NCBI RefSeq assembly: GCF_000307105.1
Contig: NC_018645.1
Span: forward strand, 1,996,578 to 2,060,577
From: Desulfobacula toluolica Tol2
GTDB lineage: Bacteria; Desulfobacterota; Desulfobacteria; Desulfobacterales; Desulfobacteraceae
Direction: 5' to 3'
DNA: 64,000 nucleotides
Both the position numbers and the translations under genes were made by a program. How positions within the stretch are numbered: the first letter of the stretch is position 1; every line of letters starts with the position of its first letter. Shown here piece after piece: positions 1 through 64,000 of the stretch. Under the pieces are notes generated by a model. That model searched no databases. It saw only the letters and a program-made list of their open reading frames with translations, and was not told where the DNA came from.

Positions 1-168
1 TGAGATGTCATAGACTTTGTCAAAAAAAGTCAATTTTACGGATTTGCCCCATTGGTTTTCATGAATCTTCCCGCCCAGTTTTCTTGAAATGGAATTAAAG
101 TCAAGGCATGCAATACGTTGAAGATAGTCGTTATAATGTTTTTCAAACATTTTGGATTTGGGTTCCAT
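1..168 (-). CDS. DUF3786 domain protein, N-terminal part, runs off left edge
   Basis: Only the first ~56 codons are in the window; the gene continues past base 1. The ATG at 168 is fixed by an in-frame TAA just upstream. The start MEPKSKMFEKHYNDYLQRIA, followed by LDFNSISRKLGG and a KLTFFDKVYDIS strand, matches the layout of DUF3786 proteins (short helix, then a beta strand with F/Y-G-x-x-Y-x-I/V), which are common in Desulfobacterales and often linked to Fe-S or corrinoid proteins. A second DUF3786 domain occurs at 51735-52553. No clear Shine-Dalgarno is visible. The family is assigned from pattern memory and its function is unknown. Confidence 0.6.
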   Translation of the reverse strand, partial: MEPKSKMFEKHYNDYLQRIACLDFNSISRKLGGKIHENQWGKSVKLTFFDKVYDIS

Positions 169-291
169 AGGATTGTTTTTTTAACCTTTTTAATAGCGAT
201 TTTGGGCTTTTTCCAGTTTTGAGTTTCGGTACATAATGGCAAATTGGGATGGATCAATCGTCATGACAATAAAATAAGTAAAAGGAATTTT

Positions 292-329
292 AAAAAAAGA
301 GACCGAATCCGGGACAGAATCGGTCTCTT
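292..329 (-). terminator. Rho-independent terminator after dodecin
   Basis: AGAGACCGA and TCGGTCTCT form a 9-bp stem. On the minus strand it is followed by a run of seven T, as expected for the end of the dodecin transcript. Confidence 0.8.
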
Positions 330-465
330 AAAATCTATCAAAATAAATATTTTTCTGCGCCCGTTTCTTGTTTCCCTGTGTTAACGGATTTCAACCCATT
401 GAAATTAAGTAAAATTAATCTTAAGATGAGATTTTCCATCTTGGCATTTGATTTTACTGTATTGA

Positions 466-672
466 TTATTCAAGTTTAAATGAAACTTTTAATTTGGTAC
501 GGTAACCAACAATTCTGTTATCCTCCAAACGCATATCCATCTTAACCACCTCTGCTACGCGTATGTCACGAACAGATTTGTCAACCGCTGCAACAGCAAC
601 CTTTGCGGCATCTTCCCAGGAAGTTTCAGAAAATCCTACGACTTCAATTAATTTGTAAACACTTTTTTCCAT
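466..672 (-). CDS. Dodecin, flavin-binding small protein
   Basis: The 68-aa protein has the usual dodecin length and layout: beta strand VYKLIEVVGFS, a helix with W20 in SETSWEDAAKVAV, then two antiparallel strands. The Trp that stacks on the flavin in dodecins is present. Dodecins form hollow dodecamers that store or buffer FMN, riboflavin or lumichrome in the cytoplasm. GAAAGGAG lies just upstream of the ATG. The gene is monocistronic with its own terminator. Flavin storage suits a region rich in flavoproteins, but that link is inference. Confidence 0.92.
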   Translation of the reverse strand: MEKSVYKLIEVVGFSETSWEDAAKVAVAAVDKSVRDIRVAEVVKMDMRLEDNRIVGYRTKLKVSFKLE

Positions 673-1053
673 GACAATCTCCTTTCAAAAGTTAAAATGA
701 TCTTAAAAATGAGTTTGGTACAATCTTGGAATTGTGAGATAAATCATTGCACCTGTTTATTAATGATACAGATAACCAAACGGTTTGCAAGTTATTTTTT
801 TTAAAGATGAAATAATCCTGTTTTCGGAATGATCAGACCATAGTTTTTATTAAAAGAAAATAACTTTTGAAATTTGGGGATATAAAATTAAAAGTTAAGG
901 AAAAAGGGTTGAATGTTTACAGAATTATTTCCTGAAATTTGTTGACTTTTTTATTATTTAGCGGTTTGTTATAAGGTTGGGTTCGTAATCTGATTGGTAT
1001 TATTTAAAAAATAGTGTCGGGTAGAGCGGTTTTTGAATAAAAAGGAAAAAAAC
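673..1053. other. Divergent intergenic region, dodecin / HDOD gene
   Basis: This 381-bp AT-rich region holds the promoters of two divergent genes. A TTGACT hexamer at about 941 could be a -35 box for the HDOD gene, but no well-spaced -10 is evident. No -24/-12 motif, repeat element or RNA was recognised. Confidence 0.4.
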
Positions 1054-2100
1054 ATGAAAGCTCAAAATGAACTGCAGGGAGAAGAAACCATTGCAAATGC
1101 AATAACATTGAATATTTTAAATTCAAATTTTAAACTTCCTCCCATGCCGGCAAATGGTCCGAAGCTTATGGCTCTAATCCAGCAACCAATGGACAAAATA
1201 GATATTGATTCTTTTGCCAAACTCATTAACTCTGATCCGGGACTCTTTTCCATGATTCTTCAATTGGCAAATTCCATTTATTTCAAGGGGATTGATGAAA
1301 TTTTCAGTTTGCGGGCCGCCATTACCCGTGTCGGGCTTCAAGAAGCGATTAATTCCGTTAATCTTTACTTTTTCCAGCGCATACTTCCAAAAATTCCTGA
1401 AATAGAGGGATTTTCAACCAAAGACTATTGGGCGTTTTCCTGGGCCTGTGCCACTGCCGCCAGGCGCCTTGGTCATCCTAATTTGAATATGAATGCCTTG
1501 CCGGGCGAACTTTATATTGCCGGATTGCTTCATGGTATTGGAAAATTAATTCTTGCCATCCATTATCCGGTTGAATTTTCAAAATGCATACAAAAAGCGG
1601 CTGAATTAGAGCAGCCGCTTCACACTATTGAACTGGATGAATTTGGTACCACAGATACCCTTATTGCATCTAAACTGATGACCATCTGGAATATTCCTTC
1701 CCGCATTTGTGCTGGTGTTGAATTTTATCAAGATCCTGGTTCTGCACCGGAAAAGTACAGGGATATTGCAGCATTGCTCCAGTCTGCCTGTTCTATAGCC
1801 GCAATGTCCGGTATTGGAACAAATGGTGATGGGTGTACAATGGGATTTGAATCAACTTGGATTGCAGGACAATCAGGATTGCTGTTTTCAAAAAAAGGAA
1901 TCCGGGACAATATTGTCCAGGAAATATTGGTATCCCTGGAAAAGAAATCAGAGAGTATTACAGGCGTTATCCCCCCAAAAAGAGATGTTTTGCCGGATTC
2001 AAAAATACCAGTTGATAACCATAAGAATTCTTCTGTAAGAACACAGCCGAAAACAGATAACAAAGGATTGCTTGCCTGGATAAAGTCATGGTTCATTTGA
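1054..2100 (+). CDS. HDOD domain signalling protein
   Basis: The ATG at 1054 is preceded by AAGGA at good spacing, which makes it better than the in-frame TTG at 1033. The 348-aa product has an HDOD domain over roughly residues 15-240: FKLPPMPANGPKLMALI, SDPGLFSMILQLANS, and a central LLHGIGK where HD-type hydrolases have HDIGK. The metal-binding Asp is Gly, as is usual in non-catalytic HDOD domains. A Lys/Pro/Ser-rich tail with a terminal hydrophobic WIKSWFI follows. HDOD proteins act in regulation such as c-di-GMP signalling and motility. The pilT-like gene downstream is on the opposite strand, so no operon is implied. Confidence 0.85.
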   Translation: MKAQNELQGEETIANAITLNILNSNFKLPPMPANGPKLMALIQQPMDKIDIDSFAKLINSDPGLFSMILQLANSIYFKGIDEIFSLRAAITRVGLQEAINSVNLYFFQRILPKIPEIEGFSTKDYWAFSWACATAARRLGHPNLNMNALPGELYIAGLLHGIGKLILAIHYPVEFSKCIQKAAELEQPLHTIELDEFGTTDTLIASKLMTIWNIPSRICAGVEFYQDPGSAPEKYRDIAALLQSACSIAAMSGIGTNGDGCTMGFESTWIAGQSGLLFSKKGIRDNIVQEILVSLEKKSESITGVIPPKRDVLPDSKIPVDNHKNSSVRTQPKTDNKGLLAWIKSWFI

Positions 2101-2136
2101 TATACGGCATTTTTTGATGAGACATGCTTGATTTTT

Positions 2137-2865
2137 TTAATTTTTTCCATGCTTTTTTAAAAGAGTGTTATAGGGTTTGAAGAGTGCCTCATAATCTGCG
2201 CTGCCCTTTTTCAATATAGTGGAAAGATATTCTGCCTCACTTGTATTTACCACAAGATTGGCACTGTTGGTCAGTGCCTCCAGATCAAAGAGCGTCTGAA
2301 ATTCCGGTCCTATAAGGATGTAATAAATGGACCTGCGCTTTGACATGCTCAGCTGCATCATGAATTGATGAAAATCCTGTGTCTTTAAGGGTGATGCCTC
2401 ATATTCGCTGTGGTAAACAACCACGGCAAAATCCCGGAATCTCATGCTGTTAACGGCCTCATCCACTGTTTTGGGAAAATAAAGCTGATATTTTTGTTCT
2501 TCAAGACTTTTGGTTACGGTCTGTTTTGTTTTGTCGTCCGGCATAAGAACCATGGCCGTGGGGATATTATTAACAATCTGATCCTCATTTAATTCTCCGC
2601 TGGAAAGCCATCCGATATCCTGTGGTTCTGGTGGGGCAACAGGAGTCCGGGGTGGGTGTTGTGTGCCGGTCTGTGCCGTGGCAGGTGTTTTTTTCCTTTC
2701 CACGGCAGATCCGTCCGGGCCAAGTTCTATAGATTTTTTACATTTGGGGCATCCAAATTTCAGGGTTCGTCCGGGTGCCAGTTTCTCAATGGCTGTAGCC
2801 AGTTTCTGTTTGTGGGCATCTGAAAAACGAAGAGGCTGGTTGCAATTGGGGCATTCTGAAATCAT
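2137..2865 (-). CDS. Zinc-ribbon protein with receiver-like C-terminal domain
   Basis: The ATG at 2865 has AAAGGA 7 nt upstream; the GTG five codons earlier overlaps that site and is rejected. The N-terminus has a two-CxxC zinc ribbon (CPNCNQPLRF and FGCPKCKKSIEL), as in MJ0042-type ribbons. After a Pro-rich linker (residues ~60-85) comes an alpha/beta domain (AMVLMPDDKTKQTV, then FAVVVYHSEY) resembling a receiver fold, but with no phospho-acceptor Asp. It lies 42 bp downstream of the pilT-like gene on the same strand, so it probably belongs with type IV pilus or twitching function. Its exact role is unknown. Confidence 0.6.
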   Translation of the reverse strand: MISECPNCNQPLRFSDAHKQKLATAIEKLAPGRTLKFGCPKCKKSIELGPDGSAVERKKTPATAQTGTQHPPRTPVAPPEPQDIGWLSSGELNEDQIVNNIPTAMVLMPDDKTKQTVTKSLEEQKYQLYFPKTVDEAVNSMRFRDFAVVVYHSEYEASPLKTQDFHQFMMQLSMSKRRSIYYILIGPEFQTLFDLEALTNSANLVVNTSEAEYLSTILKKGSADYEALFKPYNTLLKKHGKN

Positions 2866-2907
2866 TTTTTTTCCTTTCACTCATTCCACTCAATCAAGCA
2901 TGCGGGG

Positions 2908-4110
2908 TTAAGCCTGGTCATCGGCGTTGTCTGTTTTATTTTCTTCAGTGCTTTCATCATCCCGCCAGTCAATGGACAGTCCTTCAATGGCAGAGGTTTT
3001 TTCCCCTTTTTTCCTTTTTAAGATGTCCATTTCCTGGGACAGCACATTTCTTTGGGAACAATAGGCAAAGGCTGTCTCTTCTGAGATCAGGCCCTCCTGG
3101 AACAGCTCCAGGATATGCTGGTCAAATGCCTGCATGCCAAATGCCCGGGAATTGGTGATGACATCATTAATGGTCTTGCCTTCGGATTCACCGTTCAGGA
3201 TGATATCATTGATTCTCAGGTTCATTCCGAGAATTTCCAGGGCTGCAACCCGTCCTCCGCCGATTTTGGGCAGAAGGCGCTGGCAGACGATATATCGAAT
3301 GGTGTCCGCAAGCCTGTGGCGAATCTGGGGTTGCTCTTCCTGGTCAAACATGCCAAGGATACGATTAATGGTCTGTCCTGCATCAACCGTATGCAGGGTG
3401 GAAACCACCAGGTGACCTGTCTCGGCAGCGGAAAGGCCTATTTCCATGGTCTCCCTGTCCCGCATCTCCCCGACCAGGATGACCTTGGGAGCCTGACGAA
3501 GAGCCGCCCTAAGTCCAGTGGGAAAAGAATCATAATCGTTTCCCAACTCCCTCTGGTTAAAGGTTGCTTTTTTATGGGGATGTACAAATTCCACCGGGTC
3601 TTCAAGGGTTACCACATGAATGGATTTTTCTTCGTTGATCTGGTTGAGCAGTGCCGCCAGTGTGGTGGATTTTCCTGAACCTGTGGCACCGGTAACCAGT
3701 ATAAGGCCGTTCTTTTCTTCGCCCATTTTATGAAAAATAGGGGGAAGTCCTAATTTTTCAATGCTGGGGATGGTGGTTTCAAGTTTTCTTAAGATCGTGG
3801 TCAGATGATTTTTTTGTTTGAAAATATTGACCCTGAACCTGGCTTTATTACCCAGCCAGTAGGACAGGTCACAGGAGCCCGTGGTAACCAGATCTTCAAG
3901 AAGCCGAGGATCGCCTCCAATTAGGTTTAAGGCAAACACTTCCGCCTGGAACGGGGTGAGTTCTGTTACTTCAGGGACAACGGGAACCGTTGTCAGCTCT
4001 CCTGAAGATTCCACCTGAAGACCTTTTCCCACTGTAATATTCAGATCGGATACATTGCTGAAGGTCTCCAGCATGCAGGTAATCCAATAATCAATTTCAG
4101 GTTGTTTCAT
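2908..4110 (-). CDS. pilT: PilT/PilU-type twitching motility ATPase
   Basis: The 400-aa secretion ATPase has Walker A GATGSGKST at 141-149, an Asp box (VTLEDPVEF, 167-175), Walker B ILVGEMRD (211-218) and a His box HLVVSTLHT (233-241), all in PilT order and spacing. PilT hexamers power retraction of type IV pili at the inner membrane. The C-terminal ~35 residues are acidic and low in complexity, an addition beyond typical PilT. It is probably cotranscribed with the zinc-ribbon gene downstream. No other pilus genes are in the window. PilT and PilU cannot be told apart by eye. Confidence 0.92.
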   Translation of the reverse strand: MKQPEIDYWITCMLETFSNVSDLNITVGKGLQVESSGELTTVPVVPEVTELTPFQAEVFALNLIGGDPRLLEDLVTTGSCDLSYWLGNKARFRVNIFKQKNHLTTILRKLETTIPSIEKLGLPPIFHKMGEEKNGLILVTGATGSGKSTTLAALLNQINEEKSIHVVTLEDPVEFVHPHKKATFNQRELGNDYDSFPTGLRAALRQAPKVILVGEMRDRETMEIGLSAAETGHLVVSTLHTVDAGQTINRILGMFDQEEQPQIRHRLADTIRYIVCQRLLPKIGGGRVAALEILGMNLRINDIILNGESEGKTINDVITNSRAFGMQAFDQHILELFQEGLISEETAFAYCSQRNVLSQEMDILKRKKGEKTSAIEGLSIDWRDDESTEENKTDNADDQA

Positions 4111-4198
4111 TTTTTTTTCCCTTGGAAAGAATTAAAATCGGAAAGAATTAATAATTGTATGTTATTTTCATGGGTTGTGTTGTTTTTTAGAAAAAAAA

Positions 4199-4441
4199 TT
4201 AATCTTTAAGTTTTTTTAAAACAGGGTCATCGCTTCTCAAAATCGTGCAGGTTTCAGAATCATGGTCAAAAACAATAACAGCTTTTTGGGTTTTGAGTTG
4301 GGCAAGCACCTGGGAAATTCTGGTTTCCAGGGGAACCTCAATTTCTCCATAATCCGTGCCGTCACGGGTGACAAACTCTTCAATAACGCCATGAAGCGTG
4401 TCAGGGTTCAACTGATCATATGGGATTTTAACAGCTTTCAT
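4199..4441 (-). CDS. yheU: YheU family (UPF0270) protein
   Basis: The 80-aa protein follows the YheU pattern: IPYDQLNPDTLHGVIEEFV, then RDGTDYGE and a heptad-like helix with VLAQLKTQKAVIVFD. The RDGTDYGE motif is the family hallmark. Its function is not established. It overlaps the upstream GIY-YIG gene by 4 bp, which implies translational coupling. Confidence 0.85.
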   Translation of the reverse strand: MKAVKIPYDQLNPDTLHGVIEEFVTRDGTDYGEIEVPLETRISQVLAQLKTQKAVIVFDHDSETCTILRSDDPVLKKLKD

Positions 4442-4698
4442 TTTTCAGGGTTTCCACGTTTCAAAGCAGAAATTTTTTTTTCTGCCGGCAGTTTTTTGAT
4501 TTGATATTCAAGTTTAAAAGCTTCCTTTTTTGTAAGATCATTTTTTACTGCAACAATGTTTACCGGAAGCCTGGACCTTGTATATTTTGATGCAGTGCCA
4601 TTATTATGGTTTGATAATCTGTTATCAAGATCTTTTGTCACGCCGCAGTACAAAGAGTTGTCAGAACATTTTAATAAATAGACCTGCCAATTTTTCAA
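4438..4698 (-). CDS. GIY-YIG nuclease, UPF0213/YhbQ type
   Basis: The 86-aa protein begins WQVYLLKCSDNSLYCGVTKD, a standard GIY-YIG opening (YLL...YCG). It keeps the catalytic Arg in the DLDNRLSNHN segment and the Glu in KKEAFKLEYQIKKL. These short stand-alone domains are structure-selective DNA endonucleases in the families studied. It is translationally coupled to yheU by the 4-bp overlap. Confidence 0.9.
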   Translation of the reverse strand: MKNWQVYLLKCSDNSLYCGVTKDLDNRLSNHNNGTASKYTRSRLPVNIVAVKNDLTKKEAFKLEYQIKKLPAEKKISALKRGNPEK

Positions 4699-4711
4699 TT
4701 TCCATCCTTAT

Positions 4712-4827
4712 TTTTTTATATGAAAGTTTTCAAAAATTCAAACAGCGACTTTCCTGTTTTGTTGTGGGTAGACCAAGTTGACCAGATTATTGTATAAAAA
4801 GGCCGGGTCTGCCCATAGCAGTTATTA
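4712..4827 (-). repeat. Structured intergenic repeat, copy R1
   Basis: Near-complete copy of the family described in Findings. Sense orientation (starting TAACTGC and ending in the GAAAGT arm) is on the minus strand. Stem 1 pairs GGGTAGACC with GGTCTGCCC with one G-T mismatch. Unlike most copies it lies between divergent genes, upstream of recD2, so no stop codon feeds into it. Confidence 0.8.
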
Positions 4828-4899
4828 ATATATTGAAAAAACCTTTTAGTTTAGTGTATCTAATGTCATTGTATGGATCTTGTCAAGGATTAGGATAAA

Positions 4900-7443
4900 A
4901 TGAGACAGCAGGCAGTCAACCAGGCGGTCAACCAGACAGGTGTTATCACTGAGATCATCAAAGGGATTGTTGATAGGGTTACCTTTCACAATCCTGATAA
5001 TGGATGGTCCATTCTCCGGGTATTGCCGTTTAATAATCCCCATGGACAGGAAACCGTTATTGTGCATCAAACAAAAGTATTTGCCGGTGCTACAATGGAA
5101 TTTGAAGGGTTCTGGACGATTCACCCCAAATATGGCCGCCAGTTTCAGGCAACAGTTGCCAGGGAAAAAAAACCTGCCACAGCTGCTGCATTGGAAAAAT
5201 ATCTGGGTTCAGGGTTGATAAAAGGTGTCGGACCCAAAACCGCTAAAAAAATTGTCATGTATTTTGACAGACAAACTCTTGATATCTTTGAAGAAAATAT
5301 AGAAAGACTCACTGAGGTTCCAGGCATTGCCCAAAAAAAACTGGATATGATCAGTCAGGCCTGGACAGAACACAAATCCATTAGGGAAGTGATGATGTTT
5401 CTACAGTCCCATGGCATCAGCACTTTGTTCGCGGTCAGGATCTATAAAAAGTACGGGGATGACGCAATAAAGATTGTTACTCAAGATCCTTACCGGCTGG
5501 CAAATGATTTTTACGGAATAGGTTTTTTTTCTGCAGACAAGGTGGCGTTGAGTATAGGGCTTGAACCTGACAGCCGGCAACGCATCATGGCCGGCATCAA
5601 GCATGCCCTGGCTGCAAGCAGGAATTTCGGGCATTGTTATTTGACGGCTTCCCAGATTGATGAGCAGGTTACAGCGTTACTGCAATTGGATCTGTCCCAT
5701 AAACTGATGGAGCTGTTGCAAGATATGGAAAAAGAAACGCTTCTCATGGTCAGGGATCTTGTTTTGGAAAACGGCACCAGTGAACGATGCTATTATTCGA
5801 AATCTTTGTATTTTGATGAACTCTATGTTGCAAAAAGAATTGTTGATATTGGAAATCCACCACAGGTTGAAAAGGCAAGGGTTGAGCGTTGGATATCTGT
5901 GTACTGTGAAGCAAAAGATATCTGTTTGAGCCATGAGCAGGCAGAGTCGGTTTGCGGTGTTGTGCGTGAAAAATTTTCAATTCTTACAGGCGGGCCAGGG
6001 TGTGGTAAGACCACTGCCACCCTTGTCATTGTTAAATTAATCGAAGCCATGGGGTTAAATGTTATTCTGGCAGCACCGACCGGCAGAGCGGCCCAAAGAA
6101 TGATGGATGTTATTGGAAAAGAGTCCAAAACAATCCACAGGCTGCTGGGATGGCAGGGCGGAAAATTTAAAAAAGATGAAAAAACACCGCTTAAAACAGA
6201 TTTTCTTATTGTTGATGAATGTTCAATGCTGGATATCAATTTGACGGCATCATTGCTCAAGGCTGTTCCTGAAACCGCTCAGATTTTGTTCATTGGAGAT
6301 TCCGACCAGTTGCCCTCAGTGGGTGCGGGAAATGTTTTAAAGGACATCATTTCATCAGGCAAGGTGCCGTGTTTTAAACTGACAAAAATATTTCGGCAGG
6401 CTCAATCGTCTTTGATCATCAAATATGCCCACCAGATCAATAAAGGTAAGATACCCTGGATTAAATCACCCTTTAAAAGTCCTGAAATCTGGCAGGATAC
6501 AAGCGATTGCCTGTTTCTTGATTCGGAGGAGGCAACCAAAGAGCAGATCAATTTTATTGCACGGGTGAAACATTTTTATGGGTTAACACCTCCTGAATTG
6601 GAAAACAACCTGTCCGATCTGTCCAATCAATCCAATTTGTCCGGGGAATCCGCTGATGCCGACTTGTTTGAGTTTCGTGTCCAAGAACCTGTGATTCCCT
6701 ATGAAACGGAAATAACCATCCCCAAAAAATTTGAGCATGTGGATCTGCAAAAAGTGTATGCAGCCCAAACCAGGAGTGAAGAACTGCTTATGGTTGTAAA
6801 AAAAGTTCATCCCTGGTCATCTCTGCATTACGGCATTTGTGCGGTTGATGTTGTTAAAAAGCTTTATCAGGAATGGATTCCCAAATATTATGGCAATTGT
6901 GAAATTCAGATCCTTTCTCCCATGACAAGAGGAAGCCTTGGGACAGTCAGTTTAAACAAACTGATTCAGGAAACTTCAAATCCATATGCTGAAGGCAAAC
7001 GGCAGTTAAAGGTTGGAGAAAGAATTTTTAGAGCAGGAGACCGGGTTATTCACCGGCGCAACAATTATGATCTGGGGGTTTTTAATGGTGATATTGGCGT
7101 TATCACAGAGATTGACAATGTTGATTTAACATGCACGGTTTCTTTTTATCCTGATAACCGGCAGGTTCATTACAGGCAAAATGATATTATGGAGCTTGAT
7201 CTGGCCTATGCCATAACCATACATAAATCCCAGGGCAGTGAATTTGAAATTGTTATTATCCCGATTGTGACACAGCATTTTAAAATGCTTTTTCGAAATT
7301 TGATTTATACAGGGATAACCAGGGCAAAAAAACTTGCCGTTTTTGTGGGTACGCGAAAAGCCCTGTCAATGGCTGTCAGAAATCATGATATCAGTCAAAG
7401 GCAAACAGCCTTGAAGCAATTGTTGATATCATTGAACCAGTGA
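4900..7443 (+). CDS. recD2: RecD2-like ATP-dependent DNA helicase
   Basis: The 847-aa protein is a superfamily 1B 5'-3' helicase. The N-terminal part (to ~340) has the RecD2 OB/HhH region (GSGLIKGVGPKTAKKIV, then a second HhH). Walker A GGPGCGKTT is at ~364-372, motif II DECSM follows, and the late motif TIHKSQGSEF and VGTRKALSMAV lie near the end. RecD2 acts without RecBC in replication-fork repair. A Ser/Asn/Leu-rich insert (DLSNQSNLSGESAD) at ~570-590 is low in complexity and unusual. The ATG has AGGAT upstream, and the repeated VNQ at the start suggests a small duplication. Confidence 0.95.
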   Translation: MRQQAVNQAVNQTGVITEIIKGIVDRVTFHNPDNGWSILRVLPFNNPHGQETVIVHQTKVFAGATMEFEGFWTIHPKYGRQFQATVAREKKPATAAALEKYLGSGLIKGVGPKTAKKIVMYFDRQTLDIFEENIERLTEVPGIAQKKLDMISQAWTEHKSIREVMMFLQSHGISTLFAVRIYKKYGDDAIKIVTQDPYRLANDFYGIGFFSADKVALSIGLEPDSRQRIMAGIKHALAASRNFGHCYLTASQIDEQVTALLQLDLSHKLMELLQDMEKETLLMVRDLVLENGTSERCYYSKSLYFDELYVAKRIVDIGNPPQVEKARVERWISVYCEAKDICLSHEQAESVCGVVREKFSILTGGPGCGKTTATLVIVKLIEAMGLNVILAAPTGRAAQRMMDVIGKESKTIHRLLGWQGGKFKKDEKTPLKTDFLIVDECSMLDINLTASLLKAVPETAQILFIGDSDQLPSVGAGNVLKDIISSGKVPCFKLTKIFRQAQSSLIIKYAHQINKGKIPWIKSPFKSPEIWQDTSDCLFLDSEEATKEQINFIARVKHFYGLTPPELENNLSDLSNQSNLSGESADADLFEFRVQEPVIPYETEITIPKKFEHVDLQKVYAAQTRSEELLMVVKKVHPWSSLHYGICAVDVVKKLYQEWIPKYYGNCEIQILSPMTRGSLGTVSLNKLIQETSNPYAEGKRQLKVGERIFRAGDRVIHRRNNYDLGVFNGDIGVITEIDNVDLTCTVSFYPDNRQVHYRQNDIMELDLAYAITIHKSQGSEFEIVIIPIVTQHFKMLFRNLIYTGITRAKKLAVFVGTRKALSMAVRNHDISQRQTALKQLLISLNQ

Positions 7444-7551
7444 TCTAACGCAGCCATTCCCCACCCATTATTGTGCTTTGATCAGATTGTCGTAGAGCAA
7501 AAGCTCCAGGTCTTTTTTTTTGATCCCAAAACTAAATCATGATTTAACGTT

Positions 7552-7863
7552 CTATTTGTTTTTCCAAATCGGGTAAAGGGTTTTTTTGTCGATGCCCACA
7601 TACATGTCTTTAAAATTTTTAGGTATGATCAGATCAGCTGTTTTTTCATCTTTTTTATCTGAATAGATCTTGTTACACTGGTTTCTGAGGTCTGAAAAAT
7701 CAGCTTTTTCAAGGAAATATATTAAAGCACTGATTTTCTTTTCAAGGGGCATTCTTTCATTGTCAGTATCAGATATTTTAAAGCATTGCCTGACCATACG
7801 CTCATACTCTCTTTTGGATGCTGTTTCTATGCAGTGATGAGTTAAATTTAAAGGTATTTCCAT
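7552..7863 (-). CDS. Hypothetical protein, 103 aa
   Basis: Not recognised. The protein is soluble, charged and helical, beginning with a Leu/His-containing strand and rich in Lys near the end. It lies 26 bp downstream of the gamma carbonic anhydrase on the same strand, so it is probably the last gene of that unit. No cysteine pair, membrane segment or catalytic motif was seen. Confidence 0.55.
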   Translation of the reverse strand: MEIPLNLTHHCIETASKREYERMVRQCFKISDTDNERMPLEKKISALIYFLEKADFSDLRNQCNKIYSDKKDEKTADLIIPKNFKDMYVGIDKKTLYPIWKNK

Positions 7864-7889
7864 TGTGATCTTTAAGTATTTAAGGGTAT

Positions 7890-8411
7890 TTAAAGTTTTT
7901 CAAATTTTTCAGGGTATTCTTTGGCAAGGTCAACGTAGAGCTGTTTTCCATATGTCCAGAAATCCTTATGTTTTTGTTTGACATCTCCAATGATTTTAAA
8001 AGGGACGCCACCGGTGATTTTTTCGTCGGGAATGATGTTTCCTTTGGGTATGAGAGACCCTTCAGCAACAATGGCCCATGATCCGATGACCACATCAAAT
8101 CCGATAATGGAGCCGATTCCTATTACGGCATGGGATTTTATGAGTTTACCGTGAATAATGGCCCCGTGCCCAACTGTAACACTTTCTTCCAGCTCAAGAA
8201 CACCGTTGGGCCTGATGTGGAGAGTGCAGTTTTCTTCTATGGCACTTCCTGATCCAATGATAATTTTACCATAATCTCCCCGGACAACAGCCCCATGACC
8301 GATATAACAATTGTCACCAATGGTGACATCACCAATGACCCTTGCGGAATCGCTTACATATGAGTTCTTTCCAATTTGGGGGATTCTGTCACCATATCTA
8401 TATAACGCCAT
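7890..8411 (-). CDS. Gamma-class carbonic anhydrase-like protein
   Basis: The 173-aa protein is built of left-handed beta-helix hexapeptides (GDVTIGDNCYIGHGAVVRGD, GSGSAIEENCTLH). Metal-ligand histidines are visible in NCTLHI and in GHGAIIH. This matches the YrdA/PaaY/CaiE group of short gamma-CA homologues, which bind Zn or Fe and may hydrate CO2 or act as thioesterase partners. It sits 15 bp downstream of a NifU-like gene. Actual carbonic anhydrase activity is inference. Confidence 0.88.
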   Translation of the reverse strand: MALYRYGDRIPQIGKNSYVSDSARVIGDVTIGDNCYIGHGAVVRGDYGKIIIGSGSAIEENCTLHIRPNGVLELEESVTVGHGAIIHGKLIKSHAVIGIGSIIGFDVVIGSWAIVAEGSLIPKGNIIPDEKITGGVPFKIIGDVKQKHKDFWTYGKQLYVDLAKEYPEKFEKL

Positions 8412-8426
8412 GTGGTCTCCCTGGTT

Positions 8427-8870
8427 TTATGTTAAATGTTTTTTTTGAAGGCTTGACATATAATTGCTTAATGCTTCCTGGACGGTTCTTGCCGCAAGTC
8501 CTGCACAATGCAAATCTTTTTCAGGCAGCCTGCCTATTGTCTCTAAAACCATGTCTGCGGTTATATCCGTTATCTCATCCGGGTCTTTTCCCAACGTCAG
8601 TTCTGCTGCAAAGGAACCGCTGACTCCGCTTGAAGCACACCCGTCCGTAAAATAGGACGCATTGCAAACCCTGTTGTTTTCAAACTTTAAATAGATTTCC
8701 ATGGTATCGCCGCATTCGCCTATTACCCTTGCCTGACCATCTGGATTCTCCATTCTTCCGTGAAATTTAGGGTTGCGCCACCGCTGGAATCCTTTTTCAC
8801 CAAGGGATTGCTTTGCTTCCTCAAATATTTCATTTTGAAGATTGTCTAAAAAATCATCTAAGCTACTCAT
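8427..8870 (-). CDS. IscU/NifU-like Fe-S cluster scaffold
   Basis: The 147-aa protein starts at MSSLDDFLDNLQ (ATG 8870). It has the three cluster-ligand positions of IscU/NifU-N proteins: ECGDTMEIY, DGCASSG and HCAGLAARTV. The region before the first Cys (NPKFHGRMENPDG) is also typical. It overlaps or abuts the FmdB-like gene upstream and shares spacing with the gamma-CA downstream. A paralogue lies at 12413-12811. These scaffolds are usually found next to ORP/MinD-type clusters in sulfate reducers. Confidence 0.88.
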   Translation of the reverse strand: MSSLDDFLDNLQNEIFEEAKQSLGEKGFQRWRNPKFHGRMENPDGQARVIGECGDTMEIYLKFENNRVCNASYFTDGCASSGVSGSFAAELTLGKDPDEITDITADMVLETIGRLPEKDLHCAGLAARTVQEALSNYMSSLQKKHLT

Positions 8871-8872
8871 GA

Positions 8873-9127
8873 TTAAAAACTCTTTCCACAACAGCTTCCA
8901 GGTCCAGCGCATCCTTGCGCCTGACCGGGTGCAGATCCACAGCATGCCGTATCTCCAGGGCCGGGCATGCTGTTTTTAACAGGGCCTGAGCTTGACGAAT
9001 GGGCAGATAGCTGTTTTATCATGTTTGTGCTGCCGCATGATTTGCATGCGGGCATATCTTGTGTTTTGATGATGAGGATTTCATTGTTTTTTCCGCAATC
9101 CTCACATTTAAAATCATAAAGGGGCAT
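8873..9127 (-). CDS. FmdB-family zinc ribbon protein
   Basis: The 84-aa protein has the N-terminal FmdB ribbon (MPLYDFKCEDCG and ACKSCGS) followed by a Gly/Cys/Pro-rich tail with CCGS and SCCGKSF. FmdB-type ribbons are named for a putative regulator of formamidase. In anaerobes they often accompany Fe-S assembly genes. The ATG has GGAGAGACAAATG-type spacing. It is followed 2 bp later by the scaffold gene. Confidence 0.85.
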   Translation of the reverse strand: MPLYDFKCEDCGKNNEILIIKTQDMPACKSCGSTNMIKQLSAHSSSSGPVKNSMPGPGDTACCGSAPGQAQGCAGPGSCCGKSF

Positions 9128-9165
9128 TTGTCTCTCCTTTTTTAATGAATAAGCACGGGAAATAA

Positions 9166-9232
9166 AGAAAAGAAAAGCACCCTGGTCTTTGAATGGGCGG
9201 TTCTATGCTTTGGGTAGGTGCTTTTCTTTTCT
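9166..9232. terminator. Bidirectional hairpin between NifX-like and FmdB-like genes
   Basis: A perfect 16-bp inverted repeat, AGAAAAGAAAAGCACC (9166-9181) with its complement at 9217-9232, encloses a 35-nt loop. Both sides have T-rich tails. It lies just after the stop of the ORP-like operon (9247), so it most likely terminates that transcript. The long loop is unusual. Confidence 0.65.
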
Positions 9233-9246
9233 AACCGAATAATTGT

Positions 9247-9606
9247 TTACCAGTGACCGTCTTTGTTGGCATCTTCGGCAAAAACAATATTGCCTTGCTT
9301 AAAGTTCTGTACCACATCAATGATCCGGCCGCTCTGATCATTTACTACTTTTACACCGGCTGTTTCAAGGGTTTTAAAGGCATTGGGGCCACAGAATCCT
9401 GTCAGCAATACCTCTGCTTCCTTTTCACTTACCATTGCTGCCGCTTGAATACCTGCTCCTTTGAATGAATTTTTGTTTTCATTGTTATCAAATGCTTCAA
9501 ATTCAAGTGTTTCCGTATCTACTACGATAATGTACGCTGCTCTTCCGAATCTTGGATCAAGTTGGGCATCCAGCGTGTCTCCCTGTGACGTGACAGCTAT
9601 TTTCAT
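9247..9606 (-). CDS. NifX/NafY/ORP-type cofactor-binding protein
   Basis: The 119-aa protein starts at MKIAVTSQGDTLDAQLDPRF (ATG 9606, preceded by AAAGGAG). This is the dinitrogenase iron-molybdenum cofactor domain, with FGRAAYIIVVD, a central GAGIQAAAMV segment and GFCGPNAFKTL. In Desulfovibrio a related protein (ORP) carries a mixed Mo-Cu sulfide cluster. It is the last gene of the putative sigma-54 operon starting at 12215. Which metal cluster it binds cannot be read from the sequence. Confidence 0.88.
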   Translation of the reverse strand: MKIAVTSQGDTLDAQLDPRFGRAAYIIVVDTETLEFEAFDNNENKNSFKGAGIQAAAMVSEKEAEVLLTGFCGPNAFKTLETAGVKVVNDQSGRIIDVVQNFKQGNIVFAEDANKDGHW

Positions 9607-9643
9607 TATACTATTCTCCTTTATAAATTGATTGCGCTGTCTG

Positions 9644-10030
9644 CTACACCTGTCCGCCACCACCGCCACAAACCTGATCATTGTTGATTTCAGACAGCTT
9701 GCCTGCAATCAGGTCCATTACAACGGGTTTGATATCAGGACGTTGGTCGTCATGGAATACATCAATTCCTACCTGTCTGAAACCCATCAGGGGGCGCATT
9801 CCAATGCCGCCGACAATCAGTGCATTTACCCTGTTTTCAGACAAGAGGTTGACCGGCACCATGCAACCGCCCTGGGCATGTTCCTGATTCGGGAGGACTG
9901 ATACTTTTTTGATTTCACCATCTTCCACGTCTACAAAGGTAAATACATCACAATGTCCGAAATGGCCTGCTCTTGTTCCGTCAAGTCCGCCCTGGCCATT
10001 TGAAGGGATTGCTATTCTTCCGTTTTTCAT
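9644..10030 (-). CDS. NifX/ORP-type cofactor-binding protein, paralogue
   Basis: This 128-aa protein is a second NifX-fold protein: RIAIPSNGQGGLDGTRAGHFGHCDVF is followed by GGIGMRPLMGF, and it ends in a Cys-Gly run (VCGGGGGQV). The HFGHCDVF and Gly-rich tail resemble the NifB/NifX-like proteins encoded next to Mrp/MinD ATPases in sulfate reducers. It lies 37 bp upstream of the other NifX-like gene, and both follow the two ATPases. Confidence 0.87.
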   Translation of the reverse strand: MKNGRIAIPSNGQGGLDGTRAGHFGHCDVFTFVDVEDGEIKKVSVLPNQEHAQGGCMVPVNLLSENRVNALIVGGIGMRPLMGFRQVGIDVFHDDQRPDIKPVVMDLIAGKLSEINNDQVCGGGGGQV

Positions 10031-10060
10031 AATTTAATTGCTCCTTTTAAGTATTTATTT

Positions 10061-10960
10061 TTATAAATGTTGCAGTATATTGTTCACAGGTGTGTTGAAT
10101 TGCGGCAAAGACACAATGGTGTCCCATATCTGCCGTACTTCAAGACTGGCTTGTGAGTTTTTGTCGTATTCAAAAATGGTTTTTGCCTGGATCATGGCTT
10201 GGGTAAATGTTTTGTCAAATGATATTTTGCCCACAACAGCAATGTTAGTCTCTTTGGCAAGATCTTCAATTCTTTTAGTTTGATCCGGATTCAGATCATA
10301 TTTATTGATGCAGACCATGGCAGGTATGTTAAAATGTTTGGACAGTTGCCCGACCCTTTCCATGTCATGGAAACCTGAAACCGTTGGCTCGGCAATGATC
10401 AGTATGGCGGTTGCCTGGCTGATGGAGGCAATGACAGGACACCCGATGCCCGGAGGCCCGTCCGTTAAAATCAGATCAAGCTTGTTTTTTTCTGCGATTT
10501 TTTTTGCTTCCTGCCGGACAAGGGCAACCAGCTTTCCTGAATTTTCCTGGGCAATGCCAAGTCTTGCATGAACCATGGGACCAAAACGTGTGTCTGAAAT
10601 ATGCCATTGTCCGCAAATGACTTCTGGAAAATCAATGGCCTGTTCAGGGCAAAGGTCAACGCAAACTCCGCAGCCTTCGCATTCAATTGAATCAATTTCA
10701 AAGGTATCCTTGACCGCATCAAACCTGCACACCTCAAGACACCTGCCGCACTGTGTGCATTTGTCCTGATCGATCACTGCTTCATGGCCGCCTTTGAAAT
10801 CTTCAGTTTTTTTAAAATCAGGACTTAATATCAGGTGAAGGTCTGCTGCATCAACATCAGCATCGCACAGAACCATGTTTTGTGCCAAAGAGGCAAAAGC
10901 TGATGTGATGCTTGTTTTTCCCGTACCGCCTTTTCCGCTTAAAATAACCAGCTCTTTCAT
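10061..10960 (-). CDS. MinD/ParA-family ATPase with ferredoxin insert
   Basis: The 299-aa protein starts KELVILSGKGGTGKTSITSA (deviant Walker A KGGTGKTS). Two 4Fe-4S motifs are inserted at ~65-110 (CTQCGRCLEVC and CEGCGVCVDLC), and the fold resumes with LILTDGPPGIGCPVIAS. This architecture matches the paired MinD-like ATPases of the ORP locus in Desulfovibrio, which are proposed to help load or insert metal clusters. Its start overlaps the stop of the partner ATPase by 4 bp. Confidence 0.92.
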   Translation of the reverse strand: MKELVILSGKGGTGKTSITSAFASLAQNMVLCDADVDAADLHLILSPDFKKTEDFKGGHEAVIDQDKCTQCGRCLEVCRFDAVKDTFEIDSIECEGCGVCVDLCPEQAIDFPEVICGQWHISDTRFGPMVHARLGIAQENSGKLVALVRQEAKKIAEKNKLDLILTDGPPGIGCPVIASISQATAILIIAEPTVSGFHDMERVGQLSKHFNIPAMVCINKYDLNPDQTKRIEDLAKETNIAVVGKISFDKTFTQAMIQAKTIFEYDKNSQASLEVRQIWDTIVSLPQFNTPVNNILQHL

Positions 10961-11811
10961 TTGCTTTGTCCTCCTTTTTCAACCAATTGCACTATCTTCT
11001 CGAACAAGGCCTGAAATTTTTCTTTATACTCCGGCAGTTCGTCAACAACCATTTGACCTTTGGAATAGATCTGTGCAATTTTTTTATCAAAAGGAATTTC
11101 CATGAGTATGGGCAGGTTCTCCTTTTCTGCATATATTTTTACATCATCATTTCCCAAACCTGCCCGGTTGATGACAAGTCCGTGGGGGATACCAAGAATT
11201 TTAACCGTTTCAACGGCAAGCTTTAAGTCATGAAGACCAAAGGGTGTCGGTTCGGTTACCAGAAGGACAAAATCAGCTTTGTTCATTGCTGCAATTACCG
11301 GGCATGAGGTTCCGGGAGGCGCATCAATAAGGGTAACAAAGTCTGGGTCAGTATAGGATCTTACTTTTTTGATAATGGGCGGAGCCATGACCTGTCCGAC
11401 ATCCATGCGGCCGTGGATAAAAGAAATGCCTCTTGCTGATCCATGCTCAATTTCACCCAGAATCCGGTCTTTTTCAACAATTGCATTTTCAGGGCAGATC
11501 TCAAAACATCCGCCGCATGAATGGCACAGGTTGTCAAAGGTGAGGACATCTTTTTTTAAAACAGCAATGGCACCATATCTGCACATGTCCATGCATTTTT
11601 TACAAAAGGTGCATTTTTCAAGATCAATTTCAGGTATGGGAGCAATTACCGGTTCTTTTTTTTTCATGACAGGATTGAGAAAAAGATGTGCATTGGGTTC
11701 TTCAACATCGCAGTCAAGAAGTTGTACTTTATGTTCAATAGAAAGCGCAAGATTGGTTGATACGGTTGTTTTACCGGTTCCTCCCTTGCCGCTTGCAATA
11801 CTGATAATCAT
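10957..11811 (-). CDS. MinD/ParA-family ATPase with ferredoxin insert, paralogue
   Basis: This 284-aa paralogue of the downstream ATPase has Walker A SGKGGTGKTTVS at ~8-19, ferredoxin-type motifs CTFCKKCMDMC and CHSCGGCFEIC, and switch DAPPGTSCPVIA. The pair probably forms a heterodimer, as inferred for the ORP complex. It starts 5 bp after the pseudo-receiver gene and overlaps the next ATPase by 4 bp, so the three genes are almost certainly cotranscribed. Confidence 0.92.
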   Translation of the reverse strand: MIISIASGKGGTGKTTVSTNLALSIEHKVQLLDCDVEEPNAHLFLNPVMKKKEPVIAPIPEIDLEKCTFCKKCMDMCRYGAIAVLKKDVLTFDNLCHSCGGCFEICPENAIVEKDRILGEIEHGSARGISFIHGRMDVGQVMAPPIIKKVRSYTDPDFVTLIDAPPGTSCPVIAAMNKADFVLLVTEPTPFGLHDLKLAVETVKILGIPHGLVINRAGLGNDDVKIYAEKENLPILMEIPFDKKIAQIYSKGQMVVDELPEYKEKFQALFEKIVQLVEKGGQSK

Positions 11812-11816
11812 CAGAT

Positions 11817-12215
11817 TTATTCTCCTTTTGATTTGCTTGTACGGCTTGCAATTTGAGCAATGAGGTTCAGGTGATCCAAAAGCTTTTGGACATGTTCCTT
11901 ATCCGGAACCAAAGGGAACTGCATCAGAACGCCTAATCCTTCATAGGCTTCATGAAACTCATCATGGGCCAGTTCGCTTAATACCACACAGTTCATCATG
12001 GCATTTTTAAAGAGGACTTTTTCGATCAGCTCTCTGCCTGTCATATCAGGCAGTTGTTCCTCCGTGATGAACAGGTCGATCTTTTTTTCTGTGAGTCTGG
12101 AAAGGGCTTCTTGTCCCTTGTCAGTCCATTCGGTTGTTATCTTATTGTCCGAAAAGGCTGTTTCAAGTTTTTCAAAGGCGTTTTTTTCCCGGCTTACCAA
12201 CAGTATATGAATCAT
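11817..12215 (-). CDS. Pseudo-receiver protein of the ORP-like operon
   Basis: The start is set at the ATG at 12215, which has GGGAG upstream and gives a 132-aa CheY-like domain (MIHILLVSREKNAF...). Receivers have Asp in the phospho-acceptor strand before x-x-L-P-x-M-x-G. Here the segment reads DLFITEEQLPDMTG, so a Glu occupies that site. The acidic DD pair after strand 1 is also missing. It therefore probably cannot be phosphorylated and may be constitutively 'on' or serve as a protein-binding module. It leads the operon downstream of a consensus sigma-54 promoter. Confidence 0.75.
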   Translation of the reverse strand: MIHILLVSREKNAFEKLETAFSDNKITTEWTDKGQEALSRLTEKKIDLFITEEQLPDMTGRELIEKVLFKNAMMNCVVLSELAHDEFHEAYEGLGVLMQFPLVPDKEHVQKLLDHLNLIAQIASRTSKSKGE

Positions 12216-12262
12216 ATATATTTTATCTCCCTTGATTTTTTTTGGTTCGGCTTTTATGAATT

Positions 12263-12278
12263 TGCAAGCCATGTGCCA
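12263..12278 (-). promoter_or_regulatory. Sigma-54 promoter (P1) of the ORP-like operon
   Basis: The minus strand reads TGGCAC-ATGGC-TTGCA, a full match to the -24/-12 consensus. The predicted start near 12251 leaves a ~35-nt leader before the ATG at 12215. The Desulfovibrio ORP operons are known to be sigma-54 dependent. Confidence 0.85.
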
Positions 12279-12369
12279 TGAAGGATGATAAAATGACTGA
12301 TGGTTGATAAATGAATTATTTTAGTGGGTTGGAATGTTTTTGAGCTACTGGTTTGTTTTGGAAATAAAA

Positions 12370-12397
12370 AAAAATAGTCGCAGTTACGCGACTATTT
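12370..12397 (-). terminator. Terminator after NifU-like gene
   Basis: AAATAGTCGC pairs with GCGACTATTT across a 6-nt loop. On the minus strand a long T run follows. It lies 16 bp past the stop of the scaffold gene at 12413. Confidence 0.85.
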
Positions 12398-12412
12398 GAA
12401 TCGTTTTTTATA

Positions 12413-12811
12413 TCAGGTTTTATCCTTTTTTAAGTCGGCCAGTGCAAGGTATAGCGCTCCCACTGCAAGCTCTGCGCAATGGAAGTGATCTTCAGGAAGG
12501 GTTTCTAAAAAATTGTCCACTTGTTCAGGTGAAATCTGCCATGCAGATTCAATTGTTTTGCCCTGGACAAATTTGGCAACCGTATTACAGCAGGCCGCTG
12601 TATTTATACAACCCTGAATATAAAAAGAGACGGATTCAATAATATCGTTTTTACAGATTAAGAAGAATTCTACGGTATCACCACAGTCTCCTGTTCTTTT
12701 TCCATATCCGTCAGGATTGGCAACTCTTTCAATCCTGTCTGTCCTTAATGCCATTTCTATATATTTTAAAGAGTGGTGGTTTAAAAAATTTGTATCATAT
12801 TGACTCATCAT
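12413..12811 (-). CDS. IscU/NifU-like scaffold, second copy
   Basis: The ~132-aa scaffold has GDCGDTVEFF, QGCINTAACCN and HCAELAVGAL at the three cluster-ligand positions, with an extra pair of cysteines after the second. It is clearly related to the protein at 8427-8870. The start is uncertain: ATG at 12811 (GGA at fair spacing), 12808, or 12823. It is monocistronic, with its own sigma-54 promoter at 12969 and a terminator at 12370, and sits immediately upstream of the ORP-like operon. Confidence 0.83.
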   Translation of the reverse strand: MMSQYDTNFLNHHSLKYIEMALRTDRIERVANPDGYGKRTGDCGDTVEFFLICKNDIIESVSFYIQGCINTAACCNTVAKFVQGKTIESAWQISPEQVDNFLETLPEDHFHCAELAVGALYLALADLKKDKT

Positions 12812-12968
12812 TGCTAATTCCATTTTAAAAAAGATAAAAAACAGGTGTTATCCGCCCGGATTTCAATTATTGAAGCTTAGTATGTTTTGTGGAATCCGAA
12901 TAACATCTGCTTCTAAATTAAGTCTTTAATTTAGTCAAATGTTTTTTTGTTTTTTTCATTAAAGATAT

Positions 12969-12984
12969 AGCAAAGAGTATGCCA
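12969..12984 (-). promoter_or_regulatory. Sigma-54 promoter (P2) of NifU-like gene
   Basis: The minus strand reads TGGCAT-ACTCT-TTGCT, with correct GG-to-GC spacing. The predicted start near 12957 gives a leader of ~145 nt. Confidence 0.75.
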
Positions 12985-13275
12985 AATCCAGTACAGGGTT
13001 TCTGAATAATAATAACCGAATGGTTTTGGTTGTTTATGAAACACGATCGGAATAATAATTAATGGTGTTATTTTAAAATGTTGCGCAAATGCGACTTTTT
13101 ATCGGGGAAAAGGATCTGTTTAAACCATCTTGACTTAAGGAGTAAGTTTAAATAAAGATATAAATTTTGATATGAAATAATGTCTGATGTTGTCATTAAT
13201 CCTGAATTATCGTTGACACGGTGATTACGGTAAGTTACTTAATCAAGCTTTATTGGAATCAAATCTATTTCATTT

Positions 13276-13313
13276 TTTTGTTGTGGCAGGTCAGTCTGCT
13301 ATGGCATTTATTA
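13276..13313 (-). repeat. Structured intergenic repeat, partial copy R12
   Basis: Only the stem-1 half is present (TTGTTGTGGCAGG...CTATGGCATTTATT), sense on the minus strand. It is the only copy next to the mla operon. Confidence 0.6.
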
Positions 13314-13346
13314 AAATTCATAAACAGATAAGTGATAAATCAATAT

Positions 13347-14132
13347 ATGATCAAAGTAGAAAATCTTGTAAAAAAATATGGTGGTATCACCGCTTTAAAC
13401 CATATTAATTATCATTTTGAAAAAGGGAAAGTCACTGTCATTCTCGGGAGCAGCGGATCAGGGAAAAGCACCCTTTTAAGGCAGCTCACTGGGTTGGAAA
13501 AACCCGATTCAGGGTCTGTCTTTTTTGATGGTATGGATTTGACAACTTTGGGTAAAAAAAAAATATATGAAATCAGGAAAAAAATGGGCATGCTGTTTCA
13601 GGGATCAGCCCTTTTTAATTACCTGAATGTTTTTGAAAATATAGCATTTCCATTGCGTGAACATACAAAAATTGCCGATAATATTATCAAAATAATCGTG
13701 AACATGAAGCTGGAAATGGTTGGATTAAGGGGAGCGCAGAACCTTATGCCCTCCCAGTTGTCCGGAGGGATGACGAAACGGGCCGGGCTTGCCCGTGCCA
13801 TTGTAATGGATCCCAAAATAATTTTTTATGATGAGCCCACATCCGGCCTTGATCCCATTTCAACAGGGGTGATTGATAAGCTGATAAAGGATCTTAATCA
13901 AACTTTGGATATTACAACCATTGTGGTTTCTCATGATATTGAGTCCTGTTTCAGGATTGCCGATAATATTATTATTCTTTTTCAAGGGGACATTATTGCA
14001 CAAGGAACCGTGGAAGAGATAAAAAACAGTGAGGATTTAAGGGTGAAGCAATTTATCAATGGGGAGCCTGAAGGGCCTATCCCTTTTACCCGTGCGGATA
14101 AGGATTATCTGGATGAAATTTTGTTTGATTAA
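13347..14132 (+). CDS. mlaF: Phospholipid transport ABC ATPase MlaF
   Basis: The 261-aa ABC ATPase starts MIKVENLVKKYGG (ATG 13347; a GTG at 13332 is possible). Walker A is GSSGSGKST, signature LSGGMTKRAGLARA, Walker B IIFYDEPTSGLD, and the H-loop is in VVSHDIES. The SGGM-x-KR signature is typical of MlaF/Ttg2A. With MlaE, B and D it forms the inner-membrane complex that moves phospholipids between the envelope membranes. It is the first gene of a five-gene mla operon. Confidence 0.93.
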   Translation: MIKVENLVKKYGGITALNHINYHFEKGKVTVILGSSGSGKSTLLRQLTGLEKPDSGSVFFDGMDLTTLGKKKIYEIRKKMGMLFQGSALFNYLNVFENIAFPLREHTKIADNIIKIIVNMKLEMVGLRGAQNLMPSQLSGGMTKRAGLARAIVMDPKIIFYDEPTSGLDPISTGVIDKLIKDLNQTLDITTIVVSHDIESCFRIADNIIILFQGDIIAQGTVEEIKNSEDLRVKQFINGEPEGPIPFTRADKDYLDEILFD

Positions 14133-14141
14133 AGGAAAAAT

Positions 14142-14915
14142 GTGAACTTGGAGATTGCAGCATTACTGGGACGTTTTACTTTAAATCGTCTTCAGATCTT
14201 TGGCAGGAGCGGGATTTTTTTGTTTGTGTCCATTTTTCAGGCATTTATTCCGCCGTTCCGGATATCCCGCCTGATCAAAGAAATTGAATTTATCGGATCA
14301 AAATCATTTTTGATCGTTTTTATTACAGCTCTTTTTACCGGTATGGTCCTGGGCATTCAGGGATATTATTCATTAAACCAGTTCGGATCAGAAGCCGCCC
14401 TTGGTATACTGGTTGCCCTTTCAATCATCAGGGAACTGGGGCCTGTGTTTTGTGCATTGATGGTGACAGGCAGGGCAGGATCTGCCATTGCCGCAGAAAT
14501 CGGTATCATGAAAATTACGGATCAGTTTCCAGCTCTTGAGATGATGGCTGTTGATCCTTTGAAATATGTAATCAGTCCTAAGGTTCTTGCCGGGATTATC
14601 TGCCTGCCGCTTTTAACCGCTTTTTTTGACCTGGTCGGTATTGCCGGCGGATACCTTGTCGGAGTTAAACTGTTAGGGGTCAGCGAAGGCGCTTACCTGG
14701 GCAAGATGGTTACAGCCATAACATTTACGGATATTCACGGGGGAATTCTCAAGTCTTTGTGTTTCGGCCTTTTGATCACCTGGATATCTACTTTTATGGG
14801 TTTTGCGGCTGAACCAACCACGGAAGGCGTGAGTCGCGCAACCACCAACACAGTTGTTTTGACATCACTTTCAATTCTAGTTATGGATTATATCTTGACA
14901 TCTTTACTACTATAG
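14142..14915 (+). CDS. mlaE: Phospholipid transport permease MlaE
   Basis: The 257-aa permease has five to six membrane segments and the MlaE signature region (SIIRELGPVFCALMVTGRAGSAIAAEIG, then EALEMMAVDP-like LEMMAVDPLKY). The start is GTG at 14142 with AAAGGA upstream, 9 bp after mlaF. It partners MlaF and MlaD in the inner membrane. Confidence 0.94.
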   Translation: MNLEIAALLGRFTLNRLQIFGRSGIFLFVSIFQAFIPPFRISRLIKEIEFIGSKSFLIVFITALFTGMVLGIQGYYSLNQFGSEAALGILVALSIIRELGPVFCALMVTGRAGSAIAAEIGIMKITDQFPALEMMAVDPLKYVISPKVLAGIICLPLLTAFFDLVGIAGGYLVGVKLLGVSEGAYLGKMVTAITFTDIHGGILKSLCFGLLITWISTFMGFAAEPTTEGVSRATTNTVVLTSLSILVMDYILTSLLL

Positions 14916-14932
14916 GATTTAACGTATTCATC

Positions 14933-15370
14933 ATGTATGGACGGAAAACAGAAATTTCAGTGGGTATCTTTATGATGGTGGGCATTGCCTGTCTTGTATA
15001 TTTATCCGTTAATCTGGGCAATGTTGATCTTTTCGGGTCTGACTCTTTTATGATTGACGCAAGATTTGGTTCCATAGAAGGCCTTGAGGTCAGTGCATCA
15101 GTTGAGATTGCCGGGGTGTCGGTGGGAAAAGTAAAAAGAATTACCCTTGAAGAAAATGAAGCCCTTGTACAAATGGAAATTAAAAACGGGACGAAAATCA
15201 CGGATGATACAATTGCTTCCATTCGTACAAAAGGAGTTATAGGAGACAAGTTTGTCAAATTATCCCCGGGAGGATCTGATGATCTGTTGGGAGATAAAGA
15301 TTCTTTGATGGATACTGAGTCTGCCATCAGCCTGGAAGAATTGGTCAGCAAATATATTTTTAAAAAGTAG
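14933..15370 (+). CDS. mlaD: MlaD-type MCE domain protein
   Basis: The 145-aa protein has one N-terminal membrane anchor (~8-27, VGIFMMVGIACLVYLSVNL) and a single MCE domain (FGSIEGLEVSASVEIAGVSVGKV). It ends with SPGGSDDLLGDKDSLMDTES. MlaD forms a hexameric ring that binds lipid on the periplasmic side. The length is typical of Desulfobacterales MlaD, slightly shorter than in E. coli. Confidence 0.92.
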   Translation: MYGRKTEISVGIFMMVGIACLVYLSVNLGNVDLFGSDSFMIDARFGSIEGLEVSASVEIAGVSVGKVKRITLEENEALVQMEIKNGTKITDDTIASIRTKGVIGDKFVKLSPGGSDDLLGDKDSLMDTESAISLEELVSKYIFKK

Positions 15371-15377
15371 CCAGACC

Positions 15378-15725
15378 GTGAATCTTAAAATTAACAGTGA
15401 AGAAAAAAATAACATCGGTGTCATTATCGTTGAGGGTGAAATTGACATGTTTACCTCTCCTGGTTTGCGTAATAAACTTTTGCCTTACTTTAAAGAAAAA
15501 ATTAAAGGAATTATTGTCGATCTTTCAGGTGTTTTGTTCATGGACAGTTCCGGTATTGCAACACTTGTTGAGGGACTTCAATGGAGCAAGAAAAATAATA
15601 AGGATTTTATCTTGACAGGGTTGGGGAAAAATGTGCTGAATTCACTTTCCCTGACAAAACTGGATAATGTGTTTAACATAAAAAAAGATTTTGATGATGC
15701 ATATAAAATTTTGTGTAAACGTTAA
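15378..15725 (+). CDS. mlaB: STAS domain protein (MlaB-like)
   Basis: The 115-aa protein is an anti-sigma-antagonist-type STAS domain with VIIVEGEIDMFTSPGL and GVLFMDSSGIATLVEG. The DSSG serine that is phosphorylated in SpoIIAA-type proteins is present. In mla operons this domain is the MlaB subunit bound to MlaF. The start is GTG at 15378, 7 bp after mlaD. Here it precedes mlaC, reversing the usual order of the last two genes. Confidence 0.88.
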   Translation: MNLKINSEEKNNIGVIIVEGEIDMFTSPGLRNKLLPYFKEKIKGIIVDLSGVLFMDSSGIATLVEGLQWSKKNNKDFILTGLGKNVLNSLSLTKLDNVFNIKKDFDDAYKILCKR

Positions 15726-15753
15726 AAAGTTTTTTTGTTTTGGGAGGATTTAG

Positions 15754-16353
15754 ATGAAACGATTTGGGCTGGTTGTTCTTGTTTTATTTGCTGTATGTGT
15801 CTTTATTCCGGTAAATAATGCAGTTGCATCTTCTGTTCAGGATCAGTTGAAAACCACCATTGATAATGTTATGCAAATATTGAGTGATCCGTCTCTTACT
15901 GGAGAAGAATCTACTGCAAAAAGAAGAGCATCCCTTCGAAAAGTTATCCATGAACGATTTTCTTTTGCTAAAATGTCACAATTGAGTCTTGCCAGACACT
16001 GGAATCAGAGAAGCGATGAGGAAAAAAAAGCCTTTATTGAACTGTTTGGGCAACTCCTTGAGGATACCTATGTTGCCAAAATAGAAGCCTATACCAGTGA
16101 AAAAGTGATCTATGTAAAAGAGTTTGTAAAAAAGAATAAAGCACAAGTGTCTACCAAAGTTGTTTCGGACACAGTTGAAATTCCCATTGATTATCGAATG
16201 TATCAAGCAAAGGATGGTTCCTGGATGGTCTATGACATGGTGATCGAAGGCGTAAGTCTGGTGGGAAATTATCGCTCCCAGTTTGATCAGATCCTGCGGA
16301 AAAATTCCTATGAGAAGCTGGTGGAAGAACTCAAAGAAAAAATGGGCAGTTGA
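15754..16353 (+). CDS. mlaC: Periplasmic phospholipid carrier MlaC
   Basis: The 199-aa protein has a signal peptide (VVLVLFAVCVFIPVNNAVA, cleavage near residue 25) and a Ttg2D/MlaC domain: RRASLRKVIHERFSF, then LARHWNQRSDEEKKAFIELF, later VDYRM-like IPIDYRMYQ and DMVIEGVSLVGNYRSQF. MlaC shuttles phospholipid between the outer-membrane MlaA complex and MlaFEDB. GGGAGGA precedes the ATG. No mlaA is in the window. Confidence 0.94.
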   Translation: MKRFGLVVLVLFAVCVFIPVNNAVASSVQDQLKTTIDNVMQILSDPSLTGEESTAKRRASLRKVIHERFSFAKMSQLSLARHWNQRSDEEKKAFIELFGQLLEDTYVAKIEAYTSEKVIYVKEFVKKNKAQVSTKVVSDTVEIPIDYRMYQAKDGSWMVYDMVIEGVSLVGNYRSQFDQILRKNSYEKLVEELKEKMGS

Positions 16354-16374
16354 TGTTTTTTTCGATTTTTAGAA

Positions 16375-16791
16375 TCAGTAGTTCATTTTGTCAGGAATAA
16401 CACCACGGACTCCTCCTCTGGGATTTGGTGTATCATTGGTTCTTCTGGGAATAAGATGTATATGGGTGTGAAATATTGTCTGACCTGCGGTTTTACCGCA
16501 ATTGACGCCAATATTAAAGCCGTTAACCGTTGTATCTGTTTTAAGGATCTTTTCTTTCAGTATTTCAATTAATTTATGGGAATCGCAAAGTTCCTGCCTG
16601 GTCATTTTAAAATAATCAAGACAATGTCGTTTGGGAATGACAAGCATATGGCCCCGGCTTACGGGTGACCGGTCCCTGATGGCAAAAACCGTTTTATTTT
16701 CAACAAGTATGTTTAATTGTTCTGTCATGCAAAATACACAATGTTTTTTTGTTGTTGTGTTGTTTTCTGATAAAACAGGTGAGCAGTTCAT
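16375..16791 (-). CDS. HIT family hydrolase
   Basis: The 138-aa protein has the histidine triad HTHIHLIPRR near residue 115 and the upstream elements CVFC, RDRSPVSRGHMLVIPKRH and NGFNIGVNCGKTAGQT. HIT proteins hydrolyse or transfer nucleotides such as AMP-lysine or Ap4A. The N-terminal CVFC (with the first His) can bind zinc in Fhit/HinT relatives. Its start overlaps the stop of the PAS protein by 4 bp, so the two are translationally coupled. Confidence 0.9.
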   Translation of the reverse strand: MNCSPVLSENNTTTKKHCVFCMTEQLNILVENKTVFAIRDRSPVSRGHMLVIPKRHCLDYFKMTRQELCDSHKLIEILKEKILKTDTTVNGFNIGVNCGKTAGQTIFHTHIHLIPRRTNDTPNPRGGVRGVIPDKMNY

Positions 16792-17789
16792 TTGATTCCC
16801 GATGATTTATTGATATCAAAAATATTTCCTTTTGTGTATTTTTTTGTTTCATAACGTGTGATATGGGTCAGTTTCTTTGTAATAGCCCCGAGTCGTTCCG
16901 CCTGGGATAACATGGCATTGACAAAGAGTCTGTTTGGATCATCATTTTTGATGTTTAATTTGAGAAGTTCCAGGTTCCCGATAATAATCTGCAAAGGCTG
17001 AGTCATTTCATTGCAGATTCCGCCAGCTGTTTCTATGGCGGCAAATACTTTTTCAGTTGTTTTTAAATCTGTAATGTCGTTGGCAAAGACACAAATTCTG
17101 TCCACTTGATTTGATTTGTTAAAAACCGGGTACAGCGTAACTTCATAATGTCTTTTGCGATGCTCTTTTTGATAAATGATGGGATTGTGAGTCTCAGTGA
17201 CTTCATCCATAAGCAATTTGAGTTTTGAAAAATCAGGTTCATTGAAAAAAGCATTAAGATTTTTACCAATCATCTCCTGGGGACTGTTGTTAAACAGCAA
17301 CGCTCCAGGTGTATTCAGGTTGATAATATTGCCTTCTATATCGGAGAGGTAAACCAGGCTTTTTGTGGCATTAATCATTGCCCTTATGGTACTCTCGCTT
17401 TTTTTCAGGATGTCTTGAGCCCGATTTTTTTCGGTGATGTCATGGACAATGGAATACAAGACCTTTTGATTATTAAATTCAACAGGTCCACTGTAAACTT
17501 CAACATCTCGGATCTCACCATTTTTTAACCGATGGTGAAAATTGAAATAACTGCGCTTTTCAAGTTTGCTGTTTTCCATTTCCTGTTTTAGTTCTTGTTC
17601 AGACAGGGTGTTGATTTTTGATATATTCATGCCTATCAGCTCTTTTTTTGAATACTGATAAAATTTAAGCGCCGCAGGATTGGCATCAATAATTGACCCG
17701 GATTCAGGGTCTATGATCAACATGATTGCATGGGAGTTTTTAAACAGGCTTTCACAAATGACATTTTTTTTTTGTCGGTCTGATGACAT
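16788..17789 (-). CDS. PAS-PAS pseudo-histidine kinase without ATPase domain
   Basis: The start is placed at ATG 17789 (MSSDRQKKN, with GGGTAAAG upstream); longer starts up to 17873 are possible. It has two PAS domains (roughly 10-130 and 135-255), then a DHp-like helix pair. The H-box reads GGICNEMTQPLQ where kinases have an H-E-x-x-Q-P motif, so the phospho-acceptor His is Asn (AAT instead of CAT/CAC). The protein stops ~60 residues later with no HATPase_c domain. It is coupled to a HIT gene. It may be a PAS sensor that dimerises with another kinase. Confidence 0.8.
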   Translation of the reverse strand: MSSDRQKKNVICESLFKNSHAIMLIIDPESGSIIDANPAALKFYQYSKKELIGMNISKINTLSEQELKQEMENSKLEKRSYFNFHHRLKNGEIRDVEVYSGPVEFNNQKVLYSIVHDITEKNRAQDILKKSESTIRAMINATKSLVYLSDIEGNIINLNTPGALLFNNSPQEMIGKNLNAFFNEPDFSKLKLLMDEVTETHNPIIYQKEHRKRHYEVTLYPVFNKSNQVDRICVFANDITDLKTTEKVFAAIETAGGICNEMTQPLQIIIGNLELLKLNIKNDDPNRLFVNAMLSQAERLGAITKKLTHITRYETKKYTKGNIFDINKSSGIK

Positions 17790-18043
17790 CTTTACCCGCC
17801 TTGAGAGTTTTATGTTCAATTTTTTTTTATCTGGATATAGCATAAAGAAAAAATCAATAAAAGGCCCATGCATATTTTATTTTACAGTTGTTAAGTGAAA
17901 AAGTGTGGTTATTTTTTCAACTTAACCTTTCAAAGATAAATAGCTTGATCACAAAAACGGACATTGGCTCACTAAATGTGACGGTTGACCGATATTTTTA
18001 TCAAGCACAACATAACACACAATATAATAATGGATTAATTGTT

Positions 18044-18961
18044 ATGAAAAAAATATTAATTACAGGTGCTTCCGGGTTTATCGGCAAAAGAGTTGCCCGG
18101 CTTTTTCTGTCAAAGGGATATTTTGTAACCGGTTTAGGTACATCTAAAGCCCATCTGTTTTCAAGAAAATCTCAAAGATTTGAACACAGGTTTGAATGGG
18201 TCAGTGCTGATACGACCATTGAAGGAAAATGGCAGGATCATGTTGCAGGATCGGATATTATTATTAATTTGGCCGGTCGAAATATTTTTCGGTATTGGAC
18301 AAAAAAATACAAACAAGCTATTTATGATTCCCGTATTTTAACAACCCGGAATATTGTTAATGCCATTGAACCTGGAAAAACACACACTCTTTTGACAACT
18401 TCTGCCGTGGGGATTTATGGGGATCGCAAAGAAGACGTATTAACGGAGAAAACAGAGCCTGGAAGGGGATTTCTTTCAGATGTGTGTAAAGATTGGGAAA
18501 AAGAAGGCTTAAAAGCCCGACAAAAAGGAGTCCGCGTTTCAGTCATGCGACTGGGTGTTGTACTTGGGAATGAAGGGGCTTTGTCTTTGATGACTCCTGC
18601 ATTCAAGTTGTTCGCAGGCGGTCCGTTAGGAGATGGCAGGCAATGGTTTCCATGGATACATATCAAGGATCTTGAAAAAGCCGTTGAATTTATCGTTGAA
18701 AATTCAGATATTGAGGGAACATTTAATTTTACAGGGCCGACACCAGTTCGCCAGAAGCATTTTGCCAAAGCCCTGGGGCGTGTTTTGCACAGGCCTGCGG
18801 TTATACCTGCACCGGCTTTTATGGTGAGGGTGGTGATGGGTCAGCTTGGCAAGGCTTTTTTGCAAAGTCAAAGAGCGGTTCCCAAGCATCTGGCAGAGGT
18901 TGGATATCCTTTTTTATTTGCGGATGTGTATACAGCGCTTAACGATATTTTGGGAAAATGA
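18044..18961 (+). CDS. TIGR01777-type NAD-dependent epimerase
   Basis: The 305-aa protein starts at MKKILITGASGFIGKRVA. It has the SDR Rossmann motif GASGFIG, NLAGRNIFRYWTKKYKQ, SAVGIYGD and MRLGVVLGNEGAL, all hallmarks of the YfcH/SULA family. The exact substrate is unknown. The longer in-frame extension to 17888 lacks a good start and is rejected. A second family member, fused to SRPBCC, lies at 31450. Confidence 0.9.
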   Translation: MKKILITGASGFIGKRVARLFLSKGYFVTGLGTSKAHLFSRKSQRFEHRFEWVSADTTIEGKWQDHVAGSDIIINLAGRNIFRYWTKKYKQAIYDSRILTTRNIVNAIEPGKTHTLLTTSAVGIYGDRKEDVLTEKTEPGRGFLSDVCKDWEKEGLKARQKGVRVSVMRLGVVLGNEGALSLMTPAFKLFAGGPLGDGRQWFPWIHIKDLEKAVEFIVENSDIEGTFNFTGPTPVRQKHFAKALGRVLHRPAVIPAPAFMVRVVMGQLGKAFLQSQRAVPKHLAEVGYPFLFADVYTALNDILGK

Positions 18962-19030
18962 ATTTTTAATTGAAAATTAGTCGGGTTATCATATATATTA
19001 GAGTATGTGGTATATATAGTTTAATTGATA

Positions 19031-19046
19031 TGGTATGCAATTTGCA
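19031..19046 (+). promoter_or_regulatory. Possible sigma-54 promoter (P3) of ferritin-like gene
   Basis: The plus strand reads TGGTAT-GCAAT-TTGCA, with correct spacing but a degenerate -24 box. It lies 74 bp before the ATG at 19120. The -24 box is identical to that of P5. Confidence 0.55.
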
Positions 19047-19119
19047 TTTTAATCACTTTGTTATTATTTATTATTGAAAGTAAATATAATTAAAACCGCT
19101 AACACATGAGGAGAGTAAC

Positions 19120-19581
19120 ATGGAATTTGGATCGGTTGATGAAATATTAAGTTTTGCCATTGACAAGGAAAAAGAAGCAGTTGAATTTTATTTATCCCTG
19201 GCCAAAGAAGCAACCAGGGCATCTCTTAAAGAGACCTTTGAGAGATTTGCAAAAGAAGAAGAAAAACATGCTGCACTTCTTTCCGATATTTCAGGTAATA
19301 AAAAGAAAATGGATTCCTATGAGTTTAAGAAAATCACAGATCTTAAAATAAGTGATTACCTGGTTGAAACCGAGTATGAAGAAGGGATGCCAATGCCTGA
19401 GATTCTCAAAATTGCCATGAAACGAGAAGAAAAAGCGGTTAAGCTTTATTCAATGCTTTCCGATCAGTCAGACAATGAAGATGCAAAAAAGGTTTTTATG
19501 ATTCTTGTGCAGGAAGAATCAAAACACAAACTTGCTTTAGAATCAATGTATGATGATTACCTGGCTGATCAGGATAATTAA
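19120..19581 (+). CDS. Ferritin-like diiron (rubrerythrin-type) protein
   Basis: The 153-aa four-helix protein has two ExxH-type pairs (FAKEEEKHAALL and VQEESKHKLALE) plus helix ligands in DKEKEAVEFY and REEKAVKLY, the diiron pattern of rubrerythrin domains. It lacks a rubredoxin domain. Such proteins reduce peroxide or store iron. GAGGAGAG precedes the ATG. The protein at 29275-29742 is a homologue. Confidence 0.9.
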   Translation: MEFGSVDEILSFAIDKEKEAVEFYLSLAKEATRASLKETFERFAKEEEKHAALLSDISGNKKKMDSYEFKKITDLKISDYLVETEYEEGMPMPEILKIAMKREEKAVKLYSMLSDQSDNEDAKKVFMILVQEESKHKLALESMYDDYLADQDN

Positions 19582-19733
19582 ATTATATCAGTAAAAAAGG
19601 TTTGACCGCAAAATTGTATCAACCCTTCTGCTGAATCTATTACAGGGTTTTAAAATGAATTTTGAGCAAATTGTATACAATATATGTGCTGTTATTTTTT
19701 TAACCCTGACACACTACCTGACATAACTAATTG

Positions 19734-19770
19734 AGCCGTTGTAAAAAATATTTTTTGCAACGGCTTTTAT
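19734..19770 (+). terminator. Hairpin terminator
   Basis: AGCCGTTG and CAACGGCT enclose an A/T-rich stem that also pairs (AAAAAATATTTTTT), followed by TTTATT. It lies 150 bp past the ferritin-like gene and ahead of acdA. Confidence 0.75.
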
Positions 19771-19874
19771 TCTTAAAATCAACCACCTGTGCATTGTATT
19801 TGTTTCAACGATTTTTTAAAAATGACGGCAGTTTTATCGCTGTAACTTAAGATTGCCTGAAAAAAAGGAAAAAA

Positions 19875-21242
19875 GTGGATTTAAAATATCTTTTCAGACC
19901 ATCGACTATGGCGGTTATAGGAGTGTCGACATCCCAGGATAATCACCCGGCCAATGTGATATATAATAAAAATCATCTGCGTTATCCGGTAAAAACATTT
20001 CCTGTCAATCCAAAGGGGGGAATTTTAAATCGGAAAACACTTTATCAACAGGTTGACCATATCGAAGAAAACATTGATATGGCTGTTATTGCTGTCCGGG
20101 CACAGTTTGTTCCCAAGGTGATGGAACAATGTATTAAAAAGGGTGTCGGGGGGGCGGTAATCGTATCCGGCGGATTTGCAGAAGCCGGAAATTTGAGCTT
20201 ACAGCAACGGGTGATTGATATTGCCAAAGAAGCATCTTTTCCTTTTATCGGTCCCAATTGCCTTGGAATTTATGCTCCTGATCATGTGGATACGTTTTTT
20301 TTGCCTGGTGAACGGATTATTCGTCCGGACAAAGGCAATATCGGTTTTGTCAGTCAGAGTGGAGGGGTGTTAGTAGATCAAATGGTTAAATTCGCAGGCC
20401 AGGGGATTGGTGTGTCGCTGGCAGTAAGCATCGGGAACAAAGCATGTGTCAGGGAAACAGACATGCTGGAGTGGTTTGAGCAGGACTTTGATACAAAGGT
20501 GATCGCTTTTTATGTCGAGGGTTTTGAAAAAAGGGAAGGGCGACATTTTATTAAAAAAGCCGAGCAATGTTCTAAACCTATTGTAATTTTAAAGGCTGGA
20601 AAGAGTCAAAAAGGTATTGAGGCGGTTTCCAGTCACACGGCTTCTCTGGCAGGAGACTACAGGGTTTTTTCCGAAATAATGAAACAGCATTGTGTGGCTG
20701 AGGCAGATAATGAATATGAGCTGACCTCCTTTTGTGAGGCATTAAGCTGTTATCCCAAAGGTATTAACGGCAATGTCGGCATTATCTCCCTGAGCGGCGG
20801 GCATGGCGTTCTGGCAGCGGATGCCTGTGATCTGTACGGACTGTCCATTCCCAGGATGGAACAGCAGACCATGGATGCCATTAAAGAGAAATTATCACCG
20901 GAAATCAGGAATATTGTTTCTCTTGCCAACCCCCTGGATCTTACCGGGAGTTCTGTGGACAGTGATATTTTGACTTCGGCAAGATATCTGTCAAGAGATA
21001 AAAATATTGAATGTATTTTGGCCTTGTTGATTCCTTATTCGCCGGGCGTTTCAGCAGATATTGGTGCAAAGCTCAGCCAGTTGGCAAGAAATGAAGGAAA
21101 ACCTTTGATTGCCTATGTACCCAATGAAGATAAATATAAAATCATCATCGAAGGATTTGAACTTAATAATATTCCGGTGGCATCCTCTGTGGACGGGGCA
21201 GTCATGATGGCTAAGGCATTGAAAAGGTGCAGACCATGTTAA
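19875..21242 (+). CDS. acdA: ADP-forming acyl-CoA synthetase, alpha subunit
   Basis: The 455-aa protein starts at GTG 19875 with AAGGA upstream. It has a CoA-binding domain (FRPSTMAVIGVSTSQDNHPANV), a succinyl-CoA-ligase-like domain (GPNCLGIYAPD, VSQSGGVLVDQM) and the phospho-His segment SSHTASLAGDY. The enzyme makes ATP from acyl-CoA plus ADP and Pi. In this setting it could conserve energy from aryl- or acetyl-CoA. It overlaps acdB by 16 bp. Separate alpha and beta subunits are the archaeal-type arrangement. Confidence 0.92.
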   Translation: MDLKYLFRPSTMAVIGVSTSQDNHPANVIYNKNHLRYPVKTFPVNPKGGILNRKTLYQQVDHIEENIDMAVIAVRAQFVPKVMEQCIKKGVGGAVIVSGGFAEAGNLSLQQRVIDIAKEASFPFIGPNCLGIYAPDHVDTFFLPGERIIRPDKGNIGFVSQSGGVLVDQMVKFAGQGIGVSLAVSIGNKACVRETDMLEWFEQDFDTKVIAFYVEGFEKREGRHFIKKAEQCSKPIVILKAGKSQKGIEAVSSHTASLAGDYRVFSEIMKQHCVAEADNEYELTSFCEALSCYPKGINGNVGIISLSGGHGVLAADACDLYGLSIPRMEQQTMDAIKEKLSPEIRNIVSLANPLDLTGSSVDSDILTSARYLSRDKNIECILALLIPYSPGVSADIGAKLSQLARNEGKPLIAYVPNEDKYKIIIEGFELNNIPVASSVDGAVMMAKALKRCRPC

Positions 21243-21916
21243 CAAAAAACAGCAAAAAAATTATAGATAAAAGCAAATCCCTGGGATGGGTTCTGGAACC
21301 AGATGCAAAAGCCTTGATGAAGATGCGGGGGCTTGATATCCCGGATTTTGTTTTAACCAATTCCTTTGAGACTGCAGACAAGTTCATGAGAGAATCCGAA
21401 TCTTTGGTTGTTGCAAAAGCGGTTTCAAAGAAAATCCTTCATAAGACAGAGGTTCAGGCCGTTGTTACGGGCATTTCTTCAAGCGATCATTTGAAAAAAG
21501 AAATGAAAAGACTGCAAAAACTTGACGGGTGTGAAATGATTCTTGTCGAACAGATGCTACAGGGGCTTGAGATTATTATTGGTGCAAAAAATGATTATCA
21601 GTTTGGTCCTGTTATTGTTTTTGGCATTGGCGGCACATCCGTTGAAATTTATAATGATACGGCCATCCGGATGGCACCGCTTAAACCCGGCGATGTCTAT
21701 TCAATGGTAGAATCATTAAAAGCAAAAGATCTCATATCCGGATATCGTGGAGGGCATGGTGTGAATATGCAGGTTCTGACATATTTGATGGTTAATTTTT
21801 CTTATTTGATCATGGAGCTTGAAGAAGATATTGAATCCGTGGATTTGAATCCTGTGATTTGTACCAGGGACAGGTGTGTTATCGCTGATGCAAGAATTAT
21901 ATTGCCGTCATTTTGA
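21227..21916 (+). CDS. acdB: ADP-forming acyl-CoA synthetase, beta subunit
   Basis: The 229-aa ATP-grasp protein has VVAKAVSKKILHKTEVQAVV, VEQMLQGLEIIIGAKND, FGPVIVFGIGGTSVE and the C-terminal ESVDLNPV typical of ACD beta subunits. It binds ATP and passes phosphate to the His of the alpha subunit. The 16-bp overlap with acdA indicates coupled translation. Confidence 0.92.
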   Translation: MQTMLTKNSKKIIDKSKSLGWVLEPDAKALMKMRGLDIPDFVLTNSFETADKFMRESESLVVAKAVSKKILHKTEVQAVVTGISSSDHLKKEMKRLQKLDGCEMILVEQMLQGLEIIIGAKNDYQFGPVIVFGIGGTSVEIYNDTAIRMAPLKPGDVYSMVESLKAKDLISGYRGGHGVNMQVLTYLMVNFSYLIMELEEDIESVDLNPVICTRDRCVIADARIILPSF

Positions 21917-21985
21917 TGTAAGCGGGTTGTATTGGTACAAACTTGTACCATGAGACATGAAAGATAAAAAATACGGGAAACAACT

Positions 21986-22777
21986 ATGTCTGATAAACAG
22001 CAGTTAAAAATAATTTCATGGAATGTAAACGGCCTTAGGGCAGTGATGAAAAAAGAGTTTGCAAGCAGTATTTGTGAGCTTGATCCCGATATTCTCCTGC
22101 TCCAGGAGACAAAGCTCCAGGAAAACCAGCGCACAGATGAGATGATCCGGTTGAATTCCTATGAATCTTTCTGGTCTTATTCAACCGTAAAAAAAGGGTA
22201 CAGTGGTGTTGCAGCCTATTCAAAAATAGAACCAGAACAAGTTATCACATCATTTTCCAGGCCTGAATTTGATAATGAAGGCCGTGTCATTCAATTGGAT
22301 TATAAGAAATTTATATTATTTAATATCTATTTTCCCAATGGTCAGATGAGTGATGAACGGCTTGAGTATAAACTTGCTTTTTATGACTGGTTTTTAGACT
22401 ATGCAAATCAATTGAAAGACCAGGGAAAAAGCCTGATTATTACTGGGGACTTTAATACGGCCCACAATGAAATTGATTTGAAAAATCCTGGGCCCAATTC
22501 CAAACGATCCGGTTTTTTAAGGATTGAAAGGGATGTGCTGGATCATATGGTTGACATGGGGTATGTGGACACCTACAGATATTTTTATCCTGAAAAAGTC
22601 AAGTATTCATGGTGGTCTTACCGGTTTAATGCAAGAAAAAACAATGCGGGATGGCGTATTGATTATTTTTTTGTGACAAAAGACCTTATCGATAAAGGCT
22701 TGGTCAAGCAAGCCTTTATCGATAATACAGTTTTTGGATCAGATCATTGCCCAATTGGTATTGTAATAAATATCTGA
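21986..22777 (+). CDS. xth: Exodeoxyribonuclease III / AP endonuclease
   Basis: The 263-aa protein has the exonuclease-endonuclease-phosphatase motifs SWNVNGLRAV, LLQETKLQ, NIYFPNGQ, ITGDFNTAHNEIDL, WWSYRFNARKNNAGWRIDYF and FGSDHCPIGI. It removes abasic sites and 3' blocks in base-excision repair. Near the 3' end (22686-22725) the coding sequence contains a perfect 17-bp inverted repeat. Confidence 0.95.
   Translation: MSDKQQLKIISWNVNGLRAVMKKEFASSICELDPDILLLQETKLQENQRTDEMIRLNSYESFWSYSTVKKGYSGVAAYSKIEPEQVITSFSRPEFDNEGRVIQLDYKKFILFNIYFPNGQMSDERLEYKLAFYDWFLDYANQLKDQGKSLIITGDFNTAHNEIDLKNPGPNSKRSGFLRIERDVLDHMVDMGYVDTYRYFYPEKVKYSWWSYRFNARKNNAGWRIDYFFVTKDLIDKGLVKQAFIDNTVFGSDHCPIGIVINI
22686..22725. 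repeat. Perfect 17-bp inverted repeat inside xth
   Basis: TTATCGATAAAGGCTTG and its exact complement are separated by GTCAAG. The arms encode LIDKGLVKQAFID, so the hairpin lies within coding sequence about 50 bp before the stop. Confidence 0.95.
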
Positions 22778-22790
22778 TGGGGATGTCCGG

Positions 22791-23444
22791 TTAATCTTTA
22801 AACACCAGTTTCCCACCAATATGTCCTGCAATGCCTACGGCAGCAAGCATAATGATGTTGATGAAAATAAATACCCAGGCTTTGGGTGAAGATAAGATAT
22901 TGGGGTCTAAAAGATACCACACAAGACTTATAGTGCATGAAATTGTTGTCACTGTAGCGGCCAGAATTTTTAATTTAAAAATTGAGGTCATAGCTCCCTT
23001 ATATTTTTTTTTCCACTCCAGTATGCCTGTGAAAATTACCAAAGGAAGGGCAAGGACAACAAAAACTATATTGATAAAAGCGGTTTTGGCAAAAAGCTCG
23101 AAACTGAAAAACCATGCCAACAGCCAGAGAATGACAGCAGCCGGCAGTATCCCGTTGGGTGCGTGTACGCTAATCGGGTGAGCATGATGTTTTACCAGCA
23201 AAAAAATGATTTTTTCAAACCATTTTTCAGGTGGTGGTGCTTGGTCTTTTTTGGTCACAGGTGTTTTGGGCCCCGTTTCTTTAAAGGGCTCTTTAACGGT
23301 TTTTTTTTGGGGGATTTTTTGAGGTATGGACGCCTCATCGATTTGCACAAACTTGCTTGCATCCACTCCGCAAATAGGGCATTTTTCAGGGGGCGTGTCT
23401 CCCCTGTGAATATACTTGCAAACACTGCACTGCCAAACTTTCAT
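22791..23444 (-). CDS. Rubredoxin-like domain fused to DUF2231-type membrane domain
   Basis: The 217-aa protein opens with a rubrerythrin-style rubredoxin (WQCSVCKYIHRG, then KCPICGVDAS; residues 3-32). A Lys/Pro linker follows, then four membrane segments from ~95 on, with HHAHPISVHAPNG at their start. The two conserved His in that entry loop resemble haem or metal ligands of DUF2231 proteins. It likely passes electrons at the inner membrane; the partner is unknown. It lies 24-30 bp after structured repeat R2, downstream of the citrate synthase gene. Confidence 0.8.
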   Translation of the reverse strand: MKVWQCSVCKYIHRGDTPPEKCPICGVDASKFVQIDEASIPQKIPQKKTVKEPFKETGPKTPVTKKDQAPPPEKWFEKIIFLLVKHHAHPISVHAPNGILPAAVILWLLAWFFSFELFAKTAFINIVFVVLALPLVIFTGILEWKKKYKGAMTSIFKLKILAATVTTISCTISLVWYLLDPNILSSPKAWVFIFINIIMLAAVGIAGHIGGKLVFKD

Positions 23445-23470
23445 TTATATCATCCTTTACAATTGTTTTT

Positions 23471-23573
23471 TTTGATATGAAAGTCTTCAAAAAAAAATCA
23501 CACTGAGACTTTCAATGTTTGTTTGGGGCAAATCTTAAATAAAATCCAGGATTTGCCCTTGGCCGTTATTAAC
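23471..23573 (-). repeat. Structured intergenic repeat, copy R2
   Basis: Full copy, sense on the minus strand. It starts in the TAA stop of the citrate synthase gene (23569-23571). Stem 1 is perfect: GGGCAAATC with GATTTGCCC. Stem 2 has GAAAGTC with GACTTTC. It ends 27 bp before the next start. Confidence 0.9.
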
Positions 23574-24747
23574 GCTCATCCATATCCGTAAACAGACATT
23601 CATCCGGTCCGCAATAGTCCCCGATATATTCGGCTCCCGGCCTGTAAAGGGTTGGTTTAGGGGCTGCCATGGCAAATTGTTCTTCAATGACATGGGCTGA
23701 CCATCCACTGACTCTTGAAACCGCAAAAACAGGTGTGAAAAGATCCATGGCAATGCCTATGGCATGGAAAAACGAGGCACTGTAGAAATCTACATTACAA
23801 AAGATTTGTTTTTGTTTTTTTGCCTTAAAGGCATCCTTGCCTTTTTTTTCAAGCTCCCTTGAAAGTTCATACCACAGGGGTTGATTGGCAATCTGTCCCG
23901 TCCTTTGGCTCATGGGAGCAAGTATGATCGCCCTGGGGTCGTCTGTCTGGTAAACTGCATGACCCAGCCCCATGATAAGCCCGCCTGAATTTAAAATATT
24001 TTGAATATACCCGTCGATTTTATCAACAGAGCCTATCTGCTTTAACATTTCCATCACCCTGACATTGGCACCGCCGTGAAGAGAACCGGAAAGAGAACCT
24101 ATGGCAGCGGATATGGCAGCATAAATATGTGCCTTGGTGGATGCAACTTGTCGCGCTGTAAATGTTGAGGCATTAAAAGAGTGTTCTGCATGCAGCACAA
24201 GACTTGTATCAAAAAAACGGGCTGTTTCATCATCAGGTATCTCACCTTTGAGCATATATAGGAAATTTGCAGCATGGGATAAGTTGTTGTCCGGTGGAAT
24301 AATTTCTTGTTTATTTCTTATCCGGTCCCATGCAGCCGTAATAATTGCCAGTCCTGAAATAAGATTTTCCGCACTGTAAAGAGTGTTTTCAATTCCGGGC
24401 TTTCCGACAGTTATATCATTTTGAACCAACAATGGTGTGGCCATTTGAAGGACATCCATGGGGTTTGTGTCTGCTGGAAGTATTTTGAGAAAAGAAAAAA
24501 TATTTTCAGGAATGTTTCTTTTTTGTTTCAGGCTTTGCTGAAAGTCTTCTAACTCTGCTCTTTTGGGAAGCCTTTCGTACAACAAAAGAAAACAGACCTC
24601 TTCAAATGTTGCATTTTGGGCAAGATCTTCAATTAAAAATCCTCTATAGATCAGTTTTCCTTGTTTTCCCCGGACATCACAAATTTTTGAACTGGCCACG
24701 GCAACACCCCGAAGGCCAGTATTCATAACAGGCAAACATTCATCCAT
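23569..24747 (-). CDS. Citrate/2-methylcitrate synthase family protein
   Basis: The 392-aa protein has the citrate synthase catalytic residues: His in LHGGANVRVME, His in MGLGHAVYQTDDPRA and Asp in NVDFYSASFFH. The N-terminal GVAVASSKICDVRGKQGKLIYRG is usual for the shorter, dimeric class. Citrate and methylcitrate synthase cannot be separated by eye. AAGGAG precedes the ATG, 17 bp after the FTR-like gene, which is an odd operon partner. Confidence 0.92.
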   Translation of the reverse strand: MDECLPVMNTGLRGVAVASSKICDVRGKQGKLIYRGFLIEDLAQNATFEEVCFLLLYERLPKRAELEDFQQSLKQKRNIPENIFSFLKILPADTNPMDVLQMATPLLVQNDITVGKPGIENTLYSAENLISGLAIITAAWDRIRNKQEIIPPDNNLSHAANFLYMLKGEIPDDETARFFDTSLVLHAEHSFNASTFTARQVASTKAHIYAAISAAIGSLSGSLHGGANVRVMEMLKQIGSVDKIDGYIQNILNSGGLIMGLGHAVYQTDDPRAIILAPMSQRTGQIANQPLWYELSRELEKKGKDAFKAKKQKQIFCNVDFYSASFFHAIGIAMDLFTPVFAVSRVSGWSAHVIEEQFAMAAPKPTLYRPGAEYIGDYCGPDECLFTDMDER

Positions 24748-24764
24748 GATTATCTCCTTAAAGA

Positions 24765-25094
24765 TTAAAATATTTTTTCAGGGGGTCTTCTTTCAGGAAC
24801 ATATGTTGACAAAATTTCATTATTATGAAGTGCCTGTGAAGTATAAAGACCGCAAAAACAAGCTCCGAATTCTTCCAGATCAGGCTCTCTGTAATCGCAA
24901 GGACAGATAATATCTTTGTCTTTTTCTTTGTCATTACAGGCAAGCCTGCAGGGGCAGGCCATATATCCATACCGGTTTTTATTTAAAAGAAGTGATTCAA
25001 GAAGCTCAAACACCAGATCTTTGTCTTTGTTAAAATAAATTCCTTTGGCTTCCTGGGATTTTTTCAATGCTTCATACAATTGTTCAACTTTCAT
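24765..25094 (-). CDS. Ferredoxin-thioredoxin reductase catalytic-chain-like protein
   Basis: The 109-aa protein has the FTR beta pattern of three CxC-type pairs: ACPCRLAC, CPCDYRE and CFCGLYTS. These bind a 4Fe-4S cluster and form the redox-active disulfide. No variable (alpha) chain gene is adjacent, as in other non-photosynthetic FTR homologues. It overlaps the upstream glutaredoxin gene by 11 bp, so the glutaredoxin-like protein is the probable substrate. Confidence 0.88.
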   Translation of the reverse strand: MKVEQLYEALKKSQEAKGIYFNKDKDLVFELLESLLLNKNRYGYMACPCRLACNDKEKDKDIICPCDYREPDLEEFGACFCGLYTSQALHNNEILSTYVPERRPPEKIF

Positions 25095-25350
25095 TTTTAA
25101 TTCCTAATGCCTCCTTGATTTGTTTTTCCTTATATCCGACAATGACGATTTCGTTGATTTTGATGGTGGGAAAAGAGCAGCGAGGATTGAGTTCTCTTAT
25201 GTCAGCCAGAATTGCTTTGCGTTCTTCTCCTTCCAGGTCGTCCACCTCAATATACTCATATTCCACATTGCATTCGGAAAGAAGCTTTTTGGTTGATTTG
25301 CAATGGCTGCAGGTGCTTAATGCATATAAAGTTGTTTTATCCTTGGCCAT
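25084..25350 (-). CDS. Glutaredoxin-like protein
   Basis: The 88-aa protein starts at MAKDKTTLYALSTCSHCKST (ATG 25350, AAGGAG upstream). The active site is CSHC, with cis-Pro in CSFPTIKINEIVIVGY, a glutaredoxin fold. The long upstream extension is out-of-gene sequence. It is the first gene of the Grx-FTR-citrate synthase-Rd/DUF2231 unit. Confidence 0.9.
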   Translation of the reverse strand: MAKDKTTLYALSTCSHCKSTKKLLSECNVEYEYIEVDDLEGEERKAILADIRELNPRCSFPTIKINEIVIVGYKEKQIKEALGIKNES

Positions 25351-25740
25351 TTGTTTCTCCTTTGATAATATATGTTTTAAAAAAAAACAATCTGTCCTGA
25401 TTGATTTTAAGACAATAAACTTAAGATAATGGATTGTGCATAAATTATGCCGGTTTTGCAAGTTTAAAGTAACATCTGACCGCTTACTTTGGTTTGTTTG
25501 ATTTTTGACCTGTGACTTTGCTGCGAACAAAGATTAGTCAAAAAAAATGTTGGAAAAATTTTAATATAAGATTGGCCCGGATTTTGCTTTGTCTTTTAGT
25601 AATCAGTCATTAGTGGTTATAGCGCTTTGTAGTGATTTTAATGGGTTTGTAAAAATAAACCGGTTTTTTGAATACGGGTTTGCTAAAATTAGAATGAATG
25701 ATACCCTTGGCAGACTCTAAATCAAAAAAGGAGGAAATTA
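25351..25740. other. Divergent regulatory region, Grx unit / rubredoxin-FMN unit
   Basis: The 390-bp gap is AT-rich. It contains the plus-strand sigma-54 candidate P4 at 25573-25588. No terminator, RNA or coding frame was supported. The promoter of the Grx unit was not identified. Confidence 0.45.
25573..25588 (+). promoter_or_regulatory. Possible sigma-54 promoter (P4)
   Basis: The plus strand reads TGGCCC-GGATT-TTGCT with correct spacing. It lies ~155 bp before the rubredoxin-FMN gene, so the leader would be ~140 nt. Confidence 0.55.
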
Positions 25741-26931
25741 ATGAATCAGTGGTATTGTTCTGTTTGTCATGAAATGTCTGATTATGAAGATAAACCCGTC
25801 ATCTGTGAAATCTGTGATGCAGACCATCGAATGATTTTTAATATAAAAGAGGTTCCCCAATCCCTTGAGCAGGTAAGGGATCTGGCCAGGAAAAAACTCA
25901 AAGGAATCTGTGCAGGCTATCCTTCTTGTGACGGCAGTTTTGATAAAATATGCCAGAGGGAGGCTTATGGCAAGCCTATCGGGCTTGGCGGCATAGGACT
26001 CGGACGATCTTTCAGGGGAAATTCAGAAGCCCTTGAGAAAATCCAATTGAATATGTCAGTACTTGGAGATCATTTCGAGCCGGATACAACCTGTTCTTTT
26101 CTGGATGTGGATCTTGAATTTCCAGTGTTGGCATCCTCCACGGCCGGAGCCCAGAAATATAATGATGCTATGGATGAAACCCAGTTTTGTACATCTGTGT
26201 TAAGGGGATCAAAAGAAGCGGGCACTATTGGATTGCGGGGGGATACATGGTTTTATACACTTGATGACAATCCATCTCTGAATGCCATGAAAGCCTGTGA
26301 AGGATACGGCATTCCCATATTTAAACCAAGATCACAAGATGTCCTGAAAAAGCTGATTGAAAATGCTGAAGACTGTGGATGCAAAGCGTTTGGCATTGAT
26401 CTGGACGGCTGCGGGTCAAGCATTATGGCGTTGCATGGGCAGCCGGTGTTCAAAAAGAGTGTCAAAGATATTGAAGAGCTGGTAAATTTTACAAATTTGC
26501 CTTTTATCGCCAAAGGTATCATGCTTCCTGACGAGGCTTTAATGTGTGCAGATGCAGGAGCCTCTGTTGTTGCCGTATCCAACCACGGGGGCAGGGTCCT
26601 GGATTCAACCCCTGGGGTTGCAACTATGTTGCCTTTGATAAGGGAAAAAGTGGGGGATTTGGTTACAATTACGGCCGACGGAGGGGTGAGAACAGGGTAT
26701 GATGTATTAAAAATGCTTGCCCTGGGTGCAGATGCAGTGCTTTTGGGAAGAGATATCATAAGGGCGGCTGTGGGTGCCGGAACGTTGGGTGTGAAAATGC
26801 ATTTTGAACATATTAAAAAAACATTGAAAAAAGCTATGTTTATGACTGGGATGAAAAATATAAAAATGATTGATTCAAAAATTTTATTTGATTATAACCA
26901 AAATAAGGAGGAGCAATGGGAAAAGTATTAA
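25741..26931 (+). CDS. Rubredoxin-fused FMN-dependent alpha-hydroxy acid oxidoreductase
   Basis: The 396-aa protein starts with a rubredoxin-like ribbon (QWYCSVCHEM and VICEICDADH, residues 3-28). It continues as an FMN TIM barrel of the lactate oxidase / glycolate oxidase type: FPVLASSTAGAQ, the catalytic VVAVSNHGGRVLD, ITADGGVRTGYDVLKMLALGADAVLLGR. Fusion suggests electrons pass from FMN to the Fe(Cys)4 site rather than to O2. The substrate is unknown. Downstream flavodoxin and thioredoxin genes overlap or abut it. AAGGAGG precedes the ATG. Confidence 0.88.
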   Translation: MNQWYCSVCHEMSDYEDKPVICEICDADHRMIFNIKEVPQSLEQVRDLARKKLKGICAGYPSCDGSFDKICQREAYGKPIGLGGIGLGRSFRGNSEALEKIQLNMSVLGDHFEPDTTCSFLDVDLEFPVLASSTAGAQKYNDAMDETQFCTSVLRGSKEAGTIGLRGDTWFYTLDDNPSLNAMKACEGYGIPIFKPRSQDVLKKLIENAEDCGCKAFGIDLDGCGSSIMALHGQPVFKKSVKDIEELVNFTNLPFIAKGIMLPDEALMCADAGASVVAVSNHGGRVLDSTPGVATMLPLIREKVGDLVTITADGGVRTGYDVLKMLALGADAVLLGRDIIRAAVGAGTLGVKMHFEHIKKTLKKAMFMTGMKNIKMIDSKILFDYNQNKEEQWEKY

Positions 26932-27347
26932 TCGTTTATGCATCAAGGTCGGATGAGACAAAATCAATTGCTGAACTGATTGCTGAAGGGATTCGTATTT
27001 CAGGACACGAGGCTGAACTTAAAAGAACAAGCGATATTAAGAGTGAAGATGACCTCAAAGGGTATGACGGATATGCATTTGGATCTGCTACCTATCATGG
27101 TGAAATGATTACATCCATGAAACAGATTCTGTTTGTTGGTGAACGCGCAGAGCTTAAAGATAAGCCTGGCGGTGCCTTTGGTGCATATGGCTGGAGTGGG
27201 GAAGCGCCTGGAAGAATATTTGATACCATGGATCATATTTTTGGTATGAAAATGGTATCAGGTCCCTTGATGCTCAAAGCAAGCGGGGTTGAAGGGGGCA
27301 TTCAGGCGGCTCAGGAATATGGAAAAAGCATTGCAAAAATGATTTAG
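26916..27347 (+). CDS. Flavodoxin domain protein
   Basis: The 143-aa protein has the FMN-phosphate loop VYASRSDETKSIAELIAEGI, then DGYAFGSATYHGEM and FGAYGWSGEAPGR. Its YGWSGEA loop is close to that of Roo/FprA flavoproteins. It overlaps the FMN-oxidoreductase gene by 16 bp and so is a likely electron partner. Confidence 0.93.
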   Translation: MGKVLIVYASRSDETKSIAELIAEGIRISGHEAELKRTSDIKSEDDLKGYDGYAFGSATYHGEMITSMKQILFVGERAELKDKPGGAFGAYGWSGEAPGRIFDTMDHIFGMKMVSGPLMLKASGVEGGIQAAQEYGKSIAKMI

Positions 27348-27356
27348 GAAAAAATA

Positions 27357-27806
27357 ATGACTGCTGATAAATTGATATTGGCGTGTTCAAATTGCGGCGC
27401 AAAAAACAGGGTTCCGGTATCGCGAATTAATGAAGCACCCAAATGCGGGAAATGTAAAGAATTTTTGCCTGTGGAAAGTTTAAGTCGGCCGGTCATTGTT
27501 ATGGACAATACGTTTGACCGCGAAGTGATGTCTTCTTCAATGCCTGTGTTAGTGGATTGCTGGGCGCCTTGGTGTGGACCATGCAAGGCAATTGGCCCGG
27601 TCATGGATGAACTTGCGATAAAATACAGGGGCAGATTGAAAATCGCCAAGCTGAATGTGGATGAAAATCCCATGATTGGCTCAAGATATTCCATTTCAAG
27701 TATTCCGACCATGTTCCTGGTAAAAAATGGCCGGATTATTGACAAGTTGATTGGTGCCTTGCCAAAAGAACAATTGGAATCGCAGATTGCAAGAGTCCTT
27801 GGATAA
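27357..27806 (+). CDS. trxC: Thioredoxin 2-type protein with N-terminal zinc ribbon
   Basis: The 149-aa protein has an N-terminal CSNCGAKNRVP / CGKCKEF zinc ribbon, then a thioredoxin domain with WCGPC at ~67-71 and cis-Pro ISSIPTMFL. This is the Trx2/TrxC layout, whose zinc site tunes activity under oxidative stress. It is the last gene of the rubredoxin-FMN/flavodoxin unit, 9 bp downstream. Confidence 0.94.
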   Translation: MTADKLILACSNCGAKNRVPVSRINEAPKCGKCKEFLPVESLSRPVIVMDNTFDREVMSSSMPVLVDCWAPWCGPCKAIGPVMDELAIKYRGRLKIAKLNVDENPMIGSRYSISSIPTMFLVKNGRIIDKLIGALPKEQLESQIARVLG

Positions 27807-27864
27807 AAAGAGTGAAGAATTTATTGGTTTGTTAAGCCGCCGGATGAATTTTGAATGTTTTTTT

Positions 27865-27914
27865 GTCCGCCTGGATATGGCTGTTTAAGGCCATTCCGGG
27901 CGGACTTTTTTTTG
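27865..27914 (+). terminator. Terminator after trxC
   Basis: GTCCGCC and GGCGGAC close a long interrupted stem with inner ATGGC/GGCCAT pairing, followed by TTTTTTTT. Confidence 0.88.
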
Positions 27915-28162
27915 TGTTTCAAAAAATGGTGAGCCGGGATGGAAAATTAAAAAAATAAGGTCTTGAAAAAATATTTAAATTTCTGTTAGTATAAAAAATC
28001 AATTTTTTAAATCCAATTTTTTTTTATCATCACAGTCTTTGTTTAATATGGGACATAGTTGTATTGTCTGTTGTTGATAATTGATACGGTTGTTTGAGAC
28101 ATGACTGTTTCTTTTGTTTTTATTGACTGCCTTTTGTTTTTATCAGGCATAACGATTTGCTG

Positions 28163-28266
28163 AATAATTGCCACGGCAGACCTGGTTTTTTGTCTGGATT
28201 TTGCCACAACAAAACATAAATATCGCTGTTTGAATTTTTAAAGGCTTTATATGAAGGCTTTAAAAA
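28163..28266 (+). repeat. Structured intergenic repeat, copy R10
   Basis: Sense on plus strand: AATTGCCACGGCAGACCTGG, later TTGCCACAACAAAAC and a degenerate stem-2 region (AAGGCTTTATATGAAGGCTTT). No gene ends directly before it. It faces the partial copy R11. Confidence 0.75.
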
Positions 28267-28295
28267 TATATTGGAGTCAGATTTTTTTTGCTTTT

Positions 28296-28330
28296 TATTG
28301 TGGCAGCTTGTCTGTAATGGCAGTTTATAA
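28296..28330 (-). repeat. Structured intergenic repeat, partial copy R11
   Basis: Stem-1 half only (TTATTGTGGCAGC...GTAATGGCAGTTTA), sense on the minus strand, inverted with respect to R10 30 bp away. Confidence 0.6.
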
Positions 28331-28372
28331 AAAGATAAGGAGGCGAACATAAATCTCCTTGTTTTGATTGAC

Positions 28373-28388
28373 TGGTATGGTGTTTGCA
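28373..28388 (+). promoter_or_regulatory. Possible sigma-54 promoter (P5)
   Basis: The plus strand reads TGGTAT-GGTGT-TTGCA, with correct spacing and the same -24 box as P3. It lies 52 bp before the small gene at 28440 and upstream of desulfoferrodoxin. Confidence 0.6.
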
Positions 28389-28439
28389 GAGTTAATCGTA
28401 ATATGAGGGTATAATAAAATATTTTAGGAGGGATCAAAG

Positions 28440-28646
28440 ATGTCCAAATTAAAAGTTGGAAAAAAAAGGAAAAGTTTTGACTCGTCTATTTCCTATTTCG
28501 CTTTAAAATCCCAAGACGAAATTTATTATCAAATGGCCTCTATTTTTAAAGCAGTTACCAAAAATGAAGAACAACTGGCGGAAAATATTTGCAGTGGGAT
28601 TTTAACCGGGAATAAATCTGAAATATTGCTGGAAAAATTTTTATAA
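28440..28646 (+). CDS. Small basic protein of unknown function
   Basis: Not recognised. The 68-aa protein has a strongly basic start (SKLKVGKKRKSF) and a helical remainder. A strong GGAGGG lies 7 nt before the ATG, and a sigma-54-like promoter is upstream. It precedes desulfoferrodoxin by 120 bp on the same strand. The ribosome site and promoter are the main reasons to accept it. Confidence 0.6.
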   Translation: MSKLKVGKKRKSFDSSISYFALKSQDEIYYQMASIFKAVTKNEEQLAENICSGILTGNKSEILLEKFL

Positions 28647-28765
28647 CTATCATATAAGATATTCTATATCTTGAGTTGTTATTTTTTTTCGTCGGTTTTT
28701 TTAGATCCAAAACTTCTTTTTTGGTTGATTATAATAATTATAAAACATGAGCAAGGAGAGATTCA

Positions 28766-29146
28766 ATGGCTGAAAAACTTGGTATTTACAAATGCGGCAA
28801 ATGTGGAAATATTGTACAGGTCCTTCATGGAGAAAAACCGCCCGTCATGTGTTGTGGTCAGGCAATGGACCGTCTGGTTGAGAATACAGTGGATGCAGCA
28901 TTGGAAAAACATGTGCCCGTGATTGAAAAACTTGATGGCGGATACCTGGTAAAGGTGGGAAGTGTTGCTCATCCCATGGGCAATGATCACTGGATTGAGT
29001 GGATTGAGCTTGCATCAGAGGATAACACGTTTGTGCAAAGACAGATGCTGACACCTTCAAGTGCGCCTGAAGCTGAATTTAAAACTGATGCTGCAAAAGT
29101 TGTAGCAAGAGCCTATTGCAATCTTCATGGCCTTTGGAAATCCTAA
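28766..29146 (+). CDS. dfx: Desulfoferrodoxin (2Fe superoxide reductase)
   Basis: The 126-aa protein has an N-terminal desulforedoxin centre (YKCGKCG...VMCCGQ) and the catalytic SOR domain: EKHVPVIE, HPMGNDHWIEWIEL and YCNLHGLW supply the His4Cys iron site. The Glu of EKH is present. It reduces superoxide to peroxide in anaerobes, using rubredoxin as donor. AAGGAGAG precedes the ATG. Confidence 0.96.
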   Translation: MAEKLGIYKCGKCGNIVQVLHGEKPPVMCCGQAMDRLVENTVDAALEKHVPVIEKLDGGYLVKVGSVAHPMGNDHWIEWIELASEDNTFVQRQMLTPSSAPEAEFKTDAAKVVARAYCNLHGLWKS

Positions 29147-29207
29147 GCGTGCTTTTAAAAATCAAGTGCGCTTTTGAAAATTTTAGAGCCGGGTTAAGCG
29201 GATAAAT

Positions 29208-29252
29208 AAAACCCCCACTGTATGGATAGGGTATGATACAGTGGGGGGTTTT
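29208..29252. terminator. Bidirectional terminator, dfx / ferritin-like gene
   Basis: AAAACCCCCACTGTA pairs with TACAGTGGGGGGTTTT around a 15-nt loop. T/A runs on both sides serve the two convergent genes. Confidence 0.9.
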
Positions 29253-29274
29253 AAATTAATAAAACAAAACAATA

Positions 29275-29742
29275 TTATTTGGTTAATTTTCCTGCAAGAA
29301 GTCTTATATGACTCATTTCCTCTTTAATAATCGCATCAATTTTTGATTGGCCCAGTTTTGCGGGGACCAGCTCTTTCATGCCAAGGTAAAATGCGATTGA
29401 ATCTTTTTCTGCCTGAATAGCACTGTTTAATATGCCTTTAAAGCTGTTGTCAGGCTGATCTTTTTCAAAAAAGACCCGGATATCTGCGAGTGCTTTTAAA
29501 TAAAGAACTGTCTCATCATCAGGATCAAAGGTTGTAGAAGTTTTTTCCTCGTCTTGCAAATCTTTTTGCATAGTGGCAAAGGTGGCTTCATGCTCATCTT
29601 CCATTTTTGCCAGCTCAAGGAGAAATTCTTTATGGTTTTCTTCTTTTATTTGTTTTGCAGCATCTCGATAAAATATTGCACCATTTTGTTCGATTTTTAT
29701 AGCAATTTCAAAAATTTCATTTGCATTGAATTCGTTAGGCAT
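29275..29742 (-). CDS. Ferritin-like diiron (rubrerythrin-type) protein
   Basis: The 155-aa four-helix protein has EDEHEATF, EEMSHIRLL and helix ligands in KIEQNGAIFYRDAA and QAEKDSIAFYLG, a diiron set like that of the 19120 protein. It has no rubredoxin domain. It lies 23 bp after the Roo gene on the same strand, so it is probably the third gene of the rubredoxin-Roo unit. Confidence 0.9.
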   Translation of the reverse strand: MPNEFNANEIFEIAIKIEQNGAIFYRDAAKQIKEENHKEFLLELAKMEDEHEATFATMQKDLQDEEKTSTTFDPDDETVLYLKALADIRVFFEKDQPDNSFKGILNSAIQAEKDSIAFYLGMKELVPAKLGQSKIDAIIKEEMSHIRLLAGKLTK

Positions 29743-29765
29743 TCTTTCCTCCAGAATCTCTTTTT

Positions 29766-30962
29766 TTAAGATAGTTTTTTCTTTAATTTTTTCGCTATTT
29801 TAATCCCCAGATCAAAACATCTGTTCAGATCATCTTCATTCGGAACATATTGAACTTTAACGCCCTCGTCAATAATATCCCACTTCATTTCAGAAAAATC
29901 CTTATTCAGTATTTTAACAGCTTCACCACTCCATCCGTAAGAACCAAATGCTGCTGCAATTTTATTCTGGGGCCGTAATCCTTTGACATATGTCATGACA
30001 TCTGCAATTACCGGGAAAATACCGTTGTTCAGTGTCGGAGAGCCCACGGCAATAGCTCCGGCATCAATAATTTCCGTCATGATATCACTTCTGTGCCATT
30101 TGCGTGTGTTCATAAGCCTTACACTCACATCTTTTGACTCAATCCCATTGGTAATGGACCTTGCCATTTTGGCGGTACTTTCCCACATGGAATCAAAAAT
30201 GACAACCACTTTTTTGGAAGGTTCCTGTCTGGACCATTTGTCATAAGCTTCAATGATTTTTGATGGATTTTCCCGCCAGATAATGCCGTGATCCGGACAG
30301 ATCATATTGATTTTCAGGTTCATTTTTGCAACATCTTTTAAAAGTGCCTGAACCCTTGGTGAAAAGTGAAGCAGAATATTGGCATAATACTTTTTTGCGT
30401 GGGACATGATCGCATCTCCAATTTGATCATCAAAGAACATGTCTCCGCTATAGTGTTGTCCAAAGGCATCACTTGAAAAAAGGATGGCATCCTCCACAAG
30501 ATATGTAAACATGCTGTCCGGCCAGTGAAGCATTCTTGTCTCAAGAAACGAAAATGTCCGGTTCCCTATTTTAAGTTCGTCGCCACTTCCCACAACCTGG
30601 AAATTAAAGTCGCGGTTAAAATGGCTTTTCAGGTTTTTCGCTCCCATTTTTGAACAATATAGCGGTTTGTTTTCTCCTATTTTATGCATCACTCTGGGGA
30701 TGGCTCCGGAATGATCCATTTCCGTATGATTGCTGATCAGTATATCAATTTTCTTTGGGTCAATAATCTGGCTGATATTGGAAAGCAGTTCGTCGCAAAA
30801 TTTTTCTTTTACAGTATCAATGAGAATATTTTTTTCACCCAGTACTAAAAATGCATTATAGGTTGTACCTTCATAGGTGGAGTAACCATGGAAATCCCGA
30901 ATATCCCAGTCCCGGCATCCGACAGAATAGATCCCATCCGCTATTTCAATGGGTTTATACAT
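29766..30962 (-). CDS. roo: Rubredoxin:oxygen oxidoreductase (A-type flavoprotein)
   Basis: The 398-aa flavodiiron protein has a metallo-beta-lactamase diiron domain with SNHTEMDHSGAIP and later CPDHG, then a flavodoxin domain with VVIFDSMWESTAKMA and FGSYGWSGEAVKIL. It reduces O2 to water (or NO) using rubredoxin. It follows the rubredoxin gene with repeat R3 in between, and precedes the ferritin-like gene. Confidence 0.95.
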   Translation of the reverse strand: MYKPIEIADGIYSVGCRDWDIRDFHGYSTYEGTTYNAFLVLGEKNILIDTVKEKFCDELLSNISQIIDPKKIDILISNHTEMDHSGAIPRVMHKIGENKPLYCSKMGAKNLKSHFNRDFNFQVVGSGDELKIGNRTFSFLETRMLHWPDSMFTYLVEDAILFSSDAFGQHYSGDMFFDDQIGDAIMSHAKKYYANILLHFSPRVQALLKDVAKMNLKINMICPDHGIIWRENPSKIIEAYDKWSRQEPSKKVVVIFDSMWESTAKMARSITNGIESKDVSVRLMNTRKWHRSDIMTEIIDAGAIAVGSPTLNNGIFPVIADVMTYVKGLRPQNKIAAAFGSYGWSGEAVKILNKDFSEMKWDIIDEGVKVQYVPNEDDLNRCFDLGIKIAKKLKKKLS

Positions 30963-30978
30963 TTATGTTTTGCCTCCT

Positions 30979-31078
30979 TTTTTTATATGAAAGTCTTTAA
31001 AAATCTAAACAGTGACTTTCAAGCTTTGTTGTGGGCAAACATGGTTGAAAGACCAAGGCTGCCCGTGGCATTTATTGA
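30979..31078 (-). repeat. Structured intergenic repeat, copy R3
   Basis: Full copy, sense on minus strand, between rubredoxin (stop at 31082) and roo (start 30962, 16 bp beyond the repeat). Stem 2 is perfect (TGAAAGTC with GACTTTCA). Stem 1 is GGGCA with TGCCC. Confidence 0.9.
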
Positions 31079-31081
31079 ACT

Positions 31082-31240
31082 TTAATCTTTTTTCTTAAAA
31101 TTTTCTTTTGAAGCGCCGCAAAGGGGGCATACCCATTCTTCGGGCAGATTTTCAAAAGAAGTTCCAGGTTCAATTCCATTGTCAGGATCGCCGTTTGCCG
31201 GGTCATATACATATCCACAAACACATTGATATTTATCCAT
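31082..31240 (-). CDS. rub: Rubredoxin
   Basis: The 52-aa protein starts [19 protein letters not shown] (ATG 31240; GGAGGAGC upstream). Cysteines form the Fe(Cys)4 site as CVCG and CPLCGA. The first pair is C-x-C rather than the usual C-x-x-C, a one-residue shortening of the N-terminal knuckle. It is the natural electron donor for the Roo protein encoded next. Confidence 0.95.
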
Positions 31241-31330
31241 TGTTTTTTGCTCCTCCAAATAATAATCAATTAAAATCAGCTGCTGAATTATTTCAGCACT
31301 CTTAAGTGTCATCGTCTTATTGCAAAATAA

Positions 31331-31346
31331 TGCAAAGAGTGTGCCT
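31331..31346 (-). promoter_or_regulatory. Sigma-54 promoter (P6) of rubredoxin-roo unit
   Basis: The minus strand reads AGGCAC-ACTCT-TTGCA, correct spacing, 90 bp upstream of the rubredoxin ATG. Confidence 0.75.
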
Positions 31347-31449
31347 TGAGTTTTTTAATTTTCCTTACTGATAAAAGGGTTTTAACAAGATTATTATTAT
31401 AGTATAAGGTGCGTAAAATCAATGAATCATTTATCTTTTAGAGTAAAAT

Positions 31450-32841
31450 ATGAACCATGCTATTTATATAAAAACAACAAAAATTAATGCACCCGTCCAA
31501 AGGCTTTTTGCCTGGCATGAAAGAAACGGAGCTATTCTGAGGTTGACCCCTCCCTGGGCACCATTAAAAATGATCGCCCGCAGTGGTGATGGTGTTAAAA
31601 AAGGAGTAAAAGTAATTTTCAGGCTAAGTGTTTTTAAGATACCCATGGTCTGGGAAGCCGAACATTTCGATTATCAGGAAAACAAGGTGTTCAAAGACAG
31701 GCAGATAAAAGGGCCGTTTTCCAAATGGGAACATACCCACAGGTTTTATCCTGATGGTCTGCAAAGTTCCATCATGGAGGATAGGGTTGAATTTAAACTG
31801 CCGTTTGGCTGGTTAAGCAGGCCGTTTTACAGGGTGGCCAAAAAAGAGTTTGAAAGAATGTTTGCCTACCGGCACAGGGTTTTAAAATATGACCTGGAGC
31901 ATCATGCCAATAGAAATGAAAATAAAATAGGAGACAAAAAGAAAAGAATTCTTGTTTCAGGTGCAAGCGGAACCATAGGAAGTATGCTGGTTCCTTTTTT
32001 GCAAACCTGTGGTCATGAGGTTGTCCGTCTGGTGCGAACAGATAAGGACTTGTCACCAGGCGAATATTTCTGGGATCCGTACAAGGGTATTCTTGACCTT
32101 GAAACTATCGGACACATTGATGCTGTTATCAATTTGAACGGGGTTGATATTTCCAGAGGAAGGTGGACGGACCGGCAAAAAAAACAGATTATTGACTCCA
32201 GGATAATTCCCACTCGCCTGCTTGTGGATAAAATGAAAAGTCTTGATCATAAACCCGAGGTTTTTATCTCTTCTTCGGCCATTGGATATTATGGTGAAGG
32301 AGGCGCTGCAATGTTAACAGAAGCCTCAAGTATGGGTAATTGTTTTATCTCAAAGGTTTGCAGGCAATGGGAAGATGCGTCCGCTGATGCACAAAAGGCC
32401 GGGATTCGAACTGTTCAACTCAGAATCGGTGTGGTACTTACGCCTTCCGGCGGCGCTTTGGCAAGAATGGAACTGCCGTTTAAGATTGGTTGCGGGGTCA
32501 GGCTTTCACGCGGTGGGCAATATATGAGCTGGATCAGTATGGATGATGCAGTGTCAGGAATTTTGCATATTTTAAACAATGATAAGATCCAAGGAAAAGT
32601 TAACCTTACTGCCCCAAATCCTGTTACCAACAAAGAATTTTCAAAAACATTGGCAAAAGTTTTTTCAAAACAAGTATTTTTTGTCATTCCAAGGTTTGTG
32701 GCCCTTGTTTTATGGGGGCAAATGGGAAAAGAAACCCTTTTGGCCAGCGCACGCGTGAAACCTGAAAAATTGTTGAAAAACGGGTTTTTATTTCAGCATA
32801 AAACACTTTTGGGGGCCTTAAAAGACACTCTTGGCAGATAA
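31450..32841 (+). CDS. SRPBCC domain fused to TIGR01777 epimerase
   Basis: The 463-aa protein has an N-terminal START/SRPBCC domain (residues ~1-150; FAWHERNGAILRLTPPW, WEHTHRFYPDG) followed by an SDR epimerase (ILVSGASGTIGSML, NLNGVDISRGRWTDRQK, SSAIGYYGEGG, LRIGVVLTPSGGAL). The fusion is known in actinobacteria and deltaproteobacteria. The hydrophobic-ligand pocket suggests a lipid-like substrate, but none is established. It is a paralogue of 18044-18961. No good Shine-Dalgarno precedes the ATG. Confidence 0.9.
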   Translation: MNHAIYIKTTKINAPVQRLFAWHERNGAILRLTPPWAPLKMIARSGDGVKKGVKVIFRLSVFKIPMVWEAEHFDYQENKVFKDRQIKGPFSKWEHTHRFYPDGLQSSIMEDRVEFKLPFGWLSRPFYRVAKKEFERMFAYRHRVLKYDLEHHANRNENKIGDKKKRILVSGASGTIGSMLVPFLQTCGHEVVRLVRTDKDLSPGEYFWDPYKGILDLETIGHIDAVINLNGVDISRGRWTDRQKKQIIDSRIIPTRLLVDKMKSLDHKPEVFISSSAIGYYGEGGAAMLTEASSMGNCFISKVCRQWEDASADAQKAGIRTVQLRIGVVLTPSGGALARMELPFKIGCGVRLSRGGQYMSWISMDDAVSGILHILNNDKIQGKVNLTAPNPVTNKEFSKTLAKVFSKQVFFVIPRFVALVLWGQMGKETLLASARVKPEKLLKNGFLFQHKTLLGALKDTLGR

Positions 32842-32897
32842 AATTTTTTCGATTTCATATAGCCTCATCACCAACACAATTATTAAGGTAGATCAAC

Positions 32898-34001
32898 ATG
32901 AGTATAAAATTAAAACTTCTTTTCTCTTTTTTAATGATCATTGCCCTTGTTTTCGGGTTTGTTCATATTTATTTTCCGGCAGATAATTATAGTTTTGAAC
33001 GGCTTCATATTTTTCTTTTTAATCTTTGCACCGGGGGCACCATCCTCCTTTATTATACACAGGGCAAAGAGACGGTATCCAAAACAGTGTGGTTTTTTTT
33101 TTCAGGCTCGCTTATTTATGCGTTTTCAGCTTTTTTAAAACTCTATCCAATTACCATCCTTGTCTCCATTATACTGTTTGTTCTGGTGGAAAAAATCCGT
33201 ACGGATAAATTTTCATTTTTGCCTTTTCTTTTTTTTAAGCCCGGAGAACCGGTCTCTGAAAAATTTCATCAGGCATCGCTGTTGTGTCTTTCCTGCGGGC
33301 TTGTTATTGCAACACTGGTTATTTTAAATAATGAATACTTTAATTTCGTGAATATGGAAAAATTGACCCTGAATACATTTTTTCTGGGATTTTCTTTTCC
33401 ATTGTCTCTGATCTCTTTGTCAGTGGTTTTTTCAATGTTGAAAAAGATAGAAGCATCTTGGGTCAAGTTGCTTATGGAATTGTGTTTCTGGACCATTACT
33501 CTTGGTGTGATCATTTTTTTTGTTTTTATTTTATTTGAACGATTTATTCCCCAGGTTTTTGTGACGTCAGCACTTTTTGTGGCTGTTGTAACCGTATTTT
33601 ACCTTTACTCGAAGTTTGCAGATAAAATTCAGCAAAAGCTTTTTTTAACATCCGGGATCGGATTTTTAATCTTTACCGCAATAACCGGCATTGCCTATAT
33701 ATTTTTGCAAATGTCTGAAGGGTATGACCCTTTAAAAACAAAATGGCTGATACATATGCATGTGTTTGCTTCCCTTTATGGCTGGAACCTGTGCGGATTG
33801 TCCGTTATTTGCAGGTTTGATGATTTTCCCATAAAATTGCATTCTGCAACGGTGATCTGTATTCACTGGTTGACTGCAGTAGTTCTTGCGCCTCTGGGTG
33901 TTTTTTACGGTTGGTTTGCAATTTTTGCCATTATTGGATATTCTTTTATAACGTTGACCCTGTTCTTTAGCAGCAATAAGAGGAAAACAGCAGATGAGTA
34001 A
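32898..34001 (+). CDS. Polytopic membrane protein, unknown function
   Basis: Not recognised. The 367-aa protein has about ten to twelve hydrophobic segments and aromatic-rich loops. Near the C-terminus a segment WLIHMHVFASLYGWNLCG carries two histidines in a membrane context, and a later HWLTAVVLAPLGVFYGW adds another. These resemble haem-ligand placements but no family was identified. It overlaps the DHH phosphoesterase gene by 8 bp, so the two are coupled. Confidence 0.75.
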   Translation: MSIKLKLLFSFLMIIALVFGFVHIYFPADNYSFERLHIFLFNLCTGGTILLYYTQGKETVSKTVWFFFSGSLIYAFSAFLKLYPITILVSIILFVLVEKIRTDKFSFLPFLFFKPGEPVSEKFHQASLLCLSCGLVIATLVILNNEYFNFVNMEKLTLNTFFLGFSFPLSLISLSVVFSMLKKIEASWVKLLMELCFWTITLGVIIFFVFILFERFIPQVFVTSALFVAVVTVFYLYSKFADKIQQKLFLTSGIGFLIFTAITGIAYIFLQMSEGYDPLKTKWLIHMHVFASLYGWNLCGLSVICRFDDFPIKLHSATVICIHWLTAVVLAPLGVFYGWFAIFAIIGYSFITLTLFFSSNKRKTADE

Positions 34002-34983
34002 CCGGGAAAAACTCAAACGGTTTTTTAACCTTTTCACAGGAAGTTCAAAAGTCCTTGTAGTTATCAATGCCGATCCAGATGCCATTGCCAGTGCCATGGT
34101 GATTAAACGATTGCTGTGGCGAAAGGTCAGTGAAGTTTGTATTGCCCATTTCAACAAGATAAGCCGGCCCGATAACCTTGCCATGATTGAATATACAGAA
34201 CCGGGTCTTATGGTATTGGATGATATTCAAAAAGAAAATTTTAATGTTTTTGTGGTGGTGGACTCCCAGCCGGATCATAATGAACAATTTTCAGGGTTTT
34301 GTTTTGATGCTATTATTGATCACCATCCAATAAGTTTTGATGAGGCAGCCTATGTTGATATACGTCCTGAATACGGTGCCTGTTCCACTATTATGACCGA
34401 ATATTTAAAATCAAAAAAAATAAAACCTTCTGCACGGCTTGCAGCAGCCCTGATGCTGGGAATTAAAACCGACACATCTGATTTTACCCGGCAGGCAAGC
34501 CTGAAAGATATTCGGGCTTTCCAATACCTGTATCAGTATGCAGATAATAATATTGTCACCAAAGTGGAAAGAGCAGCTTTTACCCAGGAGGATCTTGATT
34601 TTTTAGGCAGGGCCATAAGGGGCCGAAAAGTGATCAACAACCGGATTTTTTTTCATGCCGGCAATGTTTCCAAACCTGATGAACTGGTTGTTGTGGCAGA
34701 CTTTTTTTTAACCATTTCAAAGGTTAACTGGAGCATTATTTCAGGTGTGTATGAAAAAAAACTGATAATTATCATTCGAAATGACGGGTTGAGAAAAGGG
34801 GCTGGAAATACTGTAAAAGAAGCGTTTTCCATGTTTGGGTCTGCTGGCGGGCACAAGACAATGGCAAGGGCTGAGCTTGATTTGAAACTGATCAGAAAAA
34901 AAATAGGATCAGTTGGTAAAAAAGAGCTGGGAGACTGGATAATATCGGTTATTGAAAAGACAGCCGGGAAAAAAATCGAATAA
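33994..34983 (+). CDS. DHH-family phosphoesterase
   Basis: The 329-aa protein has DHH motifs: VVINADPDAIASA (motif I, with Asn/Ala in place of the usual His before PD), VVVDSQPDHN, and the DHH triad IIDHHPISFDE. The C-terminal DHHA1 has SAGGHKTMARAEL. Such proteins degrade nanoRNA or cyclic dinucleotides, or remove phosphate from pAp (NrnA type). It is coupled to an unknown membrane protein, which may place its activity at the membrane; that is inference. Confidence 0.88.
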   Translation: MSNREKLKRFFNLFTGSSKVLVVINADPDAIASAMVIKRLLWRKVSEVCIAHFNKISRPDNLAMIEYTEPGLMVLDDIQKENFNVFVVVDSQPDHNEQFSGFCFDAIIDHHPISFDEAAYVDIRPEYGACSTIMTEYLKSKKIKPSARLAAALMLGIKTDTSDFTRQASLKDIRAFQYLYQYADNNIVTKVERAAFTQEDLDFLGRAIRGRKVINNRIFFHAGNVSKPDELVVVADFFLTISKVNWSIISGVYEKKLIIIIRNDGLRKGAGNTVKEAFSMFGSAGGHKTMARAELDLKLIRKKIGSVGKKELGDWIISVIEKTAGKKIE

Positions 34984-34999
34984 CTTTAAAAATGGAACG

Positions 35000-35878
35000 A
35001 TGATTTTACCAAAGCCTGACAGAGAAAAAGCCTTATCAAACAGCGAAAAGCGGTATCGAAAACTTGTTGAAACCATGGGGCACGGCTTGACAGAAGTCGA
35101 TGAAAACCAGGTGGCTACATATGCCAACGAGATGCTCTGCCGGATGTGGGGACGCACGCAAAATGAGATCATAGGTTGGAAAGTTGATCAATTTCTAGAT
35201 GACGAGAATAAAAAAATTCTTTTTGCGCAGCATGAAAAACGCCAAAAAGGGGAAAGCCACCCCTATGAAATTGTGTGGACCAGAAAAGACGGGTCTAAAC
35301 TTCATGCCATTATGACCCCGACCCCTTATTTTGATGACAATGGTAAGTTTAAGGGCAGTTTTGCCATTGTTACCGATATTTCAAAGCATAAAAAAGAAAA
35401 GAATCTGCTGGAACTCAGGATTAAACAAAGAACCAGGGAGCTTGAAAATAAAACTAGAAACCTTGAAGAAGTGAATACTGCTTTACGGGTTCTGTTAAAG
35501 AAAAGAGAAGAAGATAAAACCGTGCTTGAAGAAAGAATGGTTTTAAATGTCAGGGAACTGATTATTCCCTATATTGAGCGAATGAGGGAAGACAATCTCA
35601 GTGACAGCCAGCAAGGGTGCCTGGATATCATGGAATCAACCCTGTATGATATTGTTTCCCCTTTTTTGCATAAATTTTCCCTGGAATTCTTAAATCTTAC
35701 TCCATCTGAAATTCAGGTGGCAAATATGGTTAAATACGGAAAGAAAACCAAGGAAATAGCTCAGATTTTAAATTTATCCGGAAAAACCGTTGAGTTTTAT
35801 CGCAAACGTATCAGGAAAAAAGTCGGCATTACCAATAAATCCATCAACCTTCAGACTTTTTTATCTTCCACTGAATAA
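35000..35878 (+). CDS. PAS domain - LuxR-type HTH regulator
   Basis: The 292-aa protein (ATG 35000, GGAAC upstream) has a PAS domain at ~15-130 (KRYRKLVETMGHGLTEVDEN), a coiled coil (RTRELENKTRNLEEVNTAL) and a C-terminal LuxR/GerE helix-turn-helix (LTPSEIQVANMVKYGKKTKE, then LSGKTVEFYRKRIRKK). It is a soluble sensor-regulator type that is very common in Desulfobacterales. Its stop codon is the first element of repeat R13. Confidence 0.9.
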   Translation: MILPKPDREKALSNSEKRYRKLVETMGHGLTEVDENQVATYANEMLCRMWGRTQNEIIGWKVDQFLDDENKKILFAQHEKRQKGESHPYEIVWTRKDGSKLHAIMTPTPYFDDNGKFKGSFAIVTDISKHKKEKNLLELRIKQRTRELENKTRNLEEVNTALRVLLKKREEDKTVLEERMVLNVRELIIPYIERMREDNLSDSQQGCLDIMESTLYDIVSPFLHKFSLEFLNLTPSEIQVANMVKYGKKTKEIAQILNLSGKTVEFYRKRIRKKVGITNKSINLQTFLSSTE

Positions 35879-35935
35879 CTGCCACAGACAGACCTGGTGT
35901 TTCCCACGGGTTTGTTCGCAATAAATAATTAAGGT
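35876..35935 (+). repeat. Structured intergenic repeat, partial copy R13
   Basis: Sense on plus strand, beginning in the TAA stop of the PAS-LuxR gene (35876-35878): TAACTGCCACAGACAGACC, then GGGTTTGTTCGCAATAAA. The stem-2 half is degraded. Confidence 0.7.
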
Positions 35936-36110
35936 CACTATTGAGGTTATCAAAATTTTATATGACCTGGTATATTTTATACCTGTTTTACCCCTGTTAT
36001 ATACCTCTTGTGTGATGATTTTTTTCAGTATAGTTATGTATCATTAGCTGTTGGCACTGATTTGTTGCAACTGGATCTGACCGTCTTAAAAAAAATGCCA
36101 AAAAAATATG

Positions 36111-36126
36111 AAAGGAGGTGATGTAA
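36111..36126 (+). promoter_or_regulatory. Strong ribosome site followed by ATG-TAA minigene
   Basis: AAAGGAGGTG directly precedes ATG TAA (36121-36126), 51 bp before the dctP start. An overlapping 13-codon frame (ATG 36108, MKGGDVIVHHKIV) also exists. It may be a translational leader element. Confidence 0.45.
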
Positions 36127-36176
36127 TCGTTCATCATAAGATCGTGTGACTACTTTTAACCAAGGAGATCGATAAA

Positions 36177-37190
36177 ATGAAAAATTTTATGTGTTTTCGG
36201 ATTGCCCTCATTGTGTTTTGTGCATTTTTCTTTAGTTCAATTCTTTATGCCAAACCCATTAAATTAACCTATTCCAATTTTTTTCCCCCCACCCATGTTC
36301 AAAGCAAACTGGCTCAAGGCTGGTGCGATGAAGTGAAAAAACGAACAGATGGAAAGGTGGTGGTTGAATATTATCCAGGAGGGACACTGAGCAAGTCTAA
36401 ACAGGTTTATGACGGTGTGGTAGTTGGGCTTTCCGATGTGGGCTTGGCATTGTTTGCCTATACCCGGGGAAGATTTCCAGTTTTGGAAGCTGCTGATCTG
36501 CCCCTTGGGTATACCAGCGGTGTTCAGGCCACCAAAGTGGTAAATGAGCTGTACGATGAATTAAAGCCCAAAGAATTGTCCGATACCCGGGTTATGTATC
36601 TTCATGCTCATGGTGCAGGCCTTCTTCATACAAAGGGAAAGGCTGTTCGAACCATGGCGGATTTTCAAGGCATGAAACTTCGGGGCCATGGCACAAGTGC
36701 AATGGTAATCAATGCCCTTGGGGGTACTCCGGTCTCTCTTCCCATGCCCGAACTTTATTCAAGCCTTCAAAAAAATATTGTTCAAGGAGCCATGTATCCC
36801 ATTGAAACAAACAAAGGCTGGCGAATGGGGGAAGTCACTGATTTCCTGACCATGAGTACTTCAATTGCATATACTTCATCATTTTATGTTGTTATGAACA
36901 AGAGAAAATGGAACTCAATCCCGGCAGATCTTCAGGAAATTATCAGTCAAATCAACAAAGAATGGATTGTAAAACACGGTCAGGCATGGGATGAAAGCGA
37001 CAAGACAGGGCTGGCCTATTTTAAAAGCCTTGGGCATGAAGTGATTGAACTAAGTGATGCGGAATCTGAAAAATGGAAAAATGCCATTGAGCCGGTTATT
37101 GATCAATATGTTGAAAAGATGAATAAAAAAGGGTTTGACGGCAGAAAAATTGTTGATTTTGTAAAAAAAAGCATGGAAAAAAATCGTTAA
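36177..37190 (+). CDS. dctP: TRAP transporter substrate-binding protein (DctP family)
   Basis: The 337-aa periplasmic protein has a signal peptide (residues 1-25, ending SSILYAKPI). DctP motifs include FFPPTHVQSKLAQGWCDEV, GGTLSKSKQVYDGVVVGLSD, FQGMKLRGHGTSAMVINALG and the carboxylate-binding Arg region. It captures an organic acid for a TRAP permease; the dctQM genes are not nearby. The next gene, a phenylacetate-CoA ligase homologue, hints at an aromatic acid ligand (inference). Confidence 0.93.
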   Translation: MKNFMCFRIALIVFCAFFFSSILYAKPIKLTYSNFFPPTHVQSKLAQGWCDEVKKRTDGKVVVEYYPGGTLSKSKQVYDGVVVGLSDVGLALFAYTRGRFPVLEAADLPLGYTSGVQATKVVNELYDELKPKELSDTRVMYLHAHGAGLLHTKGKAVRTMADFQGMKLRGHGTSAMVINALGGTPVSLPMPELYSSLQKNIVQGAMYPIETNKGWRMGEVTDFLTMSTSIAYTSSFYVVMNKRKWNSIPADLQEIISQINKEWIVKHGQAWDESDKTGLAYFKSLGHEVIELSDAESEKWKNAIEPVIDQYVEKMNKKGFDGRKIVDFVKKSMEKNR

Positions 37191-37340
37191 GCCATAGAAC
37201 ATGTATCGCACATATCAGCAGTTAATAAAAAATTATTTGGTCGGAATGAAAAATATGAAATAGCAGGGGGATACGGTTTAAATGACCGCCTTAAAAAATC
37301 ATGTTCCCGCTATTTAAAACCATTATGTAAGGAAAAGCAG

Positions 37341-38663
37341 ATGAATCATCAGAAATATTGGAATCCGGTACTGGAGACAATGCCCCGGGAAAAACTTAAA
37401 CAACTGCAATTTAAAAAATTTAAGCGAATATTGACCTGGGCCTATACCCATTCAAAATTTCACAGGGCACTCTATGATACAGCAGGGTTAACTCCTGATG
37501 ATATCCGGTCCTTTGATGATATCAAGAAGATTCCAAAGGTTGAAAAATCCATGATGAGAGATATTCAGAAAAAAGATCCCTATCCCTATGGAGATGCCCT
37601 GTGTGTTCCATTGGAAGAGGTTTCAGCCTTTCGTCAGACCAGCGGCACCACAGGACAGCCGGTATATCAACCCGATACCCTGCAGGATTGGGACTGGTGG
37701 GCTGAATGCTGGGCCTTTATCCTGTGGTCACAGGGATATCGCGCAAAAGATCGTGTGTTTCTTCCTTTTGGGTATAATATTTTTGTTGCGTTCTGGGCAG
37801 CTCATTATGGGGCTGAAAAGTTGGGGTGTGAAGTGGTTCCCGGCGGGATACTGGATACCCAGGCCCGGATTTTGAAAATTCAGGAACTGAATGCCACCGC
37901 CATGATGGCCACCCCGACCTATGTGTTAAACATGGCTGATGTGGCAAAGAACAAGATGGGAATTGATTCCCGGGAATTGTCCATCAGCAAAATTACCTGT
38001 GCAGGAGAGCCGGGTGCCGGCATTCCCAGTACGAAAAAAAGAATGGAAGATGCCTGGGGTGCCAAGGTCTATGACCACTGCGGTGCAACTGAGATCGGTG
38101 CATGGGCATACGAGTGTGAGGATCAGCCCCACGGCATGCATGTGAATGAAGCCATGTTCCTTGTGGAAATTGAAGATATTGAAACAGGTCATATCATAGA
38201 AGAGCCTGGCCGGAGAGGAAAAATGATCATAACTGCCTTGGACAGAATTGCCCAGCCCTGTGTCCGGTTTGATTCCAAGGATGTGATTGAATGGGATTCG
38301 GAATCGTGTACCTGCGGCCGAACGTTTCGATTGATCAAAGGCGGTGTTCTGGGACGTTCCGATGACATTACAAAGGTCAAAGGGGTGCTGCTTTCACCGG
38401 CTGCCATAGAAGAGGTAGTCAGATCCATTGACGGCCTGGGCGACGAGTTTGAGGTTATAGTTGACAAACAGGGCGATGTGGACCGGATAAAGCTTAAAGT
38501 GGAGCTTTTGCCAGAGGTGACCAAGTTGAATGTGGAAAACACCCTGATTGATCAGCTCAGACTGAAAACAAATTTGAGGTATCGAATTGAATACTATGAT
38601 TATGGCAGTCTGCCGCGGTATGAAGTTAAGGCAAAACGGTTTAAGGATCTGCGGAAAAAATAA
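37341..38663 (+). CDS. paaK: Phenylacetate-CoA ligase-like AMP-forming enzyme
   Basis: The 440-aa protein is an adenylate-forming ligase of the PaaK class: FRQTSGTTGQPVYQP (P-loop), YDHCGATEIGAWAYEC, RFDSKDVIEW and the LGRSDDITKVKG segment. It joins an aryl or arylacetic acid to CoA using ATP. The start MNHQKYWNP has AAGGA upstream. A small helical gene follows 21 bp later. Confidence 0.93.
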   Translation: MNHQKYWNPVLETMPREKLKQLQFKKFKRILTWAYTHSKFHRALYDTAGLTPDDIRSFDDIKKIPKVEKSMMRDIQKKDPYPYGDALCVPLEEVSAFRQTSGTTGQPVYQPDTLQDWDWWAECWAFILWSQGYRAKDRVFLPFGYNIFVAFWAAHYGAEKLGCEVVPGGILDTQARILKIQELNATAMMATPTYVLNMADVAKNKMGIDSRELSISKITCAGEPGAGIPSTKKRMEDAWGAKVYDHCGATEIGAWAYECEDQPHGMHVNEAMFLVEIEDIETGHIIEEPGRRGKMIITALDRIAQPCVRFDSKDVIEWDSESCTCGRTFRLIKGGVLGRSDDITKVKGVLLSPAAIEEVVRSIDGLGDEFEVIVDKQGDVDRIKLKVELLPEVTKLNVENTLIDQLRLKTNLRYRIEYYDYGSLPRYEVKAKRFKDLRKK

Positions 38664-38684
38664 CAAATAAAAGGAATGACGGCC

Positions 38685-38867
38685 ATGAAAAACTCGTCTG
38701 ATATCAATGCAATTAACGATAAAATCCTCAAGGTAAAAGAGTTGCTGCTTGAACTTGAGGCACACGGAGAAAAGTTTCCTGCCCTGGCACGGAATTCAAA
38801 AAAAGCCCTGGTGAGCATAAAAATGCTTGAGTTGAATATTTCAGATATTGTATCACTTGAAGATTGA
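38685..38867 (+). CDS. Small helical protein downstream of paaK
   Basis: The 60-aa product starts at ATG 38685, which has AAAGGA 9-10 nt upstream; the ATG three codons earlier is too close to that site. It is amphipathic, with a heptad-like pattern (INDKILKVKELLLELEAHGEK). Not recognised. It probably shares the paaK transcript. Confidence 0.65.
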   Translation: MKNSSDINAINDKILKVKELLLELEAHGEKFPALARNSKKALVSIKMLELNISDIVSLED

Positions 38868-38970
38868 AGCTTGGGGGGTGAAATCCCATTGGTTGAAAGA
38901 ATTGGCGGGAAGGATCATTATTGTTTTGAGTTAAATTTCTCCCCGCTTTTTTGATCGCAGCTTCTTTTTG

Positions 38971-38996
38971 ATGGCAGGGCTTTAGCCTTGCCATTG
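38971..38996 (+). terminator. Possible terminator after paaK unit
   Basis: TGGCAGGGCT pairs with AGCCTTGCCA (one mismatch) around TT, followed by a moderately T-rich tail. The short T run makes it uncertain. Confidence 0.45.
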
Positions 38997-39027
38997 AATT
39001 TGTTTAAAATAAAGGACTGCTTCCTGA

Positions 39028-41412
39028 TCAAACGCCCATAAGGTAAAATCCAAGATTTTTTGCATAAGGGGGTGGATTATAGAAATCCGCATCAATATAA
39101 TTGCCTTTTATTTTTATGACCATAATTCGTCTTTTTATAAGGGCCTTATTTATATTGTCCAGAGTGAATTGTATGTCCAGAAAATCATTGACTTGTATTC
39201 TATGTGATTTTGAAATTCTGAAACCAATGGACAGCATGGACAGTTTTTCCACTCTGATATGGCCGGACTCCCCTGTCTTCAGACGAATAAATCTTCCCCC
39301 TAATGATACGAGTTTGCCAAAGGTCTGTTTGTTTTTAATTTCAGGGAAGGCTTCAGTGTGATCCTGTTCCAGAATCGGATGCAGGCTGTCTTCAAAATTT
39401 TCAATCGTGTCTTCGTTTAAGAGAACTTTTGATTTGGACAGGAAATTACCCACAATATTTTTTAACTGCCCCGAATCTTTAGCACTCATAGTATGGGGAA
39501 AGATATCTATTTGTATTGGTGAGGTGTCCTTTTGGCAAATAGCCAGTGAAAAAGCGTCTGTGATTTTTTGTTTTGCTGCTTTTGTCCCATCCGCGTATGT
39601 CTGGGGCAAAAGCAGGATAAATGAGTCCTCGCCATAACGGAAAATTTCATCCTTTTGGCGTTTGATTTTGTTCAAAATCAAGGCTATTTTTTTCAGAATC
39701 TTATCTCCTGCAGACTGTCCCATTGTTTCATTGATTCGCCGGAATCTTTTGATTTTAATAATCAAAATGGAAAAAATGGTGCCATACCTTCGAAGGACTT
39801 TTTTTTCATTGCCGATGGCATGCTCAAAGCTCCACCGGTTTTTAAGGCCGGTCAATGAATCCTTTGTGGCAAGATTTGTCAGGGCCTGATTATAATAAGA
39901 TCTTTCAATGGCAATGGCAGCATACTCAGCAATGGAGGATAAAATTTTCAAGTCCCCTGGGGTGAAAGGATCTTCATTAATTCGATTGATCAATTCAATA
40001 ACACCAAAAATTTTTGTATCTGTTTTAAGCGGGGTTCCTATGATAGAATTGGTTTTAAATCCTGTATATTTATCCACCCGTACGCTGAACCGTTTATCTT
40101 GTGCAACATCTTTAATGATCAATGATTCTCCGGTTTCCATGATATGTCCTGCGACCCCTTCTCCTTTGGGAAGCTTTAGGCCTTGCAGCTTTTTTTTATT
40201 TGTTCCCACCACAACAGAAAAAACCATGTCCGAGGTTTTTTGATCTTTTAACAGTATAGACCAGTGCTGGGGTTGAAAAATAAGGCCGACCTGATACATG
40301 ACGATATCGAGAACTTCTTTGATGCTTTTTGCTTTGGCAAGGGGTTTGCCAAGCTCAAGTACCATGTCGGATGGCATGCTTCCTGACTTTTTGGTTTGAG
40401 CCATATCCTGGGATTTTGTTAAGGGGTTTTCCTGGTAATAATATTTTGTATTTGCTTTTGAAAGTTTAAGATTGGCCCAGAGTAAGTTTTCCCTGAGCTG
40501 ACTGATGGATGGGAAAACAAAATGATAAAATTTGGAAATATTTTCAACTTCCTTGTTCATTTGAAGAATGCATTTGATAATATCAATTTTGTCCGGACGT
40601 ATTGTTTTTTCAACTTCAGGAGCAAGGACTGGTGGACGGATAAAATCAAAAGATCCGATTCCTTGTATCCAGCACAGCAAGTTTGCTAAAGAGACAATGG
40701 AAATCAACTGCATCTCTTCTTGGGTCAAGTCTTTATGTTCAAAGGGCTGGTGATGATATTTGACTGCGGTGACCAGTTTTTCAGGCAGTTCCCACAATGA
40801 ACAGAAAAAAGCACCTACATCATCATGGCCTATCCCAATTGTGCTGCGTTCTTTTTCAATAACCAGATCTGTAGATAAGGATAGTTCGAGGATGAAGTCA
40901 TTATAATCTTTTTTGCCTTTGATATCGAGAAATATTTTGCCTATATCATGAATAAGCCCTGCAATATAAGCTTCTTCAGGGTCAGCATATCCGGTTTCTT
41001 TGGCAATTTCCATACTTAATACGGCAACGCAAATACAATGCCGCCAGAAAAGGAGCCTGTCAAACTGTTTGGCATGGCCGAATTTGAACATTTTTTCAAA
41101 GACCGTCATCCCGATAGCCAGCCTTTTTATTTCATCCACGCCTAAAAACACAACAGCTTCAGAAAGGGATGTAACTTTTTTTCCAAGTCCGTACATGGCT
41201 GAGTTGACAATCTCAAGTACCCTGATGGAAATACTCGGATCTGTTTCCACAATTTTTGATATGTCTTGCAGAGAGGATGTTTTATCCCCGGAGATTTTGA
41301 GCAGCTTTGCAGCTACATATGGAAAGCTTGGCAATTTTTTATCATCTAACGTGAGATTTTTTTTTATATCTGACTCCGAAGGGAGATTTAATTTATCTTG
41401 CATTTTTGACAT
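39028..41412 (-). CDS. HDOD-GAF-GGDEF-PilZ signalling protein
   Basis: The 794-aa cytoplasmic protein contains: HDOD/HD (~25-300, with an intact AGLIHDIGKIF), GAF (~360-500; GVAGHIMETGESL, GVIELINRIN), GGDEF (~515-660; ATKDSLTGLKNRWSFE), and a C-terminal PilZ-like barrel (~685-790). The GGDEF signature reads RYGEDSF near residue 592, so the catalytic GG(D/E)EF is degenerate and the domain may only bind ligand. A c-di-GMP sensing role is inferred from the PilZ-like end. Confidence 0.85.
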   Translation of the reverse strand: MSKMQDKLNLPSESDIKKNLTLDDKKLPSFPYVAAKLLKISGDKTSSLQDISKIVETDPSISIRVLEIVNSAMYGLGKKVTSLSEAVVFLGVDEIKRLAIGMTVFEKMFKFGHAKQFDRLLFWRHCICVAVLSMEIAKETGYADPEEAYIAGLIHDIGKIFLDIKGKKDYNDFILELSLSTDLVIEKERSTIGIGHDDVGAFFCSLWELPEKLVTAVKYHHQPFEHKDLTQEEMQLISIVSLANLLCWIQGIGSFDFIRPPVLAPEVEKTIRPDKIDIIKCILQMNKEVENISKFYHFVFPSISQLRENLLWANLKLSKANTKYYYQENPLTKSQDMAQTKKSGSMPSDMVLELGKPLAKAKSIKEVLDIVMYQVGLIFQPQHWSILLKDQKTSDMVFSVVVGTNKKKLQGLKLPKGEGVAGHIMETGESLIIKDVAQDKRFSVRVDKYTGFKTNSIIGTPLKTDTKIFGVIELINRINEDPFTPGDLKILSSIAEYAAIAIERSYYNQALTNLATKDSLTGLKNRWSFEHAIGNEKKVLRRYGTIFSILIIKIKRFRRINETMGQSAGDKILKKIALILNKIKRQKDEIFRYGEDSFILLLPQTYADGTKAAKQKITDAFSLAICQKDTSPIQIDIFPHTMSAKDSGQLKNIVGNFLSKSKVLLNEDTIENFEDSLHPILEQDHTEAFPEIKNKQTFGKLVSLGGRFIRLKTGESGHIRVEKLSMLSIGFRISKSHRIQVNDFLDIQFTLDNINKALIKRRIMVIKIKGNYIDADFYNPPPYAKNLGFYLMGV

Positions 41413-41510
41413 CCTAAAAAATATGACCCTTTGTTATAAGTATCTGTTTGTTTCTAAACAAAAATATTTTGCATACAATAATCAGTTTGCCTTTATTTTT
41501 CAACTTTTTA

Positions 41511-41610
41511 TATAACTGCCACGGGCAGACCTGGGTTTTTGCTCATATTTGCCCACAACAAAAATTTAAAGTCTCTTTATGAATTTTTTAAGACTTTCAC
41601 ATAAAAGGAC
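41511..41610 (+). repeat. Structured intergenic repeat, copy R4
   Basis: Full copy, sense on plus: TAACTGCCACGGGCAGACC, ATTTGCCCACAACAAAAA, AAAGTC...GACTTTCA, ATAAAA. No plus-strand gene ends at it, so it is an exception to the stop-codon rule. Confidence 0.88.
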
Positions 41611-41640
41611 TTTTAACCTGTTGAAATCAGATCTCTTTAA

Positions 41641-41696
41641 GGTTGTGTTGCGGGTAAATTTCAAATAAAATGCCAGGTTTGCCCATGGCTGTTATA
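41641..41696 (-). repeat. Structured intergenic repeat, partial copy R5
   Basis: Stem-1 half, sense on minus: CTATAACAGCCATGGGCAAA, with GGGTAAATT as the partner arm. It faces R4. Confidence 0.7.
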
Positions 41697-41800
41697 GAAA
41701 AAGGGAAATACACAAGTTAAGAGTTGGCTGGTTGCTGAAATTTATATCGTATTTGTAGCATTTCAAATGAGAAGATCTTCAGAAGGGTTTGCAAAGTTTG

Positions 41801-41832
41801 CGGGCTGGGCTTGGGGTCCGGCCCAACCCGCG
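41801..41832. terminator. G/C-rich hairpin after coiled-coil gene
   Basis: GCGGGCTGGGC pairs with GCCCAACCCGC (one mismatch) around a 10-nt loop, 13 bp past the stop. No T run follows, so it may be a 3'-end stabiliser rather than a classic terminator. Confidence 0.5.
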
Positions 41833-41844
41833 GGGTTCAAGGAT

Positions 41845-43458
41845 TTAAGCTTTTACCTTTGTAGCTTTTTTTGCCTTTGATTTGGCTTTTTTCTGGGCTT
41901 TTGCCGGAGTCTTCTTTTTTTTCGGTGTTGCTTTGATTGCTTTTTCTTCAAGGTCGTTTATCTTTTTTTCATAATCTTCCCGGATTTTTTTGATCTCGTC
42001 CTGAAGTTCCGATTCCCTGGTGTCAGCTTTTTCCTTTGCCGTCAGGATGGATTTTTCCACCTGAGTTTCAATTTCTTTTTGGTACGTCTCTTCCATATTT
42101 TGTTTGGTCTGGTCAAACTCTTTTGTGAGTTTGTCATTTTTGCTTAAAAGTTGTGTCTGTGTTTCTGTGAGTTCTGCAATTGTGTTGTTAAGATTTTTTT
42201 CAAGGATATCCCAGGCAGTCTGTTTTTCTGTATATTTACGATTTAACTTTTCCGAAATTTCTGCCATTTTTCCCTGGTATGTTAGTTCAAGGTCTTTAAT
42301 ACTTTTTTTGTGGTCTGCCTCAGCTTCACTTGCAGCGGCAGTGAGTTCTTTTTCTCTGTCAGTCAAGGCTATCAATTGATTTTGATGCTTTACCTCAAGT
42401 TCTTTTATATTTTTTTGATGCTTTGCTTCAAGTTCTTCTATGGCTTTCTGGTATTTTGTCTCAAGTTCTTCTGCGGTTTTTTTGTTTCTGATATCGGCCT
42501 CACTTGCAGTGGTTGTGAGTTTCTCTATTTTTATGTTCAAGGCTTGCAATTTGTTTTGATGATTTGTTTCAAGGTCTTCAATGATTTTTTTGTGGCTAAT
42601 ATCAGCTTCATTTGCAGCGGCAGTGAGTTCTTTTTCTCTGTCAGTCAAGGCTATCAATTGATTTTGATGCTTTACTTCAAGTTTTTCTATGGCTTGTTGA
42701 TGTTTTGTCTCAAGCTCTTCTGTGTTTTTCCGGTTAAGAATATCAGCTTCTTTTGTCGCGGCAGCAACCATTTCTTCTGTTTTTTTGTTTAGATCTTCAA
42801 TCTCTTTTTTATTTTTGGCTTCAAGATCGGCAATAATTTTATTGTGATGCTCTTCAACTTCCTTGGCTGCATCAGTCATCTCTTTTATTTTGGAATTCAA
42901 GGAGTCAATTTGTGTTTTCTGTTTTGAATTGAGGTCTGCAATGGCTTGTTTATTCTTTGATTCCGCTTCTTCTGCAATGCGGATCATTTCTTCTATTTTG
43001 CTTTTCAGTAACGAGTTTTCAGCTTCAAGTTTTTTTGTTACTTCACCTATGCTCAGTGCTTTTTGCCTGGGAAGTGAAAAAAGCTGACCTTCCAGCCTGG
43101 CCTGCCTTCTGAGTTGTCTTCTGGATTCAATTACCGGTTTAATGTTCCTGATTAAAACTTTTGAAATACCTTTAAGACAGTGCCATAACACTCCCATATC
43201 CTGGACGGTTAATAATTTTCGTGTTTCAGCATCCGGGTCTTCAGCCCGGGTGATTAAATTTTCCAAAACCAGTTGAAGCCGGTTTAATTCTGCACGAACC
43301 AGATGTTTGTCTTCACTTACATCCAGAGTGTTTTCACAACAAAAAGCATGCAGGATGGAATGGAACTGTTCATGATCCAGTCCTGATTTTACAGCTATTT
43401 GTTCAAACTGTGCTTTGATTTTTTTAATACTATCAGTGGATATTGCTTCTGAAGCCAT
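41845..43458 (-). CDS. Long coiled-coil protein with histone H1-like tail
   Basis: The 537-aa protein has a compact N-terminal ~130 residues, then a coiled coil to ~500 built of repeats such as KHQNQLIALTDREKELTAAA, which recurs with a period of 94 residues. It ends in a Lys/Ala/Pro tail (ATPKKKKTPAKAQKKAKSK...), like histone H1 or AlgP-type tails. No membrane or signal segment is seen. It could link a scaffold to DNA or a polyanion; function unknown. At DNA level, 77 bp at 42323 and 42605 are nearly identical, so the repeat is recent. Confidence 0.8.
   Translation of the reverse strand: MASEAISTDSIKKIKAQFEQIAVKSGLDHEQFHSILHAFCCENTLDVSEDKHLVRAELNRLQLVLENLITRAEDPDAETRKLLTVQDMGVLWHCLKGISKVLIRNIKPVIESRRQLRRQARLEGQLFSLPRQKALSIGEVTKKLEAENSLLKSKIEEMIRIAEEAESKNKQAIADLNSKQKTQIDSLNSKIKEMTDAAKEVEEHHNKIIADLEAKNKKEIEDLNKKTEEMVAAATKEADILNRKNTEELETKHQQAIEKLEVKHQNQLIALTDREKELTAAANEADISHKKIIEDLETNHQNKLQALNIKIEKLTTTASEADIRNKKTAEELETKYQKAIEELEAKHQKNIKELEVKHQNQLIALTDREKELTAAASEAEADHKKSIKDLELTYQGKMAEISEKLNRKYTEKQTAWDILEKNLNNTIAELTETQTQLLSKNDKLTKEFDQTKQNMEETYQKEIETQVEKSILTAKEKADTRESELQDEIKKIREDYEKKINDLEEKAIKATPKKKKTPAKAQKKAKSKAKKATKVKA
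42323..42681. repeat. Tandem internal duplication, 282-bp period
   Basis: The 77-bp blocks at 42323-42399 and 42605-42681 differ at only about two positions. The period is 282 bp (94 codons), and the duplication stays in frame within the coiled-coil gene. Confidence 0.85.
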
Positions 43459-43847
43459 AGAACCTCTCTCTTGTTTTTTATTTTCAACCCCAATATTTCA
43501 AATTTCAACCCCAATACTTCAAACTTAATTAACTGAAAAATTTAAAACATATGGAACCCAATGTAAACAACAAAATATGGCATCCTTTATTTTTCGGGAA
43601 ACTCCGATAAAATTAAAGATTCTAAGCCAAAGAAACGACAAGTTCCATTGGGTTGCGGTATAGTTAGTGCCAGACCGGAAACCCGAGTTTCGGACTCCTC
43701 AGGCCAGCTAAATTTTCACCACTCCCTCACCCATGCTGATATAAATGGGTGGAACGAGTTCATTTCAATCGCTCTTTGACGATTTTACTTGATTTTGGAC
43801 GCAACTCTCTTGTTGGTAATGCTTCTAATTTTCTATAACTGCTGAGT
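43459..43847. other. Gene-free region beside IS remnant
   Basis: 389 bp with no supported gene. Two direct CAACCCCAATA(T/C)TTCAAA(T/C) units occur at 43487-43527 before the coiled-coil start. The left end of the IS should lie here, but no match to the TIR at 45349 was found. Confidence 0.4.
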
Positions 43848-45341
43848 TTAAGCAGCTTTACGTCGTTGAGTCCGTTTCAACTCTTTCTGTTGTATATGAT
43901 GCCCGATAATCTGGAAGTTCCGTGCCAAAACAGCGAGGCTGACATACCGTTTAAAACCGAGAGGGCCATGATCCGGGCACCGGTCTAATCCATGGTTTTC
44001 CAGTCCATTGATAGCGGATTCCACTGCTGAATGCTTTCTCTTGGATTGGACAAAAATCTCGGCTGTTTCTTCTTCACGCTCAATTTTGTTCAGTTTTCCT
44101 TTTTTCGGGAGTACCAGAACATCCAGCTTGTTTCTCAGTTCCTTTTTATTGGCGGGACTGTAAAAGCCTTTATCAAAACTGCATCTCCTGAGGTTGGGGA
44201 ATTTATATCGTGCCGCATCGACCATGGCAACGGCCACCTTGTCATCGGTTTGTTTTTCCATCACATGATGGTGCAGGATAAAGCCGTATTGATCTTCCAG
44301 GATGCAAACCCGCAGTCCCAGTTCCTGGGGAACACCGGCTTTCCCCTTTGAAATCCATTCCGTATGGGGTTCAAAAATAGAAAAAATCTTGTCATTGTGC
44401 GGAATTTTTTCACCCTGAATAACACGCCGCCGAATCAGATCGACTTGGCGGATGGCATGGCCGATATAGTTTTTTAACTTTTCTATTTTGGCCAGGCACA
44501 CCGGATCATATGAATCAATGTTTTCAATGGTCCAAATTGACTTTCGTATGAATTTTTCGGCAGATTCAATATACGTTTGATGAGCGTCAATGACCAGTTG
44601 AGCCTCCGGGCTTTCTTATTTTCATCTTTTGAAGTGGAATGTTTTAATCGCTGAGCCTGCCGATAAAGCTTTTTAAATGATCTGATATTATACTCGGATT
44701 GCCGCCACACACTCATTCCCAGGCTCTGACTGATAATTGCAGCAATTTGAATCATTTTCCGGACAGCATCAAAAAGCAGGTTGATGTCTGTGGGATAGTG
44801 AACATCGGTCTCAACAACGAATGAATCACATCGTCCCATAAACGTCTGGTCTTTTTTTTACCAGAAGTTTATGGCCTTCTTCGACAACCAAGGTGTTGAT
44901 TTGATCAAGAATTTCAGGTGTCAAAAGCTTAACATTGTCCTTTAAAGTTTGAAGAGGGTATGTTTTATCATTATCCATCAATCCGTGACCGAGCATCTGT
45001 CTTATGGTTCGGTGATTGTTGACGATATCCTGGAGTTTATCATAATCCCAATTGCAGTTGAGTCGAATGGTACCCATGACAAGAATTTTCCACAACTCCA
45101 TTCCAGGCTGGCCGTTTTTTGAATCCACATTCTCCAGGATCATCTTTTTGAAAATTTCGAAAACTTTCTGACGGAGTTCTTTATGGCAATAAATGTGCTG
45201 AAGTCCTAACAGAAGCTTGGGGATTTCATCCCTGGCTCTCATATCAATTTTAATCTGGTCAATAGGAGTTTGCCCGAATGTCATTTGGAACTCAAAAGTT
45301 TTACGCAAAATAACCTCGAAATTTTTTTGACCTTTGGCCAT
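43848..45341 (-). pseudogene. ISNCY-family transposase, two frameshifts
   Basis: Three reading frames make one transposase. The N-terminal part (45341 to ~44850) starts MAKGQKNFEVILRKTFEFQM. A middle part has the first DDE Asp (SFVVETDVHYPTD). The C-terminal part has FDKGFYSP and the Glu in KHSAVESAINGLENHGL. The first shift is at an A8 run near 44857: one A fewer would join VKK to DQTFMGRCDS. The second is near 44615, before PEAQLVIDAHQTYIESAEKF. The catalytic residues are intact, so decay is recent unless the A8 site is programmed. Confidence 0.85.
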
Positions 45342-45348
45342 TTTTGTA

Positions 45349-45563
45349 GGGTGTGTCCCAGCTTTGACATTAGCAAAAATCAGACCAATCTTAAAATTCT
45401 TATAAATTCGTTAAAAAGGGCTTATATTCCTGAAAAATGGTTGCTATACATCACTCCAAGAGTAAAAAAGCGATCAAATTTTCATAAAATTCGATTTCAG
45501 GCTGATTTTGAACCTTCTTTTTTGAATGAGACGATCATATTATGTAAAAGGTGGGACACACCC
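45349..45563. mobile_element. 215-bp MITE with 12-bp TIRs and 8-bp target duplication
   Basis: GGGTGTGTCCCA at 45349-45360 is exactly complementary to TGGGACACACCC at 45552-45563. The flanks are TTTTTGTA on both sides (45341-45348 and 45564-45571), a perfect 8-bp direct repeat. The inside has no coding frame of note. It abuts the first codon of the ISNCY transposase. Confidence 0.85.
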
Positions 45564-45571
45564 TTTTTGTA

Positions 45572-45938
45572 TGGATTGCCTATGAAGCAATATTATATAA
45601 TCCTTTATGATTACAAGGATTTATTACAACTTAGTAATTCAGATAAGTAAAGCTTTTTTTAAGAAGTTAGTAATAATTTCAAACCGTTACAATCACTATG
45701 ACCGCAGTAAAATTAAGCGATTCGAATTTTCGGTCAAGCACTAATTAATCAGGGGCTCATGGTTCACAGCCTCTGGACAAATTCATGCTGAACCTCATGC
45801 TGTATTAAGAAACATTGGTAACATACCCGTAAATAAATTTCACGCATGCTCACCGAAAGGACACCAAAGACCATTTCGGTTTTATGAAACGACCGAAGAA
45901 CTCGGATTAAGGCAAAAGGATCGACCGGGCTGGGTTAA
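45572..45938 (+). other. Unidentified sequence between MITE and transposase remnant
   Basis: An open stretch of ~80 codons without a start (about 45745-45985) reads ...WFTASGQIHAEPHAVLRNIG and KFHACSPKGHQRPFRFYETT. It was not recognised and overlaps the next remnant out of frame. It is likely part of a decayed mobile element. Confidence 0.35.
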
Positions 45939-46277
45939 ACCAAGATTAAAGCCATTTCTGAGAGAGATGTCGAAACTGTCGTGAAAGAACTTGAAGAACA
46001 ATATGAAAAAAATCAAAATAACCGTTTGAAACGTCTAATAGGTTACATTAAGCGATTCTATGACTCATTAAATTACGAAAATTTTAAATCTATGGGCTAT
46101 CCGATAGGGTCTGGAGAAATAGAGAGTGCCCATAAATCAGTTCCACAAAAAAGATTGAAAATTCCTGGGGCAACTTGGAGTCCGAATTCAATAAATCCAA
46201 TGCTTGACTTGAGAATTTTGAGAGCCAATGATTGGTGGAATGAATTTTGGATGCAGGGTTGGTTTACACCCAATTGA
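45939..46277 (+). pseudogene. ISKra4-like transposase, C-terminal fragment
   Basis: An open frame of ~112 codons without a true start (TAA at 45936 upstream). YPIGSGEIESAHKSV followed by KIPGATW matches the conserved ISKra4 end (PIGSG-x-(I/V)-E-S...). The N-terminal two thirds of the transposase are missing. Confidence 0.75.
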
Positions 46278-46316
46278 TTTGGAATAATCCAAAGGGAATA
46301 GCTTTGTTTGAAAAAA

Positions 46317-46352
46317 CACAAAAAAAGGCCATGATCAATGACCACAGCCTGT
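46317..46352 (-). terminator. Possible terminator of CoA-transferase unit
   Basis: On the minus strand an interrupted stem AGGCTGTGGTCA/TGATCATGGCC is followed by TTTTTTT. It lies ~20 bp past the stop of the B subunit. Confidence 0.5.
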
Positions 46353-46372
46353 CTTTTTATTAATACGGGTGA

Positions 46373-47143
46373 TTATCGCCCGATAACATATCTGTTAGGG
46401 TCTACTTCCTCCCGGAGTATGCGAAGTTCAGTCTCAGTAGGGGGTTTAGTTTCAAGAATTTTGTTAGCTTTCAACAATTCAAATCCACAATTATCCTGGA
46501 CATCTTTTTCCGAATATCCCTGATTTATTGAAATAATTCTCATTCTTTTTGATTCCGGTTCAAAATCCATTACCGCCATATTGGTGATCATTCTATAGGG
46601 GCCGCAGCCTTTTGGAAGGCCGGATTTTTCTCTTGAATCTCCTCCCGTAAGCCAGCCGGGGGTTGTTATGAAATCACATTTTTCAACAAATCGCCTGCTG
46701 TCCTGTACTGTTACCACCATGGTTCTCCAGCACAACGACGCAAAGTCATTAGCGCCTCCGCTTCCTGGAAGCCGAATTTTTGGTTTTTTACGGTCCAATC
46801 CGATTTGGGTTGAATTCATATTTCCGTACATATCAATCTGGGCACCGCCGAGGAACGTATAGTCTACTAAGCCTCTGGCGCATGTTTCCATAATGTCAGG
46901 CATGCCGGTTGCCATGACTCCTTTCCAAAACGTCCTTGAATCACCCACTGAAATAGGCATTTCAGGCATTAATGGGGCTACTCCACCAGCTTCAAAAACG
47001 ATCATAATATTCGGGGCATGGGTTTTTTGCGCAAGCATGGTTGCCGCACAGGGTACGCCTGTTCCAACGCCTACGGAAACTCCGTCTTCTAATTCACGCG
47101 ATGCTACACACACCATTAATTCCATTGTATTATATTCAGGCAT
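46373..47143 (-). CDS. gctB: CoA-transferase, beta subunit (GctB-like)
   Basis: The 256-aa class I CoA-transferase subunit B has GVGTGVPCAATMLAQ, the active-site Glu region MIVFEAGGVAPLMPEMP, and FLGGAQIDMYGNMNSTQIG. It follows the A subunit by 14 bp. It moves CoA between carboxylic acids through a glutamyl-CoA thioester. The substrate is unknown; proximity to iorAB suggests aryl-acid CoA exchange (inference). Confidence 0.88.
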   Translation of the reverse strand: MPEYNTMELMVCVASRELEDGVSVGVGTGVPCAATMLAQKTHAPNIMIVFEAGGVAPLMPEMPISVGDSRTFWKGVMATGMPDIMETCARGLVDYTFLGGAQIDMYGNMNSTQIGLDRKKPKIRLPGSGGANDFASLCWRTMVVTVQDSRRFVEKCDFITTPGWLTGGDSREKSGLPKGCGPYRMITNMAVMDFEPESKRMRIISINQGYSEKDVQDNCGFELLKANKILETKPPTETELRILREEVDPNRYVIGR

Positions 47144-47157
47144 TTTTTTTTCCCCCC

Positions 47158-48150
47158 TTATCCTTTATTTTCCGAAACGAGCAACTCTTTTTGCCTGAGT
47201 TTCCTCATTTTTTCCATCCCCCCGTTTTTTTGGAGATAATCAAAATGGGTCTCGCATTGGTAAATATTTTTATCCAGAAATTCCTTAAATGCCTCAGGAT
47301 CTTTTTCCAACCGCATCCACTCTTGAATATGCTCCTCATCAGAAAAATATTCATAGGCCATATTGCCAGGATAGCTGCCATATGGAACCTCACAAACAGC
47401 ATCGACCAGGTAATATGGGATTATTGTGCGGATGGGTTCTCTGCGAATATCATCGTTTGAAATGATTTTTTCAGTGGTGATAATCAATCTTTTAGCGGCT
47501 CTGGCAACATCCAGGTCTGATATGGTAATACCCTTTAGTTGGCAGTTTCCATAAACATCCGCTGCATGCACATGAATGGCTGCTACATCAGGGTACAAAG
47601 CAGGAACCGCCATATACGGTACTTCTGTAAACGGACATTCGATTGTCTTAGCTGCGCTGTATTTGTAGGTTTCCGTTCCCAATGAGGTTCGAATCGGTAA
47701 AAATGGCACACCCATTGCTGCAGCTTTGAAGCGGGCAGCAAGACCATAGTTGCTCCAATCCGTGACTTCCACTTCCCCGCTTTGCAGGTACTTTCGGGCA
47801 TTGGGTGACAACCCCCTTGCTTCAAGTCCCACTACATACGATGCATCAAGTCGATTAAAGACTTTTCCGGCCGAGAGAATCTGAAAATCATGAGTTGCCG
47901 TATGTCCGGCAAATCCCATTTTTTTGCGTCCCTGCCTTAAAAGTTCATGACAAATTGCCGTTGGGATTCTATTGGCACCAAATCCACCAATGGCCAAATA
48001 GTCTTCATCATGCGTAAATTTTTCCACCGCATCTTTAACTGTCATAAGCTTGTTCGTCATTTTTCGGGATTTGGTTCTGAAAAATGCTCGGGCATTGTCC
48101 GGATCAGGGTCTGTAAAAAGTTGCCCCACCCCACTTTCCAATAATTCCAT
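47158..48150 (-). CDS. gctA: CoA-transferase, alpha subunit (GctA-like)
   Basis: The 330-aa subunit A has the domain start MTVKDAVEKFTHDEDYLAIGGFGANRIPTAI and, later, NCQLKGITISDLDVARAAKR. The N-terminal ~35 residues before it are an uncommon extension. The ATG at 48150 has GGAG about 10 nt upstream. The next gene is the B subunit. Confidence 0.88.
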   Translation of the reverse strand: MELLESGVGQLFTDPDPDNARAFFRTKSRKMTNKLMTVKDAVEKFTHDEDYLAIGGFGANRIPTAICHELLRQGRKKMGFAGHTATHDFQILSAGKVFNRLDASYVVGLEARGLSPNARKYLQSGEVEVTDWSNYGLAARFKAAAMGVPFLPIRTSLGTETYKYSAAKTIECPFTEVPYMAVPALYPDVAAIHVHAADVYGNCQLKGITISDLDVARAAKRLIITTEKIISNDDIRREPIRTIIPYYLVDAVCEVPYGSYPGNMAYEYFSDEEHIQEWMRLEKDPEAFKEFLDKNIYQCETHFDYLQKNGGMEKMRKLRQKELLVSENKG

Positions 48151-48308
48151 TTTCCATTTTCTCCTTATTTCTTGTTCACAAGATTCATGAAGTAATACAT
48201 GTTAGTGTTTTGATTCTTTCTGCTGATGACTGCCATAATAGCTTAGGATTTGAGTATTGCCTCCTTTATAAAGAACAGCAATTATGGTGAGTTTTGTGTT
48301 TTTGTAAT

Positions 48309-48382
48309 TATAGAATGGGGGAAATCGTTTACAGGCATAACGCACTGTTTTGATTTCCCCAAAGTTTCTATAATGTTAACTG
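48309..48382. repeat. Long imperfect inverted repeat between iorB and gctA
   Basis: TTATAGAA plus GGGGAAATC and their complements frame a ~35-nt loop, beginning at the iorB stop. It lacks a T run, so it may be an mRNA stabiliser rather than a terminator. Confidence 0.6.
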
Positions 48383-48975
48383 CTATAATTTTGTGCAGCT
48401 TCATATCCCATTTCAAAAGCTTTAAGGTTCATGTCTAAAAACGCCTTCTTTGTTCTTCTTTTAATGGCTTCGATCACATCTTCCTTTGTGAACCCAAGCC
48501 CGCCTGACTGTACCAGGGCGCCTAAAAGAACAATGTTTACACTCATGGGGGTTCCGGCTTCTTTGGCAAGTTTCATTGCGTCAATGGCAACAAGGCTTGC
48601 GCATTTTTCTTTGAGCAGTTCCTTGGTCTTTTCAACTTCCGGGTAAACTCCTTTGCCGATGGATACGGTAAAAGGCGGCAGGGTTGCCGTATTTGTGATC
48701 ACTTTTGTATTCTTGCTGCACCGGTTTAAGGCTCTCAATGTTTCAGCAGGTTCAAATCCCATCAGGATATCTGCCTCACCATCAGAAATAATTGAACTGG
48801 TTGCATCTCCAAAAACTATGGCTGATTCAACAACACCACCCCGCTGGGCCATCCCGTGTATTTCGCTCATTCTGACCGGCACGCCTGAAATCAGTGCCGC
48901 CTCACCCAACACCTTGGATGCCAAAAGGTTGCCCTGGCCTCCCACTGCTACCATGATTAATCTGGTTGTTTCCAT
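48376..48975 (-). CDS. iorB: Indolepyruvate ferredoxin oxidoreductase, beta subunit
   Basis: The 199-aa protein is a pyruvate-ferredoxin-oxidoreductase gamma-type domain: VAVGGQGNLLASKVLGEAAL, SEIHGMAQRGGVVESAI and the C-terminal SVNIVLLGALVQSGG. It forms IOR with the alpha subunit encoded 26 bp upstream. IOR converts aryl pyruvates to arylacetyl-CoA with reduced ferredoxin. Confidence 0.93.
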   Translation of the reverse strand: METTRLIMVAVGGQGNLLASKVLGEAALISGVPVRMSEIHGMAQRGGVVESAIVFGDATSSIISDGEADILMGFEPAETLRALNRCSKNTKVITNTATLPPFTVSIGKGVYPEVEKTKELLKEKCASLVAIDAMKLAKEAGTPMSVNIVLLGALVQSGGLGFTKEDVIEAIKRRTKKAFLDMNLKAFEMGYEAAQNYSS

Positions 48976-49001
48976 TGTTTATATCATCCTCTTTTTAAAG
49001 G

Positions 49002-50852
49002 TTATTTTTTTAAAGGCGTGATCGCATTTTCAGGGCATATCTGGGCACAAACCGCACACCCTACACAGGTATCTGCATCAATTTTCACTTTTCCGTCTTC
49101 AAGATAGAAGGACGGACAGGCAATGGTGTTGATACAATCCTTGTGATCCACACATTTATCGGAAACTTTAAATGCTCTGGGTTTCAGCAATTTCAAGCTT
49201 TTTGCATACAAAGCACACGGTTCCTGGGATATAATAACGGAAACACCCTGGTATGCCAGAGCTTCCTTGATCGTTTCAATGCTCTTTTTTACCTTGAACG
49301 GTTTGACGATGGAAACATGCTCTACTCCCATGGCTCTCACCAGTTTTTCTATGTTTACCCGACCGAATCCGTCCAGGCCGAATCTTTCCATGTCCACACC
49401 AGGATGGGGCTGGTGTCCGGTCATGGCCGTGATATCATTTTCAAGGATGACCAGGGTAAAATTATGGTTGTTGAATACGGCATTGACAAGTCCTGTCATG
49501 CCTGAATGGAAAAAAGTGGAATCGCCTATAACCGAGACCACTTTCTGGTCCGTGGCCTGTCCGAATCCGCAGGAAGAGCTGACCGAAGAACCCATGCAGA
49601 TCACAAAGTCACCCGTACTTAAAGGCGGCATAAACCCCAGGGTATAACATCCGATGTCATTGGGGCAAATGATATCCATATCTTTGGCTGCCTGCTGAAT
49701 CTCATAAAATGTTGCTCTGTGTGAACACCCGGAGCAAAGATTTGGTGGACGCATGGGAATTTCAGGAACATTGTCGACAGACAATTTCTCTTTTGGTGTG
49801 TACTCAATACCAAAGTAATCAGCCATATTTTTTCTGACCATGGCAGGATCATATTCATAGAGGCGTGAGAACAATGCTTCTGATTTGCCACTAATGGGTA
49901 TGATTATCCCGGCCTCCTGGGCAAAGGCTTTTACAGCTTCCTCCATGAAAGGTTCACCTTCTTCGATGATAAGGACTTTTTCGCAATCTGCCAGAAAATC
50001 TTTGATCTGTTTTTCCGGCATGGGGTTGGAAAATCCCAGGCGTAAAATTTTTGCATCGTTTTCAATACCAAGATCTTTTACGGCATCCTGAGCATAGTGA
50101 TAGCTGACACCATTGGCAATAATACCAAATTTTCCAGATCCTTCAATCAAGTTAAACTCGGAGGTTTCAGCAATGCCTTTTGCTCTGTTCATCTTCTCAA
50201 GCACTTTGACATGAAGTTGCCTTGAGACCACCGGAACAGTAACGCATCGGCCCGGATCTTTTTCAAATCTGCCTTTGGTTTGCATTGGTTTTATATCACC
50301 AAAGGTCACATAGGCATTGGAATGGTTGATTCTGGTAGTGGTTCTTAACAGTACCGGCTGATTGAGTTCCTCTGAAAGTTCAAATGCATACTTGATCATC
50401 TCTTTTGCTTCAGGTACGGATGAGGGTTCAAGCATGGGCAGATTGCCGAATTTTGCATAATAACGGTTGTCCTGCTCATTCTGGCTTGAAAACATGGACG
50501 GATCATCAGCTGTCAGGATCACCATGCCGCCGGTCACACCGACATAGGCCAGAGTCATCAGAGGATCAGCCGCAACATTCAATCCCACATGTTTCATCAT
50601 GCAAAAGGTGCGAAGTCCTGAATTGGCAGCAGCAGCCGCAACTTCAAGAGCGACTTTTTCATTGGTGCTGTATTCAAAATAGAGGTCTGATTCCTGAGAC
50701 ATCTGAAAAAGATTCAAAGAAATTTCAGAAGAAGGGGTGCCCGGATAAGTTGTGGCAAATGCCACACCCGCCTCAACAGCACCTCTTGCGATGGCTTCAT
50801 TCCCCAGGAGCATGATTTTTTCACCCGGGCTGTCATTCAATAATTTGTGCAT
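49002..50852 (-). CDS. iorA: Indolepyruvate ferredoxin oxidoreductase, alpha subunit
   Basis: The 616-aa protein has a pyrimidine-binding N-terminal half (LLGNEAIARGAVEAGVAFAT, TYPGTPSSEI), a TPP domain (CSGCSHRATFYEI, GDSTFFHSGMTGLVNAVFNN), and a C-terminal ferredoxin-like domain with CVGCAVCAQICPENAI. Tyr/Trp/Phe transaminase products are the usual substrates. The start has GGAGAAC upstream. It is cotranscribed with iorB. Confidence 0.95.
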   Translation of the reverse strand: MHKLLNDSPGEKIMLLGNEAIARGAVEAGVAFATTYPGTPSSEISLNLFQMSQESDLYFEYSTNEKVALEVAAAAANSGLRTFCMMKHVGLNVAADPLMTLAYVGVTGGMVILTADDPSMFSSQNEQDNRYYAKFGNLPMLEPSSVPEAKEMIKYAFELSEELNQPVLLRTTTRINHSNAYVTFGDIKPMQTKGRFEKDPGRCVTVPVVSRQLHVKVLEKMNRAKGIAETSEFNLIEGSGKFGIIANGVSYHYAQDAVKDLGIENDAKILRLGFSNPMPEKQIKDFLADCEKVLIIEEGEPFMEEAVKAFAQEAGIIIPISGKSEALFSRLYEYDPAMVRKNMADYFGIEYTPKEKLSVDNVPEIPMRPPNLCSGCSHRATFYEIQQAAKDMDIICPNDIGCYTLGFMPPLSTGDFVICMGSSVSSSCGFGQATDQKVVSVIGDSTFFHSGMTGLVNAVFNNHNFTLVILENDITAMTGHQPHPGVDMERFGLDGFGRVNIEKLVRAMGVEHVSIVKPFKVKKSIETIKEALAYQGVSVIISQEPCALYAKSLKLLKPRAFKVSDKCVDHKDCINTIACPSFYLEDGKVKIDADTCVGCAVCAQICPENAITPLKK

Positions 50853-51406
50853 CTGTTCTCCTTAATTTAAGAGCTGTTTATAATCACTATGAATATAACT
50901 TTTCCACGTCTTCAATGGATAACGTCAATATCCAGTTTCCTGAGTTTCCTGTATCATCGCTCGCCCTGTTATCTTAAATAGGATTAAAATAACCTTTTCA
51001 ACCGGTTGTATAAAGCTTCAGGGTGAACGATCGCGTATCCTTTGTTTTTAGACTAATCAAATCAGCATGTTTTTGTCAAGTATTAATTTTAATTTTATAA
51101 GGAAAAGTTTTAAATTTTCATAACTATCGAAACCATATATATGAATATTAACTTATTTTATAAGCAAATTACATAAAAAAACCTTATTTTAATTTAACTT
51201 ACTATTTTTTCTGATATTAACAACAAGACCTGTTTTTATAGGTGTTTTGCTATACTTTTTATACACGCTGTGTTTTTGGCCATCCTTGCATTGATTTATC
51301 ATTGTTGCCTGTTTTTACCGTTTTAAGACGTACGGTTGTGTGCTAAACCCTATAAGGTTTTATTTTTTATTCGGATTAAGGTGGAGTTTTTTAAAGTAGA
51401 TTGGAA
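50853..51406. other. Divergent upstream region of iorAB / CNB gene
   Basis: This ~550-bp AT-rich gap has no gene, terminator or -24/-12 motif I can support. A CGATCG-containing segment at ~51026-51036 is the only G/C-rich spot. Promoters for both flanking genes must lie here. Confidence 0.4.
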
Positions 51407-51784
51407 ATGATTCTAAAAGAAATAGACCTTTTTAAAGGAATAGATTATGCAATAATGGAGCAGACAGCAGATATCTGTGTTGAAGAGATCTTTAAAAAGG
51501 ATGACCGGATATTTGAAAAAGGAGATGTTGCCGACTGTCTTTATATTCTTGTGGAAGGAGACCTTAAACTGGTAGTTGAAAATGGAGCTTCTATGAATTT
51601 CAGCTTAACTGAACCCGGAACAATATTTGGATGGTCAAGCATGGCAGAGTCAGGAAAATACACATCTTCCGGTTCCGGGGTCTGTGCAACTGACTTGAAA
51701 GCCGTTAAGATTGATGTGAACAAATTTGATATTATTAAGTGTTGCCAAGCAGCATCTGACAAAGATGTTCGCTTAAAAACATAA
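51407..51784 (+). CDS. Cyclic nucleotide-binding domain protein
   Basis: The 125-aa cNMP-binding (Crp N-terminal) beta-roll starts MILKEIDLFKGID (ATG 51407; a TTG two codons earlier is possible). It has FEKGDVADCLYILVEGDLKLV and PGTIFGWSSMAESGKYTSS. No DNA-binding domain follows, so it is a stand-alone sensor. The 3' end overlaps the convergent Fe-S gene by 50 bp. Confidence 0.8.
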   Translation: MILKEIDLFKGIDYAIMEQTADICVEEIFKKDDRIFEKGDVADCLYILVEGDLKLVVENGASMNFSLTEPGTIFGWSSMAESGKYTSSGSGVCATDLKAVKIDVNKFDIIKCCQAASDKDVRLKT

Positions 51785-52553
51785 TTGATTCAATGTCAAG
51801 GTGTTCAATAATGGTTTCGTCAAATAAGAGTTTTATGTCTGCTTCAAATCCGTCCTCTTCGTCACGGAATAAAAGGATGACCGGGATTTTTGGAAATGCT
51901 GTAAACCGGAAGGCAAGATCACAGGATTCATATTGGGCAGTAATATCTTCTCCGCCTGAATTTTCACAAGCTTGTTTGAGTTCGGTTCTATGGGATGCAA
52001 ATGCTTTTTTAAGCGGAATTTCCACATTCTTTTCCATGGAAACTATTTTTGATACGGTATTGGGAAATTCCTTAAAGCTTTTCATTTTCCCTGCCGGATG
52101 GGACGATCCTCCCTGGGCCATATGGATATAAACAAATGTCTGCTCATTGCGGGTCAATTCGTTGCCTGATGCATCCCGGACGCTGTCTTTGGTTATCAGG
52201 AGAATTTTATTGAAGCAGGGAAGGGTGATCTGATCCATATCGTCAACGGTTGTTACCTTTGCTCCAATCCGGGATGCAATATCTTTTAATTGCATTGAGA
52301 CCACCCGTTGTTTTGCCCATTCAAGGGCCTCTTTTGCCATGTCTTTTTTCAGCCATTTACCTTCTTTATATTGTTGTTCAAGCTCTTTTTGGGCCGGCTT
52401 CAAGATTTCCAGGGCAATGTGCGGGCAGTTTTTTAACGGATATTTTTCAGATACCACCATTCCGGCAAACGCAAGGCATGTGGGGTATCCACACTCTTTA
52501 CAATTTGTTTTCGGCAGGACTTTTACATAAAGATCCACAACAGAAAGTGCCAT
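51735..52553 (-). CDS. 4Fe-4S domain - DUF3786 protein
   Basis: The 272-aa protein has an N-terminal CoFeSP-type 4Fe-4S motif (VLPKTNCKECGYPTCLAFA, then CPHI), as in acetyl-CoA synthase gamma subunits. The C-terminal half is a DUF3786 domain (PCFNKILLITKD, FRFTAFPKIPVILLFRDEEDGFEADIKLLFDET). Its biochemical role is unknown; the Fe-S half suggests redox or corrinoid interaction. It ends the cydAB-rubredoxin unit, after repeat R6. Confidence 0.8.
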   Translation of the reverse strand: MALSVVDLYVKVLPKTNCKECGYPTCLAFAGMVVSEKYPLKNCPHIALEILKPAQKELEQQYKEGKWLKKDMAKEALEWAKQRVVSMQLKDIASRIGAKVTTVDDMDQITLPCFNKILLITKDSVRDASGNELTRNEQTFVYIHMAQGGSSHPAGKMKSFKEFPNTVSKIVSMEKNVEIPLKKAFASHRTELKQACENSGGEDITAQYESCDLAFRFTAFPKIPVILLFRDEEDGFEADIKLLFDETIIEHLDIESIMFLSEHLCQMLLGNT

Positions 52554-52696
52554 GGTTGTTTCCTCCTCTCTCAGATAAAATTTGGTAAAATTTAATACAA
52601 GAAGCCAGGAAGAAAAAAGTATTTTGTCTAAAAGACAATCTGTCTGGCGGTTATAATCAATTTTTATAATAAAATCCCGACAAATTCAATCTTGAT

Positions 52697-52768
52697 TTTT
52701 AATTTTTGTTGTGGGCAAACCAGGACGCAATATCAGAATGCAATACCAGGTTTGCCCGTAGCAGTTAC
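52697..52768 (-). repeat. Structured intergenic repeat, copy R6
   Basis: Sense on minus, starting in the rubredoxin stop (52765-52767). Stem 1 is perfect: GGGCAAACC with GGTTTGCCC. The stem-2 half is degraded. It supports the compensatory change relative to R2. Confidence 0.85.
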
Positions 52769-52923
52769 TCTTTTGAAAAATCTTCTTTCCCGGCACCGCA
52801 AATAGGGCAGACCCAGTCTTCGGGAAGCTCTTCAAACGTTGTTCCAGGATCAATACCGTTATCGGGATCTCCGTCTGCCGGATCATACACATAACCGCAA
52901 AGGTCACATACATACCTGTCCAT
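52765..52923 (-). CDS. rub: Rubredoxin, second copy
   Basis: The 52-aa protein (ATG 52923) reads [20 protein letters not shown] and has the second pair VCPICGAG. Here the first knuckle is the standard C-x-x-C, unlike the rubredoxin at 31082. GAGAATG-type spacing precedes the start. It lies 59 bp after cydB, so it probably delivers electrons in the same oxygen-defence unit. Confidence 0.95.
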
Positions 52924-52982
52924 AATACATTCTCCTTTTTAATAATTGATTAATCATATTACATTTATAATTAAGCATAGAA

Positions 52983-54011
52983 TTAATATGCTTCATCCAT
53001 ATCAAGATCTTCCTGTGTGACAGGCTCCTTGAAAAAATGATAGGCCCAGGCCTGATAAATAATGACAATGGGAATAAATACCAGGACAACGCCCAGCATG
53101 ATTTTTAATGTTAAGGGGCTTGATGATGCGTTGAATGCAGTTAATGAAAATGCTTTGTCCATGCTGGAGGGAAAAAGTGCAGGAAAAAGTCCGATAACTC
53201 CAAAGAATATCGCGCCCACAATCGTTAATGCTGATGCAAACCAGGCTTTAAAAAAAAGTTGTTTTTCAATGAAAAAACGGGTTGCAAATAGTGCAGCAAC
53301 TGTTGCAAGGATCACAAGGAACATGGCAGGAGTTTTAAAATAATTTTCATAAAGACTGGTTGTAAAATAACTTGCGATCAGAAAAATTACGGCAACAGGA
53401 ACCAGAAAGAGCCATATTTTTTTAGATACCAAAATGGATCTTTCCCTAAGCTCCCCCGTGGTTTTGATGTTGAGCCAGTTTGCACCATGCTGCAAAAATA
53501 ACAGGACAAATAAAACACCCCCCAAAAGCCCGTAAGGGTTGAGCAACTTTAAGGTGTTGCCATGATAAATGCCATCGCCGTCAAAGGGGATACCCTGAAA
53601 AATATTGGCAAATGCAACTCCAAAAAGAAGAGCCGGTAAAAAACTGCCAAGGAAAATAAAAGTATCCCAGAGTTTTTTCCAGCCGTTACTTTCGATTTTT
53701 CCCCTGAATTCAAAGGCTACTCCCCTGAAAATTAGGGCAAATAAAATCAGCATCAAAGGGGTATAAAGGGAAGAAAACATTGTGGCATACACTTGGGGGA
53801 ATGCTGCAAAGGTGACGCCCCCGGCAGTGATCAACCAGACTTCATTTCCGTCCCATAACGGGCCTATGGAATTGATCATGACTCTTTTGTCCCGGTCTGA
53901 TTTGCCAAGAAAAGGATACAGTGTCCCGATTCCAAAATCAAACCCGTCCGTCATAAAAAATACAGCCCATAAGAGTCCCCACAAGTAAAACCAAGTATAT
54001 TGAAGTAACAT
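52983..54011 (-). CDS. cydB: Cytochrome bd oxidase subunit II
   Basis: The 342-aa protein starts at MLLQYTWFYLWGLLWAVFF (ATG 54011; AGGAG upstream). It contains GFDFGIGTLYPFLG, NEVWLITAGGVTFAAFP and eight hydrophobic segments, as in CydB. With CydA it reduces O2 to water with very high affinity, protecting the anaerobe. Repeat R7 separates it from cydA. Confidence 0.95.
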   Translation of the reverse strand: MLLQYTWFYLWGLLWAVFFMTDGFDFGIGTLYPFLGKSDRDKRVMINSIGPLWDGNEVWLITAGGVTFAAFPQVYATMFSSLYTPLMLILFALIFRGVAFEFRGKIESNGWKKLWDTFIFLGSFLPALLFGVAFANIFQGIPFDGDGIYHGNTLKLLNPYGLLGGVLFVLLFLQHGANWLNIKTTGELRERSILVSKKIWLFLVPVAVIFLIASYFTTSLYENYFKTPAMFLVILATVAALFATRFFIEKQLFFKAWFASALTIVGAIFFGVIGLFPALFPSSMDKAFSLTAFNASSSPLTLKIMLGVVLVFIPIVIIYQAWAYHFFKEPVTQEDLDMDEAY

Positions 54012-54030
54012 ATTTAAACTCCTGTAATGT

Positions 54031-54122
54031 TTTGATATAAAAGTTTTAGCAAACCAAATCGCAACTTTCATTATTTGTTGTGGCAGATTCGGGTCAAATA
54101 CCCAGTATGCCCTTGGCAGTTA
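54031..54122 (-). repeat. Structured intergenic repeat, copy R7
   Basis: Sense on minus, starting in the cydA stop (54120-54122) and ending 20 bp before the cydB ATG. Stem 1 has drifted to GGCA/TGCC with an inner GGGT/ACCC pairing. Stem 2 is AAAGTT with AACTTT. Confidence 0.8.
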
Positions 54123-55433
54123 TTTGGTTGCAGCGGCCTCAGGGCCTTGTTTGGCATATTTGCTGATCAGATAAAAGCCCAGGGCCCCTAACATGCCATA
54201 GACGACAATAAAACCGATCAGGGAAAACAGAACCTGGTTTCCGGCAATTGGGGATACGGCATCTGATGTTTTAAGAACTCCATAAACTATCCAGGGCTGT
54301 CTGCCGACCTCTGAAACCACCCATCCCATTTCTATGGCAATATAGGGCAAGGGAATGGAAAACAGCATCCATTTCAGATATGTGGGGCTTTCCATGAGCT
54401 TGTCTCTTTTGAACCATCCGTAAATGGTCAGCAGGATCAACAGTGTGCCGATTCCCACCATTGTTCTGAATCCGATAAAAGTGGGCAGAACCGGCGGACG
54501 TTCATCTTTGGGAATGTCTTTGAGTCCGATAACGGTTGCATTAAAATCATGAAATCCTAAAAAGCTCAGGATGCCGGGGATTGAGCCAATCTCAATCAGA
54601 TTTTTTTCCCGGCTTTCATCGGGTATGGCAAACAGAACAATGGGTGCCCGGGTCTGGGTTTCCCAGTGGGATTCCATGGCAGCCAGCTTGGCGGGTTGGG
54701 TTTTAGCAACGTTGACACCGTGAAAATCGCCAACCAAAGCCACTATGATTGAAGATGCAAGGCCAACAAAGAGAGCGATTTTGAAAGAACGGGTGAAAAG
54801 ATCGATTTCCTGCTTTTTAAGCAGGTGATAGGCAGAAATTCCCATAATGAAAAACGAGCTGACCAGAAGGCCGGAAGGAAGAACATGTAAAATTTCAAGA
54901 ATGCCGTGATAATTAAAAAGAACAGCAAAAAAATCAGTCAGTTCTGCTCTTCCGTTTCTGATGGTATAGCCAACCGGATTTTGCATGAATCCATTGGCCG
55001 TCAGTATCCATATGCCGGATAGGTTACCTGCTGCTGCAACAACCCACATAACGCCTGCATGGGCTTTGGCTGACATTTTTTTCCAGCCGAAAATCCAGAT
55101 GCCTATGAATGTGGATTCAAGAAAAAATGCAACAGATGCCTCAATGGCTAAAAGTGAGCCAAATACATCTCCCACATACTCGGAATATCTTGACCAGTTG
55201 GTTCCAAACTGGAACTCAAGGGTGATGCCTGTGACAACACCTAAGGCAAAATTAATTAAAAAAAGTTTGCCCCAGAATTTTGTCATTCTCAAATAGACCT
55301 CTTCCCCGGTTCTTGCATACTTTGTTTCCATGTAGGCAATTATAACTGAAATTCCAAGGGTCAGGGGTACAAAAAGAAAATGGAACATGGTTGCTGCGGC
55401 AAATTGTAATCTTGATAGAAAAACCGGGTCCAT
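54120..55433 (-). CDS. cydA: Cytochrome bd oxidase subunit I
   Basis: The 437-aa protein starts at MDPVFLSRLQFAAATMFHFLF (ATG 55433; GGAGGA upstream). The haem b595/d ligand His is in FHFLFVPLTLG, and HVLPSGLLVSSFF carries another. It is the short-Q-loop form common in anaerobes. A sigma-54 promoter lies 70 bp upstream. Confidence 0.95.
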   Translation of the reverse strand: MDPVFLSRLQFAAATMFHFLFVPLTLGISVIIAYMETKYARTGEEVYLRMTKFWGKLFLINFALGVVTGITLEFQFGTNWSRYSEYVGDVFGSLLAIEASVAFFLESTFIGIWIFGWKKMSAKAHAGVMWVVAAAGNLSGIWILTANGFMQNPVGYTIRNGRAELTDFFAVLFNYHGILEILHVLPSGLLVSSFFIMGISAYHLLKKQEIDLFTRSFKIALFVGLASSIIVALVGDFHGVNVAKTQPAKLAAMESHWETQTRAPIVLFAIPDESREKNLIEIGSIPGILSFLGFHDFNATVIGLKDIPKDERPPVLPTFIGFRTMVGIGTLLILLTIYGWFKRDKLMESPTYLKWMLFSIPLPYIAIEMGWVVSEVGRQPWIVYGVLKTSDAVSPIAGNQVLFSLIGFIVVYGMLGALGFYLISKYAKQGPEAAATK

Positions 55434-55499
55434 ACATTCCTCCAATTAATAGTTGTTTTGATTTGTTTAAAAAGCTTTTTTTATGTTTTTTCAAAAAAT

Positions 55500-55515
55500 A
55501 GCAAATAATATGCCA
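55500..55515 (-). promoter_or_regulatory. Sigma-54 promoter (P7) of cydAB unit
   Basis: The minus strand reads TGGCAT-ATTAT-TTGCT, correct spacing, 67-82 bp upstream of the cydA ATG. Confidence 0.75.
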
Positions 55516-55766
55516 TACAAGAAAAACGAGGTTGAAATAAAATGTTTAAAAGATGAATATCAGAACATTAAATGATTTTCAGGCTTATGGCAAGGGCGTT
55601 TTAGATTATTGGATCAATTTTGTAGTTATCTTGGTTTCAGAGTGTCCCATAGTAAAAATTCAATCAAATCCGTATCAGGAAAGCAAGGGATTTGAAACAA
55701 TAGTGTGTCGGCTGTTTTTTTTGAGACATAAGTAATTTGTATGCAATAAAGTTATGAATGTATAAC

Positions 55767-55846
55767 TTTTTATATGAAAGTCTTGAAAAATTCAAGCGGC
55801 AATTTTTATGTTTTGTTGTGGCAGGCAATTTGTCAAGGCTGTTACT
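55767..55846 (-). repeat. Structured intergenic repeat, copy R8
   Basis: Sense on minus. Stem 1 is reduced (GGCAGG...). The GAAAGTC arm is intact, but its partner has drifted, with an inner CTTGAA/TTCAAG pairing. No gene stop is adjacent. Confidence 0.75.
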
Positions 55847-55879
55847 GCGTATTGTCAGGGAGGATGAGGGGGTTGGTTT

Positions 55880-55917
55880 AAGACGGCGGCAGGAATAGAG
55901 ATTCCTGCCGCCGTCTT
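55880..55917. terminator. Strong hairpin terminator
   Basis: AAGACGGCGGCAGGAAT and its exact complement enclose AGAG, a 17-bp perfect stem immediately after the cytochrome b stop. A T run follows on the plus strand; on the minus strand it is short. Confidence 0.8.
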
Positions 55918-55918
55918 T

Positions 55919-56563
55919 TTATTTCTTTCGGGTGGCCTGGGTTTCCCAGTCGGCAATTTTTGTGGTCTCGTAAATCTCTTCCCATCCTGTTATCATACCT
56001 GCTATATGGCTGAAAATCGAATGGCCAGTGGTTGTCATATAAACATGAATGATTAAAAAATTTAATAGAAAAAGTGCAACCAACATGTGCATAACGGCCA
56101 GAATTTCCAGGGAAAGGGCACCTGACAGATCATTATACAGATAGTATAGTAATCCTGTTATCATCTGTACCGGCAGCAGCAGGGCGGAGATTCCCAGATA
56201 TGCCAGCCGCTGCAGCGGGTTATGCTTTGCCCCTTTTGATTTTTGAACCGGATGGGGTTTTCCCTGAAAAATATCCCAGGCATAGTACCGGATGACCAGA
56301 AAAAGTCTTTTGGTTGTGGGAAGATATTGCTTCCATTCTCCTGTTGTCAGAAGCCAGAAAACAAAAAAGGCAAACATGATCAGCCAGGACAGGCCCGTAA
56401 AATTATGGACATTGACGGCTGTCTGAAAACCCATTAACTGGTATGTGCCGTGAATTTCAAGACCGGTAATAATCAGGCAGATGATCATCAGTGCCTGGAG
56501 CCAGTGCCACAACCGTTCAAACCGTGTGTAAAGATAAATTTTGATGATTTTTTTATCCGCCAT
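55919..56563 (-). CDS. Di-haem cytochrome b, four membrane segments
   Basis: The 214-aa protein has four hydrophobic helices and histidines in the b561/HupC pattern: YTRFERLWHWLQALM, VNVHNFTGLSW, and VMHMLVALFLLNFLIIHVYMTTTGHS. It links a periplasmic electron carrier to the quinone pool. It starts right after the octahaem cytochrome gene, so the two probably form one membrane complex. Confidence 0.9.
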   Translation of the reverse strand: MADKKIIKIYLYTRFERLWHWLQALMIICLIITGLEIHGTYQLMGFQTAVNVHNFTGLSWLIMFAFFVFWLLTTGEWKQYLPTTKRLFLVIRYYAWDIFQGKPHPVQKSKGAKHNPLQRLAYLGISALLLPVQMITGLLYYLYNDLSGALSLEILAVMHMLVALFLLNFLIIHVYMTTTGHSIFSHIAGMITGWEEIYETTKIADWETQATRKK

Positions 56564-58195
56564 TTAATCCTCCTTGCCGTTGCGTGTGAAAAACCGTCCC
56601 AGTCCATGGAGCAATACACCTGCCAAGGCGCCAAAAACGGAAATCCAGCCAATTGCATCAAAAAGATCGGATTTGTTTCGTCCCGGCAGATACAATCCTG
56701 TAATATTGGCAAGTCTGGAATCTTTTCTGGCATGGCATTGGGTGCAGTTTAATGCATTTTCTTTTGGTGCCACCATATGGGTGATGGGAAACGCATATGT
56801 GGTTTCCACATAATCAAATTCTCCGGAATAGGGAATGCCGATGGCTTTGTTGCCGTGTTCAATTGCATCATTCATGTCAAAGGTAGTCCAATATCCGTTT
56901 TTGCCTGAGAGCATAGGGGCCAGCATTTTTTTGTGGATTTTATCGTAGGGTTGCTTTCCCCTGTGGATTTTAAATGGAAAAATACGGGCTTCGGGATCAT
57001 TTTTATCCCCCACCGGGTGGCTCACCTTTACGATTTGAGCCGGATCAATGATGTCATTGGCCGTGGTGCTGGTCAAAGAGCCGTTGAACCAGAAATATTC
57101 AGGCACTACATTTTTTTCCCATTTGAATTCGCCTTTAATGGATTTGTAAATCGCTTTTCCAAAAGGGCCTTTTTCCTCATAGGGTTTGCCGTCTTTAATT
57201 TTTCCAGCCTTGGACCAGTCCCACCACATCTTTGTTGGATTCACCCTTGCAAATGTTGGAATATGGCATGCCTGACAGGAAACTACATCTGTATGGTCAT
57301 TCATTTTTGAATCGTTTTTATGAGGTTCGCTGCTATGGCAGGAGACACAGGTTATTTTGGGTGCCAGATCATCTTCGATAAGGCTTTTTCTTGTTTCAAC
57401 GGCAGGGTTTGTATAGATCCGTCCGGCAATATGGTGGTCCACTGTTGTGTGGCACCTGGTGCAGGAAAAATCTTTACCGTCAACGCCCATATGTACATCC
57501 AGCATACGGTTGGGCTTGGTCAGGGAGGTGTCAAGGTCTCCATGCTTTACCCCGTCTCCGCCGCCGCCGGTAAAATGGCAGCTGCCGCAATTTTTTCGTG
57601 TGGGAAGCGTTACCTGGGTGGTTGCCTCTTTAACTTCCTGCTGAATGTCTTTTGCTATTTCTTGGGTTTCAGGATCATTGTCTTCTGAAAATGCCTTGAT
57701 GTCTGAAAAAGCTTCTGTAAAATCAAATCCAGATGAATTATGGCATTTCAGGCAGTTGACCTCACCTTTTATTCCTTTTTTATTCCAGCTGGGATGGCAT
57801 TTCAGACAGCCTTTATCTTCCATGGCATTGCCTGAAATACAAAAATTATTGACTGAGTACCCGGCCTTGCCGTAGCGTATATCGTTCTTGTCTTCCGACG
57901 CAAGCCATGACCAGTGAATGGATTTGTGAAACTGGGTTGCAGCTTCGGAATGACAGGACAAGCAGGCTTGAGTGATTTCTTCTCCAGTTGTGAAATCTTT
58001 GTTTAAAGCTTTGATTTTTTTATGGTCAATCGTACTCCACCTTTTACTGCCTTTAACCGCCTGTCTGGCCAGTTTTCTTCCTAATGCCTCTTCACCGCTT
58101 TGGGGTGGTGATGCAATTGCGGTTTGAAAGGAGTAAAGGAAAGTTATCGTTGCAATAAAAGCCAGGCAGCGCTTTATTAAATACCGGTTTTTCAT
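56564..58195 (-). CDS. Octahaem cytochrome c, membrane-anchored (OTR-like)
   Basis: The 543-aa protein starts at MKNRYLIKRCLAFIATITF (ATG 58195; GGAG upstream). It has a signal peptide (cleaved near TAIA), eight CXXCH motifs (CLSCH, CLKCH twice, CGSCH, CTRCH, CVSCH, CQACH, CTQCH) and a C-terminal membrane helix (WISVFGALAGVLLHGLG). Layout is closest to octahaem tetrathionate-reductase-like cytochromes, but the active-site haem with a Lys ligand is not seen. It is encoded with a cytochrome b. Confidence 0.9.
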   Translation of the reverse strand: MKNRYLIKRCLAFIATITFLYSFQTAIASPPQSGEEALGRKLARQAVKGSKRWSTIDHKKIKALNKDFTTGEEITQACLSCHSEAATQFHKSIHWSWLASEDKNDIRYGKAGYSVNNFCISGNAMEDKGCLKCHPSWNKKGIKGEVNCLKCHNSSGFDFTEAFSDIKAFSEDNDPETQEIAKDIQQEVKEATTQVTLPTRKNCGSCHFTGGGGDGVKHGDLDTSLTKPNRMLDVHMGVDGKDFSCTRCHTTVDHHIAGRIYTNPAVETRKSLIEDDLAPKITCVSCHSSEPHKNDSKMNDHTDVVSCQACHIPTFARVNPTKMWWDWSKAGKIKDGKPYEEKGPFGKAIYKSIKGEFKWEKNVVPEYFWFNGSLTSTTANDIIDPAQIVKVSHPVGDKNDPEARIFPFKIHRGKQPYDKIHKKMLAPMLSGKNGYWTTFDMNDAIEHGNKAIGIPYSGEFDYVETTYAFPITHMVAPKENALNCTQCHARKDSRLANITGLYLPGRNKSDLFDAIGWISVFGALAGVLLHGLGRFFTRNGKED

Positions 58196-58272
58196 TGGCA
58201 GCTCCATGAATTTTTAAACTTTTTTTGTAATAATAGGGGCGGGATAAAATCACCACCCTTTCTTGTTATTTC

Positions 58273-58371
58273 TTTTTTTATATGAAAGTCTTCAAAAATT
58301 CAAACAGTGACTTTCAATTTTTGTTGTGGGCAAACCAAAGTAAAAAATACCAAGTCTGCCCATGGCATTTA
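58273..58371 (-). repeat. Structured intergenic repeat, copy R9
   Basis: Full copy, sense on minus, starting in the TAA stop of the haemless cytochrome-like gene (58369-58371). Stem 2 is perfect (TGAAAGTC with GACTTTCA). Stem 1 is GGGCAAACC with AGTCTGCCC. Confidence 0.9.
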
Positions 58372-58719
58372 CTGGCATTTTGCAGGTGTAGGTGAATCAG
58401 ATGCATGATGATAGAAATATGAATAAATGTCAAGAATATCAGTGTCGGAAAGTGCTGCCCAGTTGTCCGTACACTTGAACTCGTCAAAGGTTTTATTTTC
58501 GAAAATATTTTTCCATTGCCCCATGGTTTTGTCTGCAGGGCTTATGCTGGGGGTTGCGGATTCAATCATGCCTGCTGCCGCACAGGCTTTGAATACTTTG
58601 CGATAAGTGTATTTGCCTTTTCTTTTGTTGCCGTCAGGGCCTTGATAGGCAAATGCCATGGAAAAAGAAACGATTGAAAAGATAAGAACCGTGATGGTAA
58701 GAATACTTTTTTTAAACAT
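58369..58719 (-). CDS. Exported cytochrome c-like protein without haem motif
   Basis: The 116-aa protein has a signal peptide (cleaved near AFA, residue 24). The segment NKRKGKYTYRKVFKACAAAG follows; where small cytochromes c have CXXCH it has CAAAG, so no haem can attach there. Two more Cys occur (FKCTDNW and AKCQ). The final YSYFYHHASDSP resembles the distal end of such cytochromes. It lies 43 bp after the rhodanese gene. Possibly it is an electron-carrier remnant or a redox-thiol protein. Confidence 0.75.
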   Translation of the reverse strand: MFKKSILTITVLIFSIVSFSMAFAYQGPDGNKRKGKYTYRKVFKACAAAGMIESATPSISPADKTMGQWKNIFENKTFDEFKCTDNWAALSDTDILDIYSYFYHHASDSPTPAKCQ

Positions 58720-58762
58720 GATATATCTCCTTTGTAGATTTTATTTGTTTGTAGTTTCGACC

Positions 58763-59887
58763 TTATTTGGGTTTTTTAATCTCAACAATTCCATTACTTT
58801 TGAAATCAATTTCAGCTTCAACATAGAAAACGTCTTTTAAAGATTCTCTCACATCTTTTGTCATGTAAAATGCCTCGCCGCTTCTTGCGCCGGTTGAACA
58901 TACAAAAACAATGGGTTTGTCATCAGGAAAATTTTTGATCTTAGATTCAAGATTTTCAACCGGAATATTAACTGCTGTCTTAAACGATCCTTTTGCAAAT
59001 TCATCAGCATCTCTTACGTCAATGAGCATTATGGATTCAGGGTTTTTCGCGATAATGGATTTGAACCGTTCAATATCAATCGAACCTTCAATCTCCCCGG
59101 CTTTTACCTGAACAGTCTCATTGGATGCGCCATATGTTTTTTTCCATTCAGGATAGCCTTTGGCAAAGACAGAGACATTTGTGTATCCCATTTCAATCGC
59201 TTTTACGGCTGATTTATGGCTTAACCTGCATTTAAGGCCTCCGCAATAGAAAATAATCGGAGTGTTCGGATCTCTGGGCAGTTTTCCTTTAAGGGCATCA
59301 AATTTTGAAAAGGGAATATTTATTGCCGTAGGAATATGGCCCTTGACAAACTTGGTTTCCTGTGGTCTGGCATCTATGATTACGGTCTTGTTTTCAGTTA
59401 TCTGTTGTGCCACATACCCGGCGCTTACGGAAGGATAATTTCCTTTAAGGCTTATCCATTCGGGATATCCTTTTGCATAGACTTTAACGTTTTTATATCC
59501 TGACTTTTGAGCTTTTTTAGCGGATTTGTGGCTGAGTTTGCATTTAAGCCCCTGGCAATAATAAATTAACAGGGCATTTTTGTCTTTTGGCAGAAGATCA
59601 GTTTTTTGGTCAAATTCTGAAAACGGGATGCTGACTGCACCTGGGATATGACCTTTTACATATTTCCCCTTATACGGTCTGGCGTCAATAATCATAACGT
59701 TTTCAGGCATTGGAACCGACATGTGTGCTTTTACAAATTGGGAATCAACGGTATCATGAAACATCCATGACATATCTTCTTTGGCTGTTTCACTGGTTTT
59801 GATCGAATTTGTTGCAGTACATCCTGTTAATAGAAAAATGCCTGTCACCAAGGTCAGAATAAAAATGTTTGCCTTGTTTTTTTTCAT
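58763..59887 (-). CDS. Triple rhodanese-domain lipoprotein
   Basis: The 374-aa protein has a lipoprotein signal (GIFLLTGCTATNS) and three rhodanese domains with active-site Cys in YYCQGLKCKLSH, FYCGGLKCRLSH and FVCSTGARSG. The first two domains are close copies; the third has a different loop. It should carry persulfide sulfur at the outer face of a membrane. It leads the sigma-54 unit with the cytochromes. Confidence 0.9.
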   Translation of the reverse strand: MKKNKANIFILTLVTGIFLLTGCTATNSIKTSETAKEDMSWMFHDTVDSQFVKAHMSVPMPENVMIIDARPYKGKYVKGHIPGAVSIPFSEFDQKTDLLPKDKNALLIYYCQGLKCKLSHKSAKKAQKSGYKNVKVYAKGYPEWISLKGNYPSVSAGYVAQQITENKTVIIDARPQETKFVKGHIPTAINIPFSKFDALKGKLPRDPNTPIIFYCGGLKCRLSHKSAVKAIEMGYTNVSVFAKGYPEWKKTYGASNETVQVKAGEIEGSIDIERFKSIIAKNPESIMLIDVRDADEFAKGSFKTAVNIPVENLESKIKNFPDDKPIVFVCSTGARSGEAFYMTKDVRESLKDVFYVEAEIDFKSNGIVEIKKPK

Positions 59888-59978
59888 GGAATCTCCTTAA
59901 GGTCTTATCGGTTTAAGTTCGTGTTATGAATGTTACCATTTAAGTTTTTTTTGTTTCGTTTTAGTTTGTTTACATTAA

Positions 59979-59994
59979 AGCAATGCGTGTGCCG
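59979..59994 (-). promoter_or_regulatory. Sigma-54 promoter (P8) of rhodanese unit
   Basis: The minus strand reads CGGCAC-ACGCA-TTGCT; only the first base departs from consensus. The predicted start near 59967 gives an ~80-nt leader. Confidence 0.7.
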
Positions 59995-60097
59995 TAGTAT
60001 AAAATATTCATTTATGATTGTTGTAACTGTTTAAATTAAAAGAATAATTGTGGGTAATATTTTTATTTTGCCGTGGGATATTAAGTGGCTTTATTGT

Positions 60098-60145
60098 AAA
60101 TGTGTTAATTGTGTGTTAACTTTGTGATTAACACTGTTAATGTTG
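60098..60145. promoter_or_regulatory. Cluster of TGTTAA/GTTAAC sites before sigma-54 activator
   Basis: Four TGTTAA-like half sites lie here, including GTTAACTTTGTGATTAAC. A close relative, GTTAACTTTTTGTTAAT, occurs at ~62094, upstream of P9. They are candidate activator-binding sites. Confidence 0.45.
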
Positions 60146-60155
60146 TGAGGATAAC

Positions 60156-61559
60156 ATGGATATTGGAAAACAATGGCGTCATATTATTGATTCGGTCCAG
60201 GACGGCATCATTATTGTTGATGAAAAAGGGTGTTTTGTTGCAGCGAACCAGACGGCCCAATGGATCACCGGTTATACTGAAGAAGAACTCAAAGGCCAAT
60301 CCTGCCGGATTTTGAATTGCACGGGCTGTAAGATTATCGGAAAAGGCAAAGGGAAAAACTGGTGCGGACTTTTTTCCCAAGGCCTTATCAGGGAAAAAAA
60401 ATGTTTGATTACCAACAGGCAGAACAGGACCATACCGATTATAAAGAGTGCAACCGTATTGTTTGATGATAAAAAAGAGATTATAGGTGCTGTTGAAACC
60501 CTTAAAGACATATCTGAAAATATTAATTATAAAAATGAACTGGCATCCATAAAAAGAATGTATCATATTGATGACGGATTTCATGGCATAGTTGGAAGAA
60601 CACCGGTAATGCAGAGTCTTTATGAACTTATAGAGAGTGTGGCCTCACAGGACACGCCGGTAATGATTTTAGGGGAGAGCGGGACCGGCAAGGAGATGGT
60701 TGCCAAAGCCCTTCATGAAACCGGGGAAAGAGCATCAAAACCTTTTGTTAAAGTCAATTGTGCTGCTTTAAGTGAACATATTCTAGAAAGTGAATTGTTC
60801 GGCCATGTAAAGGGCGCATACACGGGTGCGGACAGTGACAGGGTAGGGCGGTTTGAAGCGGCCCACAAAGGAACTATTTTCCTGGATGAAATCGGGGATA
60901 TTCCTCTTTCAGTCCAGGTAAAACTGCTCAGAGTTCTGGAAGAAAAAATGATTCAGCGGGTCGGTGCCAATAAATCCATTCAGATTGATGTCAGGATTAT
61001 TACGGCTACAAATAAAAACCTTGAACAATTGATTAAAGACGGATTATTCAGGGAAGACCTGTTTTTCAGGATCAATGTTTTCCCGTTGACCTGTCCGCCT
61101 CTTCGTCACCGTAAAGATGATATTACGCTGATTATCCAGCATTTCATCAATTTTCATGCAGAAAAGACAGGGAAAAATATTTTGGGAATTACGCCGGAAG
61201 CCATGCGCTTGATGGTGGCATACCCCTGGCCCGGTAATATCAGGGAATTGAGAAACAGTATAGAGTATGCATTTGTTCTGGCAAGAGAGAAAAGCATCGG
61301 GCCGGAGCATTTGCCGGAAAAAATTATTAGCCATACATCTGGAGAAACCGGATCATTAAAATATTTGGCATCCAAAGATACGGTTTTCAATGATCCGACC
61401 TTTGAGGATACGATCAAGTTAGGGCAGTCTGAAAAAGAAAAGCTTCTTGATGCGCTTCGCCAGACAGACGGAAACCAGAGTCGTGCTGCAAAAATTTTAG
61501 GCGTCAGCCGGATAACCGTGTGGAAGCGCATCAAAAAGTATGGAATACAACTTAAATGA
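60156..61559 (+). CDS. PAS - sigma-54 activator (AAA+) - Fis HTH regulator
   Basis: The 467-aa protein has a PAS domain (1-115) with cysteines at 50, 55, 58 and 70 (CRILNCTGC, then NWC). The AAA+ domain (~145-375) has Walker A GESGTGKE, GAYTGA (the sigma-54 contact loop) and FLDEIGDIPLSVQVK. The C-terminus is a Fis-type HTH (NQSRAAKILGVSRITVWKR). The cysteine group suggests redox or metal sensing. Nine sigma-54 promoters are nearby, and it is the only such activator in the window. Confidence 0.94.
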   Translation: MDIGKQWRHIIDSVQDGIIIVDEKGCFVAANQTAQWITGYTEEELKGQSCRILNCTGCKIIGKGKGKNWCGLFSQGLIREKKCLITNRQNRTIPIIKSATVLFDDKKEIIGAVETLKDISENINYKNELASIKRMYHIDDGFHGIVGRTPVMQSLYELIESVASQDTPVMILGESGTGKEMVAKALHETGERASKPFVKVNCAALSEHILESELFGHVKGAYTGADSDRVGRFEAAHKGTIFLDEIGDIPLSVQVKLLRVLEEKMIQRVGANKSIQIDVRIITATNKNLEQLIKDGLFREDLFFRINVFPLTCPPLRHRKDDITLIIQHFINFHAEKTGKNILGITPEAMRLMVAYPWPGNIRELRNSIEYAFVLAREKSIGPEHLPEKIISHTSGETGSLKYLASKDTVFNDPTFEDTIKLGQSEKEKLLDALRQTDGNQSRAAKILGVSRITVWKRIKKYGIQLK

Positions 61560-61573
61560 TTTTTTTGAACAGC

Positions 61574-61933
61574 TTAAAGGCTTATGGTTGCGGCATCACA
61601 GGCAAGATCAATCAGTTCGGCTGCTGTTGCCATTCTGCAGGAATCTGCAAGGTCTTTTTCTTCAATAAACCTTGCTTTAGCACAGGGGGTACACACAAGA
61701 ATCGGGACCCCATGGGCCTGAAGGTGCGCCATTGAATCATCGGCAGAGTCTCCTGTGGCGGCTTTCAGGTTTTCTGTAGCTCCTTCTCTGGCAAGATAAA
61801 CAGCTTCATCCAGCAAGAAGACAGTGACGTTTTTTCCTTTTTTCTGGGCCAGGGCGGCAAGAAACAGTGCGCGGGTTGCGCGGTTCGGGTTGTCCGTGCC
61901 GCAGGCAAGTGTGATAAGAACATTGTCTGTCAT
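61574..61933 (-). CDS. DsrE/DsrF-like sulfur-relay protein
   Basis: The 119-aa protein has VLITLACGTDNPNRATRALFLA, VFLLDEAVYLAREG and a Cys in LVCTPCAKARF at the position used in DsrE-like proteins. It may carry persulfide sulfur. It is convergent with the sigma-54 activator gene. AAGGAGAATC precedes the ATG. Confidence 0.85.
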   Translation of the reverse strand: MTDNVLITLACGTDNPNRATRALFLAALAQKKGKNVTVFLLDEAVYLAREGATENLKAATGDSADDSMAHLQAHGVPILVCTPCAKARFIEEKDLADSCRMATAAELIDLACDAATISL

Positions 61934-62403
61934 GGGATTCTCCTTTGATAAATGTAAATAAAGAATTTTCTATGCGAGGTTATTATTTTATCATAAATTA
62001 CCTTTAGTCATAAATGAACTTTAATTGTCTGTAAAGCACACAAAGTGGTACTTGACTTTTGAAATTCTGTAAATTGTGCTATTATTTTTGAACTGTTAAC
62101 TTTTTGTTAATATACCGGGTTCAGTGTGCTGTTCACGGCAATAGGGCTGAAAAAGGTAATAATTGGCAAAACAACATAATATTGCAGGCACAAAGATCGC
62201 AGAAAATTATTTTGTAATGGAAAATAATTTTTGGCACATTTATTGCTAATACTAATATTTGTTGCTATATGCTAAATATAATATAAAAAATAGCCATGTG
62301 AAAATTATGCACTGTATAACAATACAATAAATATTAAAAATTGTAGAGAATAGTGGCCTGGCGATATGTGGTAAAATTGAATTCAAATTTGAAGGATTAA
62401 AAC
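61934..62403. other. Regulatory region upstream of thioredoxin-ferredoxin operon
   Basis: A 470-bp AT-rich divergent region with the GTTAAC-type site at ~62094 and sigma-54 promoter P9. No RNA or small gene is supported. Confidence 0.55.
62232..62247 (+). promoter_or_regulatory. Sigma-54 promoter (P9) of ferredoxin operon
   Basis: The plus strand reads TGGCAC-ATTTA-TTGCT, a full consensus match. The predicted start near 62259 gives a ~145-nt leader. Confidence 0.85.
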
Positions 62404-62937
62404 ATGAAAAAAGAGAACATACTTGTTGTTGCTATTGTTTGTATTGCTGTTGCTGGTGTCTTTATGTACAACAACTCTAAATCAGGTAGCATGACGGGGT
62501 TTTTCCCTTCTAAAGTGTCTGGCAAAGCTGAATTGTCCGGCCAAAATGGGGATGGGTCAAATATTGCCTGGCAGGATTACAATCAAGGCATGGCCATGGC
62601 AAAAACACAGGGCAAACATGTTTTTTTATACTTTCATGCAGACTGGTGTACATATTGCCGGAAACTCAAGAAAACAACCTTTAAGGATGAGGCAGTGTTA
62701 AGCTATCTAAGGGATAATTTTATCAGTATTGCAGTTGATACTGATAAAAATCAGAAACTTTCCACACAATGGAAGGTCAAGGGACTGCCAACCCTATGGT
62801 TTCTTGAACCGGATAATTCAAAGATCAGCAGTATCCCGGGATATGTTGAAAAAAAACAGTTTTTAAACATTTTAAAATATATTCATACCAAAAGTTATAG
62901 CAAAATGACGTTCAATGAATTTGTCAAAACTCTATAG
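62404..62937 (+). CDS. Membrane-anchored thioredoxin-fold protein
   Basis: The 177-aa protein has an N-terminal anchor or signal (residues 6-24, ILVVAIVCIAVAGVFMY) and a thioredoxin-like domain with FHADWCTYCRKLKKTTF and cis-Pro KGLPTLWFL. The CTYC site resembles DsbD-gamma/SoxW-type exported reductases. It probably acts in the periplasm, keeping thiols reduced or aiding assembly of the next gene product. The gap to the next gene is 9 bp. Confidence 0.88.
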   Translation: MKKENILVVAIVCIAVAGVFMYNNSKSGSMTGFFPSKVSGKAELSGQNGDGSNIAWQDYNQGMAMAKTQGKHVFLYFHADWCTYCRKLKKTTFKDEAVLSYLRDNFISIAVDTDKNQKLSTQWKVKGLPTLWFLEPDNSKISSIPGYVEKKQFLNILKYIHTKSYSKMTFNEFVKTL

Positions 62938-62946
62938 GAGCATGCA

Positions 62947-63927
62947 ATGACCGCAAGGAAAATAAGGCCCAAGATTTCGCGCAGAGCATTTTTAAAGGGC
63001 TCAATTACGGTGGCTGGATCTGTGGCAGCGACCGCGAGCATTGCCAGGGCCGCCAGGTCCTTGTCCGGTGAAAAAAAAGAGCCTTTGGCAACCTTGATTG
63101 ACATCAGCAAATGCATTGGGTGCGAAGAGTGTGTCTATGCATGCCGGCAAGCCAATGAAAACAAATACCCAAATCCTGAAAAACCATTTCCCAAAATGTT
63201 TCCTGACAGGGTTCTTGTGGAAGACTGGTCTGAAAGAAGAGATGTGACCGATCGTCTGACGCCCTACAACTGGCTTTTTATCCAGCATGCATCTGCCACT
63301 GTCAATGGTGAGCAAATTGAACTGACCATTCCTCGGAGATGTATGCATTGCGAAAATCCTCCCTGTGTCAAATTGTGTCCCTGGGGGGCCTTAAAACAGG
63401 AAGAAAACGGTCTTTCACGGATTGATTCAGACCTTTGCCTTGGCGGTTCAAAATGCAAAAAAGTCTGTCCCTGGGATGTGCCGCAAAGACAAACAGGTGT
63501 CGGGCTTTATCTTGATCTTTTGCCTGCCTTTGCCGGAAACGGGGTCATGTATAAATGTGACAGGTGTTACAATCGGCTTGAAAAGGGCGAAGTGCCGGCC
63601 TGTATAGAGGCTTGTCCGGAAGATGTTCAGACCATCGGGCCGAAAAGTGAAATTTTGAAAAAAGCACATGCCCTTGCAAGAGAGATGAACGGCTATATTT
63701 ATGGTGAACACGAAAATGGTGGAACCCATACCATTTATGTTTCTCCTGTCCCTTTTGATCAATTAAACCAGACGATTGAAAAATCAAAAGGCAAACCCCA
63801 TTTAAATAAAGTCAAGAATATGATGGCAAATGGAACCAACCTTGCCAAAGCCATGTTGATTGCGCCCATAGCCGGTGTTGCAGCCGCATTTGGAAAATTT
63901 TATCTGAGTGCAAAGGAGGATAAATAA
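62947..63927 (+). CDS. Tat-exported four-cluster ferredoxin (HybA/NrfC-like)
   Basis: The 326-aa protein has a twin-Arg signal (SRRAFLKGSITVAG), then four 4Fe-4S motifs: CIGCEECVYAC, CMHCENPPCVKLCPWG, CKKVCPWD and CDRCYNRL...CIEACPEDV. A C-terminal hydrophobic segment (LIAPIAGVAAAFGKFYL) can anchor it. It matches the electron-transfer subunit of periplasmic oxidoreductases. The stop overlaps the next start. Confidence 0.92.
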   Translation: MTARKIRPKISRRAFLKGSITVAGSVAATASIARAARSLSGEKKEPLATLIDISKCIGCEECVYACRQANENKYPNPEKPFPKMFPDRVLVEDWSERRDVTDRLTPYNWLFIQHASATVNGEQIELTIPRRCMHCENPPCVKLCPWGALKQEENGLSRIDSDLCLGGSKCKKVCPWDVPQRQTGVGLYLDLLPAFAGNGVMYKCDRCYNRLEKGEVPACIEACPEDVQTIGPKSEILKKAHALAREMNGYIYGEHENGGTHTIYVSPVPFDQLNQTIEKSKGKPHLNKVKNMMANGTNLAKAMLIAPIAGVAAAFGKFYLSAKEDK

Positions 63928-64000
63928 TGAAAGTTGCCAGAAAATTAAAACACTATATTTATGGTGTCACCCTTGTTTTTATTACCTTGTCCGGTTTTGG
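63927..64000 (+). CDS. Membrane protein, N-terminal fragment, runs off right edge
   Basis: Only 24 codons are visible: MKVARKLKHYIYGVTLVFIT, then LSGFG. The start overlaps the previous stop by one base (TAATG), with AGGAGG upstream. The opening hydrophobic helix with KHYIYG suggests a cytochrome b or NrfD-like membrane partner of the ferredoxin. The family is not certain from this fragment. Confidence 0.7.
   Translation, partial: MKVARKLKHYIYGVTLVFITLSGF

Follow-up and report, generated by a model that had tools for sequence, protein, structure and literature searches.

A gene-less, two-hairpin intergenic repeat in Desulfobacula toluolica Tol2 that probably spreads as a non-autonomous mobile element

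A structured repeat that recurs between genes of Desulfobacula toluolica Tol2 raises the question of whether the host keeps it as an RNA element or whether it moves and settles at gene ends; a preliminary description had put forward both, naming mRNA stability, processing and attenuation as functions. The window analyzed here is the whole 64-kb stretch of DNA from position 1,996,578 to 2,060,577 of a single 5,197,905-bp contig, and all 13 copies claimed for it are present at their places. They are given below with window coordinates, and the strand named is that on which the lower stem forms G.U pairs (the G.U strand).

R1, 4714..4826, plus strand: type A with a long 3' hairpin loop (93.1 bits); divergent genes lie on either side.
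R2, 13235..13312, plus strand: short 3' hairpin of subfamily B, 5' half degenerate (30.1 bits).
R3, 23471..23570, plus strand: type A (84.8 bits); adjoins, with a 2-bp overlap, the stop of a citrate-synthase-family gene (23569-24747, minus).
R4, 28162..28255, minus strand: type A (80.6 bits).
R5, 28270..28329, plus strand: subfamily B, inverted beside R4; missed by model R1.
R6, 30981..31076, plus strand: type A (101 bits); flanked by genes for a rubredoxin (31082-31312) and a flavodiiron-type protein (29766-30962).
R7, 35874..35965, minus strand: divergent type A (64.1 bits); its TAA terminates the reading frame of a PAS/LuxR-type regulator (35000-35878).
R8, 41511..41606, minus strand: type A (97.2 bits).
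R9, 41600..41696, plus strand: head to head with R8, with a long 3' hairpin and, by eye, a subfamily-B-like 5' half (54.9 bits).
R10, 52662..52769, plus strand: type A (78.9 bits); its TAA terminates a rubredoxin reading frame (52765-52923).
R11, 54031..54124, plus strand: type A in the cydA-cydB gap (75.9 bits); its TAA is the cydA stop codon.
R12, 55768..55846, plus strand: type A, 3' hairpin mostly lost (58.2 bits).
R13, 58276..58373, plus strand: near-consensus type A (105.4 bits); its TAA serves as stop for a small gene (58369-58719) that has no Pfam match.

A search of the window with covariance model R1 recovered 12 of the 13 copies at 30 to 105 bits, a match that is partly by construction since the model was trained on 12 of them; R5 (28296), which lies outside the model, was not recovered. 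The window is also a dense patch, holding 8 of the best 150 genome matches within 1.2% of the genome, and this density is likewise due in part to the training on window copies. The genes near these copies include those for rubredoxin, a flavodiiron-type protein, a citrate-synthase-family protein and cydA/cydB.

The element is about 82 to 113 bp long and contains no open gene. On the G.U strand its consensus reads TTTAT, then ATGAAAG in the 5' hairpin, TTTGTTGTG in the 3' hairpin with its wobble-paired foot, CRTGGCMG, and TTAT followed by W; type A copies fold as TTTTATATGAAAGTC-loop-GACTTTCA and then TTTGTTGTGGGC-loop-GCCCRTGGCAGTTAT. A hairpin thus stands at each end, with covariation in both stems, and the edges ATAACTGCC... 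and ...CATATAAA are not inverted repeats of each other, so that terminal inverted repeats are absent. In most lineages most copies keep the foot, UUG/UGG, as wobble pairs, and A-U, G-C or C-G forms are rare; on the strand first called sense, which turned out to be opposite to the one on which the lower stem is conserved as G.U pairs, the same positions would form C.A mismatches. Subfamily B, also present in this genome, is about 82 nt long and has the ends of type A with a different 5' hairpin and a short 3' hairpin; by eye, its 5' half was clear in 16 of 25 pattern matches from sampled stretches. R2 and R5 carry the short 3' hairpin, and R9 seems, by eye, to join the 5' half of subfamily B to the long 3' hairpin. 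Copies of types A and B often stand in tandem and share TTAT, with two, three or four Ts at the junctions.

The two stems and the compensatory variants of the stem described earlier both exist. Covariation was visible only when the two-stem structure was named and the alignments were fitted to the model: RNAalifold, run on a plain MAFFT alignment of ten copies on the strand of the preliminary description, found only four pairs and no double changes. In a cross-lineage set of 57 distinct sequences, drawn from about 30 genomes, pairing holds in 89.8% of cells, double changes occur at 15 of 23 pairs (7.3 in shuffles, which ignore relatedness) and in 99 cells (39.6 in shuffles), and the covariation score is 0.248, against 0.114 for shuffles and at most 0.090 for slid versions. 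The signal is weaker but present among 124 distinct sequences of the Tol2 genome itself (56 cells versus 24.2; score 0.149 versus 0.115). Folding energies of six sense-strand copies gave z values of -1.8 to -3.7, and single copies beat most shuffles on both strands. Cross-lineage covariation and this sense-strand folding are what an intercistronic RNA element kept by the host for mRNA stability, processing or attenuation would lead one to expect.

The way in which copies decay within the genome argues differently. Where Watson-Crick pairs had been changed by a single transition, G.U and A.C were equally frequent (99 and 99), beside 155 cells broken in other ways and 48 double changes that again give Watson-Crick pairs; two columns carry shared variants in opposed directions (32:2 and 6:24), and without both the ratio of G.U to A.C is 61:73. 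This symmetry gives no sign of selection for RNA pairing in inserted copies. Across lineages, in contrast, G.U exceeds A.C by 38 to 22 (P = 0.05), which suggests that lineages keep the structure on the G.U strand while single copies drift. The compensatory changes are therefore real, but they separate element lineages, and compensation of this kind would arise just as well if the ability to fold were required for mobilization. Setting cross-lineage covariation against the symmetry of G.U and A.C decay within a genome offers a simple test to distinguish a constraint of mobility from a host RNA function, a distinction that matters since the covarying stems allow such a repeat to be mistaken for a regulatory RNA.

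Gene context was assessed for 133 own-genome copies (33 of the 150 listed copies fall outside this set), with genes predicted by dicodon scoring. Only one of the 133 lies inside a called gene, and the copies occur in all gene arrangements, which does not favor an intercistronic RNA: both neighbors run along the strand of the preliminary description in 49 and against it in 27, neighbors are divergent in 31 and convergent in 19, and 6 copies have no called gene on one flank. The edge TAA serves as a stop codon in 28 to 29 of the 133 (about 22%). When copies were masked, the same stretches held 1,263 [AT]ATAAA sites, made up of 22 stops, 421 intergenic and 820 coding sites; stops thus form 22 of 443 noncoding targets (5.0%) as against about 22% of copies (odds 5.4; P of about 4e-8). 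The enrichment at stop codons that had been proposed for checking across the genome is hence borne out, at about fourfold over target availability. This excess fits an RNA element; at the copies whose TAA is a stop codon, however, the G.U strand runs antisense to the genes. Because the element avoids gene interiors and its insertion at A-TAA keeps the stop, such insertions are common, and target choice together with purifying selection explains much of the placement, in kind if not fully in degree. Insertion that keeps the stop codon can let a mobile element settle inside operons at little cost. By our own gene calls, five window copies are at or abut a stop, as had been claimed: in R7, R10, R11 and R13 the TAA is the stop itself, and R3 abuts one; the claim holds if its copy numbers follow the quoted stem sequences (its R2 being 23471 and its R6 52697) and not the order of its list. 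The edge of R6, in the numbering used here, lies 5 bp from a stop codon in the same calls.

The window sites themselves proved to be empty in relatives. The joined flanks of R3, R6, R7, R10, R11 and R13 were compared with 26 congener genomes, requiring an alignment to span at least 20 nt on each side, and the element was absent from 56 of 56 spanning alignments (R3, 20/20; R6, 8/8; R7, 10/10; R11, 9/9; R13, 9/9); R10, whose left flank is too divergent, had no spanning alignment. Lengths at the empty sites differed by -14 to +33 nt, compared with an element of 92 to 100 bp, and realignment of a subset displays the joints. In 31 of these congener loci no match to model R1 scored above 25.1 bits. 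The insertions at R3, R6, R7, R11 and R13 are therefore private to the lineage of the window, as far as it has been sampled. At the R3 site, genome G048 carries about 80 nt of unrelated sequence. With congeners lacking the repeat even in the cydA-cydB gap (R11), with symmetric decay and with the G.U strand antisense to genes, the proposal of an intercistronic RNA element lacks support, and we regard a host RNA function as very improbable for the origin of the repeat. REPs, which this repeat resembles, can act on mRNA (PMC6006769). Single copies may later have been put to use by the host.

Recent movement is most evident in G028, a genome of a sister genus, where 40 of 41 matches (from the best 40 of 102 candidates) are 98 to 100% identical over 93 to 95 nt and only the outermost bases vary. 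Three of the G028 copies fill the same site in a MITE that bears terminal inverted repeats and occurs in G028, G027, G012, G013 and G026, where its unfilled copies read GATCGGAATAAAACC. Spanning unfilled counterparts in sister species were found for four of four further G028 loci tested, and a second query yielded unfilled counterparts for 5 of 14 joins, two of which extend across just 9 and 17 nt to one side of the join. One locus looks filled in G027 too. The target is ATAA, or TTTAT/W on the other strand, and TTAT is left at both ends. Among named-genome copies the left edge is TTTAT at 60 to 65 of 66 per position. On the right, where the search pattern itself dictated GTTAT, TTAT is followed by A or T in 63 of 65. 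The empty sites, the near-identity of recent copies and the constancy of the target all support the second of the original proposals, that of a mobile repeat targeting gene ends, and we consider it almost certain that the repeat is a gene-less, target-specific, mobile element.

How it moves is less plain from its edges. TTAT at both ends could reflect matched cleavage sites or a true 4-bp duplication, and comparisons of filled and unfilled sites show no extra T at the left edge in two cases and one to three extra Ts in eight (n = 10; two further loci were unclear), with T runs of one to nine at that edge overall. Since the strand of the preliminary description ends in a short A run (CATATAAAA), an RNA copy could be envisaged that is inserted by reverse transcription primed on the T-rich target, and both the T runs and the extra Ts in 8 of 10 comparisons would agree with it. 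Slippage in T runs could give the same Ts, however, both edges are precise, and the 40 G028 copies include no 5'-truncated burst; an RNA intermediate is thus most improbable.

A second route would be that of a MITE lacking terminal inverted repeats, moved as double-stranded DNA by a transposase or recombinase that duplicates a fixed TTAT, with the hairpins acting as duplex sites or being of minor importance. TTAT flanks intact copies on both sides, tandem junctions with two, three or four Ts resemble a duplicated T-rich target, and none of the HUH partners compared shares the ends of the element. A duplication would normally vary in sequence, though, and TTAT is nearly constant; terminal inverted repeats are missing; and the wobble pairs kept on one strand, like the double changes seen in both stems, suggest that single strands are what folds. 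Movement as duplex DNA therefore has some plausibility and is nonetheless unlikely.

Taken as a whole, the data are probably best explained by a non-autonomous mobile element moved in trans by an HUH transposase as single-stranded DNA, with the HUH step, single-strand mobilization, put forward only tentatively. A transposase supplied in trans, most likely an HUH enzyme of the IS200/IS605 or REP-type Y1 class, would recognize both folded ends of a single exposed DNA strand, and the G.T-rich foot would tell the two strands apart. Stem covariation would then arise from selection on copies still able to move. The element multiplies in bursts and its copies decay after insertion. TnpA-REP needs conserved stem mismatches and acts on one strand only (PMC8266576), which makes the wobble foot a plausible strand mark.

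Genes for Y1 transposases occur in 69 of 86 family genomes, and in 19 of the 19 that are at least 90% complete and have at least five matches to the repeat, versus 27 of 35 others (P = 0.04); matches without a Y1 gene were found in three genomes, G001 and G015 (both incomplete) and G021 (97% complete). The ends of the element appeared in none of 50 Y1 stretches, a part of the Y1 matches from the 69 genomes. IS200-type copies in G029 (three copies) and G023 (two copies) have TTTAT at their left boundary, so that enzymes with this target do exist in the family. Within about 3.4 kb of the RAYT-like gene of the Tol2 genome (an 8-kb stretch around the gene), there was no copy of the repeat. On the G.U strand a single nucleotide separates TTTAT from the 5' hairpin, where no tetranucleotide guide fits, and none was evident by eye on the other strand.

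Several other candidates for a partner were rejected. The TGAAAGTC/GACTTTCA hairpin that precedes IS200 tnpA genes (L136-L140) was considered as a left end, but it includes the ribosome-binding site of tnpA and is internal to the IS, which has different hairpins at its ends. The Y1 match beside a copy at L034, considered as an adjoining RAYT, is a broken IS200-type gene, and neither this copy nor a degenerate one (47.9 bits) near a Y1 gene in G027 is an IS end, as far as could be seen. IS91-type elements encode Y2 enzymes found in 54 of 86 genomes, and the ends of the four types compared are unlike those of the repeat. An autonomous version was sought among the 16 of 82 pattern matches that lack the 5' half; the seven inspected had no transposase between the halves. 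The R-box pattern of integron attC sites seems not to fit.

Among known systems, REP/BIME/REPIN sequences and their RAYTs are alike in being high-copy intergenic hairpins with foot features that mark one strand. REPs, however, are single hairpins of 20 to 40 bp with a GTAG/GGAG or CGTC foot, usually beside their own RAYT gene, whereas the present repeat is about 82 to 113 bp long, has two unlike hairpins and no such foot tag, and was not found with an adjoining RAYT. MITEs of the Correia, RUP, ERIC and BOX type are non-autonomous intergenic elements of about 100 bp and high copy number, most of them with terminal inverted repeats and a duplicated target that derive from a DDE parent; the present repeat lacks such inverted repeats, and the TTAT at its ends may stem from matched cleavage sites or from a 4-bp duplication. 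With PATEs and other ends-only IS200/IS605 derivatives it shares end hairpins, a lack of terminal inverted repeats and insertion 3' of a fixed tetra- or pentanucleotide, features given for PATEs in PMC7290912. It differs from PATEs in that no parent IS with these ends was found, in having no canonical 5' guide and in carrying TTAT at both ends. In kind the repeat is REP-, PATE- and MITE-like. A more far-reaching view would make it a gene-less family with its own mode of transposition, marked by two unlike hairpins, a conserved tandem G.T foot, a TTTAT/W target of which TTAT remains at either end, often with one to three Ts added, and a preference for stop codons beyond the target supply; the enzyme that spread it through the Desulfobacteraceae would then belong neither to the known IS200/IS605 transposases nor to the RAYTs. 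We hold this view to be doubtful.

The Tol2 genome has at least 150 copies, those being the best 150 of 7,204 first-look candidates (65.9 to 110.6 bits), and four further copies of at least 64 bits in the flanks of known ones suggest a total somewhat over 200. Matches at E values up to 1e-5 were found in at least 41 of 86 family genomes, Tol2 included, and in 9 of 14 genera, on the basis of no more than the best 48 candidates from each genome. Among named genomes, a pattern scan (80 loci of at least 120 stretches) was dominated by Desulfobacteraceae or Desulfobacterales records; among the matches listed were Desulfocicer vacuolatum DSM 3385, Desulfobacter latus, one "Deltaproteobacteria" MAG and one Pseudodesulfovibrio MAG, and a match in a Streptosporangiaceae MAG (L300), lacking the 5' half, was set aside as chance. 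Viral contigs and plasmids gave no match. Rfam has no match in the window at the gathering score; in three loci of relatives, compared at E values up to 5, the only Rfam match (E = 1.2) lies outside the element. No paper on this repeat was found in the open-access literature, and a 2025 paper on the Desulfobacteraceae notes many mobile elements (PMC11887813). The repeat is a main source of noncoding repeats in bacteria central to marine sulfur and carbon cycling.

The orientation of copies relative to replication bears on single-strand mobilization. Whichever way the genes run, the sign of their GC3 skew flips near 2.4 Mb, and complete rRNA genes lie on the plus strand at 2.31 Mb and on the minus strand at 3.73 Mb; the terminus is accordingly placed near 2.4 Mb. 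For G028, neither rRNA directions nor short GC samples yielded replichores. In 95 of 150 copies (P = 0.0014) the G.U strand lies on the leading strand, that is, on the template for lagging-strand synthesis. The bias is weak: it amounts to 79 of 133 in the context set and is not significant within the stop class (25 of 38) or the rest (54 of 95). IS608 and ISDra2 target the lagging-strand template (PMC6006769), and the bias of the G.U strand is a hint, and only a hint, at single-strand mobilization. Either strand is compatible with insertion 3' of a fixed target; were the target ATAA, the strand of the preliminary description would be the active one, against this hint. The dnaA gene, at 2.66 Mb, is oddly placed near the inferred terminus.

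In a sister genus, a MITE of ~170 bp with terminal inverted repeats (TIRs) is frequent (genomes G028, G027, G012, G013, G018, and G026); its ends read TTAGGCCCATGATC / GATTATGGGCCTTA, and it is flanked by an apparent TA duplication. The repeat, the gene-less two-hairpin mobile element of our window, sits within this MITE in three G028 copies. Example loci are as follows:

L086, TIR-bearing MITE
L100, TIR-bearing MITE
L109, TIR-bearing MITE

The hairpin 5' of IS200-type tnpA transposase genes includes the ribosome-binding site (L136-L140, upstream of tnpA), and its likeness to the 5' stem of the repeat is due to chance.

The Desulfobacula toluolica Tol2 genome carries nine near-identical full-length IS91-type (Y2) transposase genes, for example at these positions:

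2366781, IS91-type (Y2) gene
2377744, IS91-type (Y2) gene
2435489, IS91-type (Y2) gene
3619228, IS91-type (Y2) gene

Several are grouped at 2.37-2.44 Mb, near where GC3 skew and the orientation of the rRNA genes place the replication terminus. The dnaA gene (C1:2661437-2662789) also lies near this inferred terminus, away from the inferred origin.

Within the window, genes with rubredoxin-type domains adjoin three copies (R3, 23471-23570; R6, 30981-31076; R10, 52662-52769), and the gene at 41845-43458 contains direct repeats (42272-42770) spaced 141 and 282 bp.
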